From assembly GCF_012974865.1 (NCBI RefSeq), contig NZ_CP043633.1, positions 434,001 through 498,000 of the forward strand: a stretch of 64,000 nucleotides of DNA, in the 5' to 3' direction. This document shows, piece by piece, positions 1-64,000 of this stretch. A program made the position numbers and the translations under genes. Every line of letters begins with the position of its first letter. Within the stretch, counting starts at the first letter, position 1. Under the pieces are notes generated by a model. The model did not search any database, had not been told where the DNA came from, and was given only the letters and a program-made list of their open reading frames with translations. The stretch comes from Nonlabens sp. Ci31 (GTDB taxonomy: Bacteria; Bacteroidota; Bacteroidia; Flavobacteriales; Flavobacteriaceae).

Positions 1-444
1 CTCGTCCAGAGGCGCGTCATCTATAACCTGTTGATCTTTTTCTATAATAATAAATTCTCTATTATAATCTTGCAATTTTTGAATAGCTTGCTTTCCATTA
101 CGACCATATCCACAAACGATAATGTGATTTTCCATAGATTCTAAATGTTTAATTTTTCTTTTCTTCTTGAGTTCTGCCGGATTATTACGAAGTAATAAAT
201 ATTCTGAAATAGCAGATACTGCGTAACCTACGACAATAACACTAATAAGAATAAAGAAAACAATGAACAACTTAGCTACTGGAGAAGGATTACCTATCTC
301 CCTATAGCCTACAGTAGTAATCGTAATTACTGTCATATACAAGGCGTCTACCCAGGATAGCTCCATGGATAATTTAAAACCCAAAACTCCCGCAAAAAGC
401 ACGAGAAACAATAAAGCAATCGCTATTCTAAGTTTACTAAGCAC
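1..444 (-). CDS. Potassium channel protein with C-terminal NAD-binding (RCK/TrkA-N) domain, 3' part outside window
   Basis: The visible 148 codons encode a two-transmembrane K+ channel subunit. TM1 lies at about residues 5-23, a pore helix and selectivity filter TTVGYRE at 43-49, TM2 at about 57-78, then a charged linker and the start of a Rossmann domain (HIIVCGYGRNGK, 107-118). The filter reads TVGYR rather than the textbook TVGYGD, as is common in bacterial channels of this type. The start is GTG at 444, because an in-frame TAA sits two codons upstream. It lies 11 bp after the PspC-like gene on the same strand, so the two are probably cotranscribed. Family and membrane location are clear; the ligand of the RCK domain cannot be told because that part is cut off by the window edge. 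Confidence 0.9.
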   Translation of the reverse strand, partial: MLSKLRIAIALLFLVLFAGVLGFKLSMELSWVDALYMTVITITTVGYREIGNPSPVAKLFIVFFILISVIVVGYAVSAISEYLLLRNNPAELKKKRKIKHLESMENHIIVCGYGRNGKQAIQKLQDYNREFIIIEKDQQVIDDAPLDE

Positions 445-455
445 AGATTATAAAG

Positions 456-683
456 TTAAAGGTCAAAAACAGAGCTGCGTTTTGTATAAACAAGATCCAT
501 GATTTTGATCCAAAATGCCATGATCAAATACACTGCAAAACCAGCCCCTAAAGTCGCAAAGGTAAAGTAGATAAAAGTGATGCGCACACTGCGAGCTTTC
601 ATCCCTAGTTTTTCAGCCACACGAGTGGATACGTAGAAACCGTATTTCTCCATGATAGTGCGCAAGTATGTAACTATTCCCAT
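456..683 (-). CDS. PspC domain-like small membrane protein
   Basis: A 75-aa protein with a soluble N-terminal segment (about residues 1-32, containing GFYVSTRVAEKLGMK) and a hydrophobic stretch at about 33-59. This is the arrangement of short PspC-family proteins, which sit in the inner membrane and in other bacteria take part in envelope stress responses. The C-terminus is short and basic. It lies between the DUF2851 gene and the channel gene with small gaps, suggesting a three-gene transcript. The PspC assignment rests on size, topology and the GVxxxLAxxLGxxxxxVR-like N-terminal pattern; the role here is not shown. Confidence 0.75.
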   Translation of the reverse strand: MGIVTYLRTIMEKYGFYVSTRVAEKLGMKARSVRITFIYFTFATLGAGFAVYLIMAFWIKIMDLVYTKRSSVFDL

Positions 684-749
684 GGCGTAAATTTAGGCAA
701 TAGCTTTGATACTTTATAGGTCTTACGCAAGATTTAGAAAGAGACTCGA

Positions 750-2018
750 TTAAGGGCGCAGTAATGCGACTCCTATATCGCAGCTCAAACATTTATTCAC
801 ATCACAGTAGTTGGGCTTTAATTGCAATAAAGACTGTGTTTGCAAAGCATTTTCTACCATAAAAAGCTTTTTAAAACCCGCTGTAATGCTATTCTTCTCT
901 GGCTTCAATTGGTACATCAACTCCAGTAATTCTTCTGTTATATCTTTTGCTATAGCTCTTGCATGCATAAATTTTATAGGTACGATGCAGTTGATAATTA
1001 GTAAATCGATAAAATCTGCAGTAAGTACTTTTTCTCTTTCTTCTGTCTTTTTATCAAATACATGATGCGTATCCCAATACTTAGCTGCTTTTACTTCAAA
1101 AAGCTGATGGATTTCTTTTCTGGTTTTAGCAAGAAGAAGGGCTCCAAAAAGCACTGGGTTTCTTTGATACAATCTCGCGAGCTGTGAAATCCTGATCGTA
1201 GGATAATTAGCCGGACGCAACCTAAAGAATTTCATGGGGGTTAAAGATGGTTGCAATTGGTGTTTCGCTTTCGCGAAAGCGTACTCATCCACCAGCTCTT
1301 TATAATAAGGATCTTTTTTACTTTCCTGCAACAAGCCTGCCTGACCTAACAAAGCGGCTTCTAATTGAAACGCATCTTTTGCTAATTTGCGCACCACGGC
1401 TTGGTCCATACTACTGGCGAGCTGTTCAAACGCATCGGCATTTGTTTTTGTTCCAAAACCTCTCGCCAGTAACTGAAAGAAGGCCGCTTCCCAATCGTTA
1501 TTATTTTGATCTAACATGTGTTTTATACGATCAGACTTCTGTGCTAATCTTTCAAAAAATAGCTTTTCTAACCACTGGTCTCGCTTAAAAGAATCTACGC
1601 CTGAAAACTGCTTTTCACAATTGATGAATTGGTTGTTTTTTACGGCAAAAAGCTGGTTGTAGGATTGCACTAAATCGGGAGCAACATACTGCGATACTTC
1701 CAGTACAGGAATATTGATACCATCTCTTCTTGTGATTTCTGCATCATGCATCCAGACGACATGAAGAATAACGTTATCATAGGCTGGATCGTCGTCATGA
1801 CCGTGAAGGTACCAGTCACTTGCTTTGATATGCATCTCAATATTCCCAGCCCAATCCTGACCATCAATTTCTACTCGACCGTTAAAGAAGTCTGGCCCAG
1901 AAAAGAAATTATGTATTCCCAGAGCTTTTATTTTTACCCGCTTACCCTCCGTAGTAAGCAGTTCCTGACCGCTTAACTTTTTAAATTTCCAGAGATAATG
2001 TATAAAATCTTCTCGCAT
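750..2018 (-). CDS. DUF2851 family protein
   Basis: A 422-aa protein recognisable as the DUF2851 family typical of Bacteroidetes. The N-terminal half has the conserved run SGPDFFNGRVEIDGQDWAGN (about 40-59), then IEMHIKASDWYLHGHDDDPAYDNV with conserved His and Asp residues, and a C-terminal CxxxxCxxCDIG motif at about 403-415. The N-terminal pattern is reminiscent of nuclease-like folds but no activity is established for the family. No signal peptide is visible, so it is probably cytoplasmic. The gene carries one copy of the genome palindrome GCTTTCGCGAAAGC (1267-1280, read as AFAKA). The start sits at 2018, and TATCTTTC just upstream resembles a -7 promoter box. Confidence 0.85.
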   Translation of the reverse strand: MREDFIHYLWKFKKLSGQELLTTEGKRVKIKALGIHNFFSGPDFFNGRVEIDGQDWAGNIEMHIKASDWYLHGHDDDPAYDNVILHVVWMHDAEITRRDGINIPVLEVSQYVAPDLVQSYNQLFAVKNNQFINCEKQFSGVDSFKRDQWLEKLFFERLAQKSDRIKHMLDQNNNDWEAAFFQLLARGFGTKTNADAFEQLASSMDQAVVRKLAKDAFQLEAALLGQAGLLQESKKDPYYKELVDEYAFAKAKHQLQPSLTPMKFFRLRPANYPTIRISQLARLYQRNPVLFGALLLAKTRKEIHQLFEVKAAKYWDTHHVFDKKTEEREKVLTADFIDLLIINCIVPIKFMHARAIAKDITEELLELMYQLKPEKNSITAGFKKLFMVENALQTQSLLQLKPNYCDVNKCLSCDIGVALLRP

Positions 2019-2203
2019 AGGGAAAGATAGAAATAAAATCTAACATCCTTAGAATCAAAATTCTTTCTGCGCATTATGATGTTTAAAATAGAAGAACAAA
2101 AAGCCCAAGATCAGCTCCCTTTTTCACTTCCGACATTGTTTCATCTTTCCGACTAAATTCCTGCAAGCTTCTACTTGGCTCACATCAATTCCTAAATGGT
2201 ACA

Positions 2204-2240
2204 GAAAAAAACCTCAAAAGCTTATCGCTTTTGAGGTTTT
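2204..2240 (-). terminator. Rho-independent terminator of the cystathionine beta-synthase-like gene
   Basis: A perfect 13-bp stem (AAAACCTCAAAAG at 2208-2220, its complement at 2228-2240) with a 7-nt loop. On the minus strand it is followed by a run of seven T. It lies 64 bp beyond the stop codon at 2304 and before the DUF2851 gene, so it separates the two minus-strand units. The rest of the 285-bp gap (2019-2303) shows nothing else convincing. Confidence 0.85.
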
Positions 2241-2303
2241 AGATCAGCAATAATTGCTGTATTCTTTGAGGTACTAATAAACGGAATGCATTAGGCACAT
2301 CAT

Positions 2304-3320
2304 CTATTTATCGTCTGGAAGATAGGTTCCATCTTCATTTAACCATCCTTTGGAACGCATCCACTCATCATTAAAAAACTTTCCTACATAGCGACTTCCA
2401 TGATCGTGATACAGGATCACGACCACGTCGTCTTTTGTAAAGCCTACTTCCTCGTGAATTTGTTTTAATCCTTTGATGGCGGCCCCAGCACTGTTTCCTA
2501 AAAACATTCCTTCTTCTTTTGCCAGTCTACGAGTGTAAACCGCAGCATCTTTATCGGTTACTTTTGTAAACCCATCGATGATTTCAAAACGAACATTAAG
2601 CGGCAAAATATCTTCTCCTATCCCTTCTGTCACATAAGAATGGATCTCATTCTCATCAAAAATGCCGGTCTCATGGTATTTTTTAAATACAGAACCATAA
2701 GTATCAATTCCCCAAATTTTAACGTTAGGATTCTTCATTTTCAGATAAGAACCTACACCAGAGATGGTTCCCCCAGTTCCTACACCTACCACAAAATGGG
2801 TGATCTTTCCTTCTGTCTGTTCCCATATTTCAGGACCAGTACTTTGGAAGTGCGCTTTACAATTGGAAGGGTTATCGTATTGATTCACATACCAAGAATT
2901 AGGTATTTCTTCACTCAACCGCTTGCTTGTTGAATAATAAGATTGCGGATCGTCAGGAGCTACGTCAGTAGGACATACATAAACCTTAGCACCTACAGCT
3001 CTAAGAATATCCATTTTTTCATTGGACTGTTTATCACTCAGTACACAGATTAACTTATAGCCTTTAATGATTGCAGCAAGAGCAAGTCCCATTCCAGTAT
3101 TACCACTGGTTCCTTCAATGATTGTTCCACCAGGTTTCAAACGACCGTCTGCCTCAGCATCTTCAATCATCGTTAATGCCATTCGATCCTTTACAGAGTT
3201 ACCTGGATTAAAAGTCTCGTATTTTGCGAGTACTAAAGCTGGAATATCTTCTACCAACTTGTTCATTTTAACAAGTGGCGTATCACCTATAGTACCTAAT
3301 ATATTTTCTGCGTAATTCAT
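2304..3320 (-). CDS. PLP-dependent cysteine synthase / cystathionine beta-synthase-like enzyme
   Basis: A 338-aa fold-type II PLP enzyme. The Schiff-base lysine is expected at K44 in NPGNSVKDRMA, the substrate loop is EGTSGNTG (about 69-76), and the phosphate-binding loop is GVGTGGTISG (about 178-187). The length and sequence fit the cystathionine beta-synthase-like branch without the C-terminal CBS regulatory domains. Such enzymes condense serine (or O-acetylserine) with homocysteine or sulfide using PLP in the cytoplasm; which substrate is used cannot be decided from sequence. The gene has its own -7 box just upstream and its own terminator, so it is probably monocistronic. Confidence 0.88.
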   Translation of the reverse strand: MNYAENILGTIGDTPLVKMNKLVEDIPALVLAKYETFNPGNSVKDRMALTMIEDAEADGRLKPGGTIIEGTSGNTGMGLALAAIIKGYKLICVLSDKQSNEKMDILRAVGAKVYVCPTDVAPDDPQSYYSTSKRLSEEIPNSWYVNQYDNPSNCKAHFQSTGPEIWEQTEGKITHFVVGVGTGGTISGVGSYLKMKNPNVKIWGIDTYGSVFKKYHETGIFDENEIHSYVTEGIGEDILPLNVRFEIIDGFTKVTDKDAAVYTRRLAKEEGMFLGNSAGAAIKGLKQIHEEVGFTKDDVVVILYHDHGSRYVGKFFNDEWMRSKGWLNEDGTYLPDDK

Positions 3321-3337
3321 GTAACCTAATTAGTCTG

Positions 3338-3345
3338 CAAAAATA
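3338..3345 (-). promoter_or_regulatory. Candidate Bacteroidetes -7 box (TATTTTTG) of the cystathionine beta-synthase-like gene
   Basis: TATTTTTG matches TAnnTTTG and lies 18 bp upstream of the ATG at 3320, giving a short leader. No clear -33 TTG was seen at the preferred spacing. Confidence 0.5.
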
Positions 3346-3570
3346 GGATTTTAGAAGTGTATGAATTAAAAATATCTCTTAATCTCCTAGAATATTTTAA
3401 TTATTCTCATTTCTGATGTTTTTTAAAGTTCCAATTTGATGTAACAATGACTTACACCGAGTTTAGCTACGCTGATTACTTGAATATAAATGGATGAACG
3501 TATTCCAAAGCCTAATTGGTGCGGCAAACAAACATCACAAAACATGGAGAATTCTTCTAGATCCCTAAAT

Positions 3571-4653
3571 CTAAGACCTCACACGTTCATAAAAAGTCTT
3601 TTTTGCCGCTTGATCATTTCCGAAAAGCCATTGCACCACATTTTCATCCCACATATCATCTGCCTGCTCTGAATTAATAATGCCGCGCTCCATAGCAAGG
3701 TCTATTATTTTACCAGGGTAACTGCTCTGTTTTTCACTATCCATCTCTCCTAGCGGGTAGGGGTCATCGAGACCAACAAGAACCTGTTTTGCACCTTGAT
3801 TCTCAACCAAAAGATGTAAAGAACCCGTATCATGAACCAGCGTGTCAAAGAAAATGTTAGGGTGTCCCACTGATTTTCTAGGATGTGTTTTCCCTTCAAA
3901 TAAATCTGGTCGCCCATCAAAGCCTTGGATTCGACGTCCTAAATTCATTTGTGCTAGTTGTCCTCCATGCGCAAAGCACACCCGCATTCCTGGATATTTT
4001 TGAGCGTAGCCGTTCAACGTTAGAAAGTGGTAGGCGTCTGCACATTGAGCCAGCATCCAGATCAAGTGAAAACGCCAAGAAGTGTTTTGAAGTTTAATAA
4101 ATTTCTCTCCATCATAAGGATGTATTTCTACAGCGAGATTTAGCTCGCTGGCCAACTCAAAAATAGGCTCGTTTTCTTCATCAAAAATGCACCGCCATTG
4201 ACCTATCGTATCCATATAATGGGTCGGCAGGCAAAGTAGTTTCATTCCTAATACCTTAACACATCGTTCCATTTCCCATAAGGCTCCACGCACATAGCCT
4301 GGATGTACTACAAAACCACAGGTAAATTTTGAAGGGTGATCCCGTTGCACTCCAGCGTTAAAGTCATTCTGAAAACGCAAAGCCTGTTTCATCTCCTCCA
4401 GTCGCAAGCCGTTTCCGTACAATTGGCTCAAATTGAGAACAACAGCATGATCTATTTTATACCTATCCATCCACTCCAACTTTTCATCTAGAAAGAAACT
4501 AGAATCAGTTACTGGACGTGACCAGTCTTTTTGTAACATGTTTTTGCGCTCGGGGTCTACCCAAAAAATACCTTTTTCTCGCATAAAATCAGGAATTTGC
4601 TCCGGATAAGGAAGTAAATGTGAGTGACCGTTGATACGCAGTTTTTTGTTCAT
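3571..4653 (-). CDS. Amidohydrolase family protein, ACMSD-like (probable kynurenine pathway decarboxylase)
   Basis: A 360-aa TIM-barrel amidohydrolase with the metal-binding HSH at residues 10-12, a later VEIHPYDG, FAHGG and the C-terminal GLDDPYPLG, the usual metal and catalytic stations of the 2-amino-3-carboxymuconate-6-semialdehyde decarboxylase group. ACMSD removes CO2 from the semialdehyde made by 3-hydroxyanthranilate dioxygenase in tryptophan breakdown. The next gene upstream on the same strand is an SDR, and an ALDH of the 2-hydroxymuconate-semialdehyde type lies about 10 kb away; these three families are commonly linked in flavobacterial kynurenine clusters. The specific substrate is inferred from family resemblance and this context. 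No dioxygenase or kynureninase is in the window. Confidence 0.75.
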   Translation of the reverse strand: MNKKLRINGHSHLLPYPEQIPDFMREKGIFWVDPERKNMLQKDWSRPVTDSSFFLDEKLEWMDRYKIDHAVVLNLSQLYGNGLRLEEMKQALRFQNDFNAGVQRDHPSKFTCGFVVHPGYVRGALWEMERCVKVLGMKLLCLPTHYMDTIGQWRCIFDEENEPIFELASELNLAVEIHPYDGEKFIKLQNTSWRFHLIWMLAQCADAYHFLTLNGYAQKYPGMRVCFAHGGQLAQMNLGRRIQGFDGRPDLFEGKTHPRKSVGHPNIFFDTLVHDTGSLHLLVENQGAKQVLVGLDDPYPLGEMDSEKQSSYPGKIIDLAMERGIINSEQADDMWDENVVQWLFGNDQAAKKTFYERVRS

Positions 4654-4817
4654 TTTTAAGTACTTAGTTAGTATTAAGTATAGCGTACAAAGTACAAAGA
4701 CTTAATTTGATGTAACTTATTTTGAAAGAGTTTTATTTGTTTTCAGGTTTATGAATATGGAAATAAGTTCCATCTCAGCTGTACTTACTTCCACAGGCTC
4801 AGCGCCGGTCAGTTATA

Positions 4818-4837
4818 TTTCCAAAGGGAAGAATTAA
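4818..4837. repeat. Degenerate half copy of the IS200-associated palindrome
   Basis: The sequence TTTCCAAAGGGAAGAATTAA resembles the left arm and centre of the 32-bp palindromes that flank the transposase at 7.75-8.33 kb, but the right arm is absent. It may be a scar of an earlier insertion or chance; it lies in the short gap between the amidohydrolase and SDR genes. Confidence 0.35.
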
Positions 4838-4867
4838 CTCTTTTTTTTTCAAGTTCAAATTCAATTT

Positions 4868-5653
4868 CTAAAGACTCTTCGTCCTTCCACCATCAACAGG
4901 TAAATTAATCCCATTAATATAACCTGCTTTGTCACTAGCAAGAAAAGTAATCGCATTTGCTACTTCTTCTGGCTCGGCAAATCTTCTTGCGGGAACATGG
5001 CTTTTCATTATTTCGGCAGCTTGTTCTTCACTCTGCTCAGCTCTAGATGCTTTTCCTGAGATGATTTTATCCAATCTATCGGTTGCCGTAAAACCAGGTA
5101 ATATGTTATTTACGGTAATGCCGTGAGGTCCTAACTCGGTCGCTAGTGTTTTTGCCCAGCTGGCAACTGCGCCACGTATCACGTTAGAAACACCTAAGAA
5201 TTCGATAGGTGCTTTTACGCTGGTGGAGATCACATTGATCACCCTTCCATAACCGGCTTCTTTCATTCCCGGAGTACAAGCCTGGATCAATACCTGATTG
5301 CATTTTACATGTTGTGTAAAAGCTTGTTCTAAAGCATCAACTTCTGCATCTATTAAGAATCCTGGCGCAGGGCCGCCTGTATTGTTGACTATTATATGTA
5401 TAGGATTCGCTTTCGCGAAAGCGGAAACCACATCTTCCACCTCTTTATAATCAGAAAAATCGGCGACTAAATACGTATGGTCATCACGCTGGCTTCTATC
5501 TAATTCATTGAGAACTTTCTGTAATTTATTAGGATTGCGAGCCAGTAAAATCACTCGAGCACCTGCCTGAGCAAACTGTATTGCCGTTGCTCTTCCTATT
5601 CCTGTGCTGCTTCCACAAACGAGGGCTGTTTTGTCTTTTAAGTTGATATTCAT
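4868..5653 (-). CDS. SDR family oxidoreductase with atypical active site
   Basis: A 261-aa Rossmann-fold short-chain dehydrogenase. The cofactor loop GSSTGIG is at 14-20 and the NNTGG segment at about 91-95. The usual catalytic Tyr-x-x-x-Lys is not present: aligning on the following KTLATELG places Ser and Arg (SNVIR) where Tyr and Lys are expected. Thus it may be a divergent SDR with altered chemistry. It shares strand and neighbourhood with the ACMSD-like gene and may take part in kynurenine catabolism, an inference from known flavobacterial cluster composition. One palindrome GCTTTCGCGAAAGC lies inside at 5409-5422, read SAFAKAN. Confidence 0.85.
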   Translation of the reverse strand: MNINLKDKTALVCGSSTGIGRATAIQFAQAGARVILLARNPNKLQKVLNELDRSQRDDHTYLVADFSDYKEVEDVVSAFAKANPIHIIVNNTGGPAPGFLIDAEVDALEQAFTQHVKCNQVLIQACTPGMKEAGYGRVINVISTSVKAPIEFLGVSNVIRGAVASWAKTLATELGPHGITVNNILPGFTATDRLDKIISGKASRAEQSEEQAAEIMKSHVPARRFAEPEEVANAITFLASDKAGYINGINLPVDGGRTKSL

Positions 5654-5689
5654 GTGGCTAATTTAGGAAAAATCATCCTTGTAAGATGC

Positions 5690-5728
5690 AGCCAACCCCA
5701 AAGGTTTCAAAAACCTTTGGGGTTGGCT
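5690..5728. repeat. Perfect 18-bp-stem hairpin in a divergent intergenic region
   Basis: AGCCAACCCCAAAGGTTT (5690-5707), loop CAA, exact complement at 5711-5728. It lies between the starts of the SDR (minus) and map (plus), so it cannot be the terminator of either neighbour, and no T-run follows. It resembles a mobile REP-like palindrome. The remaining 250 bp of this 326-bp gap show only a candidate promoter for map. Confidence 0.8.
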
Positions 5729-5955
5729 CCTAATATTTTTCGTTTTTTTACTGTTCGCAAGCTCTATTGTCCGGTAGACGCTTCTCCAGTGGTAAAGTCT
5801 TTCCGAAAATCTATCGAGATACTATTAACCGATTCTGCTCTGCAGCCGAATGACAAACTGAAATAGAGCCATAAGCGGTTCCCTCAGGTTCCAGATAAAT
5901 CGGAACAGGCATCCTCTTTCCATTCCATTTATAGAATCAGATTTTATGGAATGAC

Positions 5956-5963
5956 TACCTTTG
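5956..5963 (+). promoter_or_regulatory. Candidate -7 box (TACCTTTG) of map
   Basis: TACCTTTG fits TAnnTTTG and lies 17 bp before the map start codon, leaving a leader of roughly 10 nt. A -33 element is not obvious. Confidence 0.5.
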
Positions 5964-5979
5964 CCACTTTCTATAAAAT

Positions 5980-6789
5980 ATGATCGTAACAAAGAATAAA
6001 GAAGAGCTAGAAATCATGCGTCGTGCGGCGTTAATGGTAAGTAAAACCTTAGGAATGATTGCTGCCGAAATCAAGCCAGGAGTTACTACACTAAGACTAG
6101 ATACCCTAGCAGAACAATACATACGTGACAATGGTGCTATCCCGGGTTTCAAAGGCTTGTATGACTGTCCAAGCACGTTGCTTATTTCGCCAAATGAAGA
6201 AGTAGTTCACGGAATCCCAAAAGAAGTAGCGATCAAAGAAGGTGATGTACTTTCCATAGATTGCGGCGCTATAGTAGATGGTTTTTATGGTGATCATGCC
6301 TATACGTTTGCGGTAGGAGAAGTACCTCAAGAAACAATCGATCTTCTGGACAGAACAAAAAACTCTTTATACGTAGGAATCGAGCAATTTAGAACTGGAA
6401 AACGTGTGGGCGATGTAGGTTATGCGATACAGGAGTATTGTGAATCTTTCGGTTACGGAGTCGTACGGGAACTCGTAGGTCATGGACTAGGAAGAGTGAT
6501 GCATGAAGACCCACAAATGCCCAATTACGGCAAACGTGGTCGCGGTAAGAAATTTGTAGAAGGAATGACAGTGGCGATAGAACCTATGATCAACTTAGGA
6601 ACTAAGAACATCAAGCACTTTCCTGATGGCTGGACGATCAAAACCAAAGACAATAAACCCAGCGCACATTTTGAACACAATATCGCTATAGTAGATGGCG
6701 AGCCTCGATTGTTAAGCACCTTTGATTATGTGTATGAAGTTTTAGGGATAACTTCTAATGAAGAAGATCCTTATAGATGGAAAGATTAG
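5980..6789 (+). CDS. map: Methionine aminopeptidase, type I
   Basis: A 269-aa cytosolic metallopeptidase that removes the initiator methionine from nascent proteins. The pita-bread fold signatures are present: SIDCGAIVDGFYGDHA with two metal Asp residues, VGHGLGRVMHEDP with the metal His, and VAIEPMI with a metal Glu. Length is normal for a type I enzyme without an N-terminal zinc domain. The start at 5980 is supported by the -7 box 17 bp upstream. In many bacteria map lies near ribosomal genes; here it stands alone, followed by a hairpin and a methyltransferase gene. Confidence 0.95.
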   Translation: MIVTKNKEELEIMRRAALMVSKTLGMIAAEIKPGVTTLRLDTLAEQYIRDNGAIPGFKGLYDCPSTLLISPNEEVVHGIPKEVAIKEGDVLSIDCGAIVDGFYGDHAYTFAVGEVPQETIDLLDRTKNSLYVGIEQFRTGKRVGDVGYAIQEYCESFGYGVVRELVGHGLGRVMHEDPQMPNYGKRGRGKKFVEGMTVAIEPMINLGTKNIKHFPDGWTIKTKDNKPSAHFEHNIAIVDGEPRLLSTFDYVYEVLGITSNEEDPYRWKD

Positions 6790-6847
6790 GTTTAAAAATA
6801 AAATGAAAAGTAAAATCAAAATCAAAAGGTCGCTCCCTAATTTATAG

Positions 6848-6880
6848 AAACCTCACCCTTTAGGGTTGGGGTAAGGTTTT
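6848..6880. repeat. Hairpin of a dispersed intergenic repeat family, possible map terminator
   Basis: An outer stem AAACCT/AGGTTT encloses an inner stem ACCCT/AGGGT, followed by TTTT. Nearly the same sequence occurs in inverse orientation at about 53067-53099 and 53169-53201, so this is a dispersed repeat which here may also end map transcription. Confidence 0.65.
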
Positions 6881-6936
6881 GCTTGGGAATTAACTCTAAT
6901 TGCGATAATACCAACAGATTTCGCATCAAGTGCGGA

Positions 6937-7719
6937 ATGATCAAATCAATTATGAAACGTTTATTCAAATTCTTCCTCAACCTCATCCCAAGACCTTGGC
7001 TTATTAGCGCGAGTTATTATGTGCGTCCATTGATCGCTTGGTGGTACCGCGGGGATCACTATGAAGACCCTATTGATGGAAAGACGTTTAAAAGTTTCTT
7101 GCCTTATGGTTATGAAAAGGTACGGGAAAACGTACTTTCTCCATCGACTCTTTCCTTAGAACGCCATCGATTGTTATGGCTATACTTGCAACACAAAACC
7201 GATTTACTTAACAAGCCTCAAAAGTTGTTGCACTTTGCACCAGAGCAATGTTTTTATAAACGCTTTCGCGAAAGCGAGACCCTCAACTACACCACAACAG
7301 ACCTCAACTCACCACTAGCTGATGTGTCTGCCGATATTTGTCACCTGCCATTTGCTGATAATGAATTTGATTTTATTCTTTGCAATCACGTCTTAGAACA
7401 TATTCCAGACGATTTTAAGGCCATGCAAGAAATCTACCGAGTTCTTAAACCCGGCGGAACTGCGATTCTACAAATACCATTAGAAAATGATCGCGAGGTA
7501 ACTTTTGAAGATGATTCTATTACCGATCCTAAGGAACGTGCGCGTATTTTTGGACAATACGACCATGTGCGAGTTTATGGAACGGATTATTTTGAACGAT
7601 TAGAGAAAGTAGGTTTTACAGTAAATGCCGTCGATTACACAAAAGAACTAGGTGCTAAACAAGTAGATCGTTACCGACTTGCCACTGGTGAGTTGATTCC
7701 TGTGGTTAGTAAAAATTAG
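6937..7719 (+). CDS. Class I SAM-dependent methyltransferase
   Basis: A protein of about 255-260 aa. ATG codons at 6937 and 6952 are both good starts; an upstream TTG at 6883 lies within the repeat-rich spacer and is unlikely. The methyltransferase core begins with the SAM-binding region around LLHFAPEQ, continues with acidic TTDLNSPLADVSADICHLPF, and has the post-I motif FDFILCNHVLEHIPDD followed by the LKPGGTAILQIPL strand. This is the Methyltransf_11 pattern. The substrate is unknown. No signal peptide is evident, though the N-terminus is basic and hydrophobic. One palindrome GCTTTCGCGAAAGC lies at 7262-7275, read as RFRES. Confidence 0.85.
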   Translation: MIKSIMKRLFKFFLNLIPRPWLISASYYVRPLIAWWYRGDHYEDPIDGKTFKSFLPYGYEKVRENVLSPSTLSLERHRLLWLYLQHKTDLLNKPQKLLHFAPEQCFYKRFRESETLNYTTTDLNSPLADVSADICHLPFADNEFDFILCNHVLEHIPDDFKAMQEIYRVLKPGGTAILQIPLENDREVTFEDDSITDPKERARIFGQYDHVRVYGTDYFERLEKVGFTVNAVDYTKELGAKQVDRYRLATGELIPVVSKN

Positions 7720-7756
7720 TACTTCACAATATTTTTATATACATGCCAGCCTATTT

Positions 7757-7788
7757 TCCAAAGGGTAGAATTAATTCTACCCTTTGGA
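7757..7788. repeat. 32-bp perfect palindrome, upstream copy
   Basis: TCCAAAGGGTAGAATT followed by its exact reverse complement. Identical to the copy at 8277-8308. Likely recognised as a hairpin by the adjacent Y1 transposase. Confidence 0.9.
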
Positions 7789-7849
7789 GAACCTAAGGCG
7801 GCAATCAACTCATACCCATACGTTAGAAAATAATCTGTAATTTTATTTC

Positions 7850-8251
7850 ATGTCTAGAAATAATTTACAATTATACATTCATCTTGTATTCGCAACTAAG
7901 TATCGCGATTACCTAATTACAGATAAAGTAGAGATACAACTACATCAGTTTTTATGGAATAAATTCTTAGAGTTAGAATTAATTCCATTAGTAATTAATG
8001 GAATGCAAGATCATGTTCATTTGCTTCTAAAAATTCCAGCGATTATAAGCATTTCTTCAGTTTCTAAAAACTTAAAAGCTCCCAGTTCTCGATTTTTAAT
8101 TGAAATAACACAGTGTGATTTTTTTGAATGCTCTAGAGGTTATACTGCTTTTACTGTAAGTAAAAAAGACGTGAATTATATTTCTACGTACATAAAAAAT
8201 CAGAAAGAATATCATCAGAAAGGAACTGTAGATATGGAGCTGCAAGATTGA
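7850..8251 (+). CDS. IS200-like Y1 (HUH) transposase
   Basis: A 133-aa single-domain transposase. The N-terminus has the YIHLVFATKYR strand, the metal-binding HUH motif appears as DHVHLL (about 64-69), GYTAFTVSKK is the usual strand before the last helix, and the catalytic tyrosine is expected in YIKNQKEYHQKGT (about 115-127). These enzymes cut and rejoin single-stranded DNA at hairpin ends via a phosphotyrosine. The open frame is intact and the flanking palindromes are identical, so the enzyme may still be active. It is closer to IS200-type TnpA than to the RAYT at 17.2 kb. Confidence 0.88.
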   Translation: MSRNNLQLYIHLVFATKYRDYLITDKVEIQLHQFLWNKFLELELIPLVINGMQDHVHLLLKIPAIISISSVSKNLKAPSSRFLIEITQCDFFECSRGYTAFTVSKKDVNYISTYIKNQKEYHQKGTVDMELQD

Positions 8252-8276
8252 TTTAAAATCGATCTAGGTCTCATTT

Positions 8277-8308
8277 TCCAAAGGGTAGAATTAATTCTAC
8301 CCTTTGGA
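8277..8308. repeat. 32-bp perfect palindrome, downstream copy
   Basis: Identical to 7757-7788, within the second 57-bp direct repeat. It may also act as a transcription stop for both the transposase and the converging apbE gene. Confidence 0.9.
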
Positions 8309-8353
8309 GAACCTAAGGCGGCAATCAACCATTATAAACTTAGTAAAAGTATA

Positions 8354-9400
8354 TCACCCAGCCTGCTTCACATACCCTTGGAAACCTGGTGTCGTTTCAA
8401 AACGCAATAAACCACTCCTATCTGTATACATAATAAGTACCTCTAAGTCTGGCAAATTCTTCAGCAACTCTCGAGACTTCTCTAAAGGCATAGCCATAAA
8501 AGCAGTTGCAAAACCGTCTGCTAGCGTGCAATTATTTGCGATCACATTAACGCCTAGAACTTCGCTGGGTTGGGCCTTGCCAGTCAGCGGGTTTACCGTG
8601 TGCACAAATTCTTGACCGCTTTCTGGATCTATTTTGAACTTGCGGTAATTACCGCTTCCAGCCATAGCTTTATCAGATAATTCCACCACAGTAATGTACT
8701 GGCGTTGCATGGGTTTTTGATTTGGGTCGTCTATTCCGACAGACCATTTTCCGTTGCGCTCTAGATTCATTCCTTTGGTAACTACTTCTCCGCCTACTTC
8801 TACCAAATAATTTTCCACTCCCTTTTGATCTAACAATCTGGCCATGTAATCGACCAAAGTTCCTTTTGCGATCGCATTAAACTCTAGGTACATTCCCTTT
8901 TGATCAGATGTAATGTAAAAAGAATCTTTTACTTGAGAAGGGACCAATTGCATTTTGTAAAAACCTACCAATTGCTTGAGGCTATCGATTTGCTTTTGAG
9001 AAGGAATTCGTTCTTGTTTTCCATCAGCGCCAAAACCATAAGCATTCACCAGATTTCCAACAGTTGGGTCAAAATAACCGTCTGTCTTGCGATATACTTC
9101 TTGTGCTTGTTCAAAAACTTCTTTAAAAGGTTTGCCTACGAGAACACGATCTTCTCCGGCATTGATTCTATTGATCAACGAGCCTTTTACCCAAGTACTC
9201 ATAGAATTATTAAACATATCAATAATACTATCCACTTCTTGTTTTACTTGCATTTCTTCTTCTGCAAATAACTTTATAGCATACGTTGTTCCTATCGCAC
9301 TGCCCACAAACTGTTGTGCTTCTGGAACAGAGACCTCAGTCTCTTTTTCTTTACAGGAAAAAAACAAAAGGGTGATTGCAATAACTAAACAAAATCTCAT
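8354..9400 (-). CDS. apbE: FAD:protein FMN transferase (ApbE family), lipoprotein
   Basis: A 348-aa protein that covalently attaches FMN to threonine residues of target proteins such as Na+-NQR and RNF subunits. It begins at ATG 9400 with a lipoprotein signal (hydrophobic core then FFSCKEK), so it acts on the periplasmic face; a longer frame to 9529 has no reasonable signal. ApbE signatures follow: GSAIGTTYAIK, DGYFDPTVGNLVNAYGFG, YLVEVGGEVVTKG, HTVNPLTGKA and the metal-site region NCTLADGFATAFM. The gene upstream on the same strand belongs to a small family found beside Na+-NQR genes, which fits a role in maturing that complex, although nqrA-F are not in the window. Confidence 0.92.
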   Translation of the reverse strand: MRFCLVIAITLLFFSCKEKETEVSVPEAQQFVGSAIGTTYAIKLFAEEEMQVKQEVDSIIDMFNNSMSTWVKGSLINRINAGEDRVLVGKPFKEVFEQAQEVYRKTDGYFDPTVGNLVNAYGFGADGKQERIPSQKQIDSLKQLVGFYKMQLVPSQVKDSFYITSDQKGMYLEFNAIAKGTLVDYMARLLDQKGVENYLVEVGGEVVTKGMNLERNGKWSVGIDDPNQKPMQRQYITVVELSDKAMAGSGNYRKFKIDPESGQEFVHTVNPLTGKAQPSEVLGVNVIANNCTLADGFATAFMAMPLEKSRELLKNLPDLEVLIMYTDRSGLLRFETTPGFQGYVKQAG

Positions 9401-9531
9401 ATTGTATGTATTTAATTTTCTAAGAACACCTTCTTTACCAACTCGTAAAAGCATGTATTCTCTATTCTTTATGTGACTTGTGCGCAACAAAAGACTGTCG
9501 AAGTAAACCGTCTTTATTCTATGCCGCAAGC

Positions 9532-9894
9532 CTACTTGATTTCTATCAATCCGGCAAAATTCACCACGTAATCATCTTCGTGGTGCACTGGCATTTCATA
9601 ATCTCGAGAATTAGCTAGACCTACCCCAGCATAATAGGTAGTGGCTTTATATTTATCTCCATGATTGCGCATCATATCAAGCAATTTCTCATCATAATGC
9701 ACTGGATTAGCAGGATAGGTCACCGCACGCACCACTACAAAATGTAAAAATTTATCTTTTAAGGCCACAAACTGCGGATCTTTTTTAGGCTTAGAATTGA
9801 TGGATAAAAACTCAAATCCCAACTCTTCCATTTCTTTCCCTACGATATTCATCGCTAGTTGATGTAATTCCTGTTCTGATAGTGGTGTAAGCAT
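9532..9894 (-). CDS. Conserved small protein of the type found beside nqrF/apbE
   Basis: A 120-aa soluble protein without signal peptide or membrane segment. I recognise it only as a conserved flavobacterial protein usually found next to apbE and Na+-NQR genes and often labelled as related to subunit F; it has no visible ferredoxin or FAD motif, so that label should not be taken as function. It precedes apbE by about 130 bp on the same strand. A TATCTTTG box ends five bases before the ATG, implying a very short or absent leader. Confidence 0.6.
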   Translation of the reverse strand: MLTPLSEQELHQLAMNIVGKEMEELGFEFLSINSKPKKDPQFVALKDKFLHFVVVRAVTYPANPVHYDEKLLDMMRNHGDKYKATTYYAGVGLANSRDYEMPVHHEDDYVVNFAGLIEIK

Positions 9895-9898
9895 TTTA

Positions 9899-9906
9899 CA
9901 AAGATA
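9899..9906 (-). promoter_or_regulatory. Candidate -7 box (TATCTTTG) for the 9532-9894 gene
   Basis: Fits TAnnTTTG and ends four bases before the start codon at 9894; transcription would begin essentially at the ATG. Confidence 0.5.
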
Positions 9907-10135
9907 AAGTTCATAGCTTAATTAAGAGTTAAAGTTATACTGCTTTCGCATTTCGATACTTCGGCACATTCAGAACAGAAGTATGGCCCAGTAAACGCTT
10001 CAGCTATTTTGCAAAAAGCTTTTCCATATCTTTAAATCTTATACTTATTAAGCTTTTATAGTGGTTCCGCTTTCGCGAAAGCAAGCTTACAAAAAACCTT
10101 TTCCATATCTTTAAGCTTTATACCTTGACAGCCAC

Positions 10136-13096
10136 ATGAAAACTAGATTTTATTCCTTTTTAATGGTAATAGCAGCGACAATTTCTAGCTGCAAAGAAGA
10201 CTCTAAAGTCGACTTCTCGCCTGCCGCTGCAGACCGACCATTAACCGAATATGTAAATACTTTTATAGGAACAGGAGGCCATGGGCATACCTATCCTGGA
10301 GCAACCATGCCTTTTGGCATGATGCAATTAAGTCCTGACACGCGTCTTGATGGTTGGGATGGCTGTAGCGGTTACCACTATAGTGACGATGTGATTTACG
10401 GATTTTCGCACACTCATTTAAGTGGTACTGGAGTGAGCGATTATGGAGATATTCTATTCATGCCGACTAATAAGCCTATCGTAAACAACGGCGCCGATGG
10501 CAAGGAAGGCTACTCCTCAAAATTCTCTCACGATAATGAAAAAGCCAGCCCGGGATATTATGAAGTACATCTAGAGGATACGGACATAGACGTAAGGTTA
10601 ACGGTTACCGAACGAGCAGGAATGCATGAATATAAATTCCCTTCATCAGAGGATCAATATGTGATTCTAGATTTAGAGCACAGAGATAAATTGTTGGTGC
10701 ACGATTTACAATTTACATCAGATACTGAAATTACTGGAAAGCGTTTTTCTAGCGCTTGGGCGACCAATCAAATGTTGTTTTTCTATATCAAAACATCGCA
10801 TCCTATTAAAAACTGGAATACAAAATATGAGGTGACGCCTAAAAAAATAGCTCTAGATTTTGAAAACCCTGACAACCAACCAGTCACTATGAAAATAGGA
10901 ATTAGCCCTGTAGATGAAGCTGGTGCAAAGCAAAACCTTGAAACCGAAATAGGAAACAAAGATTTTGAAACCATTAAAAAAGCTGCCAACGCTACTTGGG
11001 AAAAGCAGCTGAATAAAATCCTGATAGAAGACGAAAATCAGGATAACAAAGTCAACTTTTACAGCGCTTTGTACCATACCATGATGGCACCTAATTTATA
11101 CCAAGATGTGGATGGACGTTATCGTGGTATGGACCTAGAAATTCATAAAAATAAAGACTTTGATTATTACACTGTTTTCTCTATGTGGGATACCTATAGA
11201 GCAGCGCATCCTTTATACACGATTATCGAGCAAAAACGCACTAATGATTTTATCAATACACTAACCGCCAAATACGATGAAGGCGGCATCCTTCCTATTT
11301 GGGATTTAAGCGGCAATTATACCGGTTGCATGATCGGTTATCACGGGGTTCCCATCATAGCAGATGCCTATTTAAAAGGAATCAGAGATTACGATATAGA
11401 AAAAGCTTTTGAAGCCATGATGCACAGTGCGAATCAAGACAAATTGGGCCTAGAATCCTATAAGAAATATGGGTTTATCCCCGTAGAACTAGAAAGTGAA
11501 TCCGTTTCTAAAACATTAGAATATGCCTATGATGACTGGACCATTGCACAGATGGCTAAAGCGATGGACAACGAAGAGAAATACATAGCCTATACTCGTA
11601 GAGCACAAAATTATAAGAATATGTATAATCCAGCTACTGGGTTTTTGCAGGGTCGTTACCGCAATACCTGGTTTGCACCTTTTAAACCAGAAGAGGTCAA
11701 CTTTAATTATACCGAGGCAAATGCATGGCAATACAGTTTGTACACACCACAAGATATTTCTGGACATATCAATTTAATGGGAGGTAACGAGGCTTATGAA
11801 AAACACCTCGATAATATGTTTACTGCAAAAACGAGAACTTCCGGCCGTCATCAAGCCGATATTACGGGATTGATAGGTCAATATGCCCATGGAAATGAGC
11901 CATCGCATCACATAGCCTATTTGTATAATTTTATAGGCAAACCTCATAAAACGCAAGAAAAAGTTCATGAAATCTTAACCACTTTGTACCACAACGTTCC
12001 AGACGGTATTTCTGGAAATGAAGATTGTGGACAGATGAGCGCTTGGTATATTTTGAGTTCGCTAGGTTTTTATCCGGTCACTCCAGGAAGCAATGAATAT
12101 ATTATTGGAACACCTTTATTTCATAAGGCGACGATCAATTTAGAAAATAACAGAAAATTTACAGTAATTACAAATGGAACAGGAAAGTATATTTCTGGAA
12201 TTAAATGGAACAAATACATTCCAACCATGTCTGCTAAACAGGAACCTAAATATGAAAAATATTCCAAATCATTTATAACACATGATATGATTGCGCGAGG
12301 GGGAACACTTGTTTTTGAAATGAGCAAAGAACCCACAGCATGGGCAACAGCAATGGAGGACCGACCAGTAAGCGCTATTACTGAAGAATTAATCACGGCA
12401 GTTCCTTATATAGAATCAGGAAATATCTCCTTTTCTGACACGACCACAATTACGTTGAACACCATAGACCCAGAGGCCGAAATATTTTACAGTATCAATG
12501 GCAGCGATTTTGAATTGTACGAGAGCCCTATACCTATTTCAGAACCTATAAAACTCTCCGTTAATGCGGTAAAGGATGACAAAATAAGTCGCACTCTTAC
12601 TACCGACTTTTACAAATACGACAAAAATATGTCTATAGTGTTAGCGCATGATTATGCAAACGAATACAGCGCTGGTGGAAACGACGCCTTGATAGACGGA
12701 ATGAAAGGAACAGAAGATTTTAGATCTGGTTCCTGGCAAGGAACACTAAAAGAAGATGTGATCGCCATGGTAGACTTAGGTAGTTCTAAAGACCTCAACC
12801 AAATCAGTACCAGTTTCTTAAAAGACCAACGCAGCTGGATTTTTTATCCTAAAAGTGTGAGGTTTGAATTGTATGACGAAAGTAAAAAACTGATCAAAAC
12901 CCTTTCTCAAAGGCTACCAAAAACAGGCAAAGAAGAAGTCGTTACTATTCATGATGTGCAATTAAAAACAACTGCAAAAAACATACGTTTTGTAAAAATG
13001 ACAGCCGTAACGTACGGTACATTACCGGAATGGCATTTAGGGTATCCTTATGATGGTAAGGCTTGGATTTTTGTGGATGAGATTACGGTAAAGTAG
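10136..13096 (+). CDS. GH92 family alpha-mannosidase, lipoprotein, with C-terminal accessory domains
   Basis: A 986-aa surface or periplasmic lipoprotein (signal then ISSCKED). The GH92 N-terminal domain starts at about residue 35 with VNTFIGTGGHGHTYPGA and contains PFGMMQLSPDTR, GFSHTHLSGTG and, in the catalytic (alpha/alpha)6 domain, DTYRAAHPLYT, GNEPSHHIAYLYN and GNEDCGQMSAWYI. GH92 enzymes are Ca2+-dependent exo-mannosidases cutting mainly alpha-1,2-, 1,3- or 1,4-mannosyl linkages. The family core is about 750 aa; the extra 230 residues appear to be a chitobiase-type C-terminal beta domain (EIFYSINGSDFELYE) and a discoidin-like module. No SusC/SusD pair is nearby, so this is not within a full polysaccharide locus in this window. 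Confidence 0.93.
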   Translation: MKTRFYSFLMVIAATISSCKEDSKVDFSPAAADRPLTEYVNTFIGTGGHGHTYPGATMPFGMMQLSPDTRLDGWDGCSGYHYSDDVIYGFSHTHLSGTGVSDYGDILFMPTNKPIVNNGADGKEGYSSKFSHDNEKASPGYYEVHLEDTDIDVRLTVTERAGMHEYKFPSSEDQYVILDLEHRDKLLVHDLQFTSDTEITGKRFSSAWATNQMLFFYIKTSHPIKNWNTKYEVTPKKIALDFENPDNQPVTMKIGISPVDEAGAKQNLETEIGNKDFETIKKAANATWEKQLNKILIEDENQDNKVNFYSALYHTMMAPNLYQDVDGRYRGMDLEIHKNKDFDYYTVFSMWDTYRAAHPLYTIIEQKRTNDFINTLTAKYDEGGILPIWDLSGNYTGCMIGYHGVPIIADAYLKGIRDYDIEKAFEAMMHSANQDKLGLESYKKYGFIPVELESESVSKTLEYAYDDWTIAQMAKAMDNEEKYIAYTRRAQNYKNMYNPATGFLQGRYRNTWFAPFKPEEVNFNYTEANAWQYSLYTPQDISGHINLMGGNEAYEKHLDNMFTAKTRTSGRHQADITGLIGQYAHGNEPSHHIAYLYNFIGKPHKTQEKVHEILTTLYHNVPDGISGNEDCGQMSAWYILSSLGFYPVTPGSNEYIIGTPLFHKATINLENNRKFTVITNGTGKYISGIKWNKYIPTMSAKQEPKYEKYSKSFITHDMIARGGTLVFEMSKEPTAWATAMEDRPVSAITEELITAVPYIESGNISFSDTTTITLNTIDPEAEIFYSINGSDFELYESPIPISEPIKLSVNAVKDDKISRTLTTDFYKYDKNMSIVLAHDYANEYSAGGNDALIDGMKGTEDFRSGSWQGTLKEDVIAMVDLGSSKDLNQISTSFLKDQRSWIFYPKSVRFELYDESKKLIKTLSQRLPKTGKEEVVTIHDVQLKTTAKNIRFVKMTAVTYGTLPEWHLGYPYDGKAWIFVDEITVK

Positions 13097-13111
13097 TCAA
13101 AAATTATTTTC

Positions 13112-13624
13112 ATGAACAAAGTGAAATTTAAAATACTTTTTCTCCTTGCTTTATTTTCAAGCTGTCTTTCTATTGCTCAAGAAAGAGAAAAGAAAGGCTT
13201 TGATTTAGATCCCTGGGAAGATATCAACGCGATTAGAGTCAGCTCAAATTTTATAAAAGATTACGAAGCCGAAGTTTCCTATTTAGTCACATCTTATCCA
13301 AAACAAGAACCAGGATATGGCGCAATGGTTATGAGAGTGCAATATGCTGGGTTAGGCTTAGAGTATTTAAGACTAGGTAATAAAAATGTTTTAGGCTTTA
13401 AAGCTTCTTATGAAGAGAGCTTTGCCATATTTGCAGCCCAAATAGCAGCTGACTACCTTACTACATTTGAAGATTCTCAATTTAGAATAAGTCCTAAAAT
13501 TGGATTATCAATATTCGGTTTTGTAACTTTATATTACGGATGGAATTTTGATCTTTTAAAATCTAGCTCTATACAAACAAGAAATCAGTTTCTAACGCTA
13601 CAGTTAAATATATTTCAAAACTAA
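13112..13624 (+). CDS. Secreted hypothetical protein, possible small outer membrane beta-barrel
   Basis: A 170-aa protein with an N-terminal signal peptide (hydrophobic core 7-20, cleavage after SIAQ). The mature part is rich in alternating hydrophobic/aromatic stretches (YGAMVMRVQYAGLGLEYLRLG, IGLSIFGFVTLYYGWNFDLL) and ends in a phenylalanine-containing strand, as small beta-barrel proteins do. It starts 16 bp after the GH92 gene and could be cotranscribed with it. No family was recognised. Confidence 0.6.
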   Translation: MNKVKFKILFLLALFSSCLSIAQEREKKGFDLDPWEDINAIRVSSNFIKDYEAEVSYLVTSYPKQEPGYGAMVMRVQYAGLGLEYLRLGNKNVLGFKASYEESFAIFAAQIAADYLTTFEDSQFRISPKIGLSIFGFVTLYYGWNFDLLKSSSIQTRNQFLTLQLNIFQN

Positions 13625-13726
13625 AGTATTTGCAAAATAACAGACCACTTCTTATTTTCCACCTGCGCAGATATCGAGTTTAGAGATCCTATTAGTTATT
13701 TAATAGAACGTGGCAATCCTAAAAGA

Positions 13727-14065
13727 GTGGAAATTCCGCGAGAGAATCAGCCAAAATTCATATTGATCCGGTCACTAAAAAATGCAAAAATTAATGAACA
13801 AATCCTCTTTGGCGAAATGAGAATGCCCGATAGAGAATTAGATATTGCCTTTAATAAACATTTTATAATCAAACCTTTAAATAGCAGGAATTGTTTTGAT
13901 TACCAATGCCAGCCTAATGAAGGCGGCAAGCTAACTTTTAAAACAAAGGAACACCAAAGTGGCGAAGTTCCCTTCCTTTTCAAAAACGGAAAATGGATTC
14001 AAGGAAATCACGATACATTTAATCATACCTTTAAAAAAATTGCAAGAGGTGTTCTCAAACATTAG
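13727..14065 (+). CDS. Hypothetical protein, probably a 5'-truncated gene
   Basis: A 112-aa frame from GTG 13727. The same frame stays open upstream to an in-frame TAA at 13622, and the extra codons (KITDHFLFSTCADIEFRDP) read like protein, yet they hold no ATG, GTG or TTG. This suggests the original N-terminus was lost. The product is basic, with NCFDYQC and a C-terminal FKNGKWIQGNHDTFNH segment; no domain was recognised. About 140 bp separate it from the following ALDH gene. Confidence 0.4.
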   Translation: MEIPRENQPKFILIRSLKNAKINEQILFGEMRMPDRELDIAFNKHFIIKPLNSRNCFDYQCQPNEGGKLTFKTKEHQSGEVPFLFKNGKWIQGNHDTFNHTFKKIARGVLKH

Positions 14066-14202
14066 AATACCAATAAGCTCCTTCCCTATTTTAGGAAATG
14101 TGGGCAAAATGAGCGGTAGCGAGTTTTGGCCGGAAAGGTAAACACGATGAAATTAAATATCTAGGCTGCCTTAACCAATCTATAAATAAAGAAACGAACA
14201 AA

Positions 14203-15648
14203 ATGGACATAAAAAACTTCATCAATAACGAAGAGCACATTCCTTCAACAGGTTTTTGGCTGGATAATTATGAACCTGCTTCTGGTGCGGTTTATGGAGA
14301 AATCCCTAACTCTAACGAAGATGATGTCGAGAAAGCATATCAAGCAGCAAAAACTGCTTTTCCTACTTGGTCCAATACCAGCATTGACGAACGTTCTAAA
14401 ATCATGCTGCGCATCGCAGACCTGATAGAAGAGAACTTAGAACAACTCGCAGCAGCAGAGTCTCGTGATAATGGAAAACCAGTATGGCTAGCCCAGGCAG
14501 TGGACATACCGCGAGCGTCCTCTAACTTTAGATTTTATGGTCATGCCATTACTCAATACGCAAGTAAAGCGCACGAAAGCATAGGTAAAAACACCATGAA
14601 TTATACGATACGCAAACCCATAGGGGTAGTAGGTTGTATCTCACCATGGAACTTGCCTTTGTATTTATTTACTTGGAAAATTGCTCCAGCGATTGCTGCT
14701 GGAAATTGCGTGGTAGCAAAACCTAGCGAAGTCACTCCTGCGACTGCATATTTACTCGGTAAGATTGTTAAAAAGGCTGGATTACCAGCTGGAGTGCTCA
14801 ACATTATTCATGGCAACGGCGCGATCTGTGGCCAAGCAATTGTCGCGCATCCACATATCAAAGCCATTAGTTTTACTGGTGGCACAACTACTGGCGCGCA
14901 CATCGCGAGAACGGCTGCACCCATGTTTAAGAAACTTTCTCTGGAGTTGGGAGGTAAAAATCCCAATCTTATTTTTACCGATTGTGATTATGATAAAATG
15001 CTGGACACTACCGTACGATCTTCCTTTGCCAACCAAGGTCAGATCTGTCTTTGCGGCAGCCGTATTTTTGTGCAACAAGAGATTTACGAGCGCTTCAAAA
15101 CAGACTTTGTTGATCGTGTAAAGAACCTGAGAGTAGGTCATCCAGACCAATCTAGCACCAAAGTTGGTGCAGTGGTCAGTGCTGGTCATAGAGAGAAGAT
15201 TGAGGAGTACCTCGCTTTCGCGAAAGCGGAACCAGAAAACTACCGCATCTTAACTGGCGGAAACCGTGTCATCGTAAAAGAATATGAAAACGGTTATTAC
15301 CTAGAACCCACCGTGATCGAAGTATCCTCCAACGATTGCAAACTGAATCAAGAAGAGATCTTCGGACCGGTGGTGACCATCATGCCATTTACAGACGAAG
15401 CCCACGCGCTAGAACTAGCAAACGGCACCAAATACGGATTAAGCGCCACTTTATGGACCAACGATTTATCCAGAACCATGAGAATGACGCAAGAAATCGA
15501 AGCCGGAATCGTATGGGTCAACACCTGGTTGAATAGAGATTTGCGCACCCCTTTTGGCGGCGTTAAAGACAGCGGCGTAGGACGAGAAGGCGGTTTTGAA
15601 GCTTTGGACTTCTTTACCGAACCTAAGAACATTTGTATTGAGTATTAA
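14203..15648 (+). CDS. Aldehyde dehydrogenase, 2-hydroxymuconic-semialdehyde dehydrogenase-like
   Basis: A 481-aa NAD(P)+-dependent ALDH. It contains the PWNLPLYLFTWKIAPA and KPSEVTPATA cofactor region, the FTGGTTTG turn, the general-base segment LELGGKNPNLIF and the catalytic cysteine in SSFANQGQICLCGSR. The C-terminal NTWLNRDLRTPFGGVKDSG resembles the 2-hydroxymuconic/2-aminomuconic semialdehyde group. Such an enzyme would follow ACMSD in kynurenine catabolism, matching the ACMSD-like and SDR genes at 3.6-5.7 kb, but separation by 8.5 kb of unrelated and mobile DNA makes this an inference. One palindrome lies at 15214-15227 (LAFAKAE). Confidence 0.88.
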   Translation: MDIKNFINNEEHIPSTGFWLDNYEPASGAVYGEIPNSNEDDVEKAYQAAKTAFPTWSNTSIDERSKIMLRIADLIEENLEQLAAAESRDNGKPVWLAQAVDIPRASSNFRFYGHAITQYASKAHESIGKNTMNYTIRKPIGVVGCISPWNLPLYLFTWKIAPAIAAGNCVVAKPSEVTPATAYLLGKIVKKAGLPAGVLNIIHGNGAICGQAIVAHPHIKAISFTGGTTTGAHIARTAAPMFKKLSLELGGKNPNLIFTDCDYDKMLDTTVRSSFANQGQICLCGSRIFVQQEIYERFKTDFVDRVKNLRVGHPDQSSTKVGAVVSAGHREKIEEYLAFAKAEPENYRILTGGNRVIVKEYENGYYLEPTVIEVSSNDCKLNQEEIFGPVVTIMPFTDEAHALELANGTKYGLSATLWTNDLSRTMRMTQEIEAGIVWVNTWLNRDLRTPFGGVKDSGVGREGGFEALDFFTEPKNICIEY

Positions 15649-15652
15649 AACC

Positions 15653-17170
15653 CCGACCTGATCCAGACAATGCCAACACGAATAGTTGAAAGGTCAATTT
15701 TCTATTCTAGACGATGCCAACACCAATAGTTGGCATGTCGGGTTTCGACAATTTCTTTTAAATTAGAAACTAACAGGCCAAGTATTCTTCTTGGCATGTT
15801 TAGTTGACATCGAAAAGCCTAAAAATAATCTCGTACACGTTTTCAAGATTTAAAATAACCCTTTTTAAAATCAGCTCTCCGACCTGATCCAGAAGATGCT
15901 AACTCGAATAGTTGAAAGGTCCATTTTCTATTCTAGACGATGCCAACACCAATAGTTGGCATGTCGGGTTTCGACAATTTCTTTTAAATTAGAAACTAAC
16001 ATAACAAGTATTCTTCTTGGCATGTTTAGTTGACATCGAAAAGCCTAAAAATAATCTCGTACACGGTTTCAAAATTTAAAATAACCCTTTTTTTAAATCA
16101 GCTCCCCGACCTGATCCAGAAGATGCTAACTCGAATAGTTGAAAGGTCAAGTCACCATTCCAGACGATGCCAACTCGAATAGTTGGCATGTCGGGTTTCG
16201 ACAATTTCTTTTAAATTAGAAACTAACAGGCCAAGTATTCTTCTTGGCATGTTTAGTTGACATCGAAAAGCCTGAAAATAATCTCGTACACGGTTTCAAA
16301 ATTTAAAATAACCCTTTTTTAAAATCAGCTCTCCGACCTGATCCAGAAGATGCTAACTCGAATAGTTGAAAGGTCAAGTCACCATTCCAGACGATGCCAA
16401 CACCAATAGTTGGCATGTCGGGTTTCGACAATTTCTTTTAAATTAGAAACTAACAGGCCAAGTATTCTTCTTGGCATGTTTAGTTGACATCGAAAAGCCT
16501 AAAAATAATCTCGTACACGGTTTCAAGATTTAAAATAACCCTTTTTTAAAATCAACTCCCCGACCTGATTCAGAAGATGCCAACACGAATAGTTGAAAGG
16601 TCAATTTTCTATTCTAGACGATGCCAACACCAATAGTTGGCATGTCGGGTTTCGACAATTTCTTTTAAATTAGAAACTAACATAACAAGTATTCTTCTTG
16701 GCATGTTTAGTTGACATCGAAAAGCCTGAAAATAATCTCGTACACGGTTTCAAAATTTAAAATAACCCTTTTTAAAATCAACTCCCCAACCTGATCCAGA
16801 AGATGCTAACTCGAATAGTTGAAAGGTCCATTTTCTATTCCAGACGATGCCAACACGAATAGTTGAAAGGTCAAGTCACCATTCCAGACGATGCCAACAC
16901 GAATAGTTGGCATGTCGGGTTTCGACAATTTCTTTTAAATTAGAAACTAACATGCCAAGTATTCTTCTTGGCATGTTTAGTTGACATCGAAAAGCCTAAA
17001 AATAATCTCGTACACGGTTTCAAGATTTAAAATAACCCTTTTTTTAAATCAGCTCCCCGACCTGATCCAGACGATGCCAACACGAATAGTTGGCATGTCG
17101 GGTTTCGACAATTTCTTTTAAATTAGAAACTAACAGGCCAAGTATTCTTCTTGGCATGTTTGGTTGACTT
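15653..17170. repeat. Seven-unit tandem array of about 226-bp REP-like hairpin repeats upstream of a RAYT gene
   Basis: Units begin (CCGACCTG) at 15653, 15879, 16106, 16333, 16560, 16786 and 17057; six are complete (226 or 227 bp, the sixth 271 bp) and the seventh ends at 17170. Each carries a hairpin ATGCCAAC-N7-GTTGGCAT framed by CCGAC/GTCGG, and a second hairpin around GGCCAAG-N7-CTTGGC. A 44-bp subrepeat in the first part is present once in most units, twice in the sixth and missing in the seventh. This fills the 1.5-kb gap between the ALDH gene and the transposase. A CRISPR is excluded because the whole unit, including would-be spacers, is repeated. Confidence 0.92.
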
Positions 17171-17194
17171 GAAAGATGTTCTTACCTTGTTATT

Positions 17195-17755
17195 ATGAAC
17201 GATAGAATCGAAGGAGATAAATATTACCATATTTTTAATCAAGCAAATGGCATGATTGATATTTTTAAGGAATCTCGCAACTATCCTTTCTTTATCGATA
17301 AAATGGAAAAACACCTGTCACCAGTTTGCGAGATTATCGCTTTTTGTTTGATGAAAAACCATTTTCATCTCGTTGTTAAAACAAAAAAAATAGAAGAAAC
17401 TCAAATTTCAAGAGCCTTTGCAAATTTATTTATAGGTTATGCAAAAGCATATAACAAAGCATATAATCGTTCGGGAAGTTTATTTAAAAAGCCTTTTAAG
17501 AGGAAACTTATAGCATCAGAAACCTATTTGAAAAATGTTATTTTATATGTTCATTGCAATCCAGTTAAGGATGGATTTGTAGAAGACATCATTAGTTACC
17601 CTTGGTCTTCTTACAATGAAATTTTAGATGATTTAGCCACATTTATAGATCGTGACTTTGTTCTAGAATTGTTTGATGATTCCATTAACTTTGTTGCCGC
17701 TCATAGAGCTTATCAGTTAAACACCTCTTTCACTCCTACTTTTGAACAAAACTAA
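17195..17755 (+). CDS. REP-associated tyrosine transposase (RAYT)
   Basis: A 186-aa Y1-type transposase of the RAYT branch. CLMKNHFHLVVK carries the HxH metal motif (about 52-63), and YVHCNPVKDGFVEDIISYPWSSY (about 117-139) is the family's typical C-terminal signature, with the catalytic tyrosine just before it. RAYTs nick and rejoin REP hairpins in single-stranded DNA and are thought to spread them. It starts 24 bp after the seven-unit array, the classic gene-plus-REP arrangement. Its last 14 bp overlap the TTG start of the next gene, so it may be cotranscribed with it. Confidence 0.9.
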   Translation: MNDRIEGDKYYHIFNQANGMIDIFKESRNYPFFIDKMEKHLSPVCEIIAFCLMKNHFHLVVKTKKIEETQISRAFANLFIGYAKAYNKAYNRSGSLFKKPFKRKLIASETYLKNVILYVHCNPVKDGFVEDIISYPWSSYNEILDDLATFIDRDFVLELFDDSINFVAAHRAYQLNTSFTPTFEQN

Positions 17756-18933
17756 CTACAACACCATAATCATAGGCGGCGGCGCAGCTGGATTTTTTAC
17801 CGCTATCAATCTGGCAGAGCAGACCAGCGATCATTCTATTGCGATATTGGAACGTGGAAAAGACGTACTTCAAAAAGTGCGTATTTCAGGCGGTGGAAGA
17901 TGCAATGTCACTCATGCAGAGTTTGAACCCAAACCTTTATCCCTTAATTACCCGCGTGGAGAGAAAGAATTGCTCGGGCCATTTCACAGCTTTATGACGG
18001 GTGACACCATCGCTTGGTTTGAAGAACGTGGCGTAGAATTAAAAATTGAAGAGGATGGACGTATGTTTCCGGTTTCTAATTCTTCACAGACCATTATCGA
18101 CTGCTTTATCTCGCTTACGCGAAAACACCACATAGACATTCTTACCAGCCATAATGTGGCCTCAATCGAGAAAACAGAGTCTTGGAAATTACATACTAAA
18201 ACAGATATTTTTACTTGTGAACATCTTGTAATAACCGCAGGAAGCAGCCCTAAAGTTTGGGAAATGATGCGTCAACTAGATCATACGATTGTAAACGCAG
18301 TTCCTTCCCTTTTCACCTTTAATATAGTTGATAAAAAAATAACCGAGTTGGCAGGAATAGCCTTAGAAGCTCGAGTAGAAATACCCCAATTAAAGTTAGA
18401 ATCTCAAGGACCTTTACTCATCACGCATTGGGGCTTTTCTGGACCAGCCATTTTAAAAATGAGCGCTTGGGGCGCCATAGAACTGAACTCATCAGATTAT
18501 AAATTTGATTTGGTTATCAACTGGCTGAATTACCTATCGCATCAAGAATGTTTAGAAAGTCTTTTTGAAAGAAGAAAAAATAGTAAAAAACAAGTCGGTA
18601 ACGAGTGGTTGTTTGATCTTCCTAAACGACTTTGGAAATACGTAGTAGAAAGCATTCAGCTCACAGAAAAAAACTGGGCAGATTGTTCCAATACCGACCT
18701 TCAAAATCTAGCGACAGTATTAACAGCAAGCACATTTGCTATCAATGGAAAAAGCACTTTTAAAGAAGAATTTGTAACCGCTGGTGGTGTAGATTTAAAA
18801 GAGGTCAATTTCAAGTCTTTTTCTTCCAAAAAACAAGATAACTTGTATCTTGCAGGAGAAATCCTAAATATAGATGCCATTACCGGCGGCTTTAATTTTC
18901 AAAACGCCTGGACGGGTGGCTGGATCATTGCGA

Positions 18934-18956
<23 letters not shown>
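17742..18956 (+). CDS. HI0933/BaiN-family FAD-dependent oxidoreductase
   Basis: A 404-aa flavoprotein. The N-terminal dinucleotide-binding motif [18 protein letters not shown] (about 9-26) is followed by [25 protein letters not shown], the hallmark of this family; the C-terminal FAD contact region reads [20 protein letters not shown]. Some members reduce steroid or other double bonds, but most, including this one, have no assigned substrate. The only usable start is TTG at 17742, inside the end of the RAYT gene. The last codons and the stop (TAG 18954-18956) lie within a 7-bp tandem repeat, so copy-number change would alter only the extreme C-terminus. Confidence 0.88.
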
Positions 18957-19211
<255 letters not shown>

Positions 19212-19418
19212 TATGTGTTTATAAAGAGAAAAAATGTGCTTATAAATTTTACCGCTTTTGTACACTATTCTTTAGTGGCATTTCTCTATGGAACGCTGAG
19301 ACTGATGCTGTAAACTAAAATTTCGCAATCGCTTTCGTAGAAAAAGAATGAATCAACTCGCTTATTTAGACTTAAAAACCTACGATTTCCGTAATTTAGG
19401 AGTTCAAATTTTTATACA

Positions 19419-20933
19419 TTGAACAAGAAAACGATTTTAATGATTCTCGATGGTTGGGGAATCACCCAGGACCCAAAAGTAAGTGCTATTGCGCAAGCAA
19501 ACACTCCTTTTATAGACAGCCTATATAAGAAATACCCTCATGCCACTTTGCGCACCGACGGTGAACACGTAGGACTACCTGAAGGACAAATGGGAAATAG
19601 CGAGGTAGGTCATATGAACCTCGGCGCGGGTAGAATCGTCTATCAAGATCTTGCCAAAATCAATAAAGCCATAAAAGACGACACGCTCAAAGAAGAGAAA
19701 GTGCTGGTGGATGCTCTCGATTTCGCGAAAGCGAATTCTAAAAAAGTACATTTCTTAGGATTGTTATCTGATGGTGGCGTTCATGCCCACATCAATCATT
19801 TAAAAGCATTGCTAGATGTGGCGAGCGATCGTGAAGTGGAACAGGTTTTTATCCACGCATTTACTGATGGCCGCGATGTAGATCCTAAATCTGGCGCTGG
19901 TCATGTAGAAGATTTGATGAATTATATAAGCGGTACCAATGCACAGTTAGCATCTGTTACTGGACGTTATTTTGCGATGGACAGAGACCAACGCTGGGAA
20001 CGTGTAAAGAAAGCTTATGATGTAATAGTACACGGTATGGGTCTTCCTACACACGATCCTGTTGCAGCGATAAAGGAGAATTATAAAAATGGGGTTACTG
20101 ATGAATTTATAGAACCTATAGTGGTGCTCAACGGTACTGAACCTGCAGCTTTAGTAGAAGAAGGCGATGTCGTTATTTTCTTTAATTATAGAACAGACAG
20201 AGGCCGTGAACTAACTCAAATGTTATCCCAAAAAGATTTTCATGAGCAAAACACACATGCGCTGGATCTTTACTATGTCACCATGACCAAATATGATGAA
20301 AGCTACAAAAACATAAAAATCATCTTTGAAAAAGACAATCTTAAAAACACTCTAGGCGAAGTGCTCTCTGCAGCAGGGAAGACACAGATACGTATTGCCG
20401 AAACAGAGAAGTATCCACATGTGACCTTTTTCTTTAATGGTGGTCAAGAAGAACCTTTTCAAGGTGAAAGCAGGTTGATGTGTAACTCTCCTAAAGTAGC
20501 CACTTATGACTTGCAACCAGAAATGTCTATAGATTGTGTTTCTAGCAGTATCATTCCAGAGATCCATAAAAAAGCAGCCGATTTTATATGCCTCAATTTT
20601 GCCAATCCAGATATGGTAGGACATACCGGCTCTATGGAAGCAGCGGTAAAAGCATGTGAAGCTGTAGATGCCGCAGCAAAAGAAGTCATCATTGCTGCCA
20701 TCAAAAACGATTACACAGTGATAGTCATCGCAGACCATGGGAATTGCGAGGTAATGCTCAATACAGATGGCTCTGTAAATACAGCACACACCACTAATCC
20801 TGTTCCGATTATTATAGTCGATAAGGATATTAAACAAGTAAAAGACGGGATTCTAGGTGAGATTGCTCCTACTGTATTAAAGTTAATAGGAGTACAACAA
20901 CCAAGTGAAATGACGCAAAAATCATTAATTTAG
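19419..20933 (+). CDS. gpmI: 2,3-bisphosphoglycerate-independent phosphoglycerate mutase
   Basis: A 504-aa Mn2+-dependent glycolytic enzyme interconverting 3- and 2-phosphoglycerate through a phosphoserine. Present are ILMILDGWGI (metal Asp), MGNSEVGHMNLGAGR with the catalytic serine, HAFTDGRDVDPKS, GRYFAMDRDQRWERV, and the C-terminal metal ligands in NFANPDMVGHTG and IADHGNCE. Length is normal. The start is TTG at 19419, since no ATG precedes the conserved DGWG segment. A near-match to the genome palindrome lies at about 19722. The thioredoxin-like gene follows after only 4 bp. Confidence 0.95.
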   Translation: MNKKTILMILDGWGITQDPKVSAIAQANTPFIDSLYKKYPHATLRTDGEHVGLPEGQMGNSEVGHMNLGAGRIVYQDLAKINKAIKDDTLKEEKVLVDALDFAKANSKKVHFLGLLSDGGVHAHINHLKALLDVASDREVEQVFIHAFTDGRDVDPKSGAGHVEDLMNYISGTNAQLASVTGRYFAMDRDQRWERVKKAYDVIVHGMGLPTHDPVAAIKENYKNGVTDEFIEPIVVLNGTEPAALVEEGDVVIFFNYRTDRGRELTQMLSQKDFHEQNTHALDLYYVTMTKYDESYKNIKIIFEKDNLKNTLGEVLSAAGKTQIRIAETEKYPHVTFFFNGGQEEPFQGESRLMCNSPKVATYDLQPEMSIDCVSSSIIPEIHKKAADFICLNFANPDMVGHTGSMEAAVKACEAVDAAAKEVIIAAIKNDYTVIVIADHGNCEVMLNTDGSVNTAHTTNPVPIIIVDKDIKQVKDGILGEIAPTVLKLIGVQQPSEMTQKSLI

Positions 20934-20937
20934 TAGT

Positions 20938-21552
20938 ATGAAAAAGATATATATACTCATTGCCGCAGTGACACTTACTGCTTGTGGGACTCAAAAGGCT
21001 TCTACAGATAAAACGGCGACCACGACTCCAACCACAATGGAAGATAAAATAAATGCTGCTAATCAAATAGATGGTACCCTGGATATAGGTGCTTCTTATG
21101 CAAAAGATGCCTCTGGAAACCTAACTGGAATCGTTCAAAAAGATGCTTTTATGCAAGCACCTTATAACTCTTGGTTCAATAGCAGTATAGCAACATATGA
21201 GGCAGATCAAGAAACAATCGATGCTCTTAAATTAGCCTTGGTAGATGTAGAAATAAGAGCTTATATGGGTACTTGGTGTGGTGATTCAAAAAGAGAAACT
21301 CCTCAATTTTATAATATCCTTGAGGCGGCCTATTTTGATATGGATCAACTTACCATGATCACTGTGGATCGTTCTAAAAAAAAACCTGTAAAATTAGTTT
21401 CTGACTATAACATCCAGCGCGTACCTACTTTTATCTTTTACCGCAACGGAGCAGAAATAGGCCGCTATGTAGAACGACCTAGAGAATCTCTAGAAAAAGA
21501 CATGTTAAAGATTGTTACTGGTCAAGAATACAAACATTCGTACGATAACTAG
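20938..21552 (+). CDS. Thioredoxin-family lipoprotein with a single-cysteine WCGDS site
   Basis: A 204-aa protein. The signal ends in LTACGTQ, so it is lipid-anchored. After a Thr-rich linker and a spacer, the thioredoxin fold starts at about residue 95 with IRAYMGTWCGDSKRETPQF; the cis-proline loop is RVPTFIFYRNG. The site is WCGDS, lacking the second cysteine of CxxC, so it is unlikely to be an ordinary disulfide reductase and may act as a thiol chaperone or peroxidase-like protein. It follows gpmI by 4 bp and is probably in its transcript, which ends at the hairpin just downstream. Confidence 0.82.
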   Translation: MKKIYILIAAVTLTACGTQKASTDKTATTTPTTMEDKINAANQIDGTLDIGASYAKDASGNLTGIVQKDAFMQAPYNSWFNSSIATYEADQETIDALKLALVDVEIRAYMGTWCGDSKRETPQFYNILEAAYFDMDQLTMITVDRSKKKPVKLVSDYNIQRVPTFIFYRNGAEIGRYVERPRESLEKDMLKIVTGQEYKHSYDN

Positions 21553-21575
21553 TACCTACAATTTTATAATTTAAG

Positions 21576-21604
21576 ACGAGGAATTCATATTCCTCGTTTT
21601 TTTT
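21576..21604 (+). terminator. Terminator of the gpmI-thioredoxin unit
   Basis: ACGAGGAAT, loop TCAT, ATTCCTCGT, then eight T. Textbook intrinsic terminator 24 bp after the stop codon at 21552. Confidence 0.92.
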
Positions 21605-21629
21605 ATATATTGAATATAAATTAACCAAC

Positions 21630-22700
21630 TTGAACCTTCACTTTTCAAATCGCTATGTGCTCAACGCCACACTCATTGTTTGCTGGCTAGCTACGGCTAT
21701 GATAGGCTTTAATGGTTTTTTTAAATCTCATGATTTACTGACAGTTTCTTTGTTTGACTATCAAATTCCAGACGCCTTGACTTTTTTACTGGCTGTAATG
21801 ATGTTCTTATCACCAGTTACAGGACTATTTATTAATGTTAGGATTGCCAAATGGCTGCTTCTTAGTTCCGCCTTTTTGTATGTAGTTCTTATTGTCTTTG
21901 ACCTGCACAGATTGACCCCATACATGATCGCTTATCTAGGCGTATTTGCTGCACTAATTTTACTCAAATACGACTCCAGCATTCTGTACACCGCATTATT
22001 GATCATCGCATCTGGGATTTATATATTTAGTGGTTTACACAAACTCAACATAGGTTTTGTAAAAGATATTGCGCCACAATTTTGGTTTTATTCCTTACCC
22101 TTTAATTACAATGATGTCATAGGATATGGGTTTGCTATCATAGAAATAGTTGCTGGATTATTACTGCTACTACCGCTTACGCGAAAACTTGCTTGCATCC
22201 CACTCCTACTGCTGCACACTGTTATTATTTGGAAACTAGGACCTTGGAAACTGGATTGGAACACGATCGTAATGCCGTGGAATTTCTTGATGATCGTGAC
22301 CTTAATTTACCTGTTTAGAAAAAGTGCTTTATCCACATTTAGAATAGGTTCTGCTCAAACGATTATGGTTGTTTTAGGAGTTTTCTTTTGGCTGTTACCA
22401 GGACTTTCCCAAATCATATGGATTCCAGAGAACTTGAGCATGATGCTTTATTCTGGCAAATCAAAAAGTGGTTATCTAGTAATTAATGAACCTATAGATC
22501 GGTTATCATCCTACGATCACATTCCTGAGAAAGAAAAAATGCTCATCAGTCTGCAACGTCTTTCCATGGAAGAACGCGGTATTGCCATACATCCAGAACT
22601 AAAGATTTACGATAAAATACTAGAAAACTTCAAGTCAAAAATTCCGCAAACAGATCGTATTTATTACACCCATCCCAATAAAATATCCGAAAAACTATGA
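21630..22700 (+). CDS. Polytopic membrane protein of unknown function
   Basis: A 356-aa protein with about eight hydrophobic segments in residues 10-260, then a soluble tail of about 90 residues (after YSGKSKSGYL). The pattern, with the run IFSGLHKLNIGFV and a second block ending in WKLGPWKLDWNTIVMPWN, recalls HTTM/vitamin-K carboxylase-like or DoxX-type membrane proteins, but I cannot assign one. The start is a TTG at 21630. It overlaps the following cupin gene by 4 bp (ATGA), so the two are translationally coupled. Confidence 0.65.
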   Translation: MNLHFSNRYVLNATLIVCWLATAMIGFNGFFKSHDLLTVSLFDYQIPDALTFLLAVMMFLSPVTGLFINVRIAKWLLLSSAFLYVVLIVFDLHRLTPYMIAYLGVFAALILLKYDSSILYTALLIIASGIYIFSGLHKLNIGFVKDIAPQFWFYSLPFNYNDVIGYGFAIIEIVAGLLLLLPLTRKLACIPLLLLHTVIIWKLGPWKLDWNTIVMPWNFLMIVTLIYLFRKSALSTFRIGSAQTIMVVLGVFFWLLPGLSQIIWIPENLSMMLYSGKSKSGYLVINEPIDRLSSYDHIPEKEKMLISLQRLSMEERGIAIHPELKIYDKILENFKSKIPQTDRIYYTHPNKISEKL

Positions 22701-23056
22701 ACGCCGTCAATCTTAAAGAAAAGCTGAGTTTATTTAAGGAGCAGTGGACTCCTAAAATAATAGGAGAACTCAATGGTCAACAGGTAAAACTGGCCAAGCT
22801 TCAGGGCGAGTTTGTATGGCACGATCATAAGGACGAAGATGAATTGTTTTATGTGATTAAAGGCCAGCTTATTATTGAGCTGCGTGATAAAACCATCACC
22901 TTAAATGAAGGGGACCTTTACATCGTACCACGCGGTGTGGAACACAAACCTATCGCTCACGAAAAAGTTCATATCATGCTATTTGAACCTGCAGTGATCA
23001 AACACACTGGAGATGTACAACATGAAATTACTAAAGAACAACTGGACTGGATATAA
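22697..23056 (+). CDS. Small cupin-domain protein
   Basis: A 119-aa single-cupin protein. The first cupin motif is FVWHDHKDEDELFYVIKG (metal His, His and Glu), the second ends in GDLYIVPRGVEHKP with the last His. It has no signal peptide. Stand-alone cupins of this kind are often isomerases, dioxygenases or binding proteins; the substrate is unknown. Its 4-bp overlap with the membrane protein gene suggests a shared process. Confidence 0.82.
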   Translation: MNAVNLKEKLSLFKEQWTPKIIGELNGQQVKLAKLQGEFVWHDHKDEDELFYVIKGQLIIELRDKTITLNEGDLYIVPRGVEHKPIAHEKVHIMLFEPAVIKHTGDVQHEITKEQLDWI

Positions 23057-23121
23057 AAAAAATAGACAGCCGATTGGTTAACGACCGACGATTGACTTTC
23101 TGCATATCAAATATCCATCAA

Positions 23122-23480
23122 TGAGGAACGATTTTTGATTTTTCTACTCCATTGGAAAGTTGATAGATTACAAATTGAGATCCTATTACAGGGAAGTTGT
23201 TTTGCAACGGATTGACAAGTTGAGAAAGCACAAGCGATGGAGCGACCTTTAAGGTTTCGCCCAATAGAAGAAAGCTTGAAATTAAAAGATAAAAACTGTC
23301 GGGCAACTTGACAGGTTTTAAGAAGTAAAAGTCATTTAAATACTCCATATGGATCCAAGAAATAGGAGGAACGATTTTTGATTTTTTTACTCTAATGGAA
23401 AATCAATGAGTTACAAATCGAGATACTTTGATAACAAAGCCTTCCTGCGACAGCTTGACAATTAAAAAGACAAGTCTTGC
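23122..23480. repeat. Two imperfect direct copies of an AT-rich intergenic sequence
   Basis: GAACGATTTTTGATTTTT followed by a TACTC-TGGAAA segment occurs near 23122 and again near 23367, each continuing into related text (TTACAAATTGAGATC / TTACAAATCGAGATA, then GACAGCTTGAC-like ends). No protein-like frame fits both copies. The rest of this 467-bp gap (23057-23523) shows only a TTCAAG-type short repeat at the HMG-CoA reductase stop codon. Confidence 0.6.
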
Positions 23481-23523
23481 AACGACTTAACAAAACCCCA
23501 AACGATCGAGTTCAAGTTCAAGT

Positions 23524-24831
23524 TCAAATTCGAATTTTCTCCAAACTCTCTCTCAAGCTAGAGAAGCTAGGTGTTTTATCGCTGTACTCTTTACGCAACA
23601 CGTTCTTTTCTTCGTCTGTAGCTCCTATTTGTTCCAGCATGTTGACCAAGTGCATTTTCATGTGTCCTACTTGTATTCCTGTAGTAACTAAAGAATGTAA
23701 TGCCGCAAAATTTTGAGCGAGTCCTGCAACGGCTGTTACCTTCATTAGCTTTTCAGCAGTTGGGTTGCCTAGAATTTGCATCGCTAATTTAGAAAGCGGG
23801 TGTAAAGAAGTAAGTCCTCCTACGGTTCCTAGTGCTAGTGGAAAATCTGCTTCAAAGATAAAGCTGTCGTTCATTATTCGCGCACGAGTAAGACTTCGGT
23901 ATTGTCCATCTCTAGAAGCAAAAGCATGTACCCCAGCCTCCACCGCTCTAAAATCATTTCCTGTAGCAATGACTACCGCATCAATACCATTCATGATTCC
24001 TTTATTATGGGTGACCGCTCGATAAGGTTCTACGGTGGCAATGTCTACGGCGCGCACAAATTTTCTGACAAACTCTGCTCCTGTTACTCCATTTACAGTT
24101 CCTATCTCGTCAATTTTACAAGAAACAGATACGTTTACGACACATTCTGGGACATAATTGCTCAAGATACTCATGATTACTTCTGGCACATCGCTAGAAA
24201 AGCCTTGAAATTCAGAAGCTTTTAATTTTAAAGTGGTCGCGAGTTGCTCAAGTGTGGTGTTGATAAAGTTAGCACCCATGGCGTCCCTTGTTTCAAAGGT
24301 CGCATGCAACTGGTAATATCCTTCTAGGCTTTTGGTTTTATCTACTAATATCAATTCTTGAATACCGCCACCACGTTTTTTCATCGAGGCGTTGATCTGT
24401 TCGAGGGATTGTAATAATTCCGCTTTCGCGAAAGCGTAAAAAGCATCCATCTCACTGCCCAAACCATGATACATCAAATGTACTTGTCCCGATTTAAGAG
24501 TGCCTTTGATCTGTGTTTTAAAACCACCTCGATCCATCCAAAACTTAGCTGCTTTACTAGCTGCAGCCACCACACTACTTTCCTCAATTGCCATAGGAAT
24601 CGTGACCAACTGGTCATCGATCAAAAAATTAGGCGCCAATCCAAATGGAAAGTAAAAATTAGTTACCGTGTTCTCACTAAAACCGTCGTGCAAGTCCTGT
24701 AATTTTTGATCTTCATTCCAATATTGAGTAAGCGTTTCTCTGGCAGTAGGGCTATTATTAAGATGCTGCTCTACCAGCCAATCTATTTTTTGAGATTTAG
24801 AAAGTTTTGAAAATCCAGTAAACAGTTGCAT
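23524..24831 (-). CDS. Hydroxymethylglutaryl-CoA reductase, class II type
   Basis: A 435-aa enzyme of the mevalonate pathway, converting HMG-CoA and NAD(P)H to mevalonate or the reverse. Motifs include PMAIEESSVVAAASKAAKFW (catalytic Glu), the cofactor loop DAMGANFINT, a conserved HNKGIMNGIDAV with the catalytic Lys, GTVGGLTSLHP, and C-terminal GHMKMHL with the catalytic His, typical of class II. The correct start is ATG 24831: a TATCTTTG -7 box lies 20 bp upstream, between it and an earlier in-frame TTG at 24861. A palindrome GCTTTCGCGAAAGC is at 24422-24435 (YAFAKAE). Confidence 0.93.
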   Translation of the reverse strand: MQLFTGFSKLSKSQKIDWLVEQHLNNSPTARETLTQYWNEDQKLQDLHDGFSENTVTNFYFPFGLAPNFLIDDQLVTIPMAIEESSVVAAASKAAKFWMDRGGFKTQIKGTLKSGQVHLMYHGLGSEMDAFYAFAKAELLQSLEQINASMKKRGGGIQELILVDKTKSLEGYYQLHATFETRDAMGANFINTTLEQLATTLKLKASEFQGFSSDVPEVIMSILSNYVPECVVNVSVSCKIDEIGTVNGVTGAEFVRKFVRAVDIATVEPYRAVTHNKGIMNGIDAVVIATGNDFRAVEAGVHAFASRDGQYRSLTRARIMNDSFIFEADFPLALGTVGGLTSLHPLSKLAMQILGNPTAEKLMKVTAVAGLAQNFAALHSLVTTGIQVGHMKMHLVNMLEQIGATDEEKNVLRKEYSDKTPSFSSLRESLEKIRI

Positions 24832-24850
24832 ACATATAAAAATTGAGCGA

Positions 24851-24858
24851 CAAAGATA
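24851..24858 (-). promoter_or_regulatory. Candidate -7 box (TATCTTTG) of the HMG-CoA reductase gene
   Basis: Fits TAnnTTTG and lies 20 bp before the ATG at 24831; it decides between the two possible starts. Confidence 0.6.
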
Positions 24859-24962
24859 CAATCGGTTAAGGAGAATTTACTGCAACAGGATAATCGCCTA
24901 AACCGTAGCTTTATTGGGATATTTTTAGTAGAATTGAGGTCACACGTAATTAAAACTAAGGA

Positions 24963-27116
24963 ATGATTAAAAACTGCATGCTTTTATTGGCTTTTATATT
25001 TGTAAGTCAAAGCATTACCGCTCAGAAAAACATTAGTGTTGAAGATATTTATAAAGGAGAATTCCGCACAGAAGGTCTTCAATCTTTAGCCTCATTAAAC
25101 AACGGAACTGAATATTTAGTTCTTAACTACAACAGTGATCGGACACAAACCATAGATAAATACAGTTATCTCACTGGAGAAAAAACAGCAACCCTGGTTA
25201 ACAGCGCTGACATCAACCTTCCTATAAGTAATTATATTTTAAGTAGCGATGAAAAGCAAATGATGATCATTTCTGAAAGCAACCAAATCTTCAGACGTAG
25301 TACGTACGATAAAGTGCATATTCTTGATTTAGAAACTAATAGGTTAACCTCTTTAAGCGACGAGTTTGTCAGAAGCCCTTCTTTCTCCCCAGATGGTGAA
25401 AAAGTAGCCTATGTTTTTGAAAACGACATCTATTATAAAGACTTGACCACTGAAGCCTTAATCCAAGTAACTACTGATGGAGTGACTAATAAATTGATTA
25501 ATGGAGTTACAGACTGGGTGTATGAAGAAGAATTTGCCTTTGTAAAGGCCTATGAATGGAGTCCAAATAGCGAGCAGATTGCTTTTATCTCTTTTGACGA
25601 AAGTGATGTTCCTGAATTCTCTATGGATATTTATGGAAAAGACTTATACCAGTACCCTGAAGTATTTAAATATCCAAAAGCTGGAGAAAAGAATGCCATT
25701 GTTGCACTGCACCAATTTACTTTAGCTACGGGAACAAGACAAGAAGTTTCTTTGGGACGTAATGAAGAATTTTATATAGCACGAATCAATTACTCGCCTA
25801 ATGGTAAACTTGCTGCTCAGTTATTGAACAGACACCAAGATGTTTTGAATTTCTTTTATGTGGAGCCTGATGGAATGTCAAAAATTGCTTTTACTGAAAC
25901 TGACATGGCGTATGTAGATGTTACAGACGACCTTACTTTCTTAAGTGATGGCAGCTTTTTATGGACCAGTGAAAAAGACAACTGGAGACATATTTATTTA
26001 TACGATGCAGATGGTAAAGAAAAACGCCAAATCACGAAAGGGAACTGGGACGTTACTTCTTATTATGGTTATGACGACAAGTCAAAACGCGTTTACTTTC
26101 AAAGTACAGAAGATGGCTCTATCAACAGAAGCATTTATTCCATTTCTTTAAAAGGAAAGAAAAAGAAAAAGCTTTCTTCTCAAACAGGTACAAATAGTGC
26201 TTCATTTAGTAAAAACTTTACCTATTATATCAATACCTTCTCCAGTGCTACTACTCCACCAGTGTATACGTTGAACAATGCAAAGGATGGTACGTCAGTA
26301 CGTGAAATTAAAAACAACAATAATCTTCAACTCAAATTGAACGATTATATAGTAGCTCAAAAAGAATTTTCTACCATTAACATCAATGGCAATGACTTGA
26401 ACATGTGGACCATGAAGCCTCAAGACTTTGATCCTAACAAAACCTATCCGTTATTCATGACACAATACAGCGGTCCTGGCTCACAATCTGTAGCTAACAG
26501 TTGGTATGGTGCAAATGACTTTTGGTACAGCATGCTGGCAAACCAAGGTTACATAGTCGTTTGTATAGATGGACGCGGAACTGGATTCAAAGGAGCCGAT
26601 TTTAAAAAAGTGACACAAAAAGAATTGGGGAAATATGAAGTAGAAGATCAAATCGCAGCTGCTAAGAAATTAGGTGCTATGAATTACATCGATGCGAGCC
26701 GCGTAGGAATTTGGGGCTGGAGTTATGGTGGTTTTATGAGTTCTAATTGCTTATTAAAAGGGAATGATACTTTTAGCATGGCAATAGCTGTGGCACCGGT
26801 AACCAACTGGAGATTTTATGATTCTATTTACACAGAGCGCTACATGACGACTCCACAGGAGAATGCCAGTGGTTATGATGAAAACAGCCCGATCAATCAC
26901 GTGGATAAATTAAAAGGAAAGTATCTTTTAGTTCACGGTAGTGCTGATGATAATGTACACGTTCAAAATACCATGAGAATGGTAGAAGCATTGGTACAAG
27001 CTAACAAGCAATTTGAATGGGCTATCTACCCAGACAAAAATCATGGGATTTACGGTGGTAACACTAGAATCCACTTGTACAACAAGATGACCAATTTCAT
27101 CAAAGAGAATTTATAA
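24963..27116 (+). CDS. Dipeptidyl-peptidase IV (S9B family)
   Basis: A 717-aa secreted serine peptidase (signal, cleavage after SITAQ) that removes Xaa-Pro dipeptides from peptide N-termini. An N-terminal beta-propeller includes DWVYEEEFAFVKAYEWSPN, the glutamate pair region that binds the substrate amino terminus. The alpha/beta-hydrolase part has YGPGSQSVANSW-like entry (SGPGSQSV), the nucleophile in GIWGWSYGGFMS, Asp in VHGSADDNVH and His in PDKNHGI. The gene lies 27 bp upstream of a POT peptide transporter, so extracytoplasmic dipeptide release and uptake are probably coexpressed. Confidence 0.95.
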   Translation: MIKNCMLLLAFIFVSQSITAQKNISVEDIYKGEFRTEGLQSLASLNNGTEYLVLNYNSDRTQTIDKYSYLTGEKTATLVNSADINLPISNYILSSDEKQMMIISESNQIFRRSTYDKVHILDLETNRLTSLSDEFVRSPSFSPDGEKVAYVFENDIYYKDLTTEALIQVTTDGVTNKLINGVTDWVYEEEFAFVKAYEWSPNSEQIAFISFDESDVPEFSMDIYGKDLYQYPEVFKYPKAGEKNAIVALHQFTLATGTRQEVSLGRNEEFYIARINYSPNGKLAAQLLNRHQDVLNFFYVEPDGMSKIAFTETDMAYVDVTDDLTFLSDGSFLWTSEKDNWRHIYLYDADGKEKRQITKGNWDVTSYYGYDDKSKRVYFQSTEDGSINRSIYSISLKGKKKKKLSSQTGTNSASFSKNFTYYINTFSSATTPPVYTLNNAKDGTSVREIKNNNNLQLKLNDYIVAQKEFSTININGNDLNMWTMKPQDFDPNKTYPLFMTQYSGPGSQSVANSWYGANDFWYSMLANQGYIVVCIDGRGTGFKGADFKKVTQKELGKYEVEDQIAAAKKLGAMNYIDASRVGIWGWSYGGFMSSNCLLKGNDTFSMAIAVAPVTNWRFYDSIYTERYMTTPQENASGYDENSPINHVDKLKGKYLLVHGSADDNVHVQNTMRMVEALVQANKQFEWAIYPDKNHGIYGGNTRIHLYNKMTNFIKENL

Positions 27117-27143
27117 TCACAACCACCAACTAACCCTAATTAT

Positions 27144-28688
27144 ATGTCAACTGCAATTCAACAAAAACAACTATTCGGTCATCCGGTAGGTTTGTACATT
27201 CTATTTCTTACAGAAATGTGGGAGCGCTTTTCTTATTATGGAATGCGTGCCATACTGGTTTTGTATTTAACAAGTGAGACTGTTTCTGACAATCCAGGTT
27301 TGGGATGGACTGATGGAAGAGCACTTGCTTTATACGGCTGGTATACGATGTTAGTTTATGTAGCGTCCATACCTGGTGGCATAATAGCAGATAAAATTAT
27401 AGGTCAGAAACGCTCCGTTCTTTACGGTGGCTTATTATTATGTGCAGGACATGGTATTTTATCTATAGAGCAAAACTGGGCCTTTTATACTGGACTAGCC
27501 CTTATTGTTGCTGGTGTAGGTCTTTTAAAACCAAACATATCCACTCTTGTAGGTGGTTTATACGAACCTGGAGACGATAGAAGAGATAAAGGATTTAGTA
27601 TTTTTTATATTGGAATTAATGTAGGAGCAGCTGCGGCATCGATTATTGTAGGTCTGGTAGCTAAATCATATGGTTGGCATGCTGGTTTTGGATTAGCAGC
27701 AATTGGGATGGCATTAGGTCAAGTAGTTTATATGTTTGGTCAAAAGCACTTGAGCCACGTTGGTAACAAACCTGCAAAAGCGGTAAAAGACGACGGAAAC
27801 GTTTCTATAGCACAGTTATTAAAAAACATGATTAGCAACAAAGGATCGCTATCTGCATGGGTTATTTTAACTATAGCTTCACTAGCCGCCCTTTTTATGT
27901 GGGACTGGGCTTATGGATTATTATTCTTGTTTTTATCTTTTGTCGTTGGTATGATGATGGCAATTTTTCAAGATCTAGACACTCAAATTGACAAAGACCG
28001 CTATGTTGTCTTGTTGCTTTCGTTTTTAATTGTCATTGTTTTTTGGGGTGCCTTTGAGCAAGCAGGTGGACTTATGAATTTATATACACAAACCAAAACA
28101 GATAGATTCTTTTTAGGTTGGGAAGTTCCAAGCGCAATTATGCAAGCTTTTAACCCTATGTACATTATCATTTTTGCTATACCTGTAGCAAGTGCATGGA
28201 TTTGGTGGAAAAACCGTGGTAACGAAGCTTCTTCATTATTCAAAATGGCCTTTGGAGTAATTGTGATGGGACTTGGATTTGTCTTTATGATAGGAGCCTC
28301 TTTACAATATGAAGAATTAGGAGAGTCTGCATTGTACTGGCTAGCCTTGGCATACCTACTTCACACTTTAGGGGAATTATGCGCCTCGCCAGTAGCCTTG
28401 TCGTTTATAACAAAATTAGCTCCAATAAGATATGGAGCACTGATGATGGGTGTGTATTTTGCGGCAACAGGATTAGGGAATAAAGTAGCAGGAATTATTG
28501 GTGAAAGCGCAGAAGGAGCAGGTGAATTAACTGTATTTACCAGTATCACTGTTTTCTGTGTTATTTTTGGCTTATTAGTAATCGCTTTGCTTAAACCTTT
28601 AAAGCGCTTAACTCACGGAGCAGAAGATAAAAACAAAGAACAACTCGAACAAGAAGGCTATGAACTTGCTGACACTGAGTTCAATTAA
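27144..28688 (+). CDS. Proton-coupled oligopeptide transporter (POT/PTR2 family)
   Basis: A 514-aa inner-membrane MFS protein with about 12-14 transmembrane segments. The POT signature EMWERFSYYGMRAILVLYL (ExxERFxYY, about 24-42) couples protons and peptide binding; the second signature region GLLKPNISTLVGGLY is at about 127-141, and a conserved SFITKLAPIRYGALMMGVYF lies in the C-terminal half. It imports di- and tripeptides. It follows the DPP4 gene directly and ends at a good terminator. Confidence 0.95.
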   Translation: MSTAIQQKQLFGHPVGLYILFLTEMWERFSYYGMRAILVLYLTSETVSDNPGLGWTDGRALALYGWYTMLVYVASIPGGIIADKIIGQKRSVLYGGLLLCAGHGILSIEQNWAFYTGLALIVAGVGLLKPNISTLVGGLYEPGDDRRDKGFSIFYIGINVGAAAASIIVGLVAKSYGWHAGFGLAAIGMALGQVVYMFGQKHLSHVGNKPAKAVKDDGNVSIAQLLKNMISNKGSLSAWVILTIASLAALFMWDWAYGLLFLFLSFVVGMMMAIFQDLDTQIDKDRYVVLLLSFLIVIVFWGAFEQAGGLMNLYTQTKTDRFFLGWEVPSAIMQAFNPMYIIIFAIPVASAWIWWKNRGNEASSLFKMAFGVIVMGLGFVFMIGASLQYEELGESALYWLALAYLLHTLGELCASPVALSFITKLAPIRYGALMMGVYFAATGLGNKVAGIIGESAEGAGELTVFTSITVFCVIFGLLVIALLKPLKRLTHGAEDKNKEQLEQEGYELADTEFN

Positions 28689-28755
28689 AAACCCTGTTTT
28701 TAGTAAATAATATACACGGATATCAAGAATATCATTTGAAAATTATATTTTTAAC

Positions 28756-28784
28756 AAAAAACGCACTGCTTCGGTGTGTTTTTT
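28756..28784 (+). terminator. Terminator of the DPP4-POT transporter unit
   Basis: AAAAAACGCAC, 7-nt loop, GTGTGTTTTTT with one G-U pair, ending in T. It lies 68 bp past the transporter stop. Confidence 0.8.
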
Positions 28785-28800
28785 GCTTTAGTAGAAATTG

Positions 28801-28808
28801 TAAATTTG
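28801..28808 (+). promoter_or_regulatory. Candidate -7 box (TAAATTTG) of the thioredoxin-like gene
   Basis: Fits TAnnTTTG and ends four bases before the ATG at 28813, so the transcript would be nearly leaderless. Confidence 0.4.
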
Positions 28809-28812
28809 CTTT

Positions 28813-29337
28813 ATGAAATTATTCCCTATTGTATTTCTATTGTTTTCGGCATTTAGTTTTTCTCAGGTCAACTGGATGAGCATGAATGATGCCCTTGCAG
28901 CACAGAAAAAAGAACCTCGCAAAATTTTGATGAAATCCTACACGGACTGGTGTCCTAATTGTAAATGGATGGATAAATACGCTTTCGCGAAAGCGGATAT
29001 CGCCAACTACATCAACGAGAACTATTATCCCGTAAAATTTAATGCTGAAGGAACTGAAGTAATCAACTACAAAGGCGCTACTTACCGCAATCCTCTTAAA
29101 AAGCGCAACGATCGCGCACAACATCAATTTGCAGAATTTATAAGAATATTTGAATATCCTACACTGGTGTTTTTTGATAAAAAAGGAACCATTATCAATC
29201 CAGTTCCTGGTAAATTAGATGCTAAAAAGTTGGAAATCTATATCACCATGCTCTCAGACCAGACTTACAAGTCTATCAATACGGGGAAAAAATGGAACGA
29301 TTACCAGCGTGATTTTAAATACAAACTCCAGGGTTAA
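28813..29337 (+). CDS. Periplasmic thioredoxin-fold protein with WCPNCK site
   Basis: A 174-aa protein with a signal peptide (cleavage near AFSFSQ) and a thioredoxin fold of the DsbD-C/DUF255-like kind: KSYTDWCPNCKWMDKYAF (about 36-53) with a CPNC pair, and the cis-proline region FEYPTLVFFDKKG. It probably reduces or isomerises disulfides of exported proteins. The palindrome at 28981-28994 encodes YAFAKAD directly after the active site. The stop codon overlaps that of the converging comEC gene in a shared TTAA. Confidence 0.85.
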   Translation: MKLFPIVFLLFSAFSFSQVNWMSMNDALAAQKKEPRKILMKSYTDWCPNCKWMDKYAFAKADIANYINENYYPVKFNAEGTEVINYKGATYRNPLKKRNDRAQHQFAEFIRIFEYPTLVFFDKKGTIINPVPGKLDAKKLEIYITMLSDQTYKSINTGKKWNDYQRDFKYKLQG

Positions 29338-31400
29338 TCGATTGCTATTGCACCTTCTTCATAGGTGTTTAAAAATCTAATATTCATTTGATCACAAGTG
29401 ACTTTCCAGGCCTCTACTACATTTCGATAATTAGATCCGTCGGCGATAATCATTTTCGGTTGAGTGTCTAGAATAAGTCGTTCTATGTTTATTTTAGGAG
29501 AGTGCGACAACAATACTGTAGCGTTCTTAATAGAAATATCATAGACGGCATTTTCGGCGATAACCACCAGTTGTGTGTCTTTATAGTGCACCAAACTTTG
29601 TAAATGGGCTGTAGACAACTTCTTGCCTCGATGATTTTCTATATTTTTTAATCGCTCTAAACTAATAACGGCTCTTGTAGAATCCATGACATGCAAATCA
29701 GTCAGTAACAGCACTTGATCCTTATTGCTCAAACTGACCGCACTTCCAGTAGCTTGATGCAGTACTAAAAACTGTTCTTCAGTGTAGGCATACTTTTCAA
29801 AACTAGTTATCCCCATCCAAAGTATCACAGATACGAGACTTAGGTGCAGCATCCAGTTGGGCTTTTTCAAGTAAAAACGTTCTTTTCTACTTCTCTTAAA
29901 ATAAGGAACTAAAAACAAAACCAAACCAAACAGAGTCGTATACATCAAAATCGTTTCCCACCAGGTGATATATATGTCTGTTATAATAAACGCATCCCAA
30001 GAACTGATTGTAGCAACGGTTTCCATGATGAATTCCAGTATTACATTTAAAGCAGTCGTTAGCCAGTCGGTAGGAAACCCAATGAGCAACAAAACAATCA
30101 ATAATAACGCAGCGCCTATAATCAATGGCAACAGGGGCAGTAGCAGTAAATTTCCAAGAATAAACAATCCGGGAAACTGATGAAAATAAAATAGGCTCAC
30201 TCCTGCTACTCCTATTTGAGCTGCTATGGTTACTGTACATATACTCCAGAAAAAATCTTTGACCTTATTGCGCCAAGTCCATAATCCCACCAGTACCGGT
30301 TGTATCAATACAATAGAAAATACCGCCATATAGCTCAACTGAAAGCCCACCTGAAACAGCAATCGCGGATCATAAATCAGCAACACAAAAGCAGATAAAG
30401 TCAAACTGTGATAAACCGATCCTTTGCGTTTGAGATTCATACCTATAGCCACAAAAGAAAACATAGTTACTGCTCGCATAATGGAAGGTGACATTCCTGT
30501 GAGCAAAGCAAAAGACCATAAAAGAATAATAAGAACCGCACTTTGAATCCAGCGACCGTATTTCAGTCGTACTATTCTTTGAGTAAGAAATCTTAGAATC
30601 AGTAGAATGATTCCTACATGCAAACCGCTAAGAGCAAGAATATGAATGACCCCTGCATCTCTAAAGCTTCTGGTCAGCTCGGGATCAACATTTTGTCGTT
30701 GTCCTAAAACCAAAGCTTCAATCATCGCTCGAGGACGTTCCTTTAAACTGGATGCAGTTAGTTTATTTAGAATCGCATTTCTAACACCTAATAGAACGTC
30801 CATTCTGTCAGGAACCTTCTCTTCGCTCCATATGCGAGTTTGATCAACATACATCTGACCATAGACATCAATGGACTTTAAATAAGCTCTGTAATCAAAA
30901 TCACCAGGATTAGGTGCAAATGCAGGTAAATCAATATGCTCATAAACGACTAGCCTATCACCTACCAGGTAACCCAGACTGTCAGCTCTTTTAAATAATA
31001 CCAATACTTTTCCTGAAACGCTTTCTTGACCCAAGGACAATACCTCAGCATAAAAGCGATCATTAAATTTATTGGAGGTTAATCGTTGTTTTAGCTCAAA
31101 AGAAATGACCTGATCTTGAGCTTGTGATGGTCTGTTAATAAAGTGATTACTTGCTAGCTGATTATGAAACTGAATTTGAATTCCCCCTAGAAAAAAGAAA
31201 AAGCAGTAAACGGATACAGCAAAAAATGCTTTTGAAAAAAATGAATACTTGTTTATAAGCAAGGAAAGTACAGCAATCGAAAAAGATATGCCCAAGCCGT
31301 ATAGATAATGGTGCGTAGGCAATTCTATACCGCTAGAAAAAATAATTCCTGCGATAAGAAAAAATAAAATTCTATAAAATGGATAATCAAGCCAGCGCAT
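29334..31400 (-). CDS. ComEC/Rec2 family competence membrane protein
   Basis: A 688-aa polytopic protein. An N-terminal DUF4131-like part with three hydrophobic helices and an OB-like soluble domain (about 90-200) precedes the Competence domain with HILALSGLHVGIILLILRF (about 251-269) and LTGMSPSIMRAVTMFSFVA. The C-terminal 180 residues are a diverged metallo-beta-lactamase-like part without an obvious HxHxDH motif, as in many Bacteroidetes homologues. ComEC forms the inner-membrane DNA uptake channel in natural transformation. It is last in a minus-strand run including the NlpC/P60 gene. Confidence 0.9.
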   Translation of the reverse strand: MRWLDYPFYRILFFLIAGIIFSSGIELPTHHYLYGLGISFSIAVLSLLINKYSFFSKAFFAVSVYCFFFFLGGIQIQFHNQLASNHFINRPSQAQDQVISFELKQRLTSNKFNDRFYAEVLSLGQESVSGKVLVLFKRADSLGYLVGDRLVVYEHIDLPAFAPNPGDFDYRAYLKSIDVYGQMYVDQTRIWSEEKVPDRMDVLLGVRNAILNKLTASSLKERPRAMIEALVLGQRQNVDPELTRSFRDAGVIHILALSGLHVGIILLILRFLTQRIVRLKYGRWIQSAVLIILLWSFALLTGMSPSIMRAVTMFSFVAIGMNLKRKGSVYHSLTLSAFVLLIYDPRLLFQVGFQLSYMAVFSIVLIQPVLVGLWTWRNKVKDFFWSICTVTIAAQIGVAGVSLFYFHQFPGLFILGNLLLLPLLPLIIGAALLLIVLLLIGFPTDWLTTALNVILEFIMETVATISSWDAFIITDIYITWWETILMYTTLFGLVLFLVPYFKRSRKERFYLKKPNWMLHLSLVSVILWMGITSFEKYAYTEEQFLVLHQATGSAVSLSNKDQVLLLTDLHVMDSTRAVISLERLKNIENHRGKKLSTAHLQSLVHYKDTQLVVIAENAVYDISIKNATVLLSHSPKINIERLILDTQPKMIIADGSNYRNVVEAWKVTCDQMNIRFLNTYEEGAIAID

Positions 31401-31422
31401 GATTAAATATACCTAATCTATT

Positions 31423-32163
31423 TTAATCGATTCTTCCAGCTCTTAAGAAAGCGTTTATCCAATAGGCTTCGTTTAAGGTAGACGTCATCACACCTCGCGA
31501 TGTAGTGGAATGTATGAATTCAATTTCTCCGGGCGTTACTTTTGTAATCAATGCGACATGGTTGACCTGTCGCTTATTTTTACCAGTGGCAAAGAATAGA
31601 AAGTCGCCTTTTCTCACCTGATCCAGATCCAGCTCATCAGCTTTTGAATACATAGAACGACTGCTACGCGGCATGCTTTTGCCAGCTTCCTCAAAAGCCG
31701 TACAAATCAAACCACTGCAATCCATGCCCTTTGTGGTGGTGCCTCCATAACGGTATTTCACTCCTTTATAACGCATCGCATTTTCCACTACTTCGTCTAT
31801 AAAAGGAGTGCTCTCTGCATAAGGCTTGTCATTTGATTCTACCTCCATTTGCGCTTCTTCTATTTCCTTTCCCTCGGTTTCGGCTCCATGGGTTTTAGGG
31901 CTTTTATAAACGCTAGCTCTCGGTGCTTGTGCCGCTTCTTTTTTAGTTGTAATTACTCTAGGCCTAGAACTTCCACATGAGGTAAGTCCTAAGTACAGCA
32001 GTAACATTAATGATAATAAAACTATAGGAACAGATTTTTTATTACTGTTATTTTGCTTTCTATTTGTCTCTCTTTCCGACCTGCCGGCAGGCATAGCTCC
32101 TAGGCAGAATAAAAAGAAGTTGATGCCATACTTGCGATACGAAAGTGGAATAATTATACGCAT
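31423..32163 (-). CDS. C40 (NlpC/P60) peptidoglycan endopeptidase, lipoprotein
   Basis: The catalytic domain fills the C-terminal half: RYKGVKYRYGGTTTKGMDCSGLI carries the nucleophilic Cys and NHVALITKV the His. It probably cleaves cell-wall peptides. A lipobox (GLTSCGSS) sits at about residues 61-67 of the full frame. The start is uncertain: from 32163 the signal sequence is preceded by about 45 residues including codons over a CCTGCCGGCAGG palindrome; ATG at 32094 shortens this to about 22. No good start lies nearer. About 20 bp separate it from comEC downstream. Confidence 0.8.
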   Translation of the reverse strand: MRIIIPLSYRKYGINFFLFCLGAMPAGRSERETNRKQNNSNKKSVPIVLLSLMLLLYLGLTSCGSSRPRVITTKKEAAQAPRASVYKSPKTHGAETEGKEIEEAQMEVESNDKPYAESTPFIDEVVENAMRYKGVKYRYGGTTTKGMDCSGLICTAFEEAGKSMPRSSRSMYSKADELDLDQVRKGDFLFFATGKNKRQVNHVALITKVTPGEIEFIHSTTSRGVMTSTLNEAYWINAFLRAGRID

Positions 32164-32317
32164 ACTACCCGTTAAATTTCAAAATGTTGTGTAAATAAAT
32201 GGAACTCATTTTGTGTCTGACCCATGTAAAAAACACCCGTATAACATCTGTTAGAATTCCTTTTTTCAACGAGAATAACGCTGATAAGTAATTATTAATA
32301 TACGACATATGACTGTT

Positions 32318-33442
32318 TTATTGTTCTAGCTTCTTAATATCATAATAAATCAAACCAGCCGTATTCTCACTGGCGCCTATGCCTCCCAGCTTTTTTTCCA
32401 ACTCATAATAATCTGTAAAAATGCGATTGCGCTGTGTCGGATCGAGGATGGAATCCAACTCTTTTTGCAGTGTTTTCTTATTGAAGTTAGACTGTATCAA
32501 CTCGGTAACCACCGGTTGATCCATAATGAGATTCACGAGTGATATGTAATCCAGTTTGACAATCCTTTTAGCAATGATATAGCTTATAGAACTTCCTTTA
32601 TAACAAACTACTTGTGGCACTTTAAAAAGTGCCGTTTCCAGCGTTGCTGTTCCTGAGGTAACTAATGCCGCATGACATAAACTCATCAAGTCATAGGTGC
32701 GGTTCATGACTAAAGTTACTGGATAATCTTTGAGGTAGCCGCTATAAAATGACTCCTCCTGACCTGGTGCTCCAGCAATAATGAATTGGTAATCTGGATA
32801 ACGATCTACCATTTCCAGCATGACACTCAGCATTTTTTTAATTTCTTGTTTGCGACTTCCTGGCAACAGTGCAATTAACGGTCTATCGTCTAGATGGTAG
32901 GTATCGATAAATTTGATATGATCTACCTGTTTCCTTTGCGCGATGGCATCAATTAATGGATGCCCCACAAAGTGTACTGGGAATTGATGTTTTTGCTCGT
33001 AAAAATCCTTTTCAAAAGGTAGGATCACATACATCTGATCAACATCTCTCTTAATGGCTTTGATGCGTCCTTCTTTCCACGCCCATATTTGTGGAGATAT
33101 ATAATAATGATTTCGGTAGCCTTTGATTTTTGCCCATTTCATGATCCTAAAGTTGAACCCCGGATAATCGATATAGATCATCGCATCTGGCTGAAAGTCT
33201 TCAATGTCTTCCTTGCAAATCCTGATGTTTTTAAGAATGGCTTTTAAATTGCTCAACACTTCTACAAAGCCCATAAAGGCAAGCTCTTTATAATGTTTTA
33301 CAAGAGTTCCACCCTCGGCCTGCATTAAATCGCCACCCCAAAATCGAAACTCTGCCTTTGGATCTTTCTTCTTGAGCTCTTTTATAAGCAACGCCCCATG
33401 AAGGTCACCACTCGCCTCGCCTGCAATCAAATAATATTTCAT
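32318..33442 (-). CDS. lpxB: Lipid-A-disaccharide synthase
   Basis: A 374-aa peripheral inner-membrane glycosyltransferase (GT19) joining UDP-2,3-diacylglucosamine and lipid X to give the lipid A disaccharide. It starts with the family signature YYLIAGEASGDLHGALLI, has PQIWAWKEGRIK, LLPGSRKQEI (nucleotide-binding region) and TSGTATLETALFKVPQVVCYK. Length is normal. It is in an apparent operon surE - small membrane protein - lpxB, with 3 bp between the last two. Confidence 0.95.
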   Translation of the reverse strand: MKYYLIAGEASGDLHGALLIKELKKKDPKAEFRFWGGDLMQAEGGTLVKHYKELAFMGFVEVLSNLKAILKNIRICKEDIEDFQPDAMIYIDYPGFNFRIMKWAKIKGYRNHYYISPQIWAWKEGRIKAIKRDVDQMYVILPFEKDFYEQKHQFPVHFVGHPLIDAIAQRKQVDHIKFIDTYHLDDRPLIALLPGSRKQEIKKMLSVMLEMVDRYPDYQFIIAGAPGQEESFYSGYLKDYPVTLVMNRTYDLMSLCHAALVTSGTATLETALFKVPQVVCYKGSSISYIIAKRIVKLDYISLVNLIMDQPVVTELIQSNFNKKTLQKELDSILDPTQRNRIFTDYYELEKKLGGIGASENTAGLIYYDIKKLEQ

Positions 33443-33445
33443 AAG

Positions 33446-33745
33446 CTAGAATTCAAAATATAAAACTGCCAGTGCAGCAAGAATGGTTGCCAGTAGTACC
33501 CCACGAGCTTCATATGGCTGCATGGGTTTTTTAAATTTCCCAATATTTGAAGTGAGGAAAAAGAAAAACAGCACCAAGTTAAGCACAGCCCCTAAACCTA
33601 TAAGTCCCCCTAAAAAACCTTGGCTATACCCTTCTTTTATGATGTACTCAAAACCCTTGTCTGTAGCAAAATAAACATACAGATAAGTTCCTATTGTATT
33701 TGCAATAAGTCCTAAGATAAATCCTTTTAAAATCTTAATTACCAA
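33446..33745 (-). CDS. Small membrane protein of unknown function between surE and lpxB
   Basis: A 99-aa protein with three hydrophobic segments (about 4-26, 45-67, 82-98) and a basic loop GKFKKPMQPYEARG. No family recognised. Its start overlaps the end of surE by 11 bp and it is followed by lpxB after 3 bp, so it is translationally coupled to both. Confidence 0.75.
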   Translation of the reverse strand: MVIKILKGFILGLIANTIGTYLYVYFATDKGFEYIIKEGYSQGFLGGLIGLGAVLNLVLFFFFLTSNIGKFKKPMQPYEARGVLLATILAALAVLYFEF

Positions 33746-34517
33746 AATTCCATGTATTTAGTTCGCTTATATAATGATGAGCGGTAAGGTCATATTGTGT
33801 AGGAACTATAGAAATATAATTATGAGCTAGTGCCCATTCATCGGTATCTTCTCCTTTATCGTTGTTTACAAATTTACCGGTAAGCCAGTAGTAGTCTTTA
33901 CCATTTGGATTAGTGCGCTTGTCAAATTCTTCTACCCAATAAGCATTTGCTTGACGGCATATTTTCACCCCTTTAATTTCCTCTTTGGTAGCTTTTGGAA
34001 TATTGACATTAAAAATAACTCCTTTTGCCATTCCTTTCTCTAGAACTTGCACAATAATTTGTTTTATATGCTCACGAGATGAGGCGAAGTCTGCATCATG
34101 AGAATAATCGCATAAAGAAAAGCCTATGGCTGGAATCCCTTCTATTCCCGCTTCCATGGCTGCACTCATCGTACCGCTATAAATCACGTTGATCGCGCTA
34201 TTACTTCCGTGATTGATACCACTAAGGCATAAATCTGGTTTGCGATCGAGTATTTCATGACTTGCCATTTTCACACAATCTACAGGTGTGCCGCTTGTTG
34301 TATATTCCTTATGGTCGTAATCGTGTTGTAAAAACTCTTTCACATAAAGCGTGTCGTTGATGGTTATAGCGTGACCCATGGCACTCTGCGGGCTGTCTGG
34401 TGCCACAACGACTACATCACCTAGCTCTCTAGCGATACTTATTAATGTTCTGATTCCTTTTGCGGTAATACCATCATCGTTAGTAACTAGAATGAGTGGC
34501 TTCTTTTTATTTTCCAT
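33735..34517 (-). CDS. surE: 5'/3'-nucleotidase SurE
   Basis: A 260-aa cytosolic metal-dependent phosphatase acting on nucleoside monophosphates. The N-terminal ILVTNDDGITAKGIRTL has the metal Asp pair; VVAPDSPQSAMGHAIT and LCLSGINHGSNSAINVIYSGTMSAA are the other conserved blocks. It is first in the surE-lpxB operon, an association common in Bacteroidetes. Confidence 0.95.
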   Translation of the reverse strand: MENKKKPLILVTNDDGITAKGIRTLISIARELGDVVVVAPDSPQSAMGHAITINDTLYVKEFLQHDYDHKEYTTSGTPVDCVKMASHEILDRKPDLCLSGINHGSNSAINVIYSGTMSAAMEAGIEGIPAIGFSLCDYSHDADFASSREHIKQIIVQVLEKGMAKGVIFNVNIPKATKEEIKGVKICRQANAYWVEEFDKRTNPNGKDYYWLTGKFVNNDKGEDTDEWALAHNYISIVPTQYDLTAHHYISELNTWNFGN

Positions 34518-34594
34518 AAGATTTTTAAGGTGGTTAAAATTAAGTAAATTAGCCGTACCATGTAAGATTCTTGCCTTACTTTAACCAACTTAAA

Positions 34595-34611
34595 TTGGCA
34601 CGGTTTTTACA
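34595..34611 (+). promoter_or_regulatory. Candidate sigma-54 promoter of the tail-specific protease gene
   Basis: TTGGCACG-N4-TTACA closely matches the sigma-54 -24/-12 consensus (TGGCACG-N4-TTGCA, one mismatch in the -12 part). The predicted transcript would start about 12 bp further on, before ATG 34629, which argues against the ATG at 34611. Confidence 0.55.
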
Positions 34612-34628
34612 TGCATAGAAAGAGACAA

Positions 34629-36785
34629 ATGAAAATCCTTATGAATTTCCTAAAAAATAATTTTATACTAGCGGTTTTTACCCTACTTGTAGCAACTGCT
34701 AGCTGCAGTTTCACTAACGATAGGGTAGACCCTGGAGATAAAGAAAAAGAACAGTTACTCGTTAACTTAATTTCTCATGTTTTAAAAAGAAATCACTTTT
34801 CACCAGCTGACCTCACAGATGAATTCTCCAAAGATATCTTTGATAATTACATCAAGGACCTCGATCCTGGGAAAAGATATTTCCTAGAAAGCGACTATAA
34901 AGAATTTCAAGCTTATGAATATTTGATAGATGATCAAATACGCGATAGTAAAGTAGATTTATTCAATCTTACTTATGAAAGGCTCCTACAACGTCAAGAA
35001 GAATCTCAAAAAATATTTGCTGAATTAATCGAGAAACCATTTGATTTTTCCATTGATGAACGCATCAATACAGATTATGAAAAAATCCCTTATTCAAAAA
35101 ATAGAAAAGAATTAAAAGATCACTGGAGAAAGCTTTTGAAACTATCTGCTTTAGGAACTTATTACGATAAGGTGGAAGATCAAAAAGAAAATCCAGAAGA
35201 AGAGCAAAAGAGTCTTGCAGAATTAGAAAAAGAAACTAGAGCAGAAATTAAGAAATCAATGCTAGAAAACTTTGATCTCACGGATGATGTAGAGCGTTTG
35301 GACTATTTCTCTGTTTTTGTAAATAGCATCACGACACATTTCGATCCTCATACTAATTTTTTTCCACCACAAAACAAAGATCGTTTTGACACTTCTATGA
35401 GTGGTAAGTTAGAAGGTATAGGCGCTAGACTTCAAAAGAAGATGGATTACATCAGTGTATTGGAAATCATTTCTGGTGGACCAGCATGGAAAAGTGAACT
35501 CATTGAAGTAGGAGATAAAATCCTTAAGGTCGCTCAAGAAAATGACACTATTGCTACCTCTATTGTAGGTATGAGAATAGGGGATGCGGTAGAACTGATC
35601 AAAGGACCTAAAGGAAGTAAAGTGATTCTAACTCTTAAAAAAGTAGACGGCTCTATTGAGGATATAACTCTTACAAGAGATGTCGTTCAAATAGAAGAAA
35701 CTTTTGCTAAGTCTGTTATAGGACAAGACAATGCTTTTAGATTTGGGTTTATCAATTTACCTAAATTTTATTTTGATATGGAAGACCCTAGTGGTCGTGC
35801 TGCTGGTAATGATATCTCTCAAGAAATTAAAAAACTTAAGACCGAAGGTATGGACGGACTTATCTTAGACCTACGCAATAATGGCGGTGGTTCTTTAAGA
35901 GAGGTGATTGAAATGGCAGGATTATTTGTCGATGAAGGGCCCGTTGTACAAGTCGCTTTAAAAGATAAAAGAACACGAACTTTAAGAGATAGTGACAGTG
36001 GAGAAATTCTCTGGGATGGACCATTAGTAATTATGGTAAACGAATTCAGCGCTAGTGCTAGTGAAATTCTCGCTGCTGCGTTACAAGATTACGACCGTGC
36101 GGTAATTATAGGAAGTAAGCAAACCTTTGGAAAAGGAACGGTACAGAATTTTGAAGATTTGAACCAATGGGTACGTAATAATGAATACGGTGACTTAGGA
36201 GCTATCAAATTAACCACCCAAAAATTCTATAGAATTAATGGTGGTAGCACACAATTAGAAGGTGTAAAAAGTGATGTGGTCACCCCAGGAAGATTCAGCT
36301 ATATTGAAGTAGGAGAACGCGACGAGCAGTTTCCACTTCCTTATGATGAAATTCCAAAGGCAGAATATGACAAATTTACTGGTTATGCAAATCTAGCCGA
36401 GTCGATCAAAAGGGCTCAGGAAAGAGTTGACGCAAATCCAAATTTTAAATTACTAGATGAAAACGCAAAATGGTTGAGCAATCAACGAGAGGATAATGAC
36501 ATCCCTTTAAATTTTATAGCTTACACAGAGCGATTAGACCGACTTGAAAAAGAAACGGAGAAATTTGAATCTCTATCTGACTACAAGAGCACTTTAGAAT
36601 TTGACATGCTGGCCTATGAAAAAGCATTAGTTAAAACGGACAGTTCTTTAGGAGACAAACGTGAAGCATGGATCAAAAATCTTAAAAAAGATATTTACGT
36701 TGAAGAAGCCGTAAATGTACTTAAAGATCTGCGTATGAATAATATCAAAAATGACAACAAGACTAAATGGAGTGTTAAGGACTAA
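34629..36785 (+). CDS. Carboxy-terminal processing (tail-specific) protease, S41A
   Basis: A protein of about 718 aa with lipoprotein signal (ATASCSF). An N-terminal helical domain is followed by a PDZ domain (GIGARLQKKMDYISVLEIISG) and the S41 catalytic core with the nucleophile in NEFSASASEILAAALQDYDRAVIIG and the general-base lysine in KQTFGKGTVQNF, then a C-terminal DUF3340-type helical region. It degrades or trims periplasmic proteins from their C-termini. The start at 34629 is chosen because of the sigma-54-like promoter at 34595-34611. Its stop overlaps the next start by one base (TAATG). Confidence 0.93.
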   Translation: MKILMNFLKNNFILAVFTLLVATASCSFTNDRVDPGDKEKEQLLVNLISHVLKRNHFSPADLTDEFSKDIFDNYIKDLDPGKRYFLESDYKEFQAYEYLIDDQIRDSKVDLFNLTYERLLQRQEESQKIFAELIEKPFDFSIDERINTDYEKIPYSKNRKELKDHWRKLLKLSALGTYYDKVEDQKENPEEEQKSLAELEKETRAEIKKSMLENFDLTDDVERLDYFSVFVNSITTHFDPHTNFFPPQNKDRFDTSMSGKLEGIGARLQKKMDYISVLEIISGGPAWKSELIEVGDKILKVAQENDTIATSIVGMRIGDAVELIKGPKGSKVILTLKKVDGSIEDITLTRDVVQIEETFAKSVIGQDNAFRFGFINLPKFYFDMEDPSGRAAGNDISQEIKKLKTEGMDGLILDLRNNGGGSLREVIEMAGLFVDEGPVVQVALKDKRTRTLRDSDSGEILWDGPLVIMVNEFSASASEILAAALQDYDRAVIIGSKQTFGKGTVQNFEDLNQWVRNNEYGDLGAIKLTTQKFYRINGGSTQLEGVKSDVVTPGRFSYIEVGERDEQFPLPYDEIPKAEYDKFTGYANLAESIKRAQERVDANPNFKLLDENAKWLSNQREDNDIPLNFIAYTERLDRLEKETEKFESLSDYKSTLEFDMLAYEKALVKTDSSLGDKREAWIKNLKKDIYVEEAVNVLKDLRMNNIKNDNKTKWSVKD

Positions 36786-37888
36786 TGTCTTTTAAAACTA
36801 CATCATTAAGTTCTCTAGCGCTCCAAAAGTTTAAAAAAAACTTCTGGGGCGTTTTGAGTTTTTTTGTTATTCTATTTTATGCACTAGTTGCCCTATTTGC
36901 TTACGTAATAGCTCCAGACGATACGCAATATGCCAACCAAATGCACATTTCTATACATTCCCAACCGCCAGGTTTTACCGTAGGTATGTTAGTTCTCCCC
37001 TCCACAACTGCTGAGTCTAGTTTTTGGGACTGGTGGAATGGAAAAAAATCTACCGTACAAGAAATCCCTTATGCCGATTTAAAAATCGATAACGGCAGTG
37101 TTTTCTACCGTCCTTTTGACGTGGACGGCAAGCAACTCTCTTTTGTAGATGCCAATTTTACCGTTGATAATGGATTAGAATTGTCTCGCTTTCGCGAAAG
37201 CTACACCTCACAAAAAACATTTCTATTAGGTACTGACAAGTATGGTCGTGATTTATTGAGCCGCATGATGATAGGGACAAGAATAAGTATCTCTATTGGT
37301 TTTGTGGCGGTCTTGATCTCCTTACTTATTGGTGTTTTTTTAGGAGCTATTGCCGGATATTACGGCGGTAAAATAGACGCTGCTATCATGTGGCTCATCA
37401 ATGTAACCTGGTCCATTCCTACCCTACTGATGGTGATCGCTATAAGTATTGCTTTAGGAAAAGGTTTTCTCACTGTTTTTATCGCAGTAGGACTTACCAT
37501 GTGGGTAGAAGTGGCACGTGTGGTGCGTGGACAGATGATTGTAGCCAAAGAATACCAATACGTAACAGCCGCAAAAGCTTTAGGCTTTCCTGATTTTAGA
37601 ATTATTACCCGACATATTTTACCTAACATTATGGCGCCTGTCATTGTCATTAGTGCGGCAAATTTTGCAGCTTCCATACTTATAGAAAGTGGTTTGAGCT
37701 TTTTAGGATTAGGCGCACAACCACCTATGCCCAGTTGGGGCAGTATGATTAAAGATCATTACCAATACATCATTCTTGACAAGGCTTATCTTGCCATAGT
37801 TCCAGGAATTGCTATCATGACTTTAGTAATGGCTTTTATGCTCTTAGGAAATGCACTGCGAGACGCACTGGATGTAAAAACAAGTTAA
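36785..37888 (+). CDS. ABC transporter permease, OppC/DppC type
   Basis: A 367-aa inner-membrane permease. TM1 (about 20-42) is followed by a large periplasmic insertion (about 45-145), then five TM segments with the EAA loop around VTAAKALGFPDFRIITRHILPN that contacts the ATPase. The GTDKYGRDLLSRMMIGTRISI motif is typical of OppC. It would import peptides or nickel with partners; no binding protein, second permease or ATPase gene is adjacent. One palindrome at 37188-37201 encodes SRFRES in the insertion. Coupled to the protease gene upstream and the nuclease gene downstream. Confidence 0.9.
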   Translation: MSFKTTSLSSLALQKFKKNFWGVLSFFVILFYALVALFAYVIAPDDTQYANQMHISIHSQPPGFTVGMLVLPSTTAESSFWDWWNGKKSTVQEIPYADLKIDNGSVFYRPFDVDGKQLSFVDANFTVDNGLELSRFRESYTSQKTFLLGTDKYGRDLLSRMMIGTRISISIGFVAVLISLLIGVFLGAIAGYYGGKIDAAIMWLINVTWSIPTLLMVIAISIALGKGFLTVFIAVGLTMWVEVARVVRGQMIVAKEYQYVTAAKALGFPDFRIITRHILPNIMAPVIVISAANFAASILIESGLSFLGLGAQPPMPSWGSMIKDHYQYIILDKAYLAIVPGIAIMTLVMAFMLLGNALRDALDVKTS

Positions 37889-38710
37889 ATGAGAAAATAC
37901 GTTTACCCATTAATCATTCTTGCCTGCGCAGCAGCTTACTATTTCTATGAGAATAAAGCTAATAGCACCTACTCACAAGAAAACCGCTCTACAAAAGATT
38001 TTCTGAACACTGATGTAAATAGAAAAGGGATCAAATCTTTATCTCTAAAAGATTTCTTACCATCATCTAAAAACCAAATTGTAAATCACCATACCTACAG
38101 TCTTTCTTATAACGAACAACATGAGCAAGCCGAATGGACGGCGCATGTTTTAAGAGCGTCAGACATCAATACTAGTAATTATAAAAGACCTTATTTTGAA
38201 ATTGATGATCAAGTAACCACTGGAGCCGCTCACTGGCGCAACTACAAAAAGAGTGGTTATGACAAAGGACACCTCGTTCCTGCTGGAGATAGAAAATCTA
38301 CCAAAGCTGCTCACGACGAAACTTTTTTAACCTCTAACATAAGTCCGCAGAGGCACGATTTTAATGCGGGTATCTGGAATACATTAGAACAAAAAACCAG
38401 GTACTATGCCAAGCGTTATGAGGAGCTTTATGTCATTACCGGTTCTGTCTTAACAGACGATTTAAAATCTATAGGAACAGAAAAGGTATCGGTTCCAGAA
38501 CAGTATTATAAAATTCTGTATCGTTATGATGCAAATGGAGGTAAAATGCTGGCTTTTTTAATGCCGCATGAAAACTCAACCCAATCCATCTACAACTTTA
38601 TTACCAGCGTAGACGAAATTGAAATATTAACGGGTACTGACTTCTTTGCACAACTTCCTGATAATATGGAGGATGAACTGGAAGCTGGGAAAAGTTCTAA
38701 GGGTTGGTAG
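37889..38710 (+). CDS. DNA/RNA non-specific endonuclease, membrane-anchored or secreted
   Basis: A 273-aa NUC1-type beta-beta-alpha metal nuclease. An N-terminal hydrophobic segment (about 4-19) serves as signal or anchor. The active site lies in YDKGHLVPAGDRKS (general-base His, here DKGH instead of DRGH), followed by FLTSNISPQRHDFNAGIWN with the metal Asn and helping Glu/Arg residues. It degrades nucleic acid outside the cytoplasm. It begins at the base after the permease stop codon, so it is in that operon. Confidence 0.9.
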   Translation: MRKYVYPLIILACAAAYYFYENKANSTYSQENRSTKDFLNTDVNRKGIKSLSLKDFLPSSKNQIVNHHTYSLSYNEQHEQAEWTAHVLRASDINTSNYKRPYFEIDDQVTTGAAHWRNYKKSGYDKGHLVPAGDRKSTKAAHDETFLTSNISPQRHDFNAGIWNTLEQKTRYYAKRYEELYVITGSVLTDDLKSIGTEKVSVPEQYYKILYRYDANGGKMLAFLMPHENSTQSIYNFITSVDEIEILTGTDFFAQLPDNMEDELEAGKSSKGW

Positions 38711-38945
38711 TTTTTAGAGGATAGAAAATTATTAGAATCTATTAGAACCTTTTCTGCTAATTTCTTCCTATCTGCTAACTCAAGCGCAGTAAAATGCACT
38801 GCTTTATTTGGATCAAAATATTTAGTGTTCTGAGTGATCGTATCTATCTCACAGACAGATTTTTGTTAGAAGGATTTAATGCTTGCAAAAAAATGAATCA
38901 AAAAAGTAATTGGCTTTTCATTCAGCTACGGTAGTATAACAGCAC

Positions 38946-40181
38946 CTACTCAAACCTCATCGCCTTCACAGGGCTTATTTTACTGACAATCAAAGTAGGA
39001 ATAATTAAAGCGATCAAACAAACTATAAAAGTTCCTAAATTCAGAGCAATCACATGCCACCACGAGATATAAACAGGCATCTCTGTCACATGGTAAGACT
39101 GAGGATCTAAGGTAAGCGGACTGAAGAAGAATTGGATTCCTATCAAGCCTAAACCGATGACATTTCCAATGATCAGTCCTTTAAACACCAAGTTCATGGC
39201 GTTGTAAAGGAAGATCTTGCGCACCGTCCAATTGGAAGCTCCGAGCGACTTGAGAACCCCTATCATATTAGTCCGGTCAAGGATGAGGACCAGTAATGCA
39301 GTAATCATGTTTATAATTCCTACAATAAGAATGATACCTATTATTCCAAAAATATTGCCATCTAACAGTGCCAGCCATTGAAAAATTGCAGGTAGTTCTT
39401 GTTCGATAGTTCTTGCATTTAGTTCTGAAGGCGTATTCAATTGTATGGCCCTTCCTACTTCATTAAGTCGGTCAAAATCATTGATAAAGATTTCAAACTT
39501 TCCTATCTGGTCGGCATCCCATTTATTGATGCGTTGTATATTTCTTATATCTCCTACTATAAATTTAGAATCGTATTCTTCTAGCCCGCTGTCATAAATT
39601 CCTGAAACCGTAAAAGCTCTTCCTATAGGCTCCTGACCGTTAGTTTTCATAAAATAAGTAGGCGCTTTGTCCCCTACTTTTAACTGTAACCGAGCAGCGA
39701 TATCATCAGAAATAAGAATATCAAAAGAGGTTTGCTCCTGAGAAACATCTGGTAATTTACCTTCCACTAAGAAATCTTGTAAATATTTCCAATCGTAATC
39801 ACCACCTACCCCTTTGAGAATAATACCTTCAAAATCGGTTGCGGTACGTATCATTCCGCCTTTTGTAGCTACTGCTTGAATATGGGTAACTTCTGGTACA
39901 GCGACAAAATCTGGATAAAAATCCTGGTTACTTGAGATGGGTTTTATGGTCGTTATAGAGTTATTACGGTCAAAAAGCGACACACTTACATGACCATTAA
40001 AGGCACTTACCTTCTCTTTTATCTTTTTTTGTAGCCCCACGCCAGTGGCAATAGCTATTAGCATCACAATAATACCTATTGCAATTGCTGCTACTGCAAT
40101 TTTTATAATCGGCGCACTTACGCTATTTTTATAACTTGTACTACTCTGTACCCTTTTAGCAATGAAATACTCTAGATTCAC
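38946..40181 (-). CDS. FtsX-like ABC transporter permease (LolC/LolE type)
   Basis: About 411 aa from GTG 40181 (NLEYFIAKR is the usual N-terminus of these proteins; the open frame extends to 40265 but without family resemblance). One TM near the N-terminus (about 25-50), a large periplasmic domain (to about 260), then three C-terminal TMs and the ending SPVKAMRFE typical of lipoprotein-releasing MacB/LolC permeases. It probably extracts lipoproteins for outer-membrane transport with an ATPase encoded elsewhere. Its first about 20 bp overlap the start of the divergent NamZ gene. Confidence 0.88.
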   Translation of the reverse strand: MNLEYFIAKRVQSSTSYKNSVSAPIIKIAVAAIAIGIIVMLIAIATGVGLQKKIKEKVSAFNGHVSVSLFDRNNSITTIKPISSNQDFYPDFVAVPEVTHIQAVATKGGMIRTATDFEGIILKGVGGDYDWKYLQDFLVEGKLPDVSQEQTSFDILISDDIAARLQLKVGDKAPTYFMKTNGQEPIGRAFTVSGIYDSGLEEYDSKFIVGDIRNIQRINKWDADQIGKFEIFINDFDRLNEVGRAIQLNTPSELNARTIEQELPAIFQWLALLDGNIFGIIGIILIVGIINMITALLVLILDRTNMIGVLKSLGASNWTVRKIFLYNAMNLVFKGLIIGNVIGLGLIGIQFFFSPLTLDPQSYHVTEMPVYISWWHVIALNLGTFIVCLIALIIPTLIVSKISPVKAMRFE

Positions 40182-41484
40182 ATTTTTTGATTCAATATTC
40201 AAATATACCATAATCGCTATGGTTGTAGGAATGACTTCCTGTAATTCTAAAACCAATGGTAACAATACGCCTACTTCACCTCAAGGAGAAAACTTTGTTC
40301 TTGAAAAAGACAGAGACCAAAAGCTTCTGATAGAGATAAATGATAACGAACCTATTCCGGCGGCTTACCTATTAGGAGAGTGGATTGAAAAACTAAAAGG
40401 CAAAAGAATTGCTTTAGTAGGAAATCAAACCAGTGTTGTAAAAACGGGAGATACTGTCGTTTCTAAAGAATGGGATATTAGGGATAAAGTGCGTTACGCA
40501 CATCTAGTAGACACCTTACTGGCTCATGGAATAGAGATCAAACGTGTTTTTGCCCCAGAGCACGGTTTTAGAGGCACTGCAGATGCTGGCGCCAGCATCA
40601 AGGATGGCGTAGATGAACAAACGGGCATTCCTATCATTTCTCTTTATGGCAAGAATAAAAAGCCATTTAAAGAACAACTAGAAGACGTGGACATCGTTTT
40701 ATTTGACATTCAAGATGTGGGCACTCGTTTCTACACTTATATATCTACCCTTCATTATGTAATGGAAGCTTGTGCAGAGTTCGACCGCAAACTCATTCTC
40801 CTGGACCGACCTAATCCTAACGGGCACTACATAGACGGACCTATTCTAGAAAAAAAGTATCAAAGCTTTGTGGGCATGCACCCAGTCCCTGTGGTACACG
40901 GAATGACTATAGGAGAATATGCGATGATGATTAATGGAGAAAAATGGTTGGATAAGAAGTTACAGGCCGACTTGGAAATTATCAAATGCAAAAAATATAC
41001 ACACGCTACTCCCTACAGCGTCCCTATCAAGCCATCTCCTAATTTACCTAACGATCAAGCTATAAATCTGTATCCTAGCCTTTGCTTTTTTGAAGGAACT
41101 GAGGTAAGCGTAGGTCGTGGTACTGAAATGCAATTTCAGGTTTATGGATCTCCATCTTTAGCAAAATATACAGACTTTGCTTTTACTCCGACGCCTAATG
41201 AAGGTGCCAAAAGACCTGTGTTTAACGGAAAGAAATGCTTTGGGGTAGATCTTAGAACTTATAAAAAACTAGATCATTTAGAATTGGCCTTTTTAGTAGA
41301 CGCTTTCGCGAAAGCGCCATCAAAACAAAACTTCTTCAACCCCTTTTTTACCAAACTAGCAGGAACAACTATCTTACAAACCCAGATCGAGAAAGGAATG
41401 AGCGCACAAGAAATCGCATTGACATGGGAGAAAGGACTTGAAGACTATCAAAAAATCAGACTGAACTACCTACTTTATGAGTAA
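40162..41484 (+). CDS. Exo-beta-N-acetylmuramidase NamZ-type (DUF1343) lipoprotein
   Basis: A 440-aa lipoprotein (lipobox GMTSCNS at about 24-30). The DUF1343 core starts at KRIALVGNQTSVV, and contains RVFAPEHGFRGTADAGASI, VLFDIQDVGTRFYTYISTLHYVMEA, LDRPNPNG and the C-terminal GTEVSVGRGTEMQFQVYG. Characterised NamZ releases terminal MurNAc from peptidoglycan fragments, so a role in wall recycling or scavenging is likely. The start at 40162 gives a full signal peptide but lies inside the 5' end of the divergent permease gene. A palindrome at 41302-41315 encodes DAFAKAP. Confidence 0.9.
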   Translation: MKYSRFTFFDSIFKYTIIAMVVGMTSCNSKTNGNNTPTSPQGENFVLEKDRDQKLLIEINDNEPIPAAYLLGEWIEKLKGKRIALVGNQTSVVKTGDTVVSKEWDIRDKVRYAHLVDTLLAHGIEIKRVFAPEHGFRGTADAGASIKDGVDEQTGIPIISLYGKNKKPFKEQLEDVDIVLFDIQDVGTRFYTYISTLHYVMEACAEFDRKLILLDRPNPNGHYIDGPILEKKYQSFVGMHPVPVVHGMTIGEYAMMINGEKWLDKKLQADLEIIKCKKYTHATPYSVPIKPSPNLPNDQAINLYPSLCFFEGTEVSVGRGTEMQFQVYGSPSLAKYTDFAFTPTPNEGAKRPVFNGKKCFGVDLRTYKKLDHLELAFLVDAFAKAPSKQNFFNPFFTKLAGTTILQTQIEKGMSAQEIALTWEKGLEDYQKIRLNYLLYE

Positions 41485-41505
41485 TACTAACTAAATCGAA
41501 TCATT

Positions 41506-41949
41506 ATGGCTTCCTTTTTTGATCAAAATGCATATGAAGAATTACATTCTAGACTTAAAAATATAGAGCTAGAAACGGTTCCCAAATGGGGTAAGATGAC
41601 CGCTGCACAAATGATAAATCACTGTCAAGGACCATTAAAGATAGCGGTAAATAAATCTGATATAACCATGAAGCCTAACTGGCTGGTAAAAGTGTTATTT
41701 AAAAAAATGATGTACAGTTCTAAACCGTACAGAAAAAACGTTCCAACCCCTATAATATTTAGAAGTACTGGAGGTTTTAACTTTGAAAAAGAAAAGCTGA
41801 GTTTACAAAAATATATGGATGAATTATGGGAAGATCGCGATAATGAGAGCCGCACTCCTCATCCTGTGTTTGGAAAATTTACTAAAGAACAGTGGGGTAT
41901 TATGCAGTGGAAACATTTAAATCACCATTTTGATCAATTTGGGGTTTAG
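41506..41949 (+). CDS. DUF1569 (DinB-like) protein
   Basis: A 147-aa soluble protein of the DinB-like four-helix superfamily. W31-GKMTAAQMINHC and the C-terminal WKHLNHHFDQFGV supply the His residues of the metal site. Function of this family is unknown; some relatives are thiol-dependent transferases. It follows the NamZ gene by 21 bp. Confidence 0.8.
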   Translation: MASFFDQNAYEELHSRLKNIELETVPKWGKMTAAQMINHCQGPLKIAVNKSDITMKPNWLVKVLFKKMMYSSKPYRKNVPTPIIFRSTGGFNFEKEKLSLQKYMDELWEDRDNESRTPHPVFGKFTKEQWGIMQWKHLNHHFDQFGV

Positions 41950-42021
41950 AATAGTTCTTTCTATTTATAAGAAAACATGGATGTATCAAACTCCAAACTT
42001 TAACCTTGTAATTATACCTGG

Positions 42022-42755
42022 CTAATTATCTTGAATAAGATATAAATACCTGCGCTGCTCAATTTGAGAAATAATCTTGTAGTTTTTAGTTACTTCATGC
42101 ATATTGTAAATAATCTTCTCTTCGTTAGTTTTTACATCTATTGTTACACCAGTTCATAAGTTGCAGCATCAATCCTAAATTTCTTTAGAGTTTCCATTTT
42201 TGGACCTTCTATAGATATATTTCATTAGTTATAAAATTGAAAGTCATCATAAGACCTTTATCTCATACCTTTCTGCTCCTACTAAGTCTTTAGTTACGCG
42301 TACTTCTTCTACTTTCCAATTGCCTAAATACTTTTGATTTCTAGGTCCTTGTTTTCATAAGCTTCTTGTATAAGATAACTATAGTTTATTTCTGCTGTTA
42401 TAGTATCTTTTTGTAGGTAAATAGATATTTCTTCTGAATTATATTTAGCTCTTTTATGACTTAAAACTAATAATTGATCCCACTATATAGGGTGAGCAGA
42501 TTTCCTTGAGCCGAATGTAGTACTAATTAATTTTGACCAAAAAAATAATCTGATCTACCATGTAATTAAGGAACTTTAATTTAAACGAATCGAACCTGTT
42601 ATAAACCAAGTTAATGGCTTTATCGAGTTCTTCCTCCCTTTTAGCAGCATCCTGAATTGGCTCACGATCTTCACTTTAAAGCTCCAAGTTCCAAAATAAT
42701 CTTGTGTTTGCGTTGTAAGCGTCATCATCAAGACAGCTAGAATAGATTTTTTTTA
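42022..42755 (-). pseudogene. Decayed gene for a secreted protein, several frameshifts
   Basis: On the minus strand, protein-like pieces appear in successive frames: a signal peptide (KKSILAVLMMTLTTQTQ) without a start codon, then DYFGTWSFKVK; EEELDKAINLVYNRFDSFKL; LLVLSHKRAKYNSEEISIYL; after another shift NQKYLGNWKVEEVRVTKDLV; then MKYI-frame and GPKMETLKKFRIDAATYELV; and finally TIDVKTNEEKIIYNMHEVTK ending at a stop at 42022. At least five frame changes or stops are needed to join them. The repeated GTW/GNW pattern is lipocalin-like. It fills most of the 857-bp gap 41950-42806. Confidence 0.75.
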
Positions 42756-42806
42756 CGGTGTTATTTTATTGTGTCGAAGAAAATTTAAGCAATCATTACT
42801 TTGCCT

Positions 42807-43814
42807 TTACGCATTCAACATCGCCCATAAACGATCCTTCAATTCCATTAAATTAATCTGCGAGATAGAAGAGATAAACATGTAAGGTGCGCCATTAAAA
42901 GCGCCTTCTTTGTCTAGTCCTTCACGCATTTGCTCGATCAGTTCTTCATCCAGCATATCGCATTTTGAGATGACCACAAATCGTTCTTTATCCAGCATTT
43001 CTGGATTGTATTTTCTCAATTCGTTGACCAAAATATCATACTCAGCGCTGATGTCATCAGCATCTGCAGGTACGAGAAATAACAAAGTTGAGTTGCGCTC
43101 TATATGCCTTAAGAAGCGGTGTCCTATCCCCTTACCTTCTGCGGCCCCTTCTATAATTCCAGGAATATCTGCAATAACAAAAGTTTTAAAGTCCCGGTAT
43201 TCTACAATTCCTAGATTGGGTTTGAGAGTTGTGAACTCATAGTTGGCAATCTTAGGCTTTGCTGAGGTAAGTACCGACAGCAAGGTTGATTTTCCAGCAT
43301 TAGGAAATCCCACCAGACCAACATCAGCAAGGATCTTGAGTTCAAAAGTCACATCTAAGGCATTACTATCCATTCCGGTTTGTGCATAACGAGGCGTCTG
43401 TCTTGTAGACGATTTAAAGTGCCAGTTCCCACGACCACCTTTTCCACCTTCACAGATGATATACTCTGCACCGTCTTCTAAGATTTCGTGTACAATTTGA
43501 CCTGTCTCTGTATCCTTGATCACGGTTCCCAAAGGAAGTTCCACAACAATATCCTCTCCATCTTCACCAGACCTGCGTTGTTTTGCTCCGTTTCCTCCTT
43601 GAGCAGCTTTAAAGTGTCGTTTGTATTTAAAATGGTACAGGGTCCAAAGGTTCTTATTTCCTTTAAGGATAATATGACCACCACGACCACCATCACCACC
43701 ATCAGGACCACCTTTCTCTACGTATTTTTCTCTGTGCAAGTGGGTACTTCCTTTACCGCCACGGCCAGATTCTACAGTTACTTTTGTATAATCGACAAAA
43801 TTTCCTTCAGTCAT
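42807..43814 (-). CDS. obgE: GTPase ObgE/CgtA
   Basis: A 335-aa ribosome-associated GTPase. The Obg domain (1-159) has glycine-rich repeats ([32 protein letters not shown]). The G domain shows G1 [11 protein letters not shown]2 with [10 protein letters not shown]3 [11 protein letters not shown]4 as ISKCDML (ordinarily NKxD; here the first residue differs) and G5 SSISQ. It acts in late 50S assembly and stress control. There is no C-terminal extension, as usual in Bacteroidetes. Order purK, hpt-adk, obgE is a familiar flavobacterial arrangement. Confidence 0.95.
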
Positions 43815-44252
43815 TTTTTTATGTATCAGTTGACAGTTTTCGGTTGTCAGTTATTTATTAGAAAACGGTTATTTGTTAATCGTTATTTGTTGCCAGTTAA
43901 TGGCTAATTGGTATTCGACATGCCTTCAAACCTTTTCCCCTACCACTTCGGTAAGCCCGGTGCACCTATTAAAGGTTGAAATTTCTAGTTCTTCGATTTC
44001 AATCTCTGTAATTCATCCCAGCTTCCCAATTCGACAGTTCGAAACTTCGACAGGTTCAGTGAATCGCTCTCGCTCCAACCAGCATTCCGCTTCGATATTC
44101 TTTAATAGGCAATCGGTATTCTTCGAAACCTTTTCGTGATGCCTTCCCCTCCCAAAAAAGGTCGTCGGAGGCAAAAAGGGTGAGGTTTCTGATCTCTTCG
44201 ATTTCCAGTTCAAGTTCAAGTTTAAATCTTCAACTCTGAACTCTGAACTTGA
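43815..44252. other. 438-bp intergenic region with repeat remnants
   Basis: No gene seen. It holds scraps of short repeats: GTTATTTGTTAATCGTTATTTGTT near 43870, an AGGGTGAGGTTTCTG piece (about 44178-44193) matching the dispersed hairpin family found at 53 kb, and a TTCAAGTTCAAG short repeat near 44208 beside the hpt-adk stop codon. Confidence 0.55.
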
Positions 44253-45356
44253 TTAAAGCTTATCAAACTCTACGCTCAATCGTTCTGTGATGGCGTCCAT
44301 TTCTCCTACTCCATCAACACCATAATATTTATTTTGTGCTGCGTAGTAGTCTTTTAAAGGTGCTGTTTGCTTGTAATATACCGCGATACGATCTTTGATT
44401 ACCCCTTCATTTGCATCATCTGGGCGGCCGCTTTCTTTACCTCTTTCTAACAGACGTTCTACAAGTACTTCATCATCTACTTCTAGCGCTACCATACCGT
44501 CGATTTTCTCATTTTTTGAGGCTAGTAATTTGTCCAATGCTTCTGCTTGGGCGTCTGTTCTTGGAAAACCGTCAAAAATAAAACCAGCAGCATCTGGTGT
44601 TTTTTCCACCTCAGCTTTAAGCATTTTAATGGTCACCTCATCTGGAACTAGATTTCCTTTATCCATAAAGGATTTTGCCAATGTTCCTAACTCGGTACCA
44701 TTTTTTATATTGTAACGGAAAACGTCTCCAGTAGAGATGTGAACCAGTCCGTATTTATCTTTTAAACGAGTGGCCTGAGTTCCTTTTCCTGCTCCTGGAG
44801 GACCGAATAAAACGATGTTTTTCATGCGTTGTGTTTGTACGTAAAGTTCGGGCAAATTGCGCCCTAAATTATTATAATCCATGCCGTATCCCACGACAAA
44901 TTTATTTTCAATATTCTTTCCTACATAATCGATTTTTAACTCTCGATCATATACCTCAGGTTTAAAAAATAGAGTGGCTATTTTCAGGTCTTGGGGCTGG
45001 TGTTGTTTTAGCTTTCGCGAAAGCGTATCTATTGTCAAACCACTGTCTACTATATCCTCCACGATCACAACTGTCCTCCCTGCTAGATCAATATCCAGCT
45101 CGTCACCCAGTTCAACGACACCAGTGGAAGTGGTTCCTTGATAGCTTTTGGCCCTTAAAAAACTCACCTCACAATCGTAATGAAACTTACGAGTAAGATC
45201 TGCCAGAACCATATAACTCCCGTTAAGAATCCCTAAAAAAACAGGGTTTTTACCTGCGAGATCTCTGTTGAGCTGGTAGGCGAGGTTATCAATGGCAGCA
45301 GCTATTTCCTGTGCACTCAAAAAGGGTTTAAAATAAAGATCGTGGATCTTAATCAC
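44253..45356 (-). CDS. Fused hypoxanthine phosphoribosyltransferase-adenylate kinase
   Basis: A single 367-aa frame with two complete enzymes. Residues 1-177 are an Hpt: GILNGSYMVLADL, the PRPP loop VVIVEDIVDSGLTID and FVVGYGMDYNNLGRNLPELY. After a few residues (VQTQR), an adenylate kinase of normal length (190 aa) starts with MKNIVLFGPPGAGKGTQA, then STGDVFRY, FIFDGFPRTDAQAEAL and a short lid (RGKESGRPDD). An ATG (44825) at the junction could also give free Adk. GTG 45356 is the start because the -7 box TATCTTTG at 45373-45380 lies upstream. Together they salvage hypoxanthine and balance adenylates. A palindrome is at 45011-45024 (TLSRK). Confidence 0.92.
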   Translation of the reverse strand: MIKIHDLYFKPFLSAQEIAAAIDNLAYQLNRDLAGKNPVFLGILNGSYMVLADLTRKFHYDCEVSFLRAKSYQGTTSTGVVELGDELDIDLAGRTVVIVEDIVDSGLTIDTLSRKLKQHQPQDLKIATLFFKPEVYDRELKIDYVGKNIENKFVVGYGMDYNNLGRNLPELYVQTQRMKNIVLFGPPGAGKGTQATRLKDKYGLVHISTGDVFRYNIKNGTELGTLAKSFMDKGNLVPDEVTIKMLKAEVEKTPDAAGFIFDGFPRTDAQAEALDKLLASKNEKIDGMVALEVDDEVLVERLLERGKESGRPDDANEGVIKDRIAVYYKQTAPLKDYYAAQNKYYGVDGVGEMDAITERLSVEFDKL

Positions 45357-45372
45357 AACAAATAATTTTTTG

Positions 45373-45380
45373 CAAAGATA
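45373..45380 (-). promoter_or_regulatory. Candidate -7 box (TATCTTTG) of hpt-adk
   Basis: Fits TAnnTTTG, 16 bp upstream of GTG 45356; it supports that start over the longer frame beginning at 45428. Confidence 0.6.
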
Positions 45381-45540
45381 ATGATTAGTAAACAGTATGC
45401 AGCAGCAGTTTACCGTAGATGTAGGCACCTATAAATCGGCAACATCAGTATAAAAAACGAGTGGGTCACAGACCTCTATAGCTGTTCTAATTTGAGAAGA
45501 AAATGCGAATTATAAAGGAGTGATAGACCTGTTGCTGCTA

Positions 45541-45600
45541 CCAATTCAAGTTCCAATTCAAATTCGAGTTCCAATTCAAGTTTCATTTCAATTTAACCGC
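45541..45600. repeat. Imperfect tandem repeat of AATTCAAGTTCC
   Basis: Variants of a 12-mer (AATTCAAGTTCC, AATTCAAATTCG, AATTCAAGTTTC) follow each other upstream of purK. Similar TTCAAG-type runs touch the 3' ends of the SDR gene (about 4850), the HMG-CoA reductase gene (about 23510) and the hpt-adk gene (about 44208). Confidence 0.7.
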
Positions 45601-45601
45601 T

Positions 45602-45609
45602 TATTTTTG
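45602..45609 (+). promoter_or_regulatory. Candidate -7 box (TATTTTTG) of purK
   Basis: Fits TAnnTTTG and ends four bases before the ATG at 45614. Confidence 0.45.
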
Positions 45610-45613
45610 AAAC

Positions 45614-46759
45614 ATGAAACAGACACAATTCTCATCCGGTTTTACATTAGGAATTTTAGGCGGTGGTCAACTGGGCAAAATGATGCTTTACACCACCAGA
45701 AAGTGGGACATTTCTACTTATGTCATGGATAAAGACGACAGCGCACCAGCTTTCCAGGGCTGCGATGTGTACTTTGAAGGAGATATTATGGAGTATGAAG
45801 CCGTTATGGAATTTGGCGAGCAAGTCGATGTACTGACCATAGAAATAGAGAATGTGAACGTTCAAGCCTTACAGGATCTCGAAGATAAAGGAATTGCTGT
45901 TTCCCCTAGTGCAAAAGTCCTCAACCTGATCCGGAATAAAGGACGTCAAAAATCCTTTTATCAAGATCAAAATATTGCTACAGCCGCTTTTGAAGTCTAT
46001 CCAAAACCAAACCTAGATCACGATAGAGCCTATCCATTTATCTGGAAAAGTGCCGAAGGTGGTTACGATGGTAAAGGAGTAAAAGTGATTAGAAAAGCAA
46101 GCGATTTAAAAGATTTACCGCAAGTAGAATGTATCTATGAAGATATGGTAGATTTTGAAATGGAACTGGCCGTTATCGTTGCCCGTAGTGCTAATGGCAA
46201 AATGAAAACCTATCCAGTAGTAGAGATGGAATTCCATCCTGAAGCTAATCAAGTGGAATATGTGATCTGTCCGGCACGAATTGATAGTGGTATTTCTGAT
46301 CGAGCAAGAGAATTGGCATTGCAAGTTTCTGAAGCATATGAGCATGTAGGTTTACTAGCTGTAGAACTGTTCTTAACTACATCTGGCGAACTTCTAGTTA
46401 ATGAAGTAGCGCCACGACCACATAACTCTGGTCATTACAGCATAGAAGGTGCGATCACCGACCAGTTTGAGCAACACATCAGGTGCGTGTGCAATTTGCC
46501 ATTAGGGGTAACCGAAAGTACGGTGGCTAGTGTGATGGTAAATCTCGTAGGAGAAGAAGGGCATACCGGTAAAGTCATTTACGATGGTATAGAAGATATA
46601 CTAGCGTTACCAGGAGTGACCCCGCATATTTACGGTAAAAAAGAAACCCGTCCTTTTAGAAAAATGGGACATGTAACTGTCGTAGCTGATGACGTGGTAA
46701 AAGCTCGTGAGCTGGCCGAAATTGTAAAAAGTAGAATCAAAGTTATTGCAGAAGATTGA
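45614..46759 (+). CDS. purK: 5-(carboxyamino)imidazole ribonucleotide synthase
   Basis: A 381-aa ATP-grasp enzyme of purine synthesis that carboxylates AIR with bicarbonate and ATP. It opens with LGILGGGQLGKMMLY (pre-ATP-grasp fold), and has KSAEGGYDGKGVKVI, FEMELAVIVARS, and the metal/phosphate block VELFLTTSGELLVNEVAPRPHNSGHYSIEGA. Length is normal. It is divergent from the hpt-adk fusion, linking purine synthesis and salvage. Confidence 0.95.
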   Translation: MKQTQFSSGFTLGILGGGQLGKMMLYTTRKWDISTYVMDKDDSAPAFQGCDVYFEGDIMEYEAVMEFGEQVDVLTIEIENVNVQALQDLEDKGIAVSPSAKVLNLIRNKGRQKSFYQDQNIATAAFEVYPKPNLDHDRAYPFIWKSAEGGYDGKGVKVIRKASDLKDLPQVECIYEDMVDFEMELAVIVARSANGKMKTYPVVEMEFHPEANQVEYVICPARIDSGISDRARELALQVSEAYEHVGLLAVELFLTTSGELLVNEVAPRPHNSGHYSIEGAITDQFEQHIRCVCNLPLGVTESTVASVMVNLVGEEGHTGKVIYDGIEDILALPGVTPHIYGKKETRPFRKMGHVTVVADDVVKARELAEIVKSRIKVIAED

Positions 46760-46844
46760 TCCTATCTGAAATAAATCTCCCTTAACTTTCTATAGTTCTC
46801 TAGACCATCCCTTTAGGAATTATTAGTGTTGGCTTTTAGTAACT

Positions 46845-48503
46845 TCAATTGAAACGTTCGAAGTTTACTGCTATGATTCTATCAGCATTCAATGATAATG
46901 AGCTAATGGTTTTTGTACCATTAGTAAATTCAAAAACATAATTATTCAGCATCAATTTTGATGGAGTAATAAGCAAACCAACATTTTCTTGATCACCGAT
47001 CAACACTGCATAGTCCCTATTAGACAAATGACTAATTTCAATAGTCACCTCTGTTTCTGAATTGTGGTATTTTCCATTTAAAGCTTGGTAATCATACTCC
47101 TTCCAGTCGCTTTTTTTCCTTGTTAGGGTAATGGGGGAATGATTGATATAGTAGGCCGTGACTTCCATCTCGCCTTTTCCATTTTCGATGAATTCTTGCT
47201 TAAAGTCTTTGTCAAATTTTTGATGAAAAATATTATCGGCTTCTCTTACTAATTCAATGTCATTTCTACCACTTCGTTTGAGATACAGTTTCCCATCCTC
47301 TTTTTTTAGAAACTCAAACGAAAAGTTATTCATAGTTAAATAGGTTCCTAATATCAGATCTTCACTCACGTAATTTCCAATCTTAGCAGGTTGGGTAACG
47401 AGGTATTTCTCGTCTTTTTCCAAGTCAAAAAAGAGGTCTGCCATTTGTCTGGTTTGCATAGAAGGAATAGATTTCCCTGTGTTGGTTAAGGTGAGCATTG
47501 AAATACTATCGCTTGGAAATCTAACAAGAGTAGCTTTCCAAGCACCAGTTGCACCTTCATGAAATTGGTATTTCAAACCTTTATATGCTCCAAACTCCAG
47601 TCCAAAACCGTAGTTATCGACCATTTCTTCTTGGACTAATTCTTGGCTTTTCTGTATCAGATTACTTTTAATTTCGCTCTTTACAGCGCCTTGAATCGTT
47701 TTCTCCCATTGAATTTGATCTGTTAAGGTGGAGAATAAATTACCATCTCCAACAACATTCCAAATCCAATCATAGGTAGTCCATGTATCAAAATTAAAAT
47801 AGGCTCTTGCGATCGTTCCTTCTATTTGAGAGTAGTCAGACTCAAAAGATGTACTGGGCATATGGAGCTTTACAAACATATGGTCTGTAAATTCTTTGAA
47901 CGATTTGCCAGACACTTTTTCGACAATTAATGCCAGCAAAATATAATTGGTGTTGCTGTAAAGGTAGGTAGTGGAAGGTTCAAAATTTAGATCTTTTTGA
48001 TTTTGAATCAGCTCCAAAACATCGTGGTTATTAAAAGAGTGTTCCCACCAAGTTATTCCTTTTAAAGACCATAGATCATAAACATCTCTTATTCCGCTGG
48101 AATGGGTGAGTAAATTGACAATAGTAATTTCAAATTTAATATTTGGATACAGCTTAGGTAAATACTGACGAATGTCATCCGACAATTTTATTTTGTTTTC
48201 TTCTTCTAGAATAAGGATGGCTAATGCTGTAAACTGTTTCCCGTTAGATGCAAGATTGAATCTGGTATTTTTATCTATTTTAAGACTGTCCTTAAAATCT
48301 GCTATACCGGCATATTTTTCAAATAGCACCTCTCCTTTACTGATGATGGCGGTTGCAATTCCAGGTGCGTTTTTTGGTACGTCCTGCGCAGCAATACTGT
48401 CGAGTCTTTTAAGCTGATATTCTGAAAGTTTTGTTTGACTAAAAACTGTTCCAGCACAAATAAATAACCACAGGATGATCATCATTCCCTTTTTACTTTC
48501 CAT
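46845..48503 (-). CDS. Serine hydrolase, beta-lactamase/class C family, secreted
   Basis: A 552-aa protein with a signal peptide (cleavage after TVFSQ). The penicillin-binding-like domain has the SxxK motif as SNGK in FNLASNGKQFTALAIL, the YxN motif as YSNTNY, and HEGATGAW in the place of the third motif. The C-terminal about 170 residues form an extra beta-rich domain. Such enzymes are D-amino acid peptidases or esterases; the substrate is unknown. It precedes nothing obvious downstream; a small lipoprotein gene lies 16 bp upstream on the same strand. Confidence 0.85.
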   Translation of the reverse strand: MESKKGMMIILWLFICAGTVFSQTKLSEYQLKRLDSIAAQDVPKNAPGIATAIISKGEVLFEKYAGIADFKDSLKIDKNTRFNLASNGKQFTALAILILEEENKIKLSDDIRQYLPKLYPNIKFEITIVNLLTHSSGIRDVYDLWSLKGITWWEHSFNNHDVLELIQNQKDLNFEPSTTYLYSNTNYILLALIVEKVSGKSFKEFTDHMFVKLHMPSTSFESDYSQIEGTIARAYFNFDTWTTYDWIWNVVGDGNLFSTLTDQIQWEKTIQGAVKSEIKSNLIQKSQELVQEEMVDNYGFGLEFGAYKGLKYQFHEGATGAWKATLVRFPSDSISMLTLTNTGKSIPSMQTRQMADLFFDLEKDEKYLVTQPAKIGNYVSEDLILGTYLTMNNFSFEFLKKEDGKLYLKRSGRNDIELVREADNIFHQKFDKDFKQEFIENGKGEMEVTAYYINHSPITLTRKKSDWKEYDYQALNGKYHNSETEVTIEISHLSNRDYAVLIGDQENVGLLITPSKLMLNNYVFEFTNGTKTISSLSLNADRIIAVNFERFN

Positions 48504-48519
48504 CTTAGATCTTATGTTT

Positions 48520-49080
48520 TTATTCTACTCGGTAGGTCATTAATTTTCCATTTCCAATACTTGCAACCTTCCCAAGGTTTTGTTTATAGTAATTCAAATA
48601 CTCAGTTAATTTCGTTTGGTCTCGATTAGTTAATTGAGTTGCTCTTATTACTAGAAGATTAGAATATTTTTTGGCTGGTGTTTCCAATTCTGCCTCTAAT
48701 TCTATGATTTCGTATTCCCAAGACTTGTCTGAGTTTATCCATTTAAATCCAATTACTGGTTTTTTGGGCATCATGATATTCTCTTTCTCGCTTTTGGTAT
48801 CGTAATACAGCACATTCCCGTTTTCCATTCTGTAAAAGGTCTCAACCTCCTTTCCCCAAGAATATCTTATATGGCGCACTTGGTAAGTCTTATTATTGAA
48901 TTGAACTTTTTTAGACAGGTCATTATGATAGACAAAAGCATCTGAGTTAACGTATTTAAACTTCGCATTTTCATTATTAATAGGATAGTATGAGTTTTGT
49001 TCCGTTTCCATTACTGTTTTTTTTGTTCCGCAACTAGCGGTAATGAAAATCAATAAAAATAAGATGATCATTTTTTTCAT
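48520..49080 (-). CDS. Hypothetical lipoprotein
   Basis: A 186-aa protein from ATG 49080 (an ATG 18 bp earlier is possible) with lipobox TASCGTKK. The mature part is beta-rich and acidic; FYRMENGNVLYYDTKSEKEN and YSNLLVIRATQLTNRD suggest a small globular envelope protein. No family recognised. It is 16 bp upstream of the serine hydrolase gene. Confidence 0.7.
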   Translation of the reverse strand: MKKMIILFLLIFITASCGTKKTVMETEQNSYYPINNENAKFKYVNSDAFVYHNDLSKKVQFNNKTYQVRHIRYSWGKEVETFYRMENGNVLYYDTKSEKENIMMPKKPVIGFKWINSDKSWEYEIIELEAELETPAKKYSNLLVIRATQLTNRDQTKLTEYLNYYKQNLGKVASIGNGKLMTYRVE

Positions 49081-49272
49081 AGGCTTGACTAGAATCATAG
49101 AGGTATTACATAGAACACATGGCCTTTAAAAAGACGCTAACTATTCTGATAAACAGAAAGTTTTGCAATACCCTTTACAAGCTATATGCTATACATGTCT
49201 TAAGTTTATTTCCCACACTTAGTAAAGGAAACATTTAGGGCTGTTCTATTTTATACAAATCAGTTGTTATTT

Positions 49273-51216
49273 TTATAGACCTTCCATTTCAGTGCTTTTT
49301 GGAGCACCATCAATTGGCTCATTTTCCTTTTTAAGATAGGTATCTAAAAACTTTAGGATTCTGCTATAGGATTCTATTTGATTTTCCTTTTTAACAAAAC
49401 CATGACCTTCATCTTCGAACAAGACATATTCTACTGGAACACCATTTTTTCTAACTCCAGCAACAATCTCATCACTCTCTACTTGTAAGACTCTTGGATC
49501 TTGCGAACCTTGCAACACAATTAATGGTTTAGTTACTTTATCGGTATGAAATAAAGGAGATATGCGTTTTAATCTAACAGAATCTGCCGAAAAAGGATCT
49601 CCCAATTCTAGGTAAAGAGATTTTCTTTGGGACTCCCAATAAGGAGGAATGCTCTTTAAAGTTCTTATCCAGTTCGTAACACCAAAAAGGTTGACACCTA
49701 CATCAAACTCTTCTGGAGTGTAAGTTAATGCTGCCATAGTCATGTATCCACCATAAGAACCACCTATAATGCCTATTTTCTCACCATCAATTTCTATTTG
49801 TGAAGCCAACCAATTTTTACCTTCTACACAATCTTGTAAATCTTTTTCACCGTGATTAAGGTCATCCATTTGATAAAATGTTTTTCCATAACCACTACTA
49901 CCACGATTATTAACCGCTAAAACGGCATAACCATGATTGACCATATATTGAATAAGCGAACTAAACCCTTGACGGGTTTGTCCACCAGGACCCCCATGAA
50001 CCCATACCATTGCCGGCACTTTGTTTTCTGCAGAGGCTTGAAGTGGCAAGTAATAAATAGCAGGAATCTCCACGCCATCAAAGGATTTAAAACGAATCAC
50101 TTTGGCGGTCACTAAATCTTCAACATCTATAGCGTCATTAAGAACATCAGTTAATTTATACTGCTCTTTAGTTTCCATATTATAAGTATATAAGTCTGAT
50201 GGTGCATTAGAACCACCCACATACATACGCATCCATTTTTCATCATCGCTAAAACCAACGCTGGTGATACTCTTATCCTCATAATCTGGCAAATCAATAG
50301 GTTTCATCGTTTTAGTATCTAAAACTTCAATGGCATTTTTACCATCCTCATTTACATAAACAACCATATAGGTTCCTTCAGAAGTAAAACCACTACCTGC
50401 AATATCCCAAGATTTTTCTAGCACTTTTTTCTTTTCTTGAGAAGCTAAATTATAAGACATTAAATAGGAAAACTCCCCACCATCATCTGTTGTATAATAG
50501 AATTTAGAATTGTCATTAGAGAAATCTTGAGACGAGTTCTTACTTTGATTTGAATTAATTTTAATCATTTCTTTAGTCTTTACGTCATAAAGAAACAAAT
50601 CGCTATCATTGGTATTTAAGGATTTAGTTAGTGCAAAATAATTTTCATCACTAGACATTCCTGAAAAATTGAGTCCGCTATCATCTTGATAAATCATTTC
50701 AGAAGAGAAGTCATCAATTGACATTTTATATACATCAAAATATCTCGGATTTCTTTTGTTAGAGCCAAAATATAAATATTGGTCGTCTTTTGACCAGCCA
50801 TAAAAATTGGATTTCGCACCTTTCTCTGGGGTAATATCTGTTATGTTACCCTCTATATCTCTTACAAATAAATGGTCTATTTCGTCACCATTACCATCGG
50901 CACTCAATAGCATTCTATGGTCATTTGGAAAATAAGATTCTGCCCTAATTGATGTGCTGTCTGAAGATGTAATCGCAGTCATTTCTCCTCCTTTAACAGG
51001 AATAGTATACACATTATTGATTCCAGAACGGTTACTAGAAATAAGTAAACTACTGTTATCTGTTGAAAAACTTCCACCACCTACAGCTTCGTTATCCATG
51101 AATTGTTCAATCGTATATTGCACCATTTCTCGATCGACTACCGCTTTGTCTGTTTGGTCTTCTTTACAAGAAAACAGTAGTACCATTAAGCAGCATCCTA
51201 GAAGCTTCGTTTTCAT
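49273..51216 (-). CDS. Prolyl-oligopeptidase family (S9C-type) peptidase, lipoprotein
   Basis: A 647-aa lipoprotein (lipobox LLFSCKED). The N-terminal about 360 residues form a WD/TolB-like beta-propeller; the C-terminal alpha/beta hydrolase has VHGGPGGQTRQGFSSL, the nucleophile in GIIGGSYGGYMTMAA, Asp in LQGSQDPRVL and His in EDEGHGFVKKEN. It cleaves short peptides, probably as acylaminoacyl or oligopeptidase, in the periplasm or at the surface. It is one of two S9 peptidases in the window. The 288-bp stretch after it (51217-51504) shows nothing convincing. Confidence 0.92.
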   Translation of the reverse strand: MKTKLLGCCLMVLLFSCKEDQTDKAVVDREMVQYTIEQFMDNEAVGGGSFSTDNSSLLISSNRSGINNVYTIPVKGGEMTAITSSDSTSIRAESYFPNDHRMLLSADGNGDEIDHLFVRDIEGNITDITPEKGAKSNFYGWSKDDQYLYFGSNKRNPRYFDVYKMSIDDFSSEMIYQDDSGLNFSGMSSDENYFALTKSLNTNDSDLFLYDVKTKEMIKINSNQSKNSSQDFSNDNSKFYYTTDDGGEFSYLMSYNLASQEKKKVLEKSWDIAGSGFTSEGTYMVVYVNEDGKNAIEVLDTKTMKPIDLPDYEDKSITSVGFSDDEKWMRMYVGGSNAPSDLYTYNMETKEQYKLTDVLNDAIDVEDLVTAKVIRFKSFDGVEIPAIYYLPLQASAENKVPAMVWVHGGPGGQTRQGFSSLIQYMVNHGYAVLAVNNRGSSGYGKTFYQMDDLNHGEKDLQDCVEGKNWLASQIEIDGEKIGIIGGSYGGYMTMAALTYTPEEFDVGVNLFGVTNWIRTLKSIPPYWESQRKSLYLELGDPFSADSVRLKRISPLFHTDKVTKPLIVLQGSQDPRVLQVESDEIVAGVRKNGVPVEYVLFEDEGHGFVKKENQIESYSRILKFLDTYLKKENEPIDGAPKSTEMEGL

Positions 51217-51504
51217 AATAATAGTCTTTAAATTATTTAATTAAAAATACACTATTCCAATGAATAATTGATTTGCGCCTTTTGTAAGGCAAAGCATATG
51301 AGGTTGATACAAGATTTCTTACTTGATGTGAACCACTCATGGAGCAAGAAAAGACCTATAGAAGATTCCAGCAGTCTCGATAGTTATCTAAATTTTTAAG
51401 AGTTTAGTAAACCGCATCGCACCTGCTCCAACTGCCCTTTTTTTCCCTACCGAGTAAAAATCTATAGGTACAGATCTCCCCTCTTAAAACCAGCTTCTTC
51501 CATT

Positions 51505-52800
51505 TTAAGACCTAGAAAAAATATCCTTAAACTGATAAAAGAATCGCTCTATGAGTCGCAAGTCTTCGGTTACTGTTTCGGCGATGACGCTGGTTTCTTG
51601 TTGGAGTTTTAGTTCTTTTTTATAAGAGGTCATTAAGGTGTCTGAAAGTGCTATTTGAACATAATAAAAACCATCCTTGTCTGGAACTTGGGATATGGTC
51701 GTTACTTTTCCTTCTAAAACGCCAAATTCTGTTTCTGGAAAGTTTTGTAATTTGAGATAGGTTTTTTGTCCAGCTCTTAATTTGCCAGAATTTAACATGG
51801 GAGTTTTTAAGGCAGCAATGTAGGCCTCGTAATTTTCTGGAAATACCGTAAATAGCAAATCGCCTTGCTGCACTTGCTGGTCTTCTTGCCAGTATTGCGT
51901 AAAACCCAAAAGCCCATTCATTGTGGCTCTTAAAATATACAATTACTCATAATCGTGAACTGCTTTTTTGAGTTGGATAAAAGACTGTATGACCGCTTTA
52001 TACAATTGCAAATCTTCTTTAGTACGGCTTATTTTAATACCTTCTAGCGAGCTGGAAGTATTGCTCAACTGATTTCTTAACTGAGAAATGCTCGCATCTA
52101 TACTTTGATAAGCACGCGCATTTTGAGCATATTCCAGTTGTTTTAATTCATATTCTTGCGCTGCAATCACTCCTTTTTCAAAAAGTACTTTATGGCGATC
52201 GAGCTCTTTCTTTTTAAAGTCTAATTCTGTTTGTTGTATCCGCTTTCGCGAAAGCATATTCCTCAACTGAGCCTGTAACTGAATTCTAGTAGATCGATTT
52301 GCTAAGGCATCGTTGTCAAAGGGTTGCAAGTCCTTATTGAGCTGGTACTGGATATAAGCATTTTCAAAAACAGCAAATGGCGCTTCCAGATCTCCTAAAA
52401 AAAGAATGGGCAAACTGTCCAAAGGAAATTGAAAATTCTTTTTGTCATAAGTGATCGTATCGAGAACCTGCTCCAGCAACAGCACATCTTTGTAATTTGC
52501 GGCATTTTGAAGTACAGCGAGAATAGTACCTGATTGTACTTTTTGATCATTTTGAACCAACAAATGCTGAATGCTAGTGGTGATCTTGCTGTATTCTTTT
52601 TGAGGTGGCACTGCGGTAGTAATAATCCCTTGTGACACAATAATATCTGGATATTTTACAAACCACGAGATGAATAAAAGCAACAGGATCACGATTAAAA
52701 ACAAGGTATTCCCATACCTAATGATGCTACTAGGTACTTTAGTGAGAATTTCTTGTACTTCTTCACTGCGCAATTCTATGTCTTCTAATTGGTCTGGCAT
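51505..52800 (-). pseudogene. HlyD-family membrane fusion protein with one in-frame TAA
   Basis: The 432 codons read as one protein except for TAA at 51943-51945. The N-terminal part has one TM (about 30-52), a biotinyl-lipoyl-like strand (VQSGTILAVLQNAA) and a long coiled coil (about 150-270). The part after the stop (LYILRATMNGLLGF, then QVQQGDLLFTVFP) is the second lipoyl half and C-terminal beta domain of the same protein. The frame does not change across the stop, so a single base change (for example CAA to TAA) is enough. HlyD adaptors connect C39-type exporters to an outer-membrane channel; this one belongs to the peptide locus upstream. It carries the palindrome at 52242-52255. Confidence 0.85.
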
Positions 52801-53061
52801 ACTATTTTCTGCAAAGGCGGAAATCTTTTTTATTATTCTCTATTATTAATTTTAAATGTTCAATTTTTAATAAGTCTTATGTGGCAACGCTACCAATCAA
52901 CCAAGCATTTATTTGTCAAGCCGTCGCAGGACGGCTTCGCTACCTTCTATCTCGATAATTTTGAATCGCATTTAGAGAAAACCTCAATGCTCGCTATTGT
53001 TGCCTTTTCGAGATCTGAAACTCATGAATCCTATTTCTATAATCTATAATCCATATTCTCA

Positions 53062-53300
53062 ATCCGAAACCTTTTCCCCAACCCTGAAGGGTGAGGTTTC
53101 TGCAAACGAATAAAGCTTGTGTTTCCGCACCCTTTAGGGTTGGGGAACGGAAACCAAAACTCCATCCGAAACCTTTTCCCAAACCCTGAAGGGTGAGGTT
53201 TCTGCAAACGAATAAAGCTTGTGTTTCCGCACCCTTTAGGGTTGGGGAACGGAAACCAAAACTCCATCCGAAACCTTTTCCCAAACCCTGAAGGGTGCCA
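53062..53300. repeat. 102-bp direct repeat, 2.3 copies, each with hairpins
   Basis: ATCCGAAACC marks unit starts at 53062, 53164 and 53266. Each unit contains ACCCTGAAGGGT and ACCCTTTAGGGT palindromes, the first part of a longer hairpin shared with 6848-6880. The units are nearly identical, suggesting recent duplication. Confidence 0.88.
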
Positions 53301-53350
53301 TTTCTAGCTTTCGAAATATCAATTTTATACCTCCAAAAGTCTTACATCCT

Positions 53351-53635
53351 AAGTCAGCAACCTTATCGCACCGCGGTAAAAAACCCATCCCTAGCCCTTC
53401 CCAAAGGGAAGGCAATTCTTACTTTACATATTTCTAGCTTCTTAGATCCTTTCAAGCAATAGTTAGTCCTACGTCATAAGTCAGCAACGTTGGCGCGCAG
53501 CGGTAAAAAACCCATCCCTAGCCCTTCCCCAAGGGAAGGGAATTCTTACTTTACATATTTCTGCTTCTTAGATCCTTTCAAACAATAGTTAGTCCTACGT
53601 CATAAGTCAGCAACCTTAGCTCGCAGCGGTAACAA
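53351..53635. repeat. About 127-bp direct repeat, 2.2 copies
   Basis: AAGTCAGCAAC marks starts at 53351, 53478 and 53604; each full unit contains GGTAAAAAACCCATCCCTAG and a CCTTCCC-AAGGGAAGG palindrome. Together with the 102-bp repeats these fill the 955-bp gap between hlyD and the exporter gene; no gene is seen in it. Confidence 0.88.
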
Positions 53636-55692
53636 GCCAGTCTTTTGTCTTGAATCTTGACTATTCTTTCTTGAATCCTATTTCCATATTCCTCATCCCT
53701 CAAAGCTCACAGCTCATTACACCTTCCACCTTCCTCATCCCTCATTCCCTTTTCTCTAATTCCCCAACTCCAACTGATTCTTAACCAAATCAAAATAATT
53801 CCCTTTTGCAGCAATCAAACTTTCATGAGTTCCTTGTTCTACGATCTTGCCTTGATCGAGTACCACGATCTGATCTGCATTTTTTACGGTACTGAGTCGG
53901 TGAGCGATGACCATCACTGTTTTATTCTTGAAAAAGGTGTTGAGCTTGTCCATGATGACCTTTTCATTATTGGCATCCAATGCGCTGGTGGCTTCATCAA
54001 AAAACAGAAAATCAGGGTTTTTATACACCGCTCTAGCGATTAATAAACGTTGCTTTTGTCCGGTGCTGAGTCCTATTCCTTCCATCCCTATTTGGGTATT
54101 GTAAGAAAGGGGTAGTGACTCTATATAATCCCTAATATTTGCCACATCTATCGCATGAGCTAGTTTTTTCTTGTCGATGTAATCATCTCCTACGGCTATG
54201 TTGTGAGCGATGCTGTCATTAAAAATATACCCTTCTTGCATAACGACACCACAGCTGTCTCGCCAGGCGCTTTGGGATATGTTTTTAAGATGGTGCTGCC
54301 CTACTTTAATCGTTCCTTCTATAGGATCGTAGAATTTAAGGAGCATTTTCATTAACGTAGTTTTACCGCTACCACTCACTCCTACCACAGCGGTTATTTT
54401 ATGAGCCGGAATGGTTAAATTCAATTCTTCTAAGACCAGCTGCTCACTTCCCACATATCTATAGGATACATTTTCTAATGTAATATCCTCCTCTGTGGAG
54501 TAATCGCTTATTTTTTGGGTTGGGTCAGATTCTTCATCTTCTTTGTTATGGATTTCACCCAATCGCTCTAAAGAGATTTTAGCATCTTGCCACTCCTTTA
54601 TAAAACCAATCAACTGTCCTATAGGTGCGTTGAGTTGGCCTACTATATAACTTATCGCCAGCATCATCCCCAAGGTAATATCTCCCGAGATCACTAAGGT
54701 AGCCGATAATACCGAGATAATAATATTTTTCAATTCATTGATAAAACCAGAACCTACCGACTGGTATTGTTCTAGGGCAAGACCTTCCACAGCTACTTTA
54801 TACAATCTAGCCTGTGTAAATTCCCAGTTCCAGCGTTTGCGTTTCTCGGCATTGTGGAGTTTGATATCCTGCATGCCATTGATGATTTCTATAACCTTAC
54901 TTTGCTCCTGGCTTACCTGAGCAAAGCGTTTGTAATCGAGGTCTTTACGTTTTTTAAGAAAAATAACAATCCATAAAAAATACAGAAAACTACCCAACGC
55001 AAAAACTCCAAAAATACTGACATTATAATACAAGAGTACACCAGAAAATATGACCAGATTCACCATAGAAAACAGCACATCTAGGGAAGAGGTGGTAAGA
55101 ATGCGCTCAATGCGCCTGTGGTCATTGATGCGTTGTAAAATATCTCCTGTTACTCGAGAATCAAAAAAAGCAATAGGCAATTTCATCAACTTGATAAAAA
55201 AATCAGATACCAGCGAGATATTGATGCGCGTACTCAAATGCAATAAAATCCAACTTCGCACTACTTGAATAGCCGTACGACCTGCAAACAAGGCCAGTTG
55301 AGCAAAAAGCACTAAATAAATAAACTGAACATCTTGATTCTTAATCCCTATATCTACAATACTTTGTGTAAGAAAAGGAAAAATTAATTGCAGCATACTG
55401 GCTGCAATAAGTCCTAACACCAATTGCCACAAATACTTTTTGTACTTCAATACATATCTAGAAAGAATAGAAAAACCAAATTCCTTTTTTTCTTCTTCAG
55501 TAGTTTCTTGGTCGTATAAAGCAGGTGTGGGTTCTAGAAGTAATGCAATACCTTCTTCAGTTTTATGGGTCGCATCTTTTCCTATCCAATGATCAAGAAA
55601 TTCTCTTTGATTGTATTTTAATAAGCCGTGTGCTGGGTCAGAGATGTGGTAGGTAATATTCCCTTTCCCATCTTCCTGTAGGCTTCCCCTTT

Positions 55693-56577
55693 TTAGGACA
55701 CCCTAAAGTTCGATAAATAATTATTATTTAGGTCAGATTTGATGAAGAATTTAAATTCTTCATCAAATCTGGGCATATATTCCTTAGGGGATTTGTTTCC
55801 TAGTGATTTATGCGGATGGTTAAAATTATAGTCTTCTCTCCAGTTATCGCTAATCTTTTGTAATTGATATGTGTCATTGAAGTAATAAGCGTCTAGTATA
55901 TCTTCTCTAAAAAAACGATTAAAACGTTCTATATATCCATTTTGCATTGGTTTTCCAGGTTGTGTATATTTAATTTCTATAAAGTTCTTTTTACACCAAT
56001 TCATAAAGGTTTTAGATATAAATTCTGGCCCATTATCACACCTTACATACTTAGGTGTTCCTATTTCCTCTTTCAAGCATTCAAGCGTTTCTACAACAGC
56101 TCTTGCTGGATATGATAATCCCGCTTGAATAGCTAAGGCTTCTCGATTACAGTCGTCTATAACATTAAATACTCTAAGCTTTCTGCCATCAGTAAGAGCA
56201 TCACTCATAAAATCCATACTCCAGCACTCATTGAGTACAGCAGGCACTTCTAAAGGTTGTTTCACACGTTTAACCAAACGTTTTTTATGCTTGCGTCTCA
56301 AACTAAGTTTCATCTCGCGATAAACACGTAATACACGTTTCCTGTTCCATTTTAAGCCTTCACGACGGATTTTGTGGTAATACTCATCAAAACCTCTAGT
56401 GGGATAAGATTCTGCAAGTTCTGTGAGCTTATCAATCACTTCACTGTCATCTTTCTTGCTCTGATAGCACCACATTGACCTACTTAAACCTACAACCTTA
56501 CAGGCACGTAAAATAGATACGGTGAACTCTTTAACAAGGTATTTGACACGAACTCGCTTGTCGGAAGGCTTTAGAAC
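55693..56577 (-). CDS. IS3-family OrfB transposase (DDE integrase)
   Basis: The frame from the frameshift site (KVLKPSDKRVRVKYLVKEF) through MWCYQSKKDD at 56475 to 55693 encodes a rve-type integrase with an HTH_21 segment, then DDE residues in ECWSMDFMSDAL, KYVRCDNGPEFISK and NGYIERFNRFFRED. No proper start precedes 56475, as expected for a product made by -1 frameshifting from OrfA. Confidence 0.9.
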   Translation of the reverse strand, partial: VLKPSDKRVRVKYLVKEFTVSILRACKVVGLSRSMWCYQSKKDDSEVIDKLTELAESYPTRGFDEYYHKIRREGLKWNRKRVLRVYREMKLSLRRKHKKRLVKRVKQPLEVPAVLNECWSMDFMSDALTDGRKLRVFNVIDDCNREALAIQAGLSYPARAVVETLECLKEEIGTPKYVRCDNGPEFISKTFMNWCKKNFIEIKYTQPGKPMQNGYIERFNRFFREDILDAYYFNDTYQLQKISDNWREDYNFNHPHKSLGNKSPKEYMPRFDEEFKFFIKSDLNNNYLSNFRVS

Positions 56578-56837
56578 TTTTTTGACAATATATCTTTTAG
56601 CATTTTATTGTCTAAACTAACATCCGCATACATCTGTTTGAGCTTGTTATTCTCTGTTTCAAGTTCTTTTAGACGCTTAAGCTCTTGCTGTTCCATACCA
56701 CCGTATTTCTTACGCCAGTAATAAAAGGTGCTCTTGTCGATACCCAATTCTCTTGATATATCGCCTACGGTTCTACCTTGTTGATTTTCCTTGAGGGCCT
56801 TGATAATTTGACTCTCGTTAAATTTGCTGTTTCTCAT
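56571..56837 (-). CDS. IS3-family OrfA (helix-turn-helix transposase subunit)
   Basis: An 88-aa protein: an HTH (IIKALKENQQGRTVGDISRELGI... STFYYWRKKYGG) and a leucine-rich coiled coil (LKRLKELETENNKLKQMYAD). It ends just after the slippery run AAAAAAG (56583-56577), where -1 slippage gives the OrfAB fusion that is the active transposase. Confidence 0.9.
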   Translation of the reverse strand: MRNSKFNESQIIKALKENQQGRTVGDISRELGIDKSTFYYWRKKYGGMEQQELKRLKELETENNKLKQMYADVSLDNKMLKDILSKKF

Positions 56838-57221
56838 TGTGACAGTTTGAATTTAAAGTTAGTAAATTCGAATTTATAACTGTCCTATTTTTAGGGAAGC
56901 CTACATTCCGTCTTCCCAAAGGGAAGAAACCTTTTTGATTGGGTTACTTTATAAAGCACCACATAATGATTGCCATTCCAGTGCAGGATACAGGGCAATG
57001 GTGCTTCTTCCAGTTGTTGTGCATTGACTTTAACTCCTAGAGAACGGAATCCGATCACCTCAGCAGCATTGCTGACTCCTTGAAGATTACTACCTGTTCT
57101 TATAGTTTCAGAAAGTGTTCTTAACTGCTGTATATCTATAGTTTGCTTGTAGTGTCTAACAATAATCTTAAGACATGTAGGACCACAGTCTTTAAACTCA
57201 GCTTGTTTATAGTGTGGGAAT

Positions 57222-58295
57222 TTAGGCATTATCTTTTTTAACTAATTCCTGCATGCCGTAATATTCGATGGCTTTTTCTTTTAAAGGATTGGTACTCCAC
57301 TCTGCCCATTCATTGGTATAAGGATTATAACCACATTTTAGTGGTTTGGATAAGTCTATATCTTCCTTAAAAGTGGTGCGTTCTGTATAAGCACGGCAAT
57401 CTGTACATACATATCTGAACTCACAATCTTTACAGATGTCTATTTGATCCTTTGTTACATTCCAGTACTTTTTAAAATCTGGTTTATTGATGGCTTCTTC
57501 TAGTGTAGTGTCTTTAATATTTCCATAGCTTTCTGGCATGGATGGGCAGTTTTTTATGTCGCCGCTGGTGTCTATGGAGATTTTGCCTGTTAAACAAGAA
57601 TTACAAGTTTTAGAAACAAAAAATGATTCCATGTTACTAACAAAATATGATGTTTCAATCTTACCGCATTGTTTGGCAAATTTTAAAGAATATGGTAACA
57701 TGACCTTTTGAAAATGATCTTCATCTAAAGTATCAGATAAATTATCTTTTGAAACCTCATATATTATTAATGAATGTAATTTATTACAAGCTTTGAAAAT
57801 GCCGCTCTTTTCTAACTTCTTATATAAAGAATAGTTGAGCAATATTTGAATACAAGTGACGAAGTTATCAGATTCACATAATTGTTTTAAAATATAAATC
57901 AAATACTTTTAATCCTTTAAATTATATATTCTTAACTGAACTTCATTTATTTGGTGTTCTTTAATTTGATTAACCCAATCAACGTTTAAAGAACGCGAAT
58001 CCAAATCTACAACTAAATTTAACGAATGTTTTTTGAAGGAATTTATTCTAGATTTATAACTAACTCTATCGAGTGATTTTGGCATTGTCATACCAAGATT
58101 CACTATTGTTTGCAAATCCTCATAAATATCATCGTCCAATTTTATGTCTTTGAGGTTTATTAAATAATCATTATTATCTAAATACTGACTTGTTGATTTT
58201 GAAATCTGAAATATTTCTCCGGTTATTAAATTATGAATAAGACTTCTAGCATAGCCATTAGTTAATATACATGATGAAATTAATTTTTGACTCAT
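57222..58295 (-). pseudogene. Grasp-with-spasm SPASM-domain peptide maturase (GwsS) with one in-frame TAA
   Basis: The 58295 start and the frame ending at 57222 form a 357-codon protein broken only by TAA at 57909-57911 (after NLKD, before KYLIYILKQL), in the same frame. The C-terminal SPASM cluster is complete: CNSCLTGKISI, NCPSMPESYGNI, CKDCEFRYVCTDCRAY. No CxxxCxxC radical-SAM motif is visible in the N-terminal half. In grasp-with-spasm systems this protein works with the ATP-grasp ligase to mature a ribosomal peptide. A product from the TTG at 57902 would keep the SPASM part only. Start overlaps the small ORF upstream (ATGA). Confidence 0.85.
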
Positions 58296-58441
58296 ATTTT
58301 GGTAATAGGTACTTTTGGATTTGTAACTCTATGGTAACCGTTAATTTTTTCTATTAAAAACAGCTTATTTGTATGATCAATATTCTTTTTTGTGATGAGA
58401 GTTTTTGATGATTTTAGAAAATTAATTGAATTATGTAACAT
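58292..58441 (-). CDS. 49-aa small protein coupled to gwsG and gwsS
   Basis: ATG at 58441-58439 lies inside the last codons of gwsG, and the stop TGA (58292-58294) overlaps the start of gwsS as ATGA. Both junctions are classic translational couplings, which argues for a real gene. The product is basic (MLHNSINFLKSSKTLITKK... GYHRVTNPKVPITKI) with no cysteine, signal or known domain. It is not precursor-like (no GG). It could be a small partner of the maturases; no function is proposed. Confidence 0.55.
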   Translation of the reverse strand: MLHNSINFLKSSKTLITKKNIDHTNKLFLIEKINGYHRVTNPKVPITKI

Positions 58442-59378
58442 TTAATCCTTTATTAAATACGTTTATTTGATCAATTAAATGATCACCAATACTATGATTG
58501 CTATATTCCATTACTAAATCAAATTGTCCCATAGGGTTAATGTCAATCAAAAAAAAAATTCCATTTTTATCCACCATAAAATCATACGAAAATAAATTAA
58601 GATCCATTAACTTACTTAAAGTTTTCATTTTTTCCTCTAAGGCCTTTGCTAAATTTAAAGGTGCGAAACGTACATTATTCATTCTGTCTCTAACGTCAAT
58701 AATATCTTTATTATCCGAAATTAATGCTACGTTGAATGTTTTATTTAGGATAAAGACACCTCGTATTTCATAGGCACTATCAATTTTTTTTTGAAAAAAT
58801 GACGGGAAAAAAGTCTCTTCTAGTTCGGATAAATCATCGAAGGAAACTTCGACAGTTCCAGCAGTGATATATTTATTTTTATTACTTACAAAATTAATTT
58901 GTTTATTTAAATCTTTCGTAATGACACCTTTTTTATATGTCTCCATAAAAGATATTAAATCTGATTTTTGATTTGTAACTATGTAATCAGGAACCAGAAA
59001 ACCTGCTTTTTCAATCATTTTAAGATTGATTAACTTATTGTTTTGATATTCAGATTTAAAACTTCCAATTTTTAAAGTATTTGTTGCTAAAATAGACTCA
59101 ATATACAACTGAATGGAATGATGCTCAAATCTTGAATAATTTTGAAAATCCTTAGATATTTTATTAGAATTGTAAAAATTGAGATTACCTCTTCTAAAAA
59201 TAACAACAGAAAATCTATTTAACCATTCTAATCTACCATTGATTATTTTTAATTGGATAAAATCATTAATATTTATCCTAGTGCAAATCAAATTACTGTT
59301 ATAAAAAGCATTTGCTAATTTATTGGCAGTTGTATCATGTGATTCTGAGATTAATAAAACATGTACTAACTTTTTCAT
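58431..59378 (-). CDS. Grasp-with-spasm ATP-grasp peptide maturase (GwsG)
   Basis: A 315-aa ATP-grasp ligase of the graspetide (microviridin-ligase) type. The N-terminal fold begins HVLLISESHDTTANKLA; VVIFRRGNLNF (about 58-68) is the region typical of this family; the central ATP-binding lysine strand is KKGVITKDLN, and the Mg-binding end is FFLIDINPMGQFD (about 275-287). Such enzymes join Thr/Ser or Lys side chains to Asp/Glu carboxylates of the precursor at the cost of ATP. The frame is complete, in contrast to the neighbouring gwsS. It starts 3 bp after the lipoprotein gene. Confidence 0.9.
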   Translation of the reverse strand: MKKLVHVLLISESHDTTANKLANAFYNSNLICTRININDFIQLKIINGRLEWLNRFSVVIFRRGNLNFYNSNKISKDFQNYSRFEHHSIQLYIESILATNTLKIGSFKSEYQNNKLINLKMIEKAGFLVPDYIVTNQKSDLISFMETYKKGVITKDLNKQINFVSNKNKYITAGTVEVSFDDLSELEETFFPSFFQKKIDSAYEIRGVFILNKTFNVALISDNKDIIDVRDRMNNVRFAPLNLAKALEEKMKTLSKLMDLNLFSYDFMVDKNGIFFLIDINPMGQFDLVMEYSNHSIGDHLIDQINVFNKGLNVT

Positions 59379-59381
59379 AAA

Positions 59382-60014
59382 CTAGTCACAGTTATTGAAA
59401 TCTTCAAAATATTCAAAAACCTGGTTATCAGTATAATATCTAATACCAGCCTCAGCAGATGGAAAACTGTCCCATTCCCTACCGTTCAAATGCCACATGA
59501 TTTTTTCATTTTCAAATTTTTTCAGATTACCTTTATTATATTGATCAGTAATATAATTTCTAACAGATGTTTTTAACTCATCTGGGGTATGCATGAAAAT
59601 TATAAAAACAGGTACATCAAGAATAGAATCTTTTACAGATGGATATGGTTTATCTTTAATAATTTCAAGTAATTCTATTATATTATCACCATCTTGTTTT
59701 ACTCGATAACATTTATTAATTGCACTTCTTATCTGAGCAAGGTCATTATAATAATTTCTTTTTTCTGTTTTAGAAACCACCTTAATTTTATCAATTTCTT
59801 CAAGAACATAGGTTGCCCTTCTTAAAAATTGATCCTTGAAATAGATCTCAGTGATTTTATTAAGATCATCATCCGTGTATTGGTGCAATTCAGTGATGTT
59901 TTTAACATCTAAATCTTTATTTTCTTTTACACAACCAATAAAAAAAAGGTAAATTATCAAAACAAATTTACCTTTTAAAATAAAGTTTGAACTTCTTAAC
60001 AATTCGTAGGACAT
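59382..60014 (-). CDS. Hypothetical lipoprotein in the grasp-with-spasm operon
   Basis: A 210-aa protein with a signal and lipobox (FFIGCVKEN at about 25-33). The mature part is helical and charged (YTDDDLNKITEIYFKDQFLRRA) and ends in two acidic-aromatic stretches (FEYFEDFNNCD). It overlaps the precursor gene by 19 bp and is 3 bp from gwsG. No family recognised. A role in immunity or sensing of the mature peptide would fit its position but is speculation. Confidence 0.65.
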   Translation of the reverse strand: MSYELLRSSNFILKGKFVLIIYLFFIGCVKENKDLDVKNITELHQYTDDDLNKITEIYFKDQFLRRATYVLEEIDKIKVVSKTEKRNYYNDLAQIRSAINKCYRVKQDGDNIIELLEIIKDKPYPSVKDSILDVPVFIIFMHTPDELKTSVRNYITDQYNKGNLKKFENEKIMWHLNGREWDSFPSAEAGIRYYTDNQVFEYFEDFNNCD

Positions 60015-60205
60015 TCTAGGGTTACGCTTTTGAATTCTTTTTCGTCACATTGTTGAACACCATCATTATTGTCATCGTTAAAACCATCATCTACTCGAGT
60101 GGAACAACCGCTTTCTTGTGGACGATTCCTACCTGGAGTGTTTATAACTCGGTCGCCTCCAAAAAGGCTAGACATTTGTGTTTTACTTAAAATGAATTTT
60201 TTCAT
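59996..60205 (-). CDS. Grasp-with-spasm RiPP precursor peptide (GG leader, four-Cys core)
   Basis: A 69-aa peptide. The leader ends MSSLFGG (residues 11-17), the double-glycine site for a C39 peptidase. The 52-residue core is rich in Asp, Glu, Asn and Thr/Ser, has four cysteines (GCST, QQCDE, LECPTNC) and an EF-loop-like run DDGFNDDNNDG. Ester or amide links made by GwsG between Thr/Ser and Asp/Glu are likely; which residues is unknown. It is first in the operon; no TAnnTTTG box was found upstream. The gene is intact. Confidence 0.8.
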   Translation of the reverse strand: MKKFILSKTQMSSLFGGDRVINTPGRNRPQESGCSTRVDDGFNDDNNDGVQQCDEKEFKSVTLECPTNC

Positions 60206-60392
60206 AATTATTAATTTAAAATATATCCCTACTCATTGAAGGCTTTTCGGAACCGCCTTTGTTATAACGGTAAAAACATAGATAAAATTATACGAGTTTA
60301 CAACCCCTTTTATGCAATCCCTTAAAAAACTGTTGTTTTGATCAGTTTTGTAGTATGTCAAGACTACGTAAAAAACCTATGCCAATTATGAA

Positions 60393-60635
60393 ATGGACAA
60401 AACCACTCCTAGCATTCAATCACTAGCTATACTCGGCGATTTGTTAGAAATAGATATTATAAAAGCATTGAAAAGTAACGGCATTACTTTTAATCAATCG
60501 GGCAATGAATTTAAAGATAACAGCACAGGAATTATCAATCAAATACCCAAGCAACTTATCGCTCAATATGAGGCACGACTTCAGGAAAAAGACAATCAAA
60601 TCGCGTGGTTAAAACAGCAAATCAACAGGTTTTAA
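60393..60635 (+). CDS. C-terminal remnant of an XRE-type HTH regulator
   Basis: An 80-aa frame whose start resembles the last part of an XRE helix-turn-helix (upstream in frame: YANYEMDKTTPSIQSLAILGDLLEIDI) and whose end is a coiled coil (QYEARLQEKDNQIAWLKQQI) typical of Bacteroidetes regulators of this kind. Upstream, the frame is closed by TAA at 60369, so the DNA-recognition helices are missing. It diverges from the precursor gene and may once have controlled the locus. It is probably non-functional. Confidence 0.5.
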   Translation: MDKTTPSIQSLAILGDLLEIDIIKALKSNGITFNQSGNEFKDNSTGIINQIPKQLIAQYEARLQEKDNQIAWLKQQINRF

Positions 60636-60668
60636 GTAATTTATTACTAGCTTTTAGTAATAAATTAC
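60636..60668. repeat. Perfect 14-bp-stem hairpin after the HTH remnant
   Basis: GTAATTTATTACTA, loop GCTTT, exact complement. It starts at the base after the stop codon of the HTH remnant. It lacks GC pairs and a T-run, so it is a weak terminator; it could be a recombination or IS scar near the exporter break at 60.78 kb. Confidence 0.7.
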
Positions 60669-60762
60669 GGGTTTCTAAAGGTGTAAAACGTCAGATTTGT
60701 GTTTTCGCTCATAAAAAAACGTTGTTTTTTAAGTGGTTATTTGGGTTTTAATGGCTTTGTTA

Positions 60763-61458
60763 TTATGTACTTACAGGTGGAATAAACTGAACATCTTGAT
60801 TCTTGATCCCAATATCAACGATACTTTGGGTAAGAAAGGGAAAAATTAATTGCAGCATACTGGCTGCAATAAGCCCTAAAACCAGCTGCCATAAATACTT
60901 TTTGTACTTCAATACATAACGAGAAAGAATAGAAAAACCAAATTCCTTTTTTTCTTCTCCAGTAGTTTCTTGGTCGTATAAAGCAGGTGTAGGTTCTAGA
61001 AGTAATGCAATACCTTCTTCAGTTTCATTGGTCGCATCTTTGCCGATCCAAAGATCTAGAAATTCTCTTTGATTGTATTTTAATAAGCCGTGTGCTGGGT
61101 CAGAGATGTGGTAGGTAATATTCCCTTTCCCATCTTCCGTCTTCCCAAAGGGAAGAAACCTTTTTGATTGGGTTACTTTATACAACACCACATAATGATT
61201 GCCGTTCCAGTGCAGGATACAGGGCAATGGTGCTTCTTCTAGTTGTTGTGCAATGACTTTTACACCCATAGAACGGAATCCTATCACCTCAGCAGCATTG
61301 CTGACTCCTTGCAAGTTACTTCCTGTTCTTATGGTCTCAGACAGCGTTCTTAATCGCTGTATATCTATGGACTGCTTATAATGTCTGGCAATGATTTTAA
61401 GGCAGGTGGGACCGCAGTCTTTAAAGTCTGCTTGTTTATAGTGTGGAAACGCAACCAC
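60763..61458 (-). pseudogene. Truncated second PCAT exporter: C39 peptidase domain and first membrane helices
   Basis: The 231-aa frame is about nine-tenths identical to the N-terminal part of the exporter at 53.8-57.2 kb, including the C39 triad (KDCGPTCLK, NGNHYVVLY, SDPAHG). Similarity stops sharply after KNQDVQFI near 60779, where five foreign residues and a stop follow. The rest of the membrane domain and ATPase are gone. It contains the uninterrupted version of the IS target site. A free C39 peptidase tethered by one or two helices might still be made. Confidence 0.88.
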
Positions 61459-61459
61459 T

Positions 61460-62152
61460 TTAAGATTTAAACACTTTTTTCAATTCCATTTCTAATTTGG
61501 AACCATCAATTAAATCATAATTTAAAGAAACAAAACCATATTTGTCATTGTAATGAATAGTCAATTTAGCTGAACCTAAATTACTTTTTCCCCCTGCCTC
61601 AATTACAACACAATTCAATTTGCCAAATGACGTTTCTATAAACTCAGTTCCTCGTTTTATATATTTATTATTTAAAATTACGCTCTTACGCTCAATATCA
61701 ATGTCCCAATCATCTGGATCAAGAACAATTCCCTGACTCCATTCATTTTTATCGAAGTTTATATACGGAAATGGTGCAAATTCAAGAACTTTAAAAATGT
61801 CTGAACGAGGTGGATGAATCCAAAGGCGAGAGCTGTTTTTAATCAATCCTGTTGCTTCTTCGTCTATAATTTTTTCATCATCGTAATAATTATAAAGGAT
61901 AGTTTGTTGGTTGCCGTTAATCTTTCCATCCAAAACTTTCATCACCAATTTACCATGAGAAAGTTCTTTTCTTACTAGAGGTTCATTCTGTGATTTATGG
62001 TCAAAATCATATTCATTTTCACTCGTAATGGTGTAATATGAATAATTAAATTCATAACTCCAATTCGGAAGATAAACAATTGTAGGAGACTTTCTATGGG
62101 TCATACAGGAACACGCAATAATTAATAAAAAAGCTTTGAAAAGAAGTTTCAT
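61460..62152 (-). CDS. Hypothetical lipoprotein preceding the truncated exporter
   Basis: A 230-aa protein with lipobox (IACSCMT at about 13-19). The mature part (YEFNYSYYTITSENEYDF, GKLNCVVIEAGGKSNLGSAKLTIHYNDKYGFVSL) looks like an all-beta secreted protein resembling GLPGLI/DUF-type export proteins, but no family is certain. It ends 1 bp before the start of the exporter stub, so they share a transcript. Confidence 0.65.
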   Translation of the reverse strand: MKLLFKAFLLIIACSCMTHRKSPTIVYLPNWSYEFNYSYYTITSENEYDFDHKSQNEPLVRKELSHGKLVMKVLDGKINGNQQTILYNYYDDEKIIDEEATGLIKNSSRLWIHPPRSDIFKVLEFAPFPYINFDKNEWSQGIVLDPDDWDIDIERKSVILNNKYIKRGTEFIETSFGKLNCVVIEAGGKSNLGSAKLTIHYNDKYGFVSLNYDLIDGSKLEMELKKVFKS

Positions 62153-62816
62153 ATTAAGTTATATTTATTTCTGTTTTAATTCCAAGATGCTGTATAAGGG
62201 TCATAATTACATTATAATGGTTTAAAATTAAGATAATTATTCTACTTTTAAACAGTTCGGTTTAAGGGGAAGCTTACAAAAGGAGCTCGGTAAAGGTGTA
62301 GCGCTATCGGTAAAACCGGTATTGGTTTTACGCACTTGATTGTGCTGAGCTCTCGTTGCACGGAGAACGAACGGAAGTATCGAAATAATTCAACATCTGC
62401 CGATAGCTATCGGTAGTGTTTTCTCAATTTGTACCCTGTGGTTTTTCATCTGTGTGAACAAATCCGTATTTTAATGGATTCTGGTACCGCCTTTAGTATG
62501 GAAGATCTTGAAAAAACCACTCCTCTTAACCAGAATTCTAAATCTCATAACGTATGGAATTCATACTTTTTTAACTGGCATGCTATATTATGGTCTACAA
62601 GAACGAAAAAAATACTCTTTCTTTGAAAAGGTATTTTACCTCTAGGAAGAAGTTGCCGCCATATAGATCGTGAACCAAGTTGAACTAGTTGAGATGTATA
62701 CAGCTTCTGTGTCTAACACTCCTGAATGTATCCCAGGTTACTCTGCAAAAAATTCTGTCCATGCCTATTCAGGCGAGGAAACGTTTACTTTTGTGTTCTT
62801 ATGAGCGTTGGAATTT
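62153..62816. other. 664-bp gap with possible decayed coding sequence
   Basis: No intact gene. From 62580 to 62804 on the plus strand one frame reads MLYYGLQERKKYSFFEKVFY, stop, EEVAAI, stop, IVNQVELVEMYTASVSNTPE and on to FTFVFL, which looks like a protein interrupted by two stops. A small palindrome TGCCGATAGCTATCGGTA lies at about 62399. Nothing else is supported. Confidence 0.45.
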
Positions 62817-63338
62817 CTATACTTTTTTAGTTTCTAAAATCATATTTAAAAATGACGTCGGTTGAAGGAAGTAGTTAGGATTTTCTTCTAGTTTTTCTTT
62901 AATCAGAATAAGACCTCCATTAGTGTAGGACTCCATAGTTTTAAGAATCAATTTAACAGCTTCATCTTCTTCAACTTCTCCTTTCTCAAGATCAATCAAG
63001 TTGATATCTGTTTTTGCTACAAGTGCAATAAATATATTCTCCTGTAAGTTGGTAAAGTCCTTACGTGTCGATATTGTTGTCTTGCTACCCCAATGTTGAA
63101 TATGGTGACTAAAATCCGTTTTCTTTGCTCCATCAGGGATTGGAGTAAATTCATTATTGTATAGCCCTAAGAAAAAAGCATACGTATATAGTTCGTAGTT
63201 GGTACTGAAATGTTTACCAAGGTTGATCTTCTTTTCGCCTTCTGCACCAAACTTTTGTGAAAGTGAAGTAAACAAGTCTTTGTGTGTCTCACTATATTTT
63301 GGAATTCTAGTCTTCCATTTTTCAAATAAATTCTTCAT
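62817..63338 (-). CDS. Conserved protein next to an SMC-like ATPase, possible DNA-modification/defence subunit
   Basis: A 173-aa soluble protein. Conserved-looking parts are LSQKFGAEGEKKINLGKHFS, TYAFFLGLYNNEFTPIPDGA and the C-terminal SYTNGGLILIKEKLEENPNYF. It starts 1 bp after the ATPase gene, so the two form an operon. The pairing of a small protein with a DndD-like ATPase suggests a phosphorothioation-type or other defence system (DndE would be the analogous partner), but no DndE motif is certain and this is an inference. Confidence 0.5.
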   Translation of the reverse strand: MKNLFEKWKTRIPKYSETHKDLFTSLSQKFGAEGEKKINLGKHFSTNYELYTYAFFLGLYNNEFTPIPDGAKKTDFSHHIQHWGSKTTISTRKDFTNLQENIFIALVAKTDINLIDLEKGEVEEDEAVKLILKTMESYTNGGLILIKEKLEENPNYFLQPTSFLNMILETKKV

Positions 63339-63339
63339 C

Positions 63340-64000
63340 TTATAATGTGATTACTTGTGAGTTAATGGTTTTCAAGTTGTTTGGATCAAAAGGTCTTTTT
63401 AACTTAACCCAAAAAGCTTTATTCCTTCTGACACTCTCAAATTCTTTTTTGATTGAAAGTGTTTTTGTTGCTTTATCTGTGTGAAGAAAATCTTTGATGA
63501 GCAGAATTTTTTGATTCTCTGTTTCGAAAATTAGATTTAAGAATTGGGCTGTTTTATTTTCTCCAAATGAAGATGTTGGAGCATCAAAAATCATAGGAAA
63601 GTTTTCCTCTTTTATCTCTGATGCCAATTCAGAAATTGCAAATAGAATTGATATATGCATTGAGGTTAACAATGATTGATTTGGTTTGTAGAAAGTCCTA
63701 CCATCCTCTTGTAACATAACTTCAACTATTGTACGATTAACTTTATTTTTTTGTGTAAAAACGATTGTCCCAGTGAAAGCGTCAATGTTGATTGTTTTGA
63801 AAAAGCTGTTTGACTTTTTTTGTAATTTATCAATGAATTCATCAAACTTTTTCTTTTTGGTGTCTATAAAGATGGTTTCAATATCACGAAAAATATTTCT
63901 TGTCTTAATCTCGAATGAATTAGCAGAATTTGTGTCAATTTTATCCTTATCCTCTTTCCTTTCTCGTAAATCATTTTCAATAAGTTTTAATTTCATCGCA
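63340..64000 (-). CDS. C-terminal part of an SMC/DndD-like AAA ATPase, 5' part outside window
   Basis: The visible about 220 codons have a charged coiled-coil start (ENDLRERKEDKDKIDT) and the C-terminal half of an SMC-type ATPase: a loop QSLLTSMHISILFAISELAS in the signature position and a Walker B-like FPMIFDAPTSSFGENKTAQFL. The frame is open at the window edge; the ATG at 63996 is probably internal. Such ATPases power DNA-targeting defence systems; the identity depends on the genes beyond the edge. Confidence 0.65.
   Translation of the reverse strand, partial: AMKLKLIENDLRERKEDKDKIDTNSANSFEIKTRNIFRDIETIFIDTKKKKFDEFIDKLQKKSNSFFKTINIDAFTGTIVFTQKNKVNRTIVEVMLQEDGRTFYKPNQSLLTSMHISILFAISELASEIKEENFPMIFDAPTSSFGENKTAQFLNLIFETENQKILLIKDFLHTDKATKTLSIKKEFESVRRNKAFWVKLKRPFDPNNLKTINSQVITL

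What the first reader, a model, noticed from the sequence alone, without database searches (positions are those of the whole stretch)
1267..52255. Highly iterated 14-bp palindrome GCTTTCGCGAAAGC in genes, read in different frames
Copies at 1267, 5409, 7262, 10069, 15214, 24422, 28981, 37188, 41302, 45011 and 52242 (plus a near-copy at 19722). By chance a given 14-mer is not expected even once in 64 kb. Ten are inside CDS and read as AFAKA (six), RFRES (two) or LSRK (two), so selection is on DNA rather than peptide. None occurs after 52.3 kb, where the RiPP and defence genes begin. It behaves like a HIP1- or DUS-like genome signature; ComEC nearby makes an uptake signal conceivable.
Basis: partly seen in the sequence, partly recalled or inferred. 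Interest (0 to 1): 0.85.

Follow-up and report, generated by a model that had tools for sequence, protein, structure and literature searches.

The report
Evenly spaced genus-wide 14-bp DNA palindrome
A few related genera of marine bacteria carry one and the same 14-letter palindrome hundreds of times, evenly spaced along the chromosome and kept letter for letter while the genes around it change, which points to an unknown protein that reads the chromosome through it.

Summary
In detail: 11 exact copies at the stated places and in the stated frames; 487 copies genome-wide, reversed control 0. All 23 Nonlabens genomes searched carry 288-857. Of 397 family genomes sampled, only this genus, one matching Dokdonia sinensis and one further genus carry hundreds. 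Spacing is far more even than random. Across 20 Nonlabens genomes the 14-mer is intact at orthologous codons in 71-92% of pairs, against 0.2-27% of same-gene controls. The signal extends about 30 bp each side, T/G-rich 5' and A/C-rich 3'. Selection on DNA is shown. Best reading: binding sites of an unidentified dyad-symmetric protein that organises or marks resident DNA. That protein was not found. The exact sequence occurs in no paper of the open library searched.

The parts
1267..1280 (.). exact palindrome, AFAKA frame in ORF 750-2018(-), DUF2851
5409..5422 (.). exact palindrome, AFAKA frame in SDR-family ORF 4868-5653(-)
7262..7275 (.). exact palindrome, RFRES frame in ORF 6883-7719(+), weak matches to small-molecule methyltransferases
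10069..10082 (.). exact palindrome between divergent ORFs 9532-9894(-) and 10136-13096(+)
15214..15227 (.). exact palindrome, AFAKA frame in aldehyde-dehydrogenase-type ORF 14203-15648(+)
18113..18126 (.). two-mismatch copy GCTTACGCGAAAAC in ORF 17742-18956(+)
19719..19732 (.). one-mismatch copy GATTTCGCGAAAGC in ORF 19419-20933(+)
22175..22188 (.). two-mismatch copy GCTTACGCGAAAAC in ORF 21630-22700(+)
24422..24435 (.). exact palindrome, AFAKA frame in HMG-CoA reductase ORF 23524-24861(-)
28981..28994 (.). exact palindrome, AFAKA frame in thioredoxin/DsbD-like ORF 28813-29337(+); exact in 13 of the 18 other Nonlabens orthologs listed
37188..37201 (.). exact palindrome, RFRES frame in ABC permease ORF 36785-37888(+); exact in 14 of the 19 other Nonlabens orthologs listed, and present one base off in Dokdonia and genus g209
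41302..41315 (.). exact palindrome, AFAKA frame in NamZ-like ORF 40162-41484(+)
45011..45024 (.). exact palindrome, LSRK frame in HPRT-adenylate kinase fusion ORF 44253-45428(-)
52242..52255 (.). exact palindrome, LSRK frame in ORF 51943-52800(-); last copy before the AT-richer RiPP-type region
29334..31400 (-).
   Evidence: PF03772

Best explanation
The palindrome is the core of a dyad-symmetric DNA site, 14 bp strict plus about 30 bp of degenerate flank on each side, bound by an unidentified dimeric or dyad-symmetric protein inside the cell. About one site per 4-9 kb is kept on chromosomes of Nonlabens, Dokdonia and a third genus (g209). The sites most likely serve a chromosome-scale job that depends on regular spacing (nucleoid organisation, looping, or marking of resident DNA), so that a site may move but crowding and long gaps are selected against. 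Shown here: the sites, their evenness, conservation within Nonlabens, the flank signal and the limited distribution. Inferred: the protein, its symmetry and the chromosome-scale job.
For: 487 copies with zero control; all 23 Nonlabens genomes searched; orthologous 14-mers intact in 71-92% of pairs against 0.2-27% of controls; even spacing, CV 0.68, 1 of 99 gaps under 1 kb against 12% expected; of 19 Nonlabens genomes with sequence there, 18 have exactly one exact site 2.3-4.9 kb beyond the start of the anchor gene, at several alternative places, and the 19th a one-mismatch copy (interval picked after seeing the data); flank bias symmetric about the dyad and seen at third codon positions in all three frames, weakest in the RFRES frame; no consistent preference for convergent, divergent or tandem spacers; sites inside phage terminase, portal, primase and head-protease genes, with like flanks; copies in 19 of 20 evenly drawn 20-kb stretches of the own chromosome.
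Against: No binding protein was found. No extra ParB in 20 of 23 Nonlabens genomes. Most genomic properties found here are also known of uptake sequences (PMC1939737, passages). Two similar Nonlabens phages without an annotated integrase (71 kb together) have none. In G250 and G234 near-copies are common (1281 and 732 matches at up to 2 mismatches for 857 and 408 exact), and most Nonlabens sites of the syntenic stretch are not shared with them, so maintenance across genera is loose.
Confidence: 0.45

Rival explanations
1. A DNA uptake (USS/DUS-like) sequence: an envelope receptor prefers DNA with the site, and recombination of incoming DNA spreads and restores the sites.
For: Even spacing, core plus degenerate flanks, mostly in CDS but 2.3-4.7 fold enriched outside genes in three of four sequence sets, many near-copies in G250 and G234: like features are reported of uptake sequences (PMC1939737, passages). 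A related flavobacterium, Riemerella columbina, prefers its own DNA (PMC7965970, one section read).
Against: Known uptake sequences are not palindromes. Secretin PF00263 matched in 2 of 13 carriers and 2 of 11 non-carriers. Some phages, at least one with an integrase, carry sites in phage genes. I looked for no record of competence in Nonlabens beyond the library searches named here.
Confidence: 0.22
2. A Chi-like site: the AddAB-type end-resection enzyme stops or changes at the site, loads RecA on the G/T-rich strand 5' of it, and thereby spares resident DNA.
For: PF12705 proteins of AddB size in 26 of 26 genomes (the AddB name is inferred); density like that of known Chi (recalled); the 5' flank of each strand is G/T-rich over about 30 nt, as RecA is recalled to prefer; two Nonlabens phages lack it.
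Against: Known Chi are 5-8 nt and directional (recalled); a 14-nt palindrome is unlike them. The nuclease is as common in the 12 non-carriers as in the 14 carriers searched. A weak look for substitute palindromes in single samples of about 20 kb from 15 non-carriers showed none among the top-listed words.
Confidence: 0.15
3. A HIP1-type palindrome made and kept by an orphan DNA methyltransferase.
For: Palindrome, highly iterated; HIPs track methyltransferases in cyanobacteria (PMC4390886, abstract and first part of the discussion).
Against: PF00145 matched in 13 of 23 carriers and PF01555 in 13 of 23 (12 over the cut-off); G006, G007 and G009 (664, 752, 563 copies) have neither. Density several-fold to tenfold under HIP1, one-mismatch copies not end-biased. 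Other methyltransferase families were not searched.
Confidence: 0.08
4. A by-product of codon use, mutation bias or a dispersed repeat, without function.
For: None found; AFAKA-type peptides recur.
Against: Three frames and intergenic copies, no exact copy of any of 199 palindromes with the half shuffled, orthologous conservation far over same-gene controls, differing flanks in the window.
Confidence: 0.01

Closest known systems
HIP1 and alternate HIPs of cyanobacteria (PMC4390886)
   Same: Iterated palindrome, lineage-specific, unknown role
   Different: 14 bp plus flanks instead of 5-8 bp, about 115-250 per Mb instead of 1000-2000, no C5/N6_N4 methyltransferase common to carriers
DNA uptake sequences: Neisseria DUS, Haemophilus USS (PMC1939737)
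   Same: Hundreds of copies, even spacing, degenerate flanks, in CDS yet enriched outside
   Different: Palindromic; no secretin match in 11 of 13 carriers; found in genes of some phages
Noc-binding sites of Bacillus subtilis and SlmA sites of E. coli (PMC4726725)
   Same: Palindromes (14 bp for Noc) scattered over the chromosome
   Different: 288-857 sites rather than about 70 or 24-52; no evident gap in the sampled own chromosome; no extra ParB-family protein in 20 of 23 Nonlabens genomes
Chi sites
   Same: Density (recalled), possible role in resident versus foreign DNA
   Different: Palindromic and about twice as long as known Chi (recalled)

Membership tests
HIP1/HIP class | highly over-represented palindrome | tested here: met
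   487 copies, control 0
HIP1/HIP class | about 1000-2000 copies per Mb | tested here: not met
   130 per Mb in own genome; about 115-250 over the carriers, sizes rounded there
HIP1/HIP class | methyltransferase for the sequence in every carrier | tested here: inconclusive
   no such enzyme in families PF00145 and PF01555; other methyltransferase families not tested
HIP1/HIP class | one-base deviations mostly at the ends | tested here: not met
   0 of 12 at first/last base, 7 of 12 at positions 6 or 9
DUS/USS | even spacing and degenerate flanks | tested here: met
DUS/USS | non-palindromic | tested here: not met
   perfect 14-bp palindrome; known ones are not palindromes
DUS/USS | outer-membrane secretin of pilus-type uptake | tested here: not met
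   match in 2 of 13 carriers; uptake by another route not excluded
DUS/USS | raises DNA uptake | not testable with these tools
   needs a transformation assay
Noc/SlmA-type sites | cognate ParB paralog (Noc) | tested here: not met
   one PF02195 match in 20 of 23 Nonlabens genomes; the four further ones lie in frames of 602-616 aa. SlmA/TetR-type proteins not searched
Noc/SlmA-type sites | depleted around the terminus | tested here: inconclusive
   copies in 19 of 20 sampled stretches; terminus placed only roughly by GC skew
Chi | AddAB or RecBCD present | tested here: met
   PF12705 in frames of 900-966 aa in 26 of 26 genomes, AddB naming inferred
Chi | alters resection in one orientation | not testable with these tools
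   biochemistry needed

The most novel reading that the evidence does not exclude
A new kind of bacterial chromosome element: hundreds (288-857) of sequence-specific, dyad-symmetric, evenly spaced anchor sites read by an unknown protein of Nonlabens, Dokdonia and a third genus, with site turnover that keeps spacing, adopted also by some of their phages and carried along by horizontally moved copper-resistance islands; a sequence-specific loop or self-mark system with no counterpart known to me at this number of sites.
Probability: 0.35. Interest if true: 0.92.

Novelty: new variant of a known kind. Interest (0 to 1): 0.78.

Why it matters
Few bacterial DNA signals are this long, this exact and this numerous, and none that I know is at once palindromic, evenly spaced and held at orthologous codons in genes below 60% protein identity. 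It gives an exact bait for pulling out the protein, a ready natural comparison (carriers, sister genera with an excess of near-copies, non-carriers) and a marker for DNA that has left these genera.

Tried and rejected
Rejected: chance or codon effect; promoter or terminator element (no consistent spacer-class preference); Noc-like ParB paralog; C5 or N6_N4 orphan methyltransferase.

Weak or without result: substitute palindromes in other genera: 20 genomes were asked for, four contigs were too short, and in the other 16 (one of them the carrier G234) no palindrome stood among the three top 10-mers or 12-mers; the rule of three or more copies also missed the two exact copies in the G234 sample, so the look was blunt. 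Pairing of the two flanks: none beyond independence in the own genome, a small excess at the first four positions in the named loci. DNA hairpin as the selected form: the extended consensus folds well, but 15 of 200 shuffles fold as well. An autoregulated DNA-binding gene beside intergenic sites: 20 neighbours picked from those of 76 such sites gave one YbaB/EbfC gene and no helix-turn-helix family; six had no family. Relics: no near-copy in 33 kb of G188, so the excess of near-copies in that genome (86 against 20 control) is not shown to lie at orthologous places; part of it is the copper island. Cross-genus conservation: the permease site recurs in G250 and G234, one other site is one mismatch off in G234, most do not recur (whose counts repeat the same sites over several query genomes). 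misread minus-strand loci and was redone.

Full report
OBSERVATION. At up to 2 mismatches there are 14 matches in the window against 0.15 expected in shuffles. The own genome (one contig, 3,740,082 bp) has 487 exact copies and none of the reversed pattern. In the window plus 20 stretches of 20 kb drawn evenly from this genome there are 63 exact, 12 one-mismatch and 9 two-mismatch copies; 199 palindromes with the half shuffled average 0, 0.05 and 0.9.

TAXONOMY. All 23 genomes of the genus (own included) carry 288-857 copies; of the 36 other genomes of that search 35 carry 0 and one carries 6. In 397 genomes drawn from the family only four of this genus, G234 (408) and G250 (857) have hundreds; the other 391 have 0-19. 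Equal contig lengths tie this genus to four records titled Nonlabens and to BBFL7, G250 to Dokdonia sinensis and G145 to Altibacter lentus; this is an inference. The genus of G234 (g209) is unnamed. The tree of one permease puts the carriers and the non-carrier G188 in one group (support 82/83), so one origin with a loss, or more than one gain, are both open.

SELECTION ON DNA. In a syntenic stretch of 20 Nonlabens genomes (18 of 20 kb, one cut to 13 kb, and 24 kb of the window) the 14-mer was compared at reciprocal-best orthologs; pairs whose alignment did not reach the site were dropped. It is intact in 82.5, 91.6, 73.4, 75.1 and 70.7% of 80, 191, 365, 213 and 140 pairs at protein identities of 90 and over, 80-90, 70-80, 60-70 and under 60%; same-phase control 14-mers of the same genes are intact in 26.8, 3.9, 2.0, 1.1 and 0.2%. 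Pairs are not independent. The three frames there hold 41, 21 and 18 copies, 4 lie outside genes. All 8 one-mismatch copies there lie where other species have the exact site. Across genera places are mostly not kept: the permease site recurs in Dokdonia (G250) and g209 (G234), shifted by one base into another frame, and none of 14 non-carrier orthologs has it; most other sites are not shared.

SPACING. In the first 100 sites of the own genome (its first 763 kb) the gaps have CV 0.68 (random 0.99, sd 0.09; 0 of 5000 simulations as low) and 1 of 99 is under 1 kb (12% expected); 60 gaps of G004 give CV 0.68 (P 0.0004). Between 2.3 and 4.9 kb beyond the permease start, 18 of the 19 Nonlabens genomes with sequence there have exactly one exact site and the nineteenth (G011) a one-mismatch copy, at several alternative places (the interval was picked after seeing the data and the genomes are related). 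This looks like turnover under a spacing rule.

EXTENDED SIGNAL. Next to the core, C (5') and G (3') stand at 86% of site sides in the own genome and 78% in a set of 268 non-redundant sites. That set, like the named set, includes hits from the 37 unrelated stretches, which dilutes it. The 5' flank is T/G-rich and C-poor, the 3' flank A/C-rich and G-poor, fading by about 30 bp. It is seen at third codon positions in all three frames (91, 38 and 52 sites; 87 unassigned), weakest in the RFRES frame, where C (5') and G (3') are short but T is not in excess. A flank index averages 0.65 at 63 own sites and 0.50 at random places, sd 0.07 each. Flank bases on the two sides are not correlated in the own genome and slightly so at the first four positions in the named set. 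By my ORF calls, 28.6% of sites lie outside genes against 12.4% expected in the own sample, 31.2 against 9.5% in the 111 named loci, 38.1 against 8.1% in G250 plus G234, but 3.8 against 4.3% in the syntenic stretch.

MOBILE DNA. Two similar Nonlabens phages without an annotated integrase (71 kb together) have no copy. A scan of viral contigs stopped at 120 stretches; 109 hold one site, 11 two or more, these with GC 0.36-0.48. Of the 11, four are largely alike and two are identical, so they stand for seven phages at most. Sites lie inside genes matching a terminase and a portal (L231), a primase (L224) and a head protease (L163); an integrase or Mu-type transposition genes are on L224, L146 and L186. 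Flank indices of the sites on the 13 contigs looked at run from 0.43 to 0.73. These contigs were picked because they hold the motif, and their hosts are unknown. The low counts in other family genomes are partly one island, by inspection of the proteins CusA-, CusC- and CopA-like (no family search was run), with the same site pair 933 bp apart in G131, G122, G259 and G145: most simply DNA that came from a carrier.

NEAR-COPIES IN RELATIVES. At up to 2 mismatches, genus g163 has 86 and 74 matches against 20 and 10 of the control, g95 41 and 38 against 5 and 15, g70 39 against 7; nine other genomes have 6-22 against 1-21. These may be remains of sites or imported DNA; some in G188 belong to the copper island.

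MECHANISM. Known one-way signals (uptake sequences, Chi) are not palindromes; palindromes with symmetric flanks are usually read by dimers (general knowledge). No methyltransferase of the two families searched is common to carriers: PF00145 in 13 of 23, PF01555 in 13 of 23, neither in G006, G007 and G009. A secretin is found in 2 of 13 carriers and 2 of 11 non-carriers. AddB-sized nucleases are in all 26 genomes searched, 14 carriers and 12 others. There is no extra ParB in 20 of 23 Nonlabens genomes. I therefore favour an in-cell dyad-symmetric binding protein with a chromosome-scale, spacing-dependent job, at 0.45; uptake 0.22; Chi-like 0.15. The protein itself is missing, and that is the main gap.

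LITERATURE. The exact 14-mer, and three shorter or shifted strings of it, occur in no paper of the open library (a sequence printed with gaps would be missed); 'Dokdonia', 'Nonlabens' and 'palindrom' together in none; 'highly iterated palindrom' with 'Bacteroidetes' in none. Most subscription papers are not covered. HIP facts are from PMC4390886 (abstract, first part of the discussion, passages), uptake-sequence facts from PMC1939737 (passages), Noc and SlmA from PMC4726725 (passages), Riemerella from PMC7965970 (passages and one section). Chi and RecA comparisons are recalled.

Noticed in passing
   Followed up: partly
L163, L186, L146, L195, L224, L231 (viral contigs): Phages with several copies of the motif; in L163, L224 and L231 inside phage genes; integrase or Mu-type transposition genes on L224, L146 and L186.
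   Followed up: partly
window 18954-19156: Repeated heptamer TAGGCAG; ten non-overlapping doubled units.
   Followed up: no
window 18113 and 22175: Two identical two-mismatch copies GCTTACGCGAAAAC about 4 kb apart, in the same frame of two different ORFs.
   Followed up: no
window 53756-62152: AT-richer RiPP-type stretch without the motif: ABC transporter, SPASM protein, C39 peptidase.
   Followed up: partly
L247:10486-10800: YbaB/EbfC DNA-binding protein gene with a motif copy 49 bp from its start side; one observation among 20 neighbours scanned.
   Followed up: no
genomes G014, G018, G019, G033: Further, larger ParB-type proteins in open frames of 602-616 aa, in G033 on the contig that also holds its motif cluster.
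   Followed up: no
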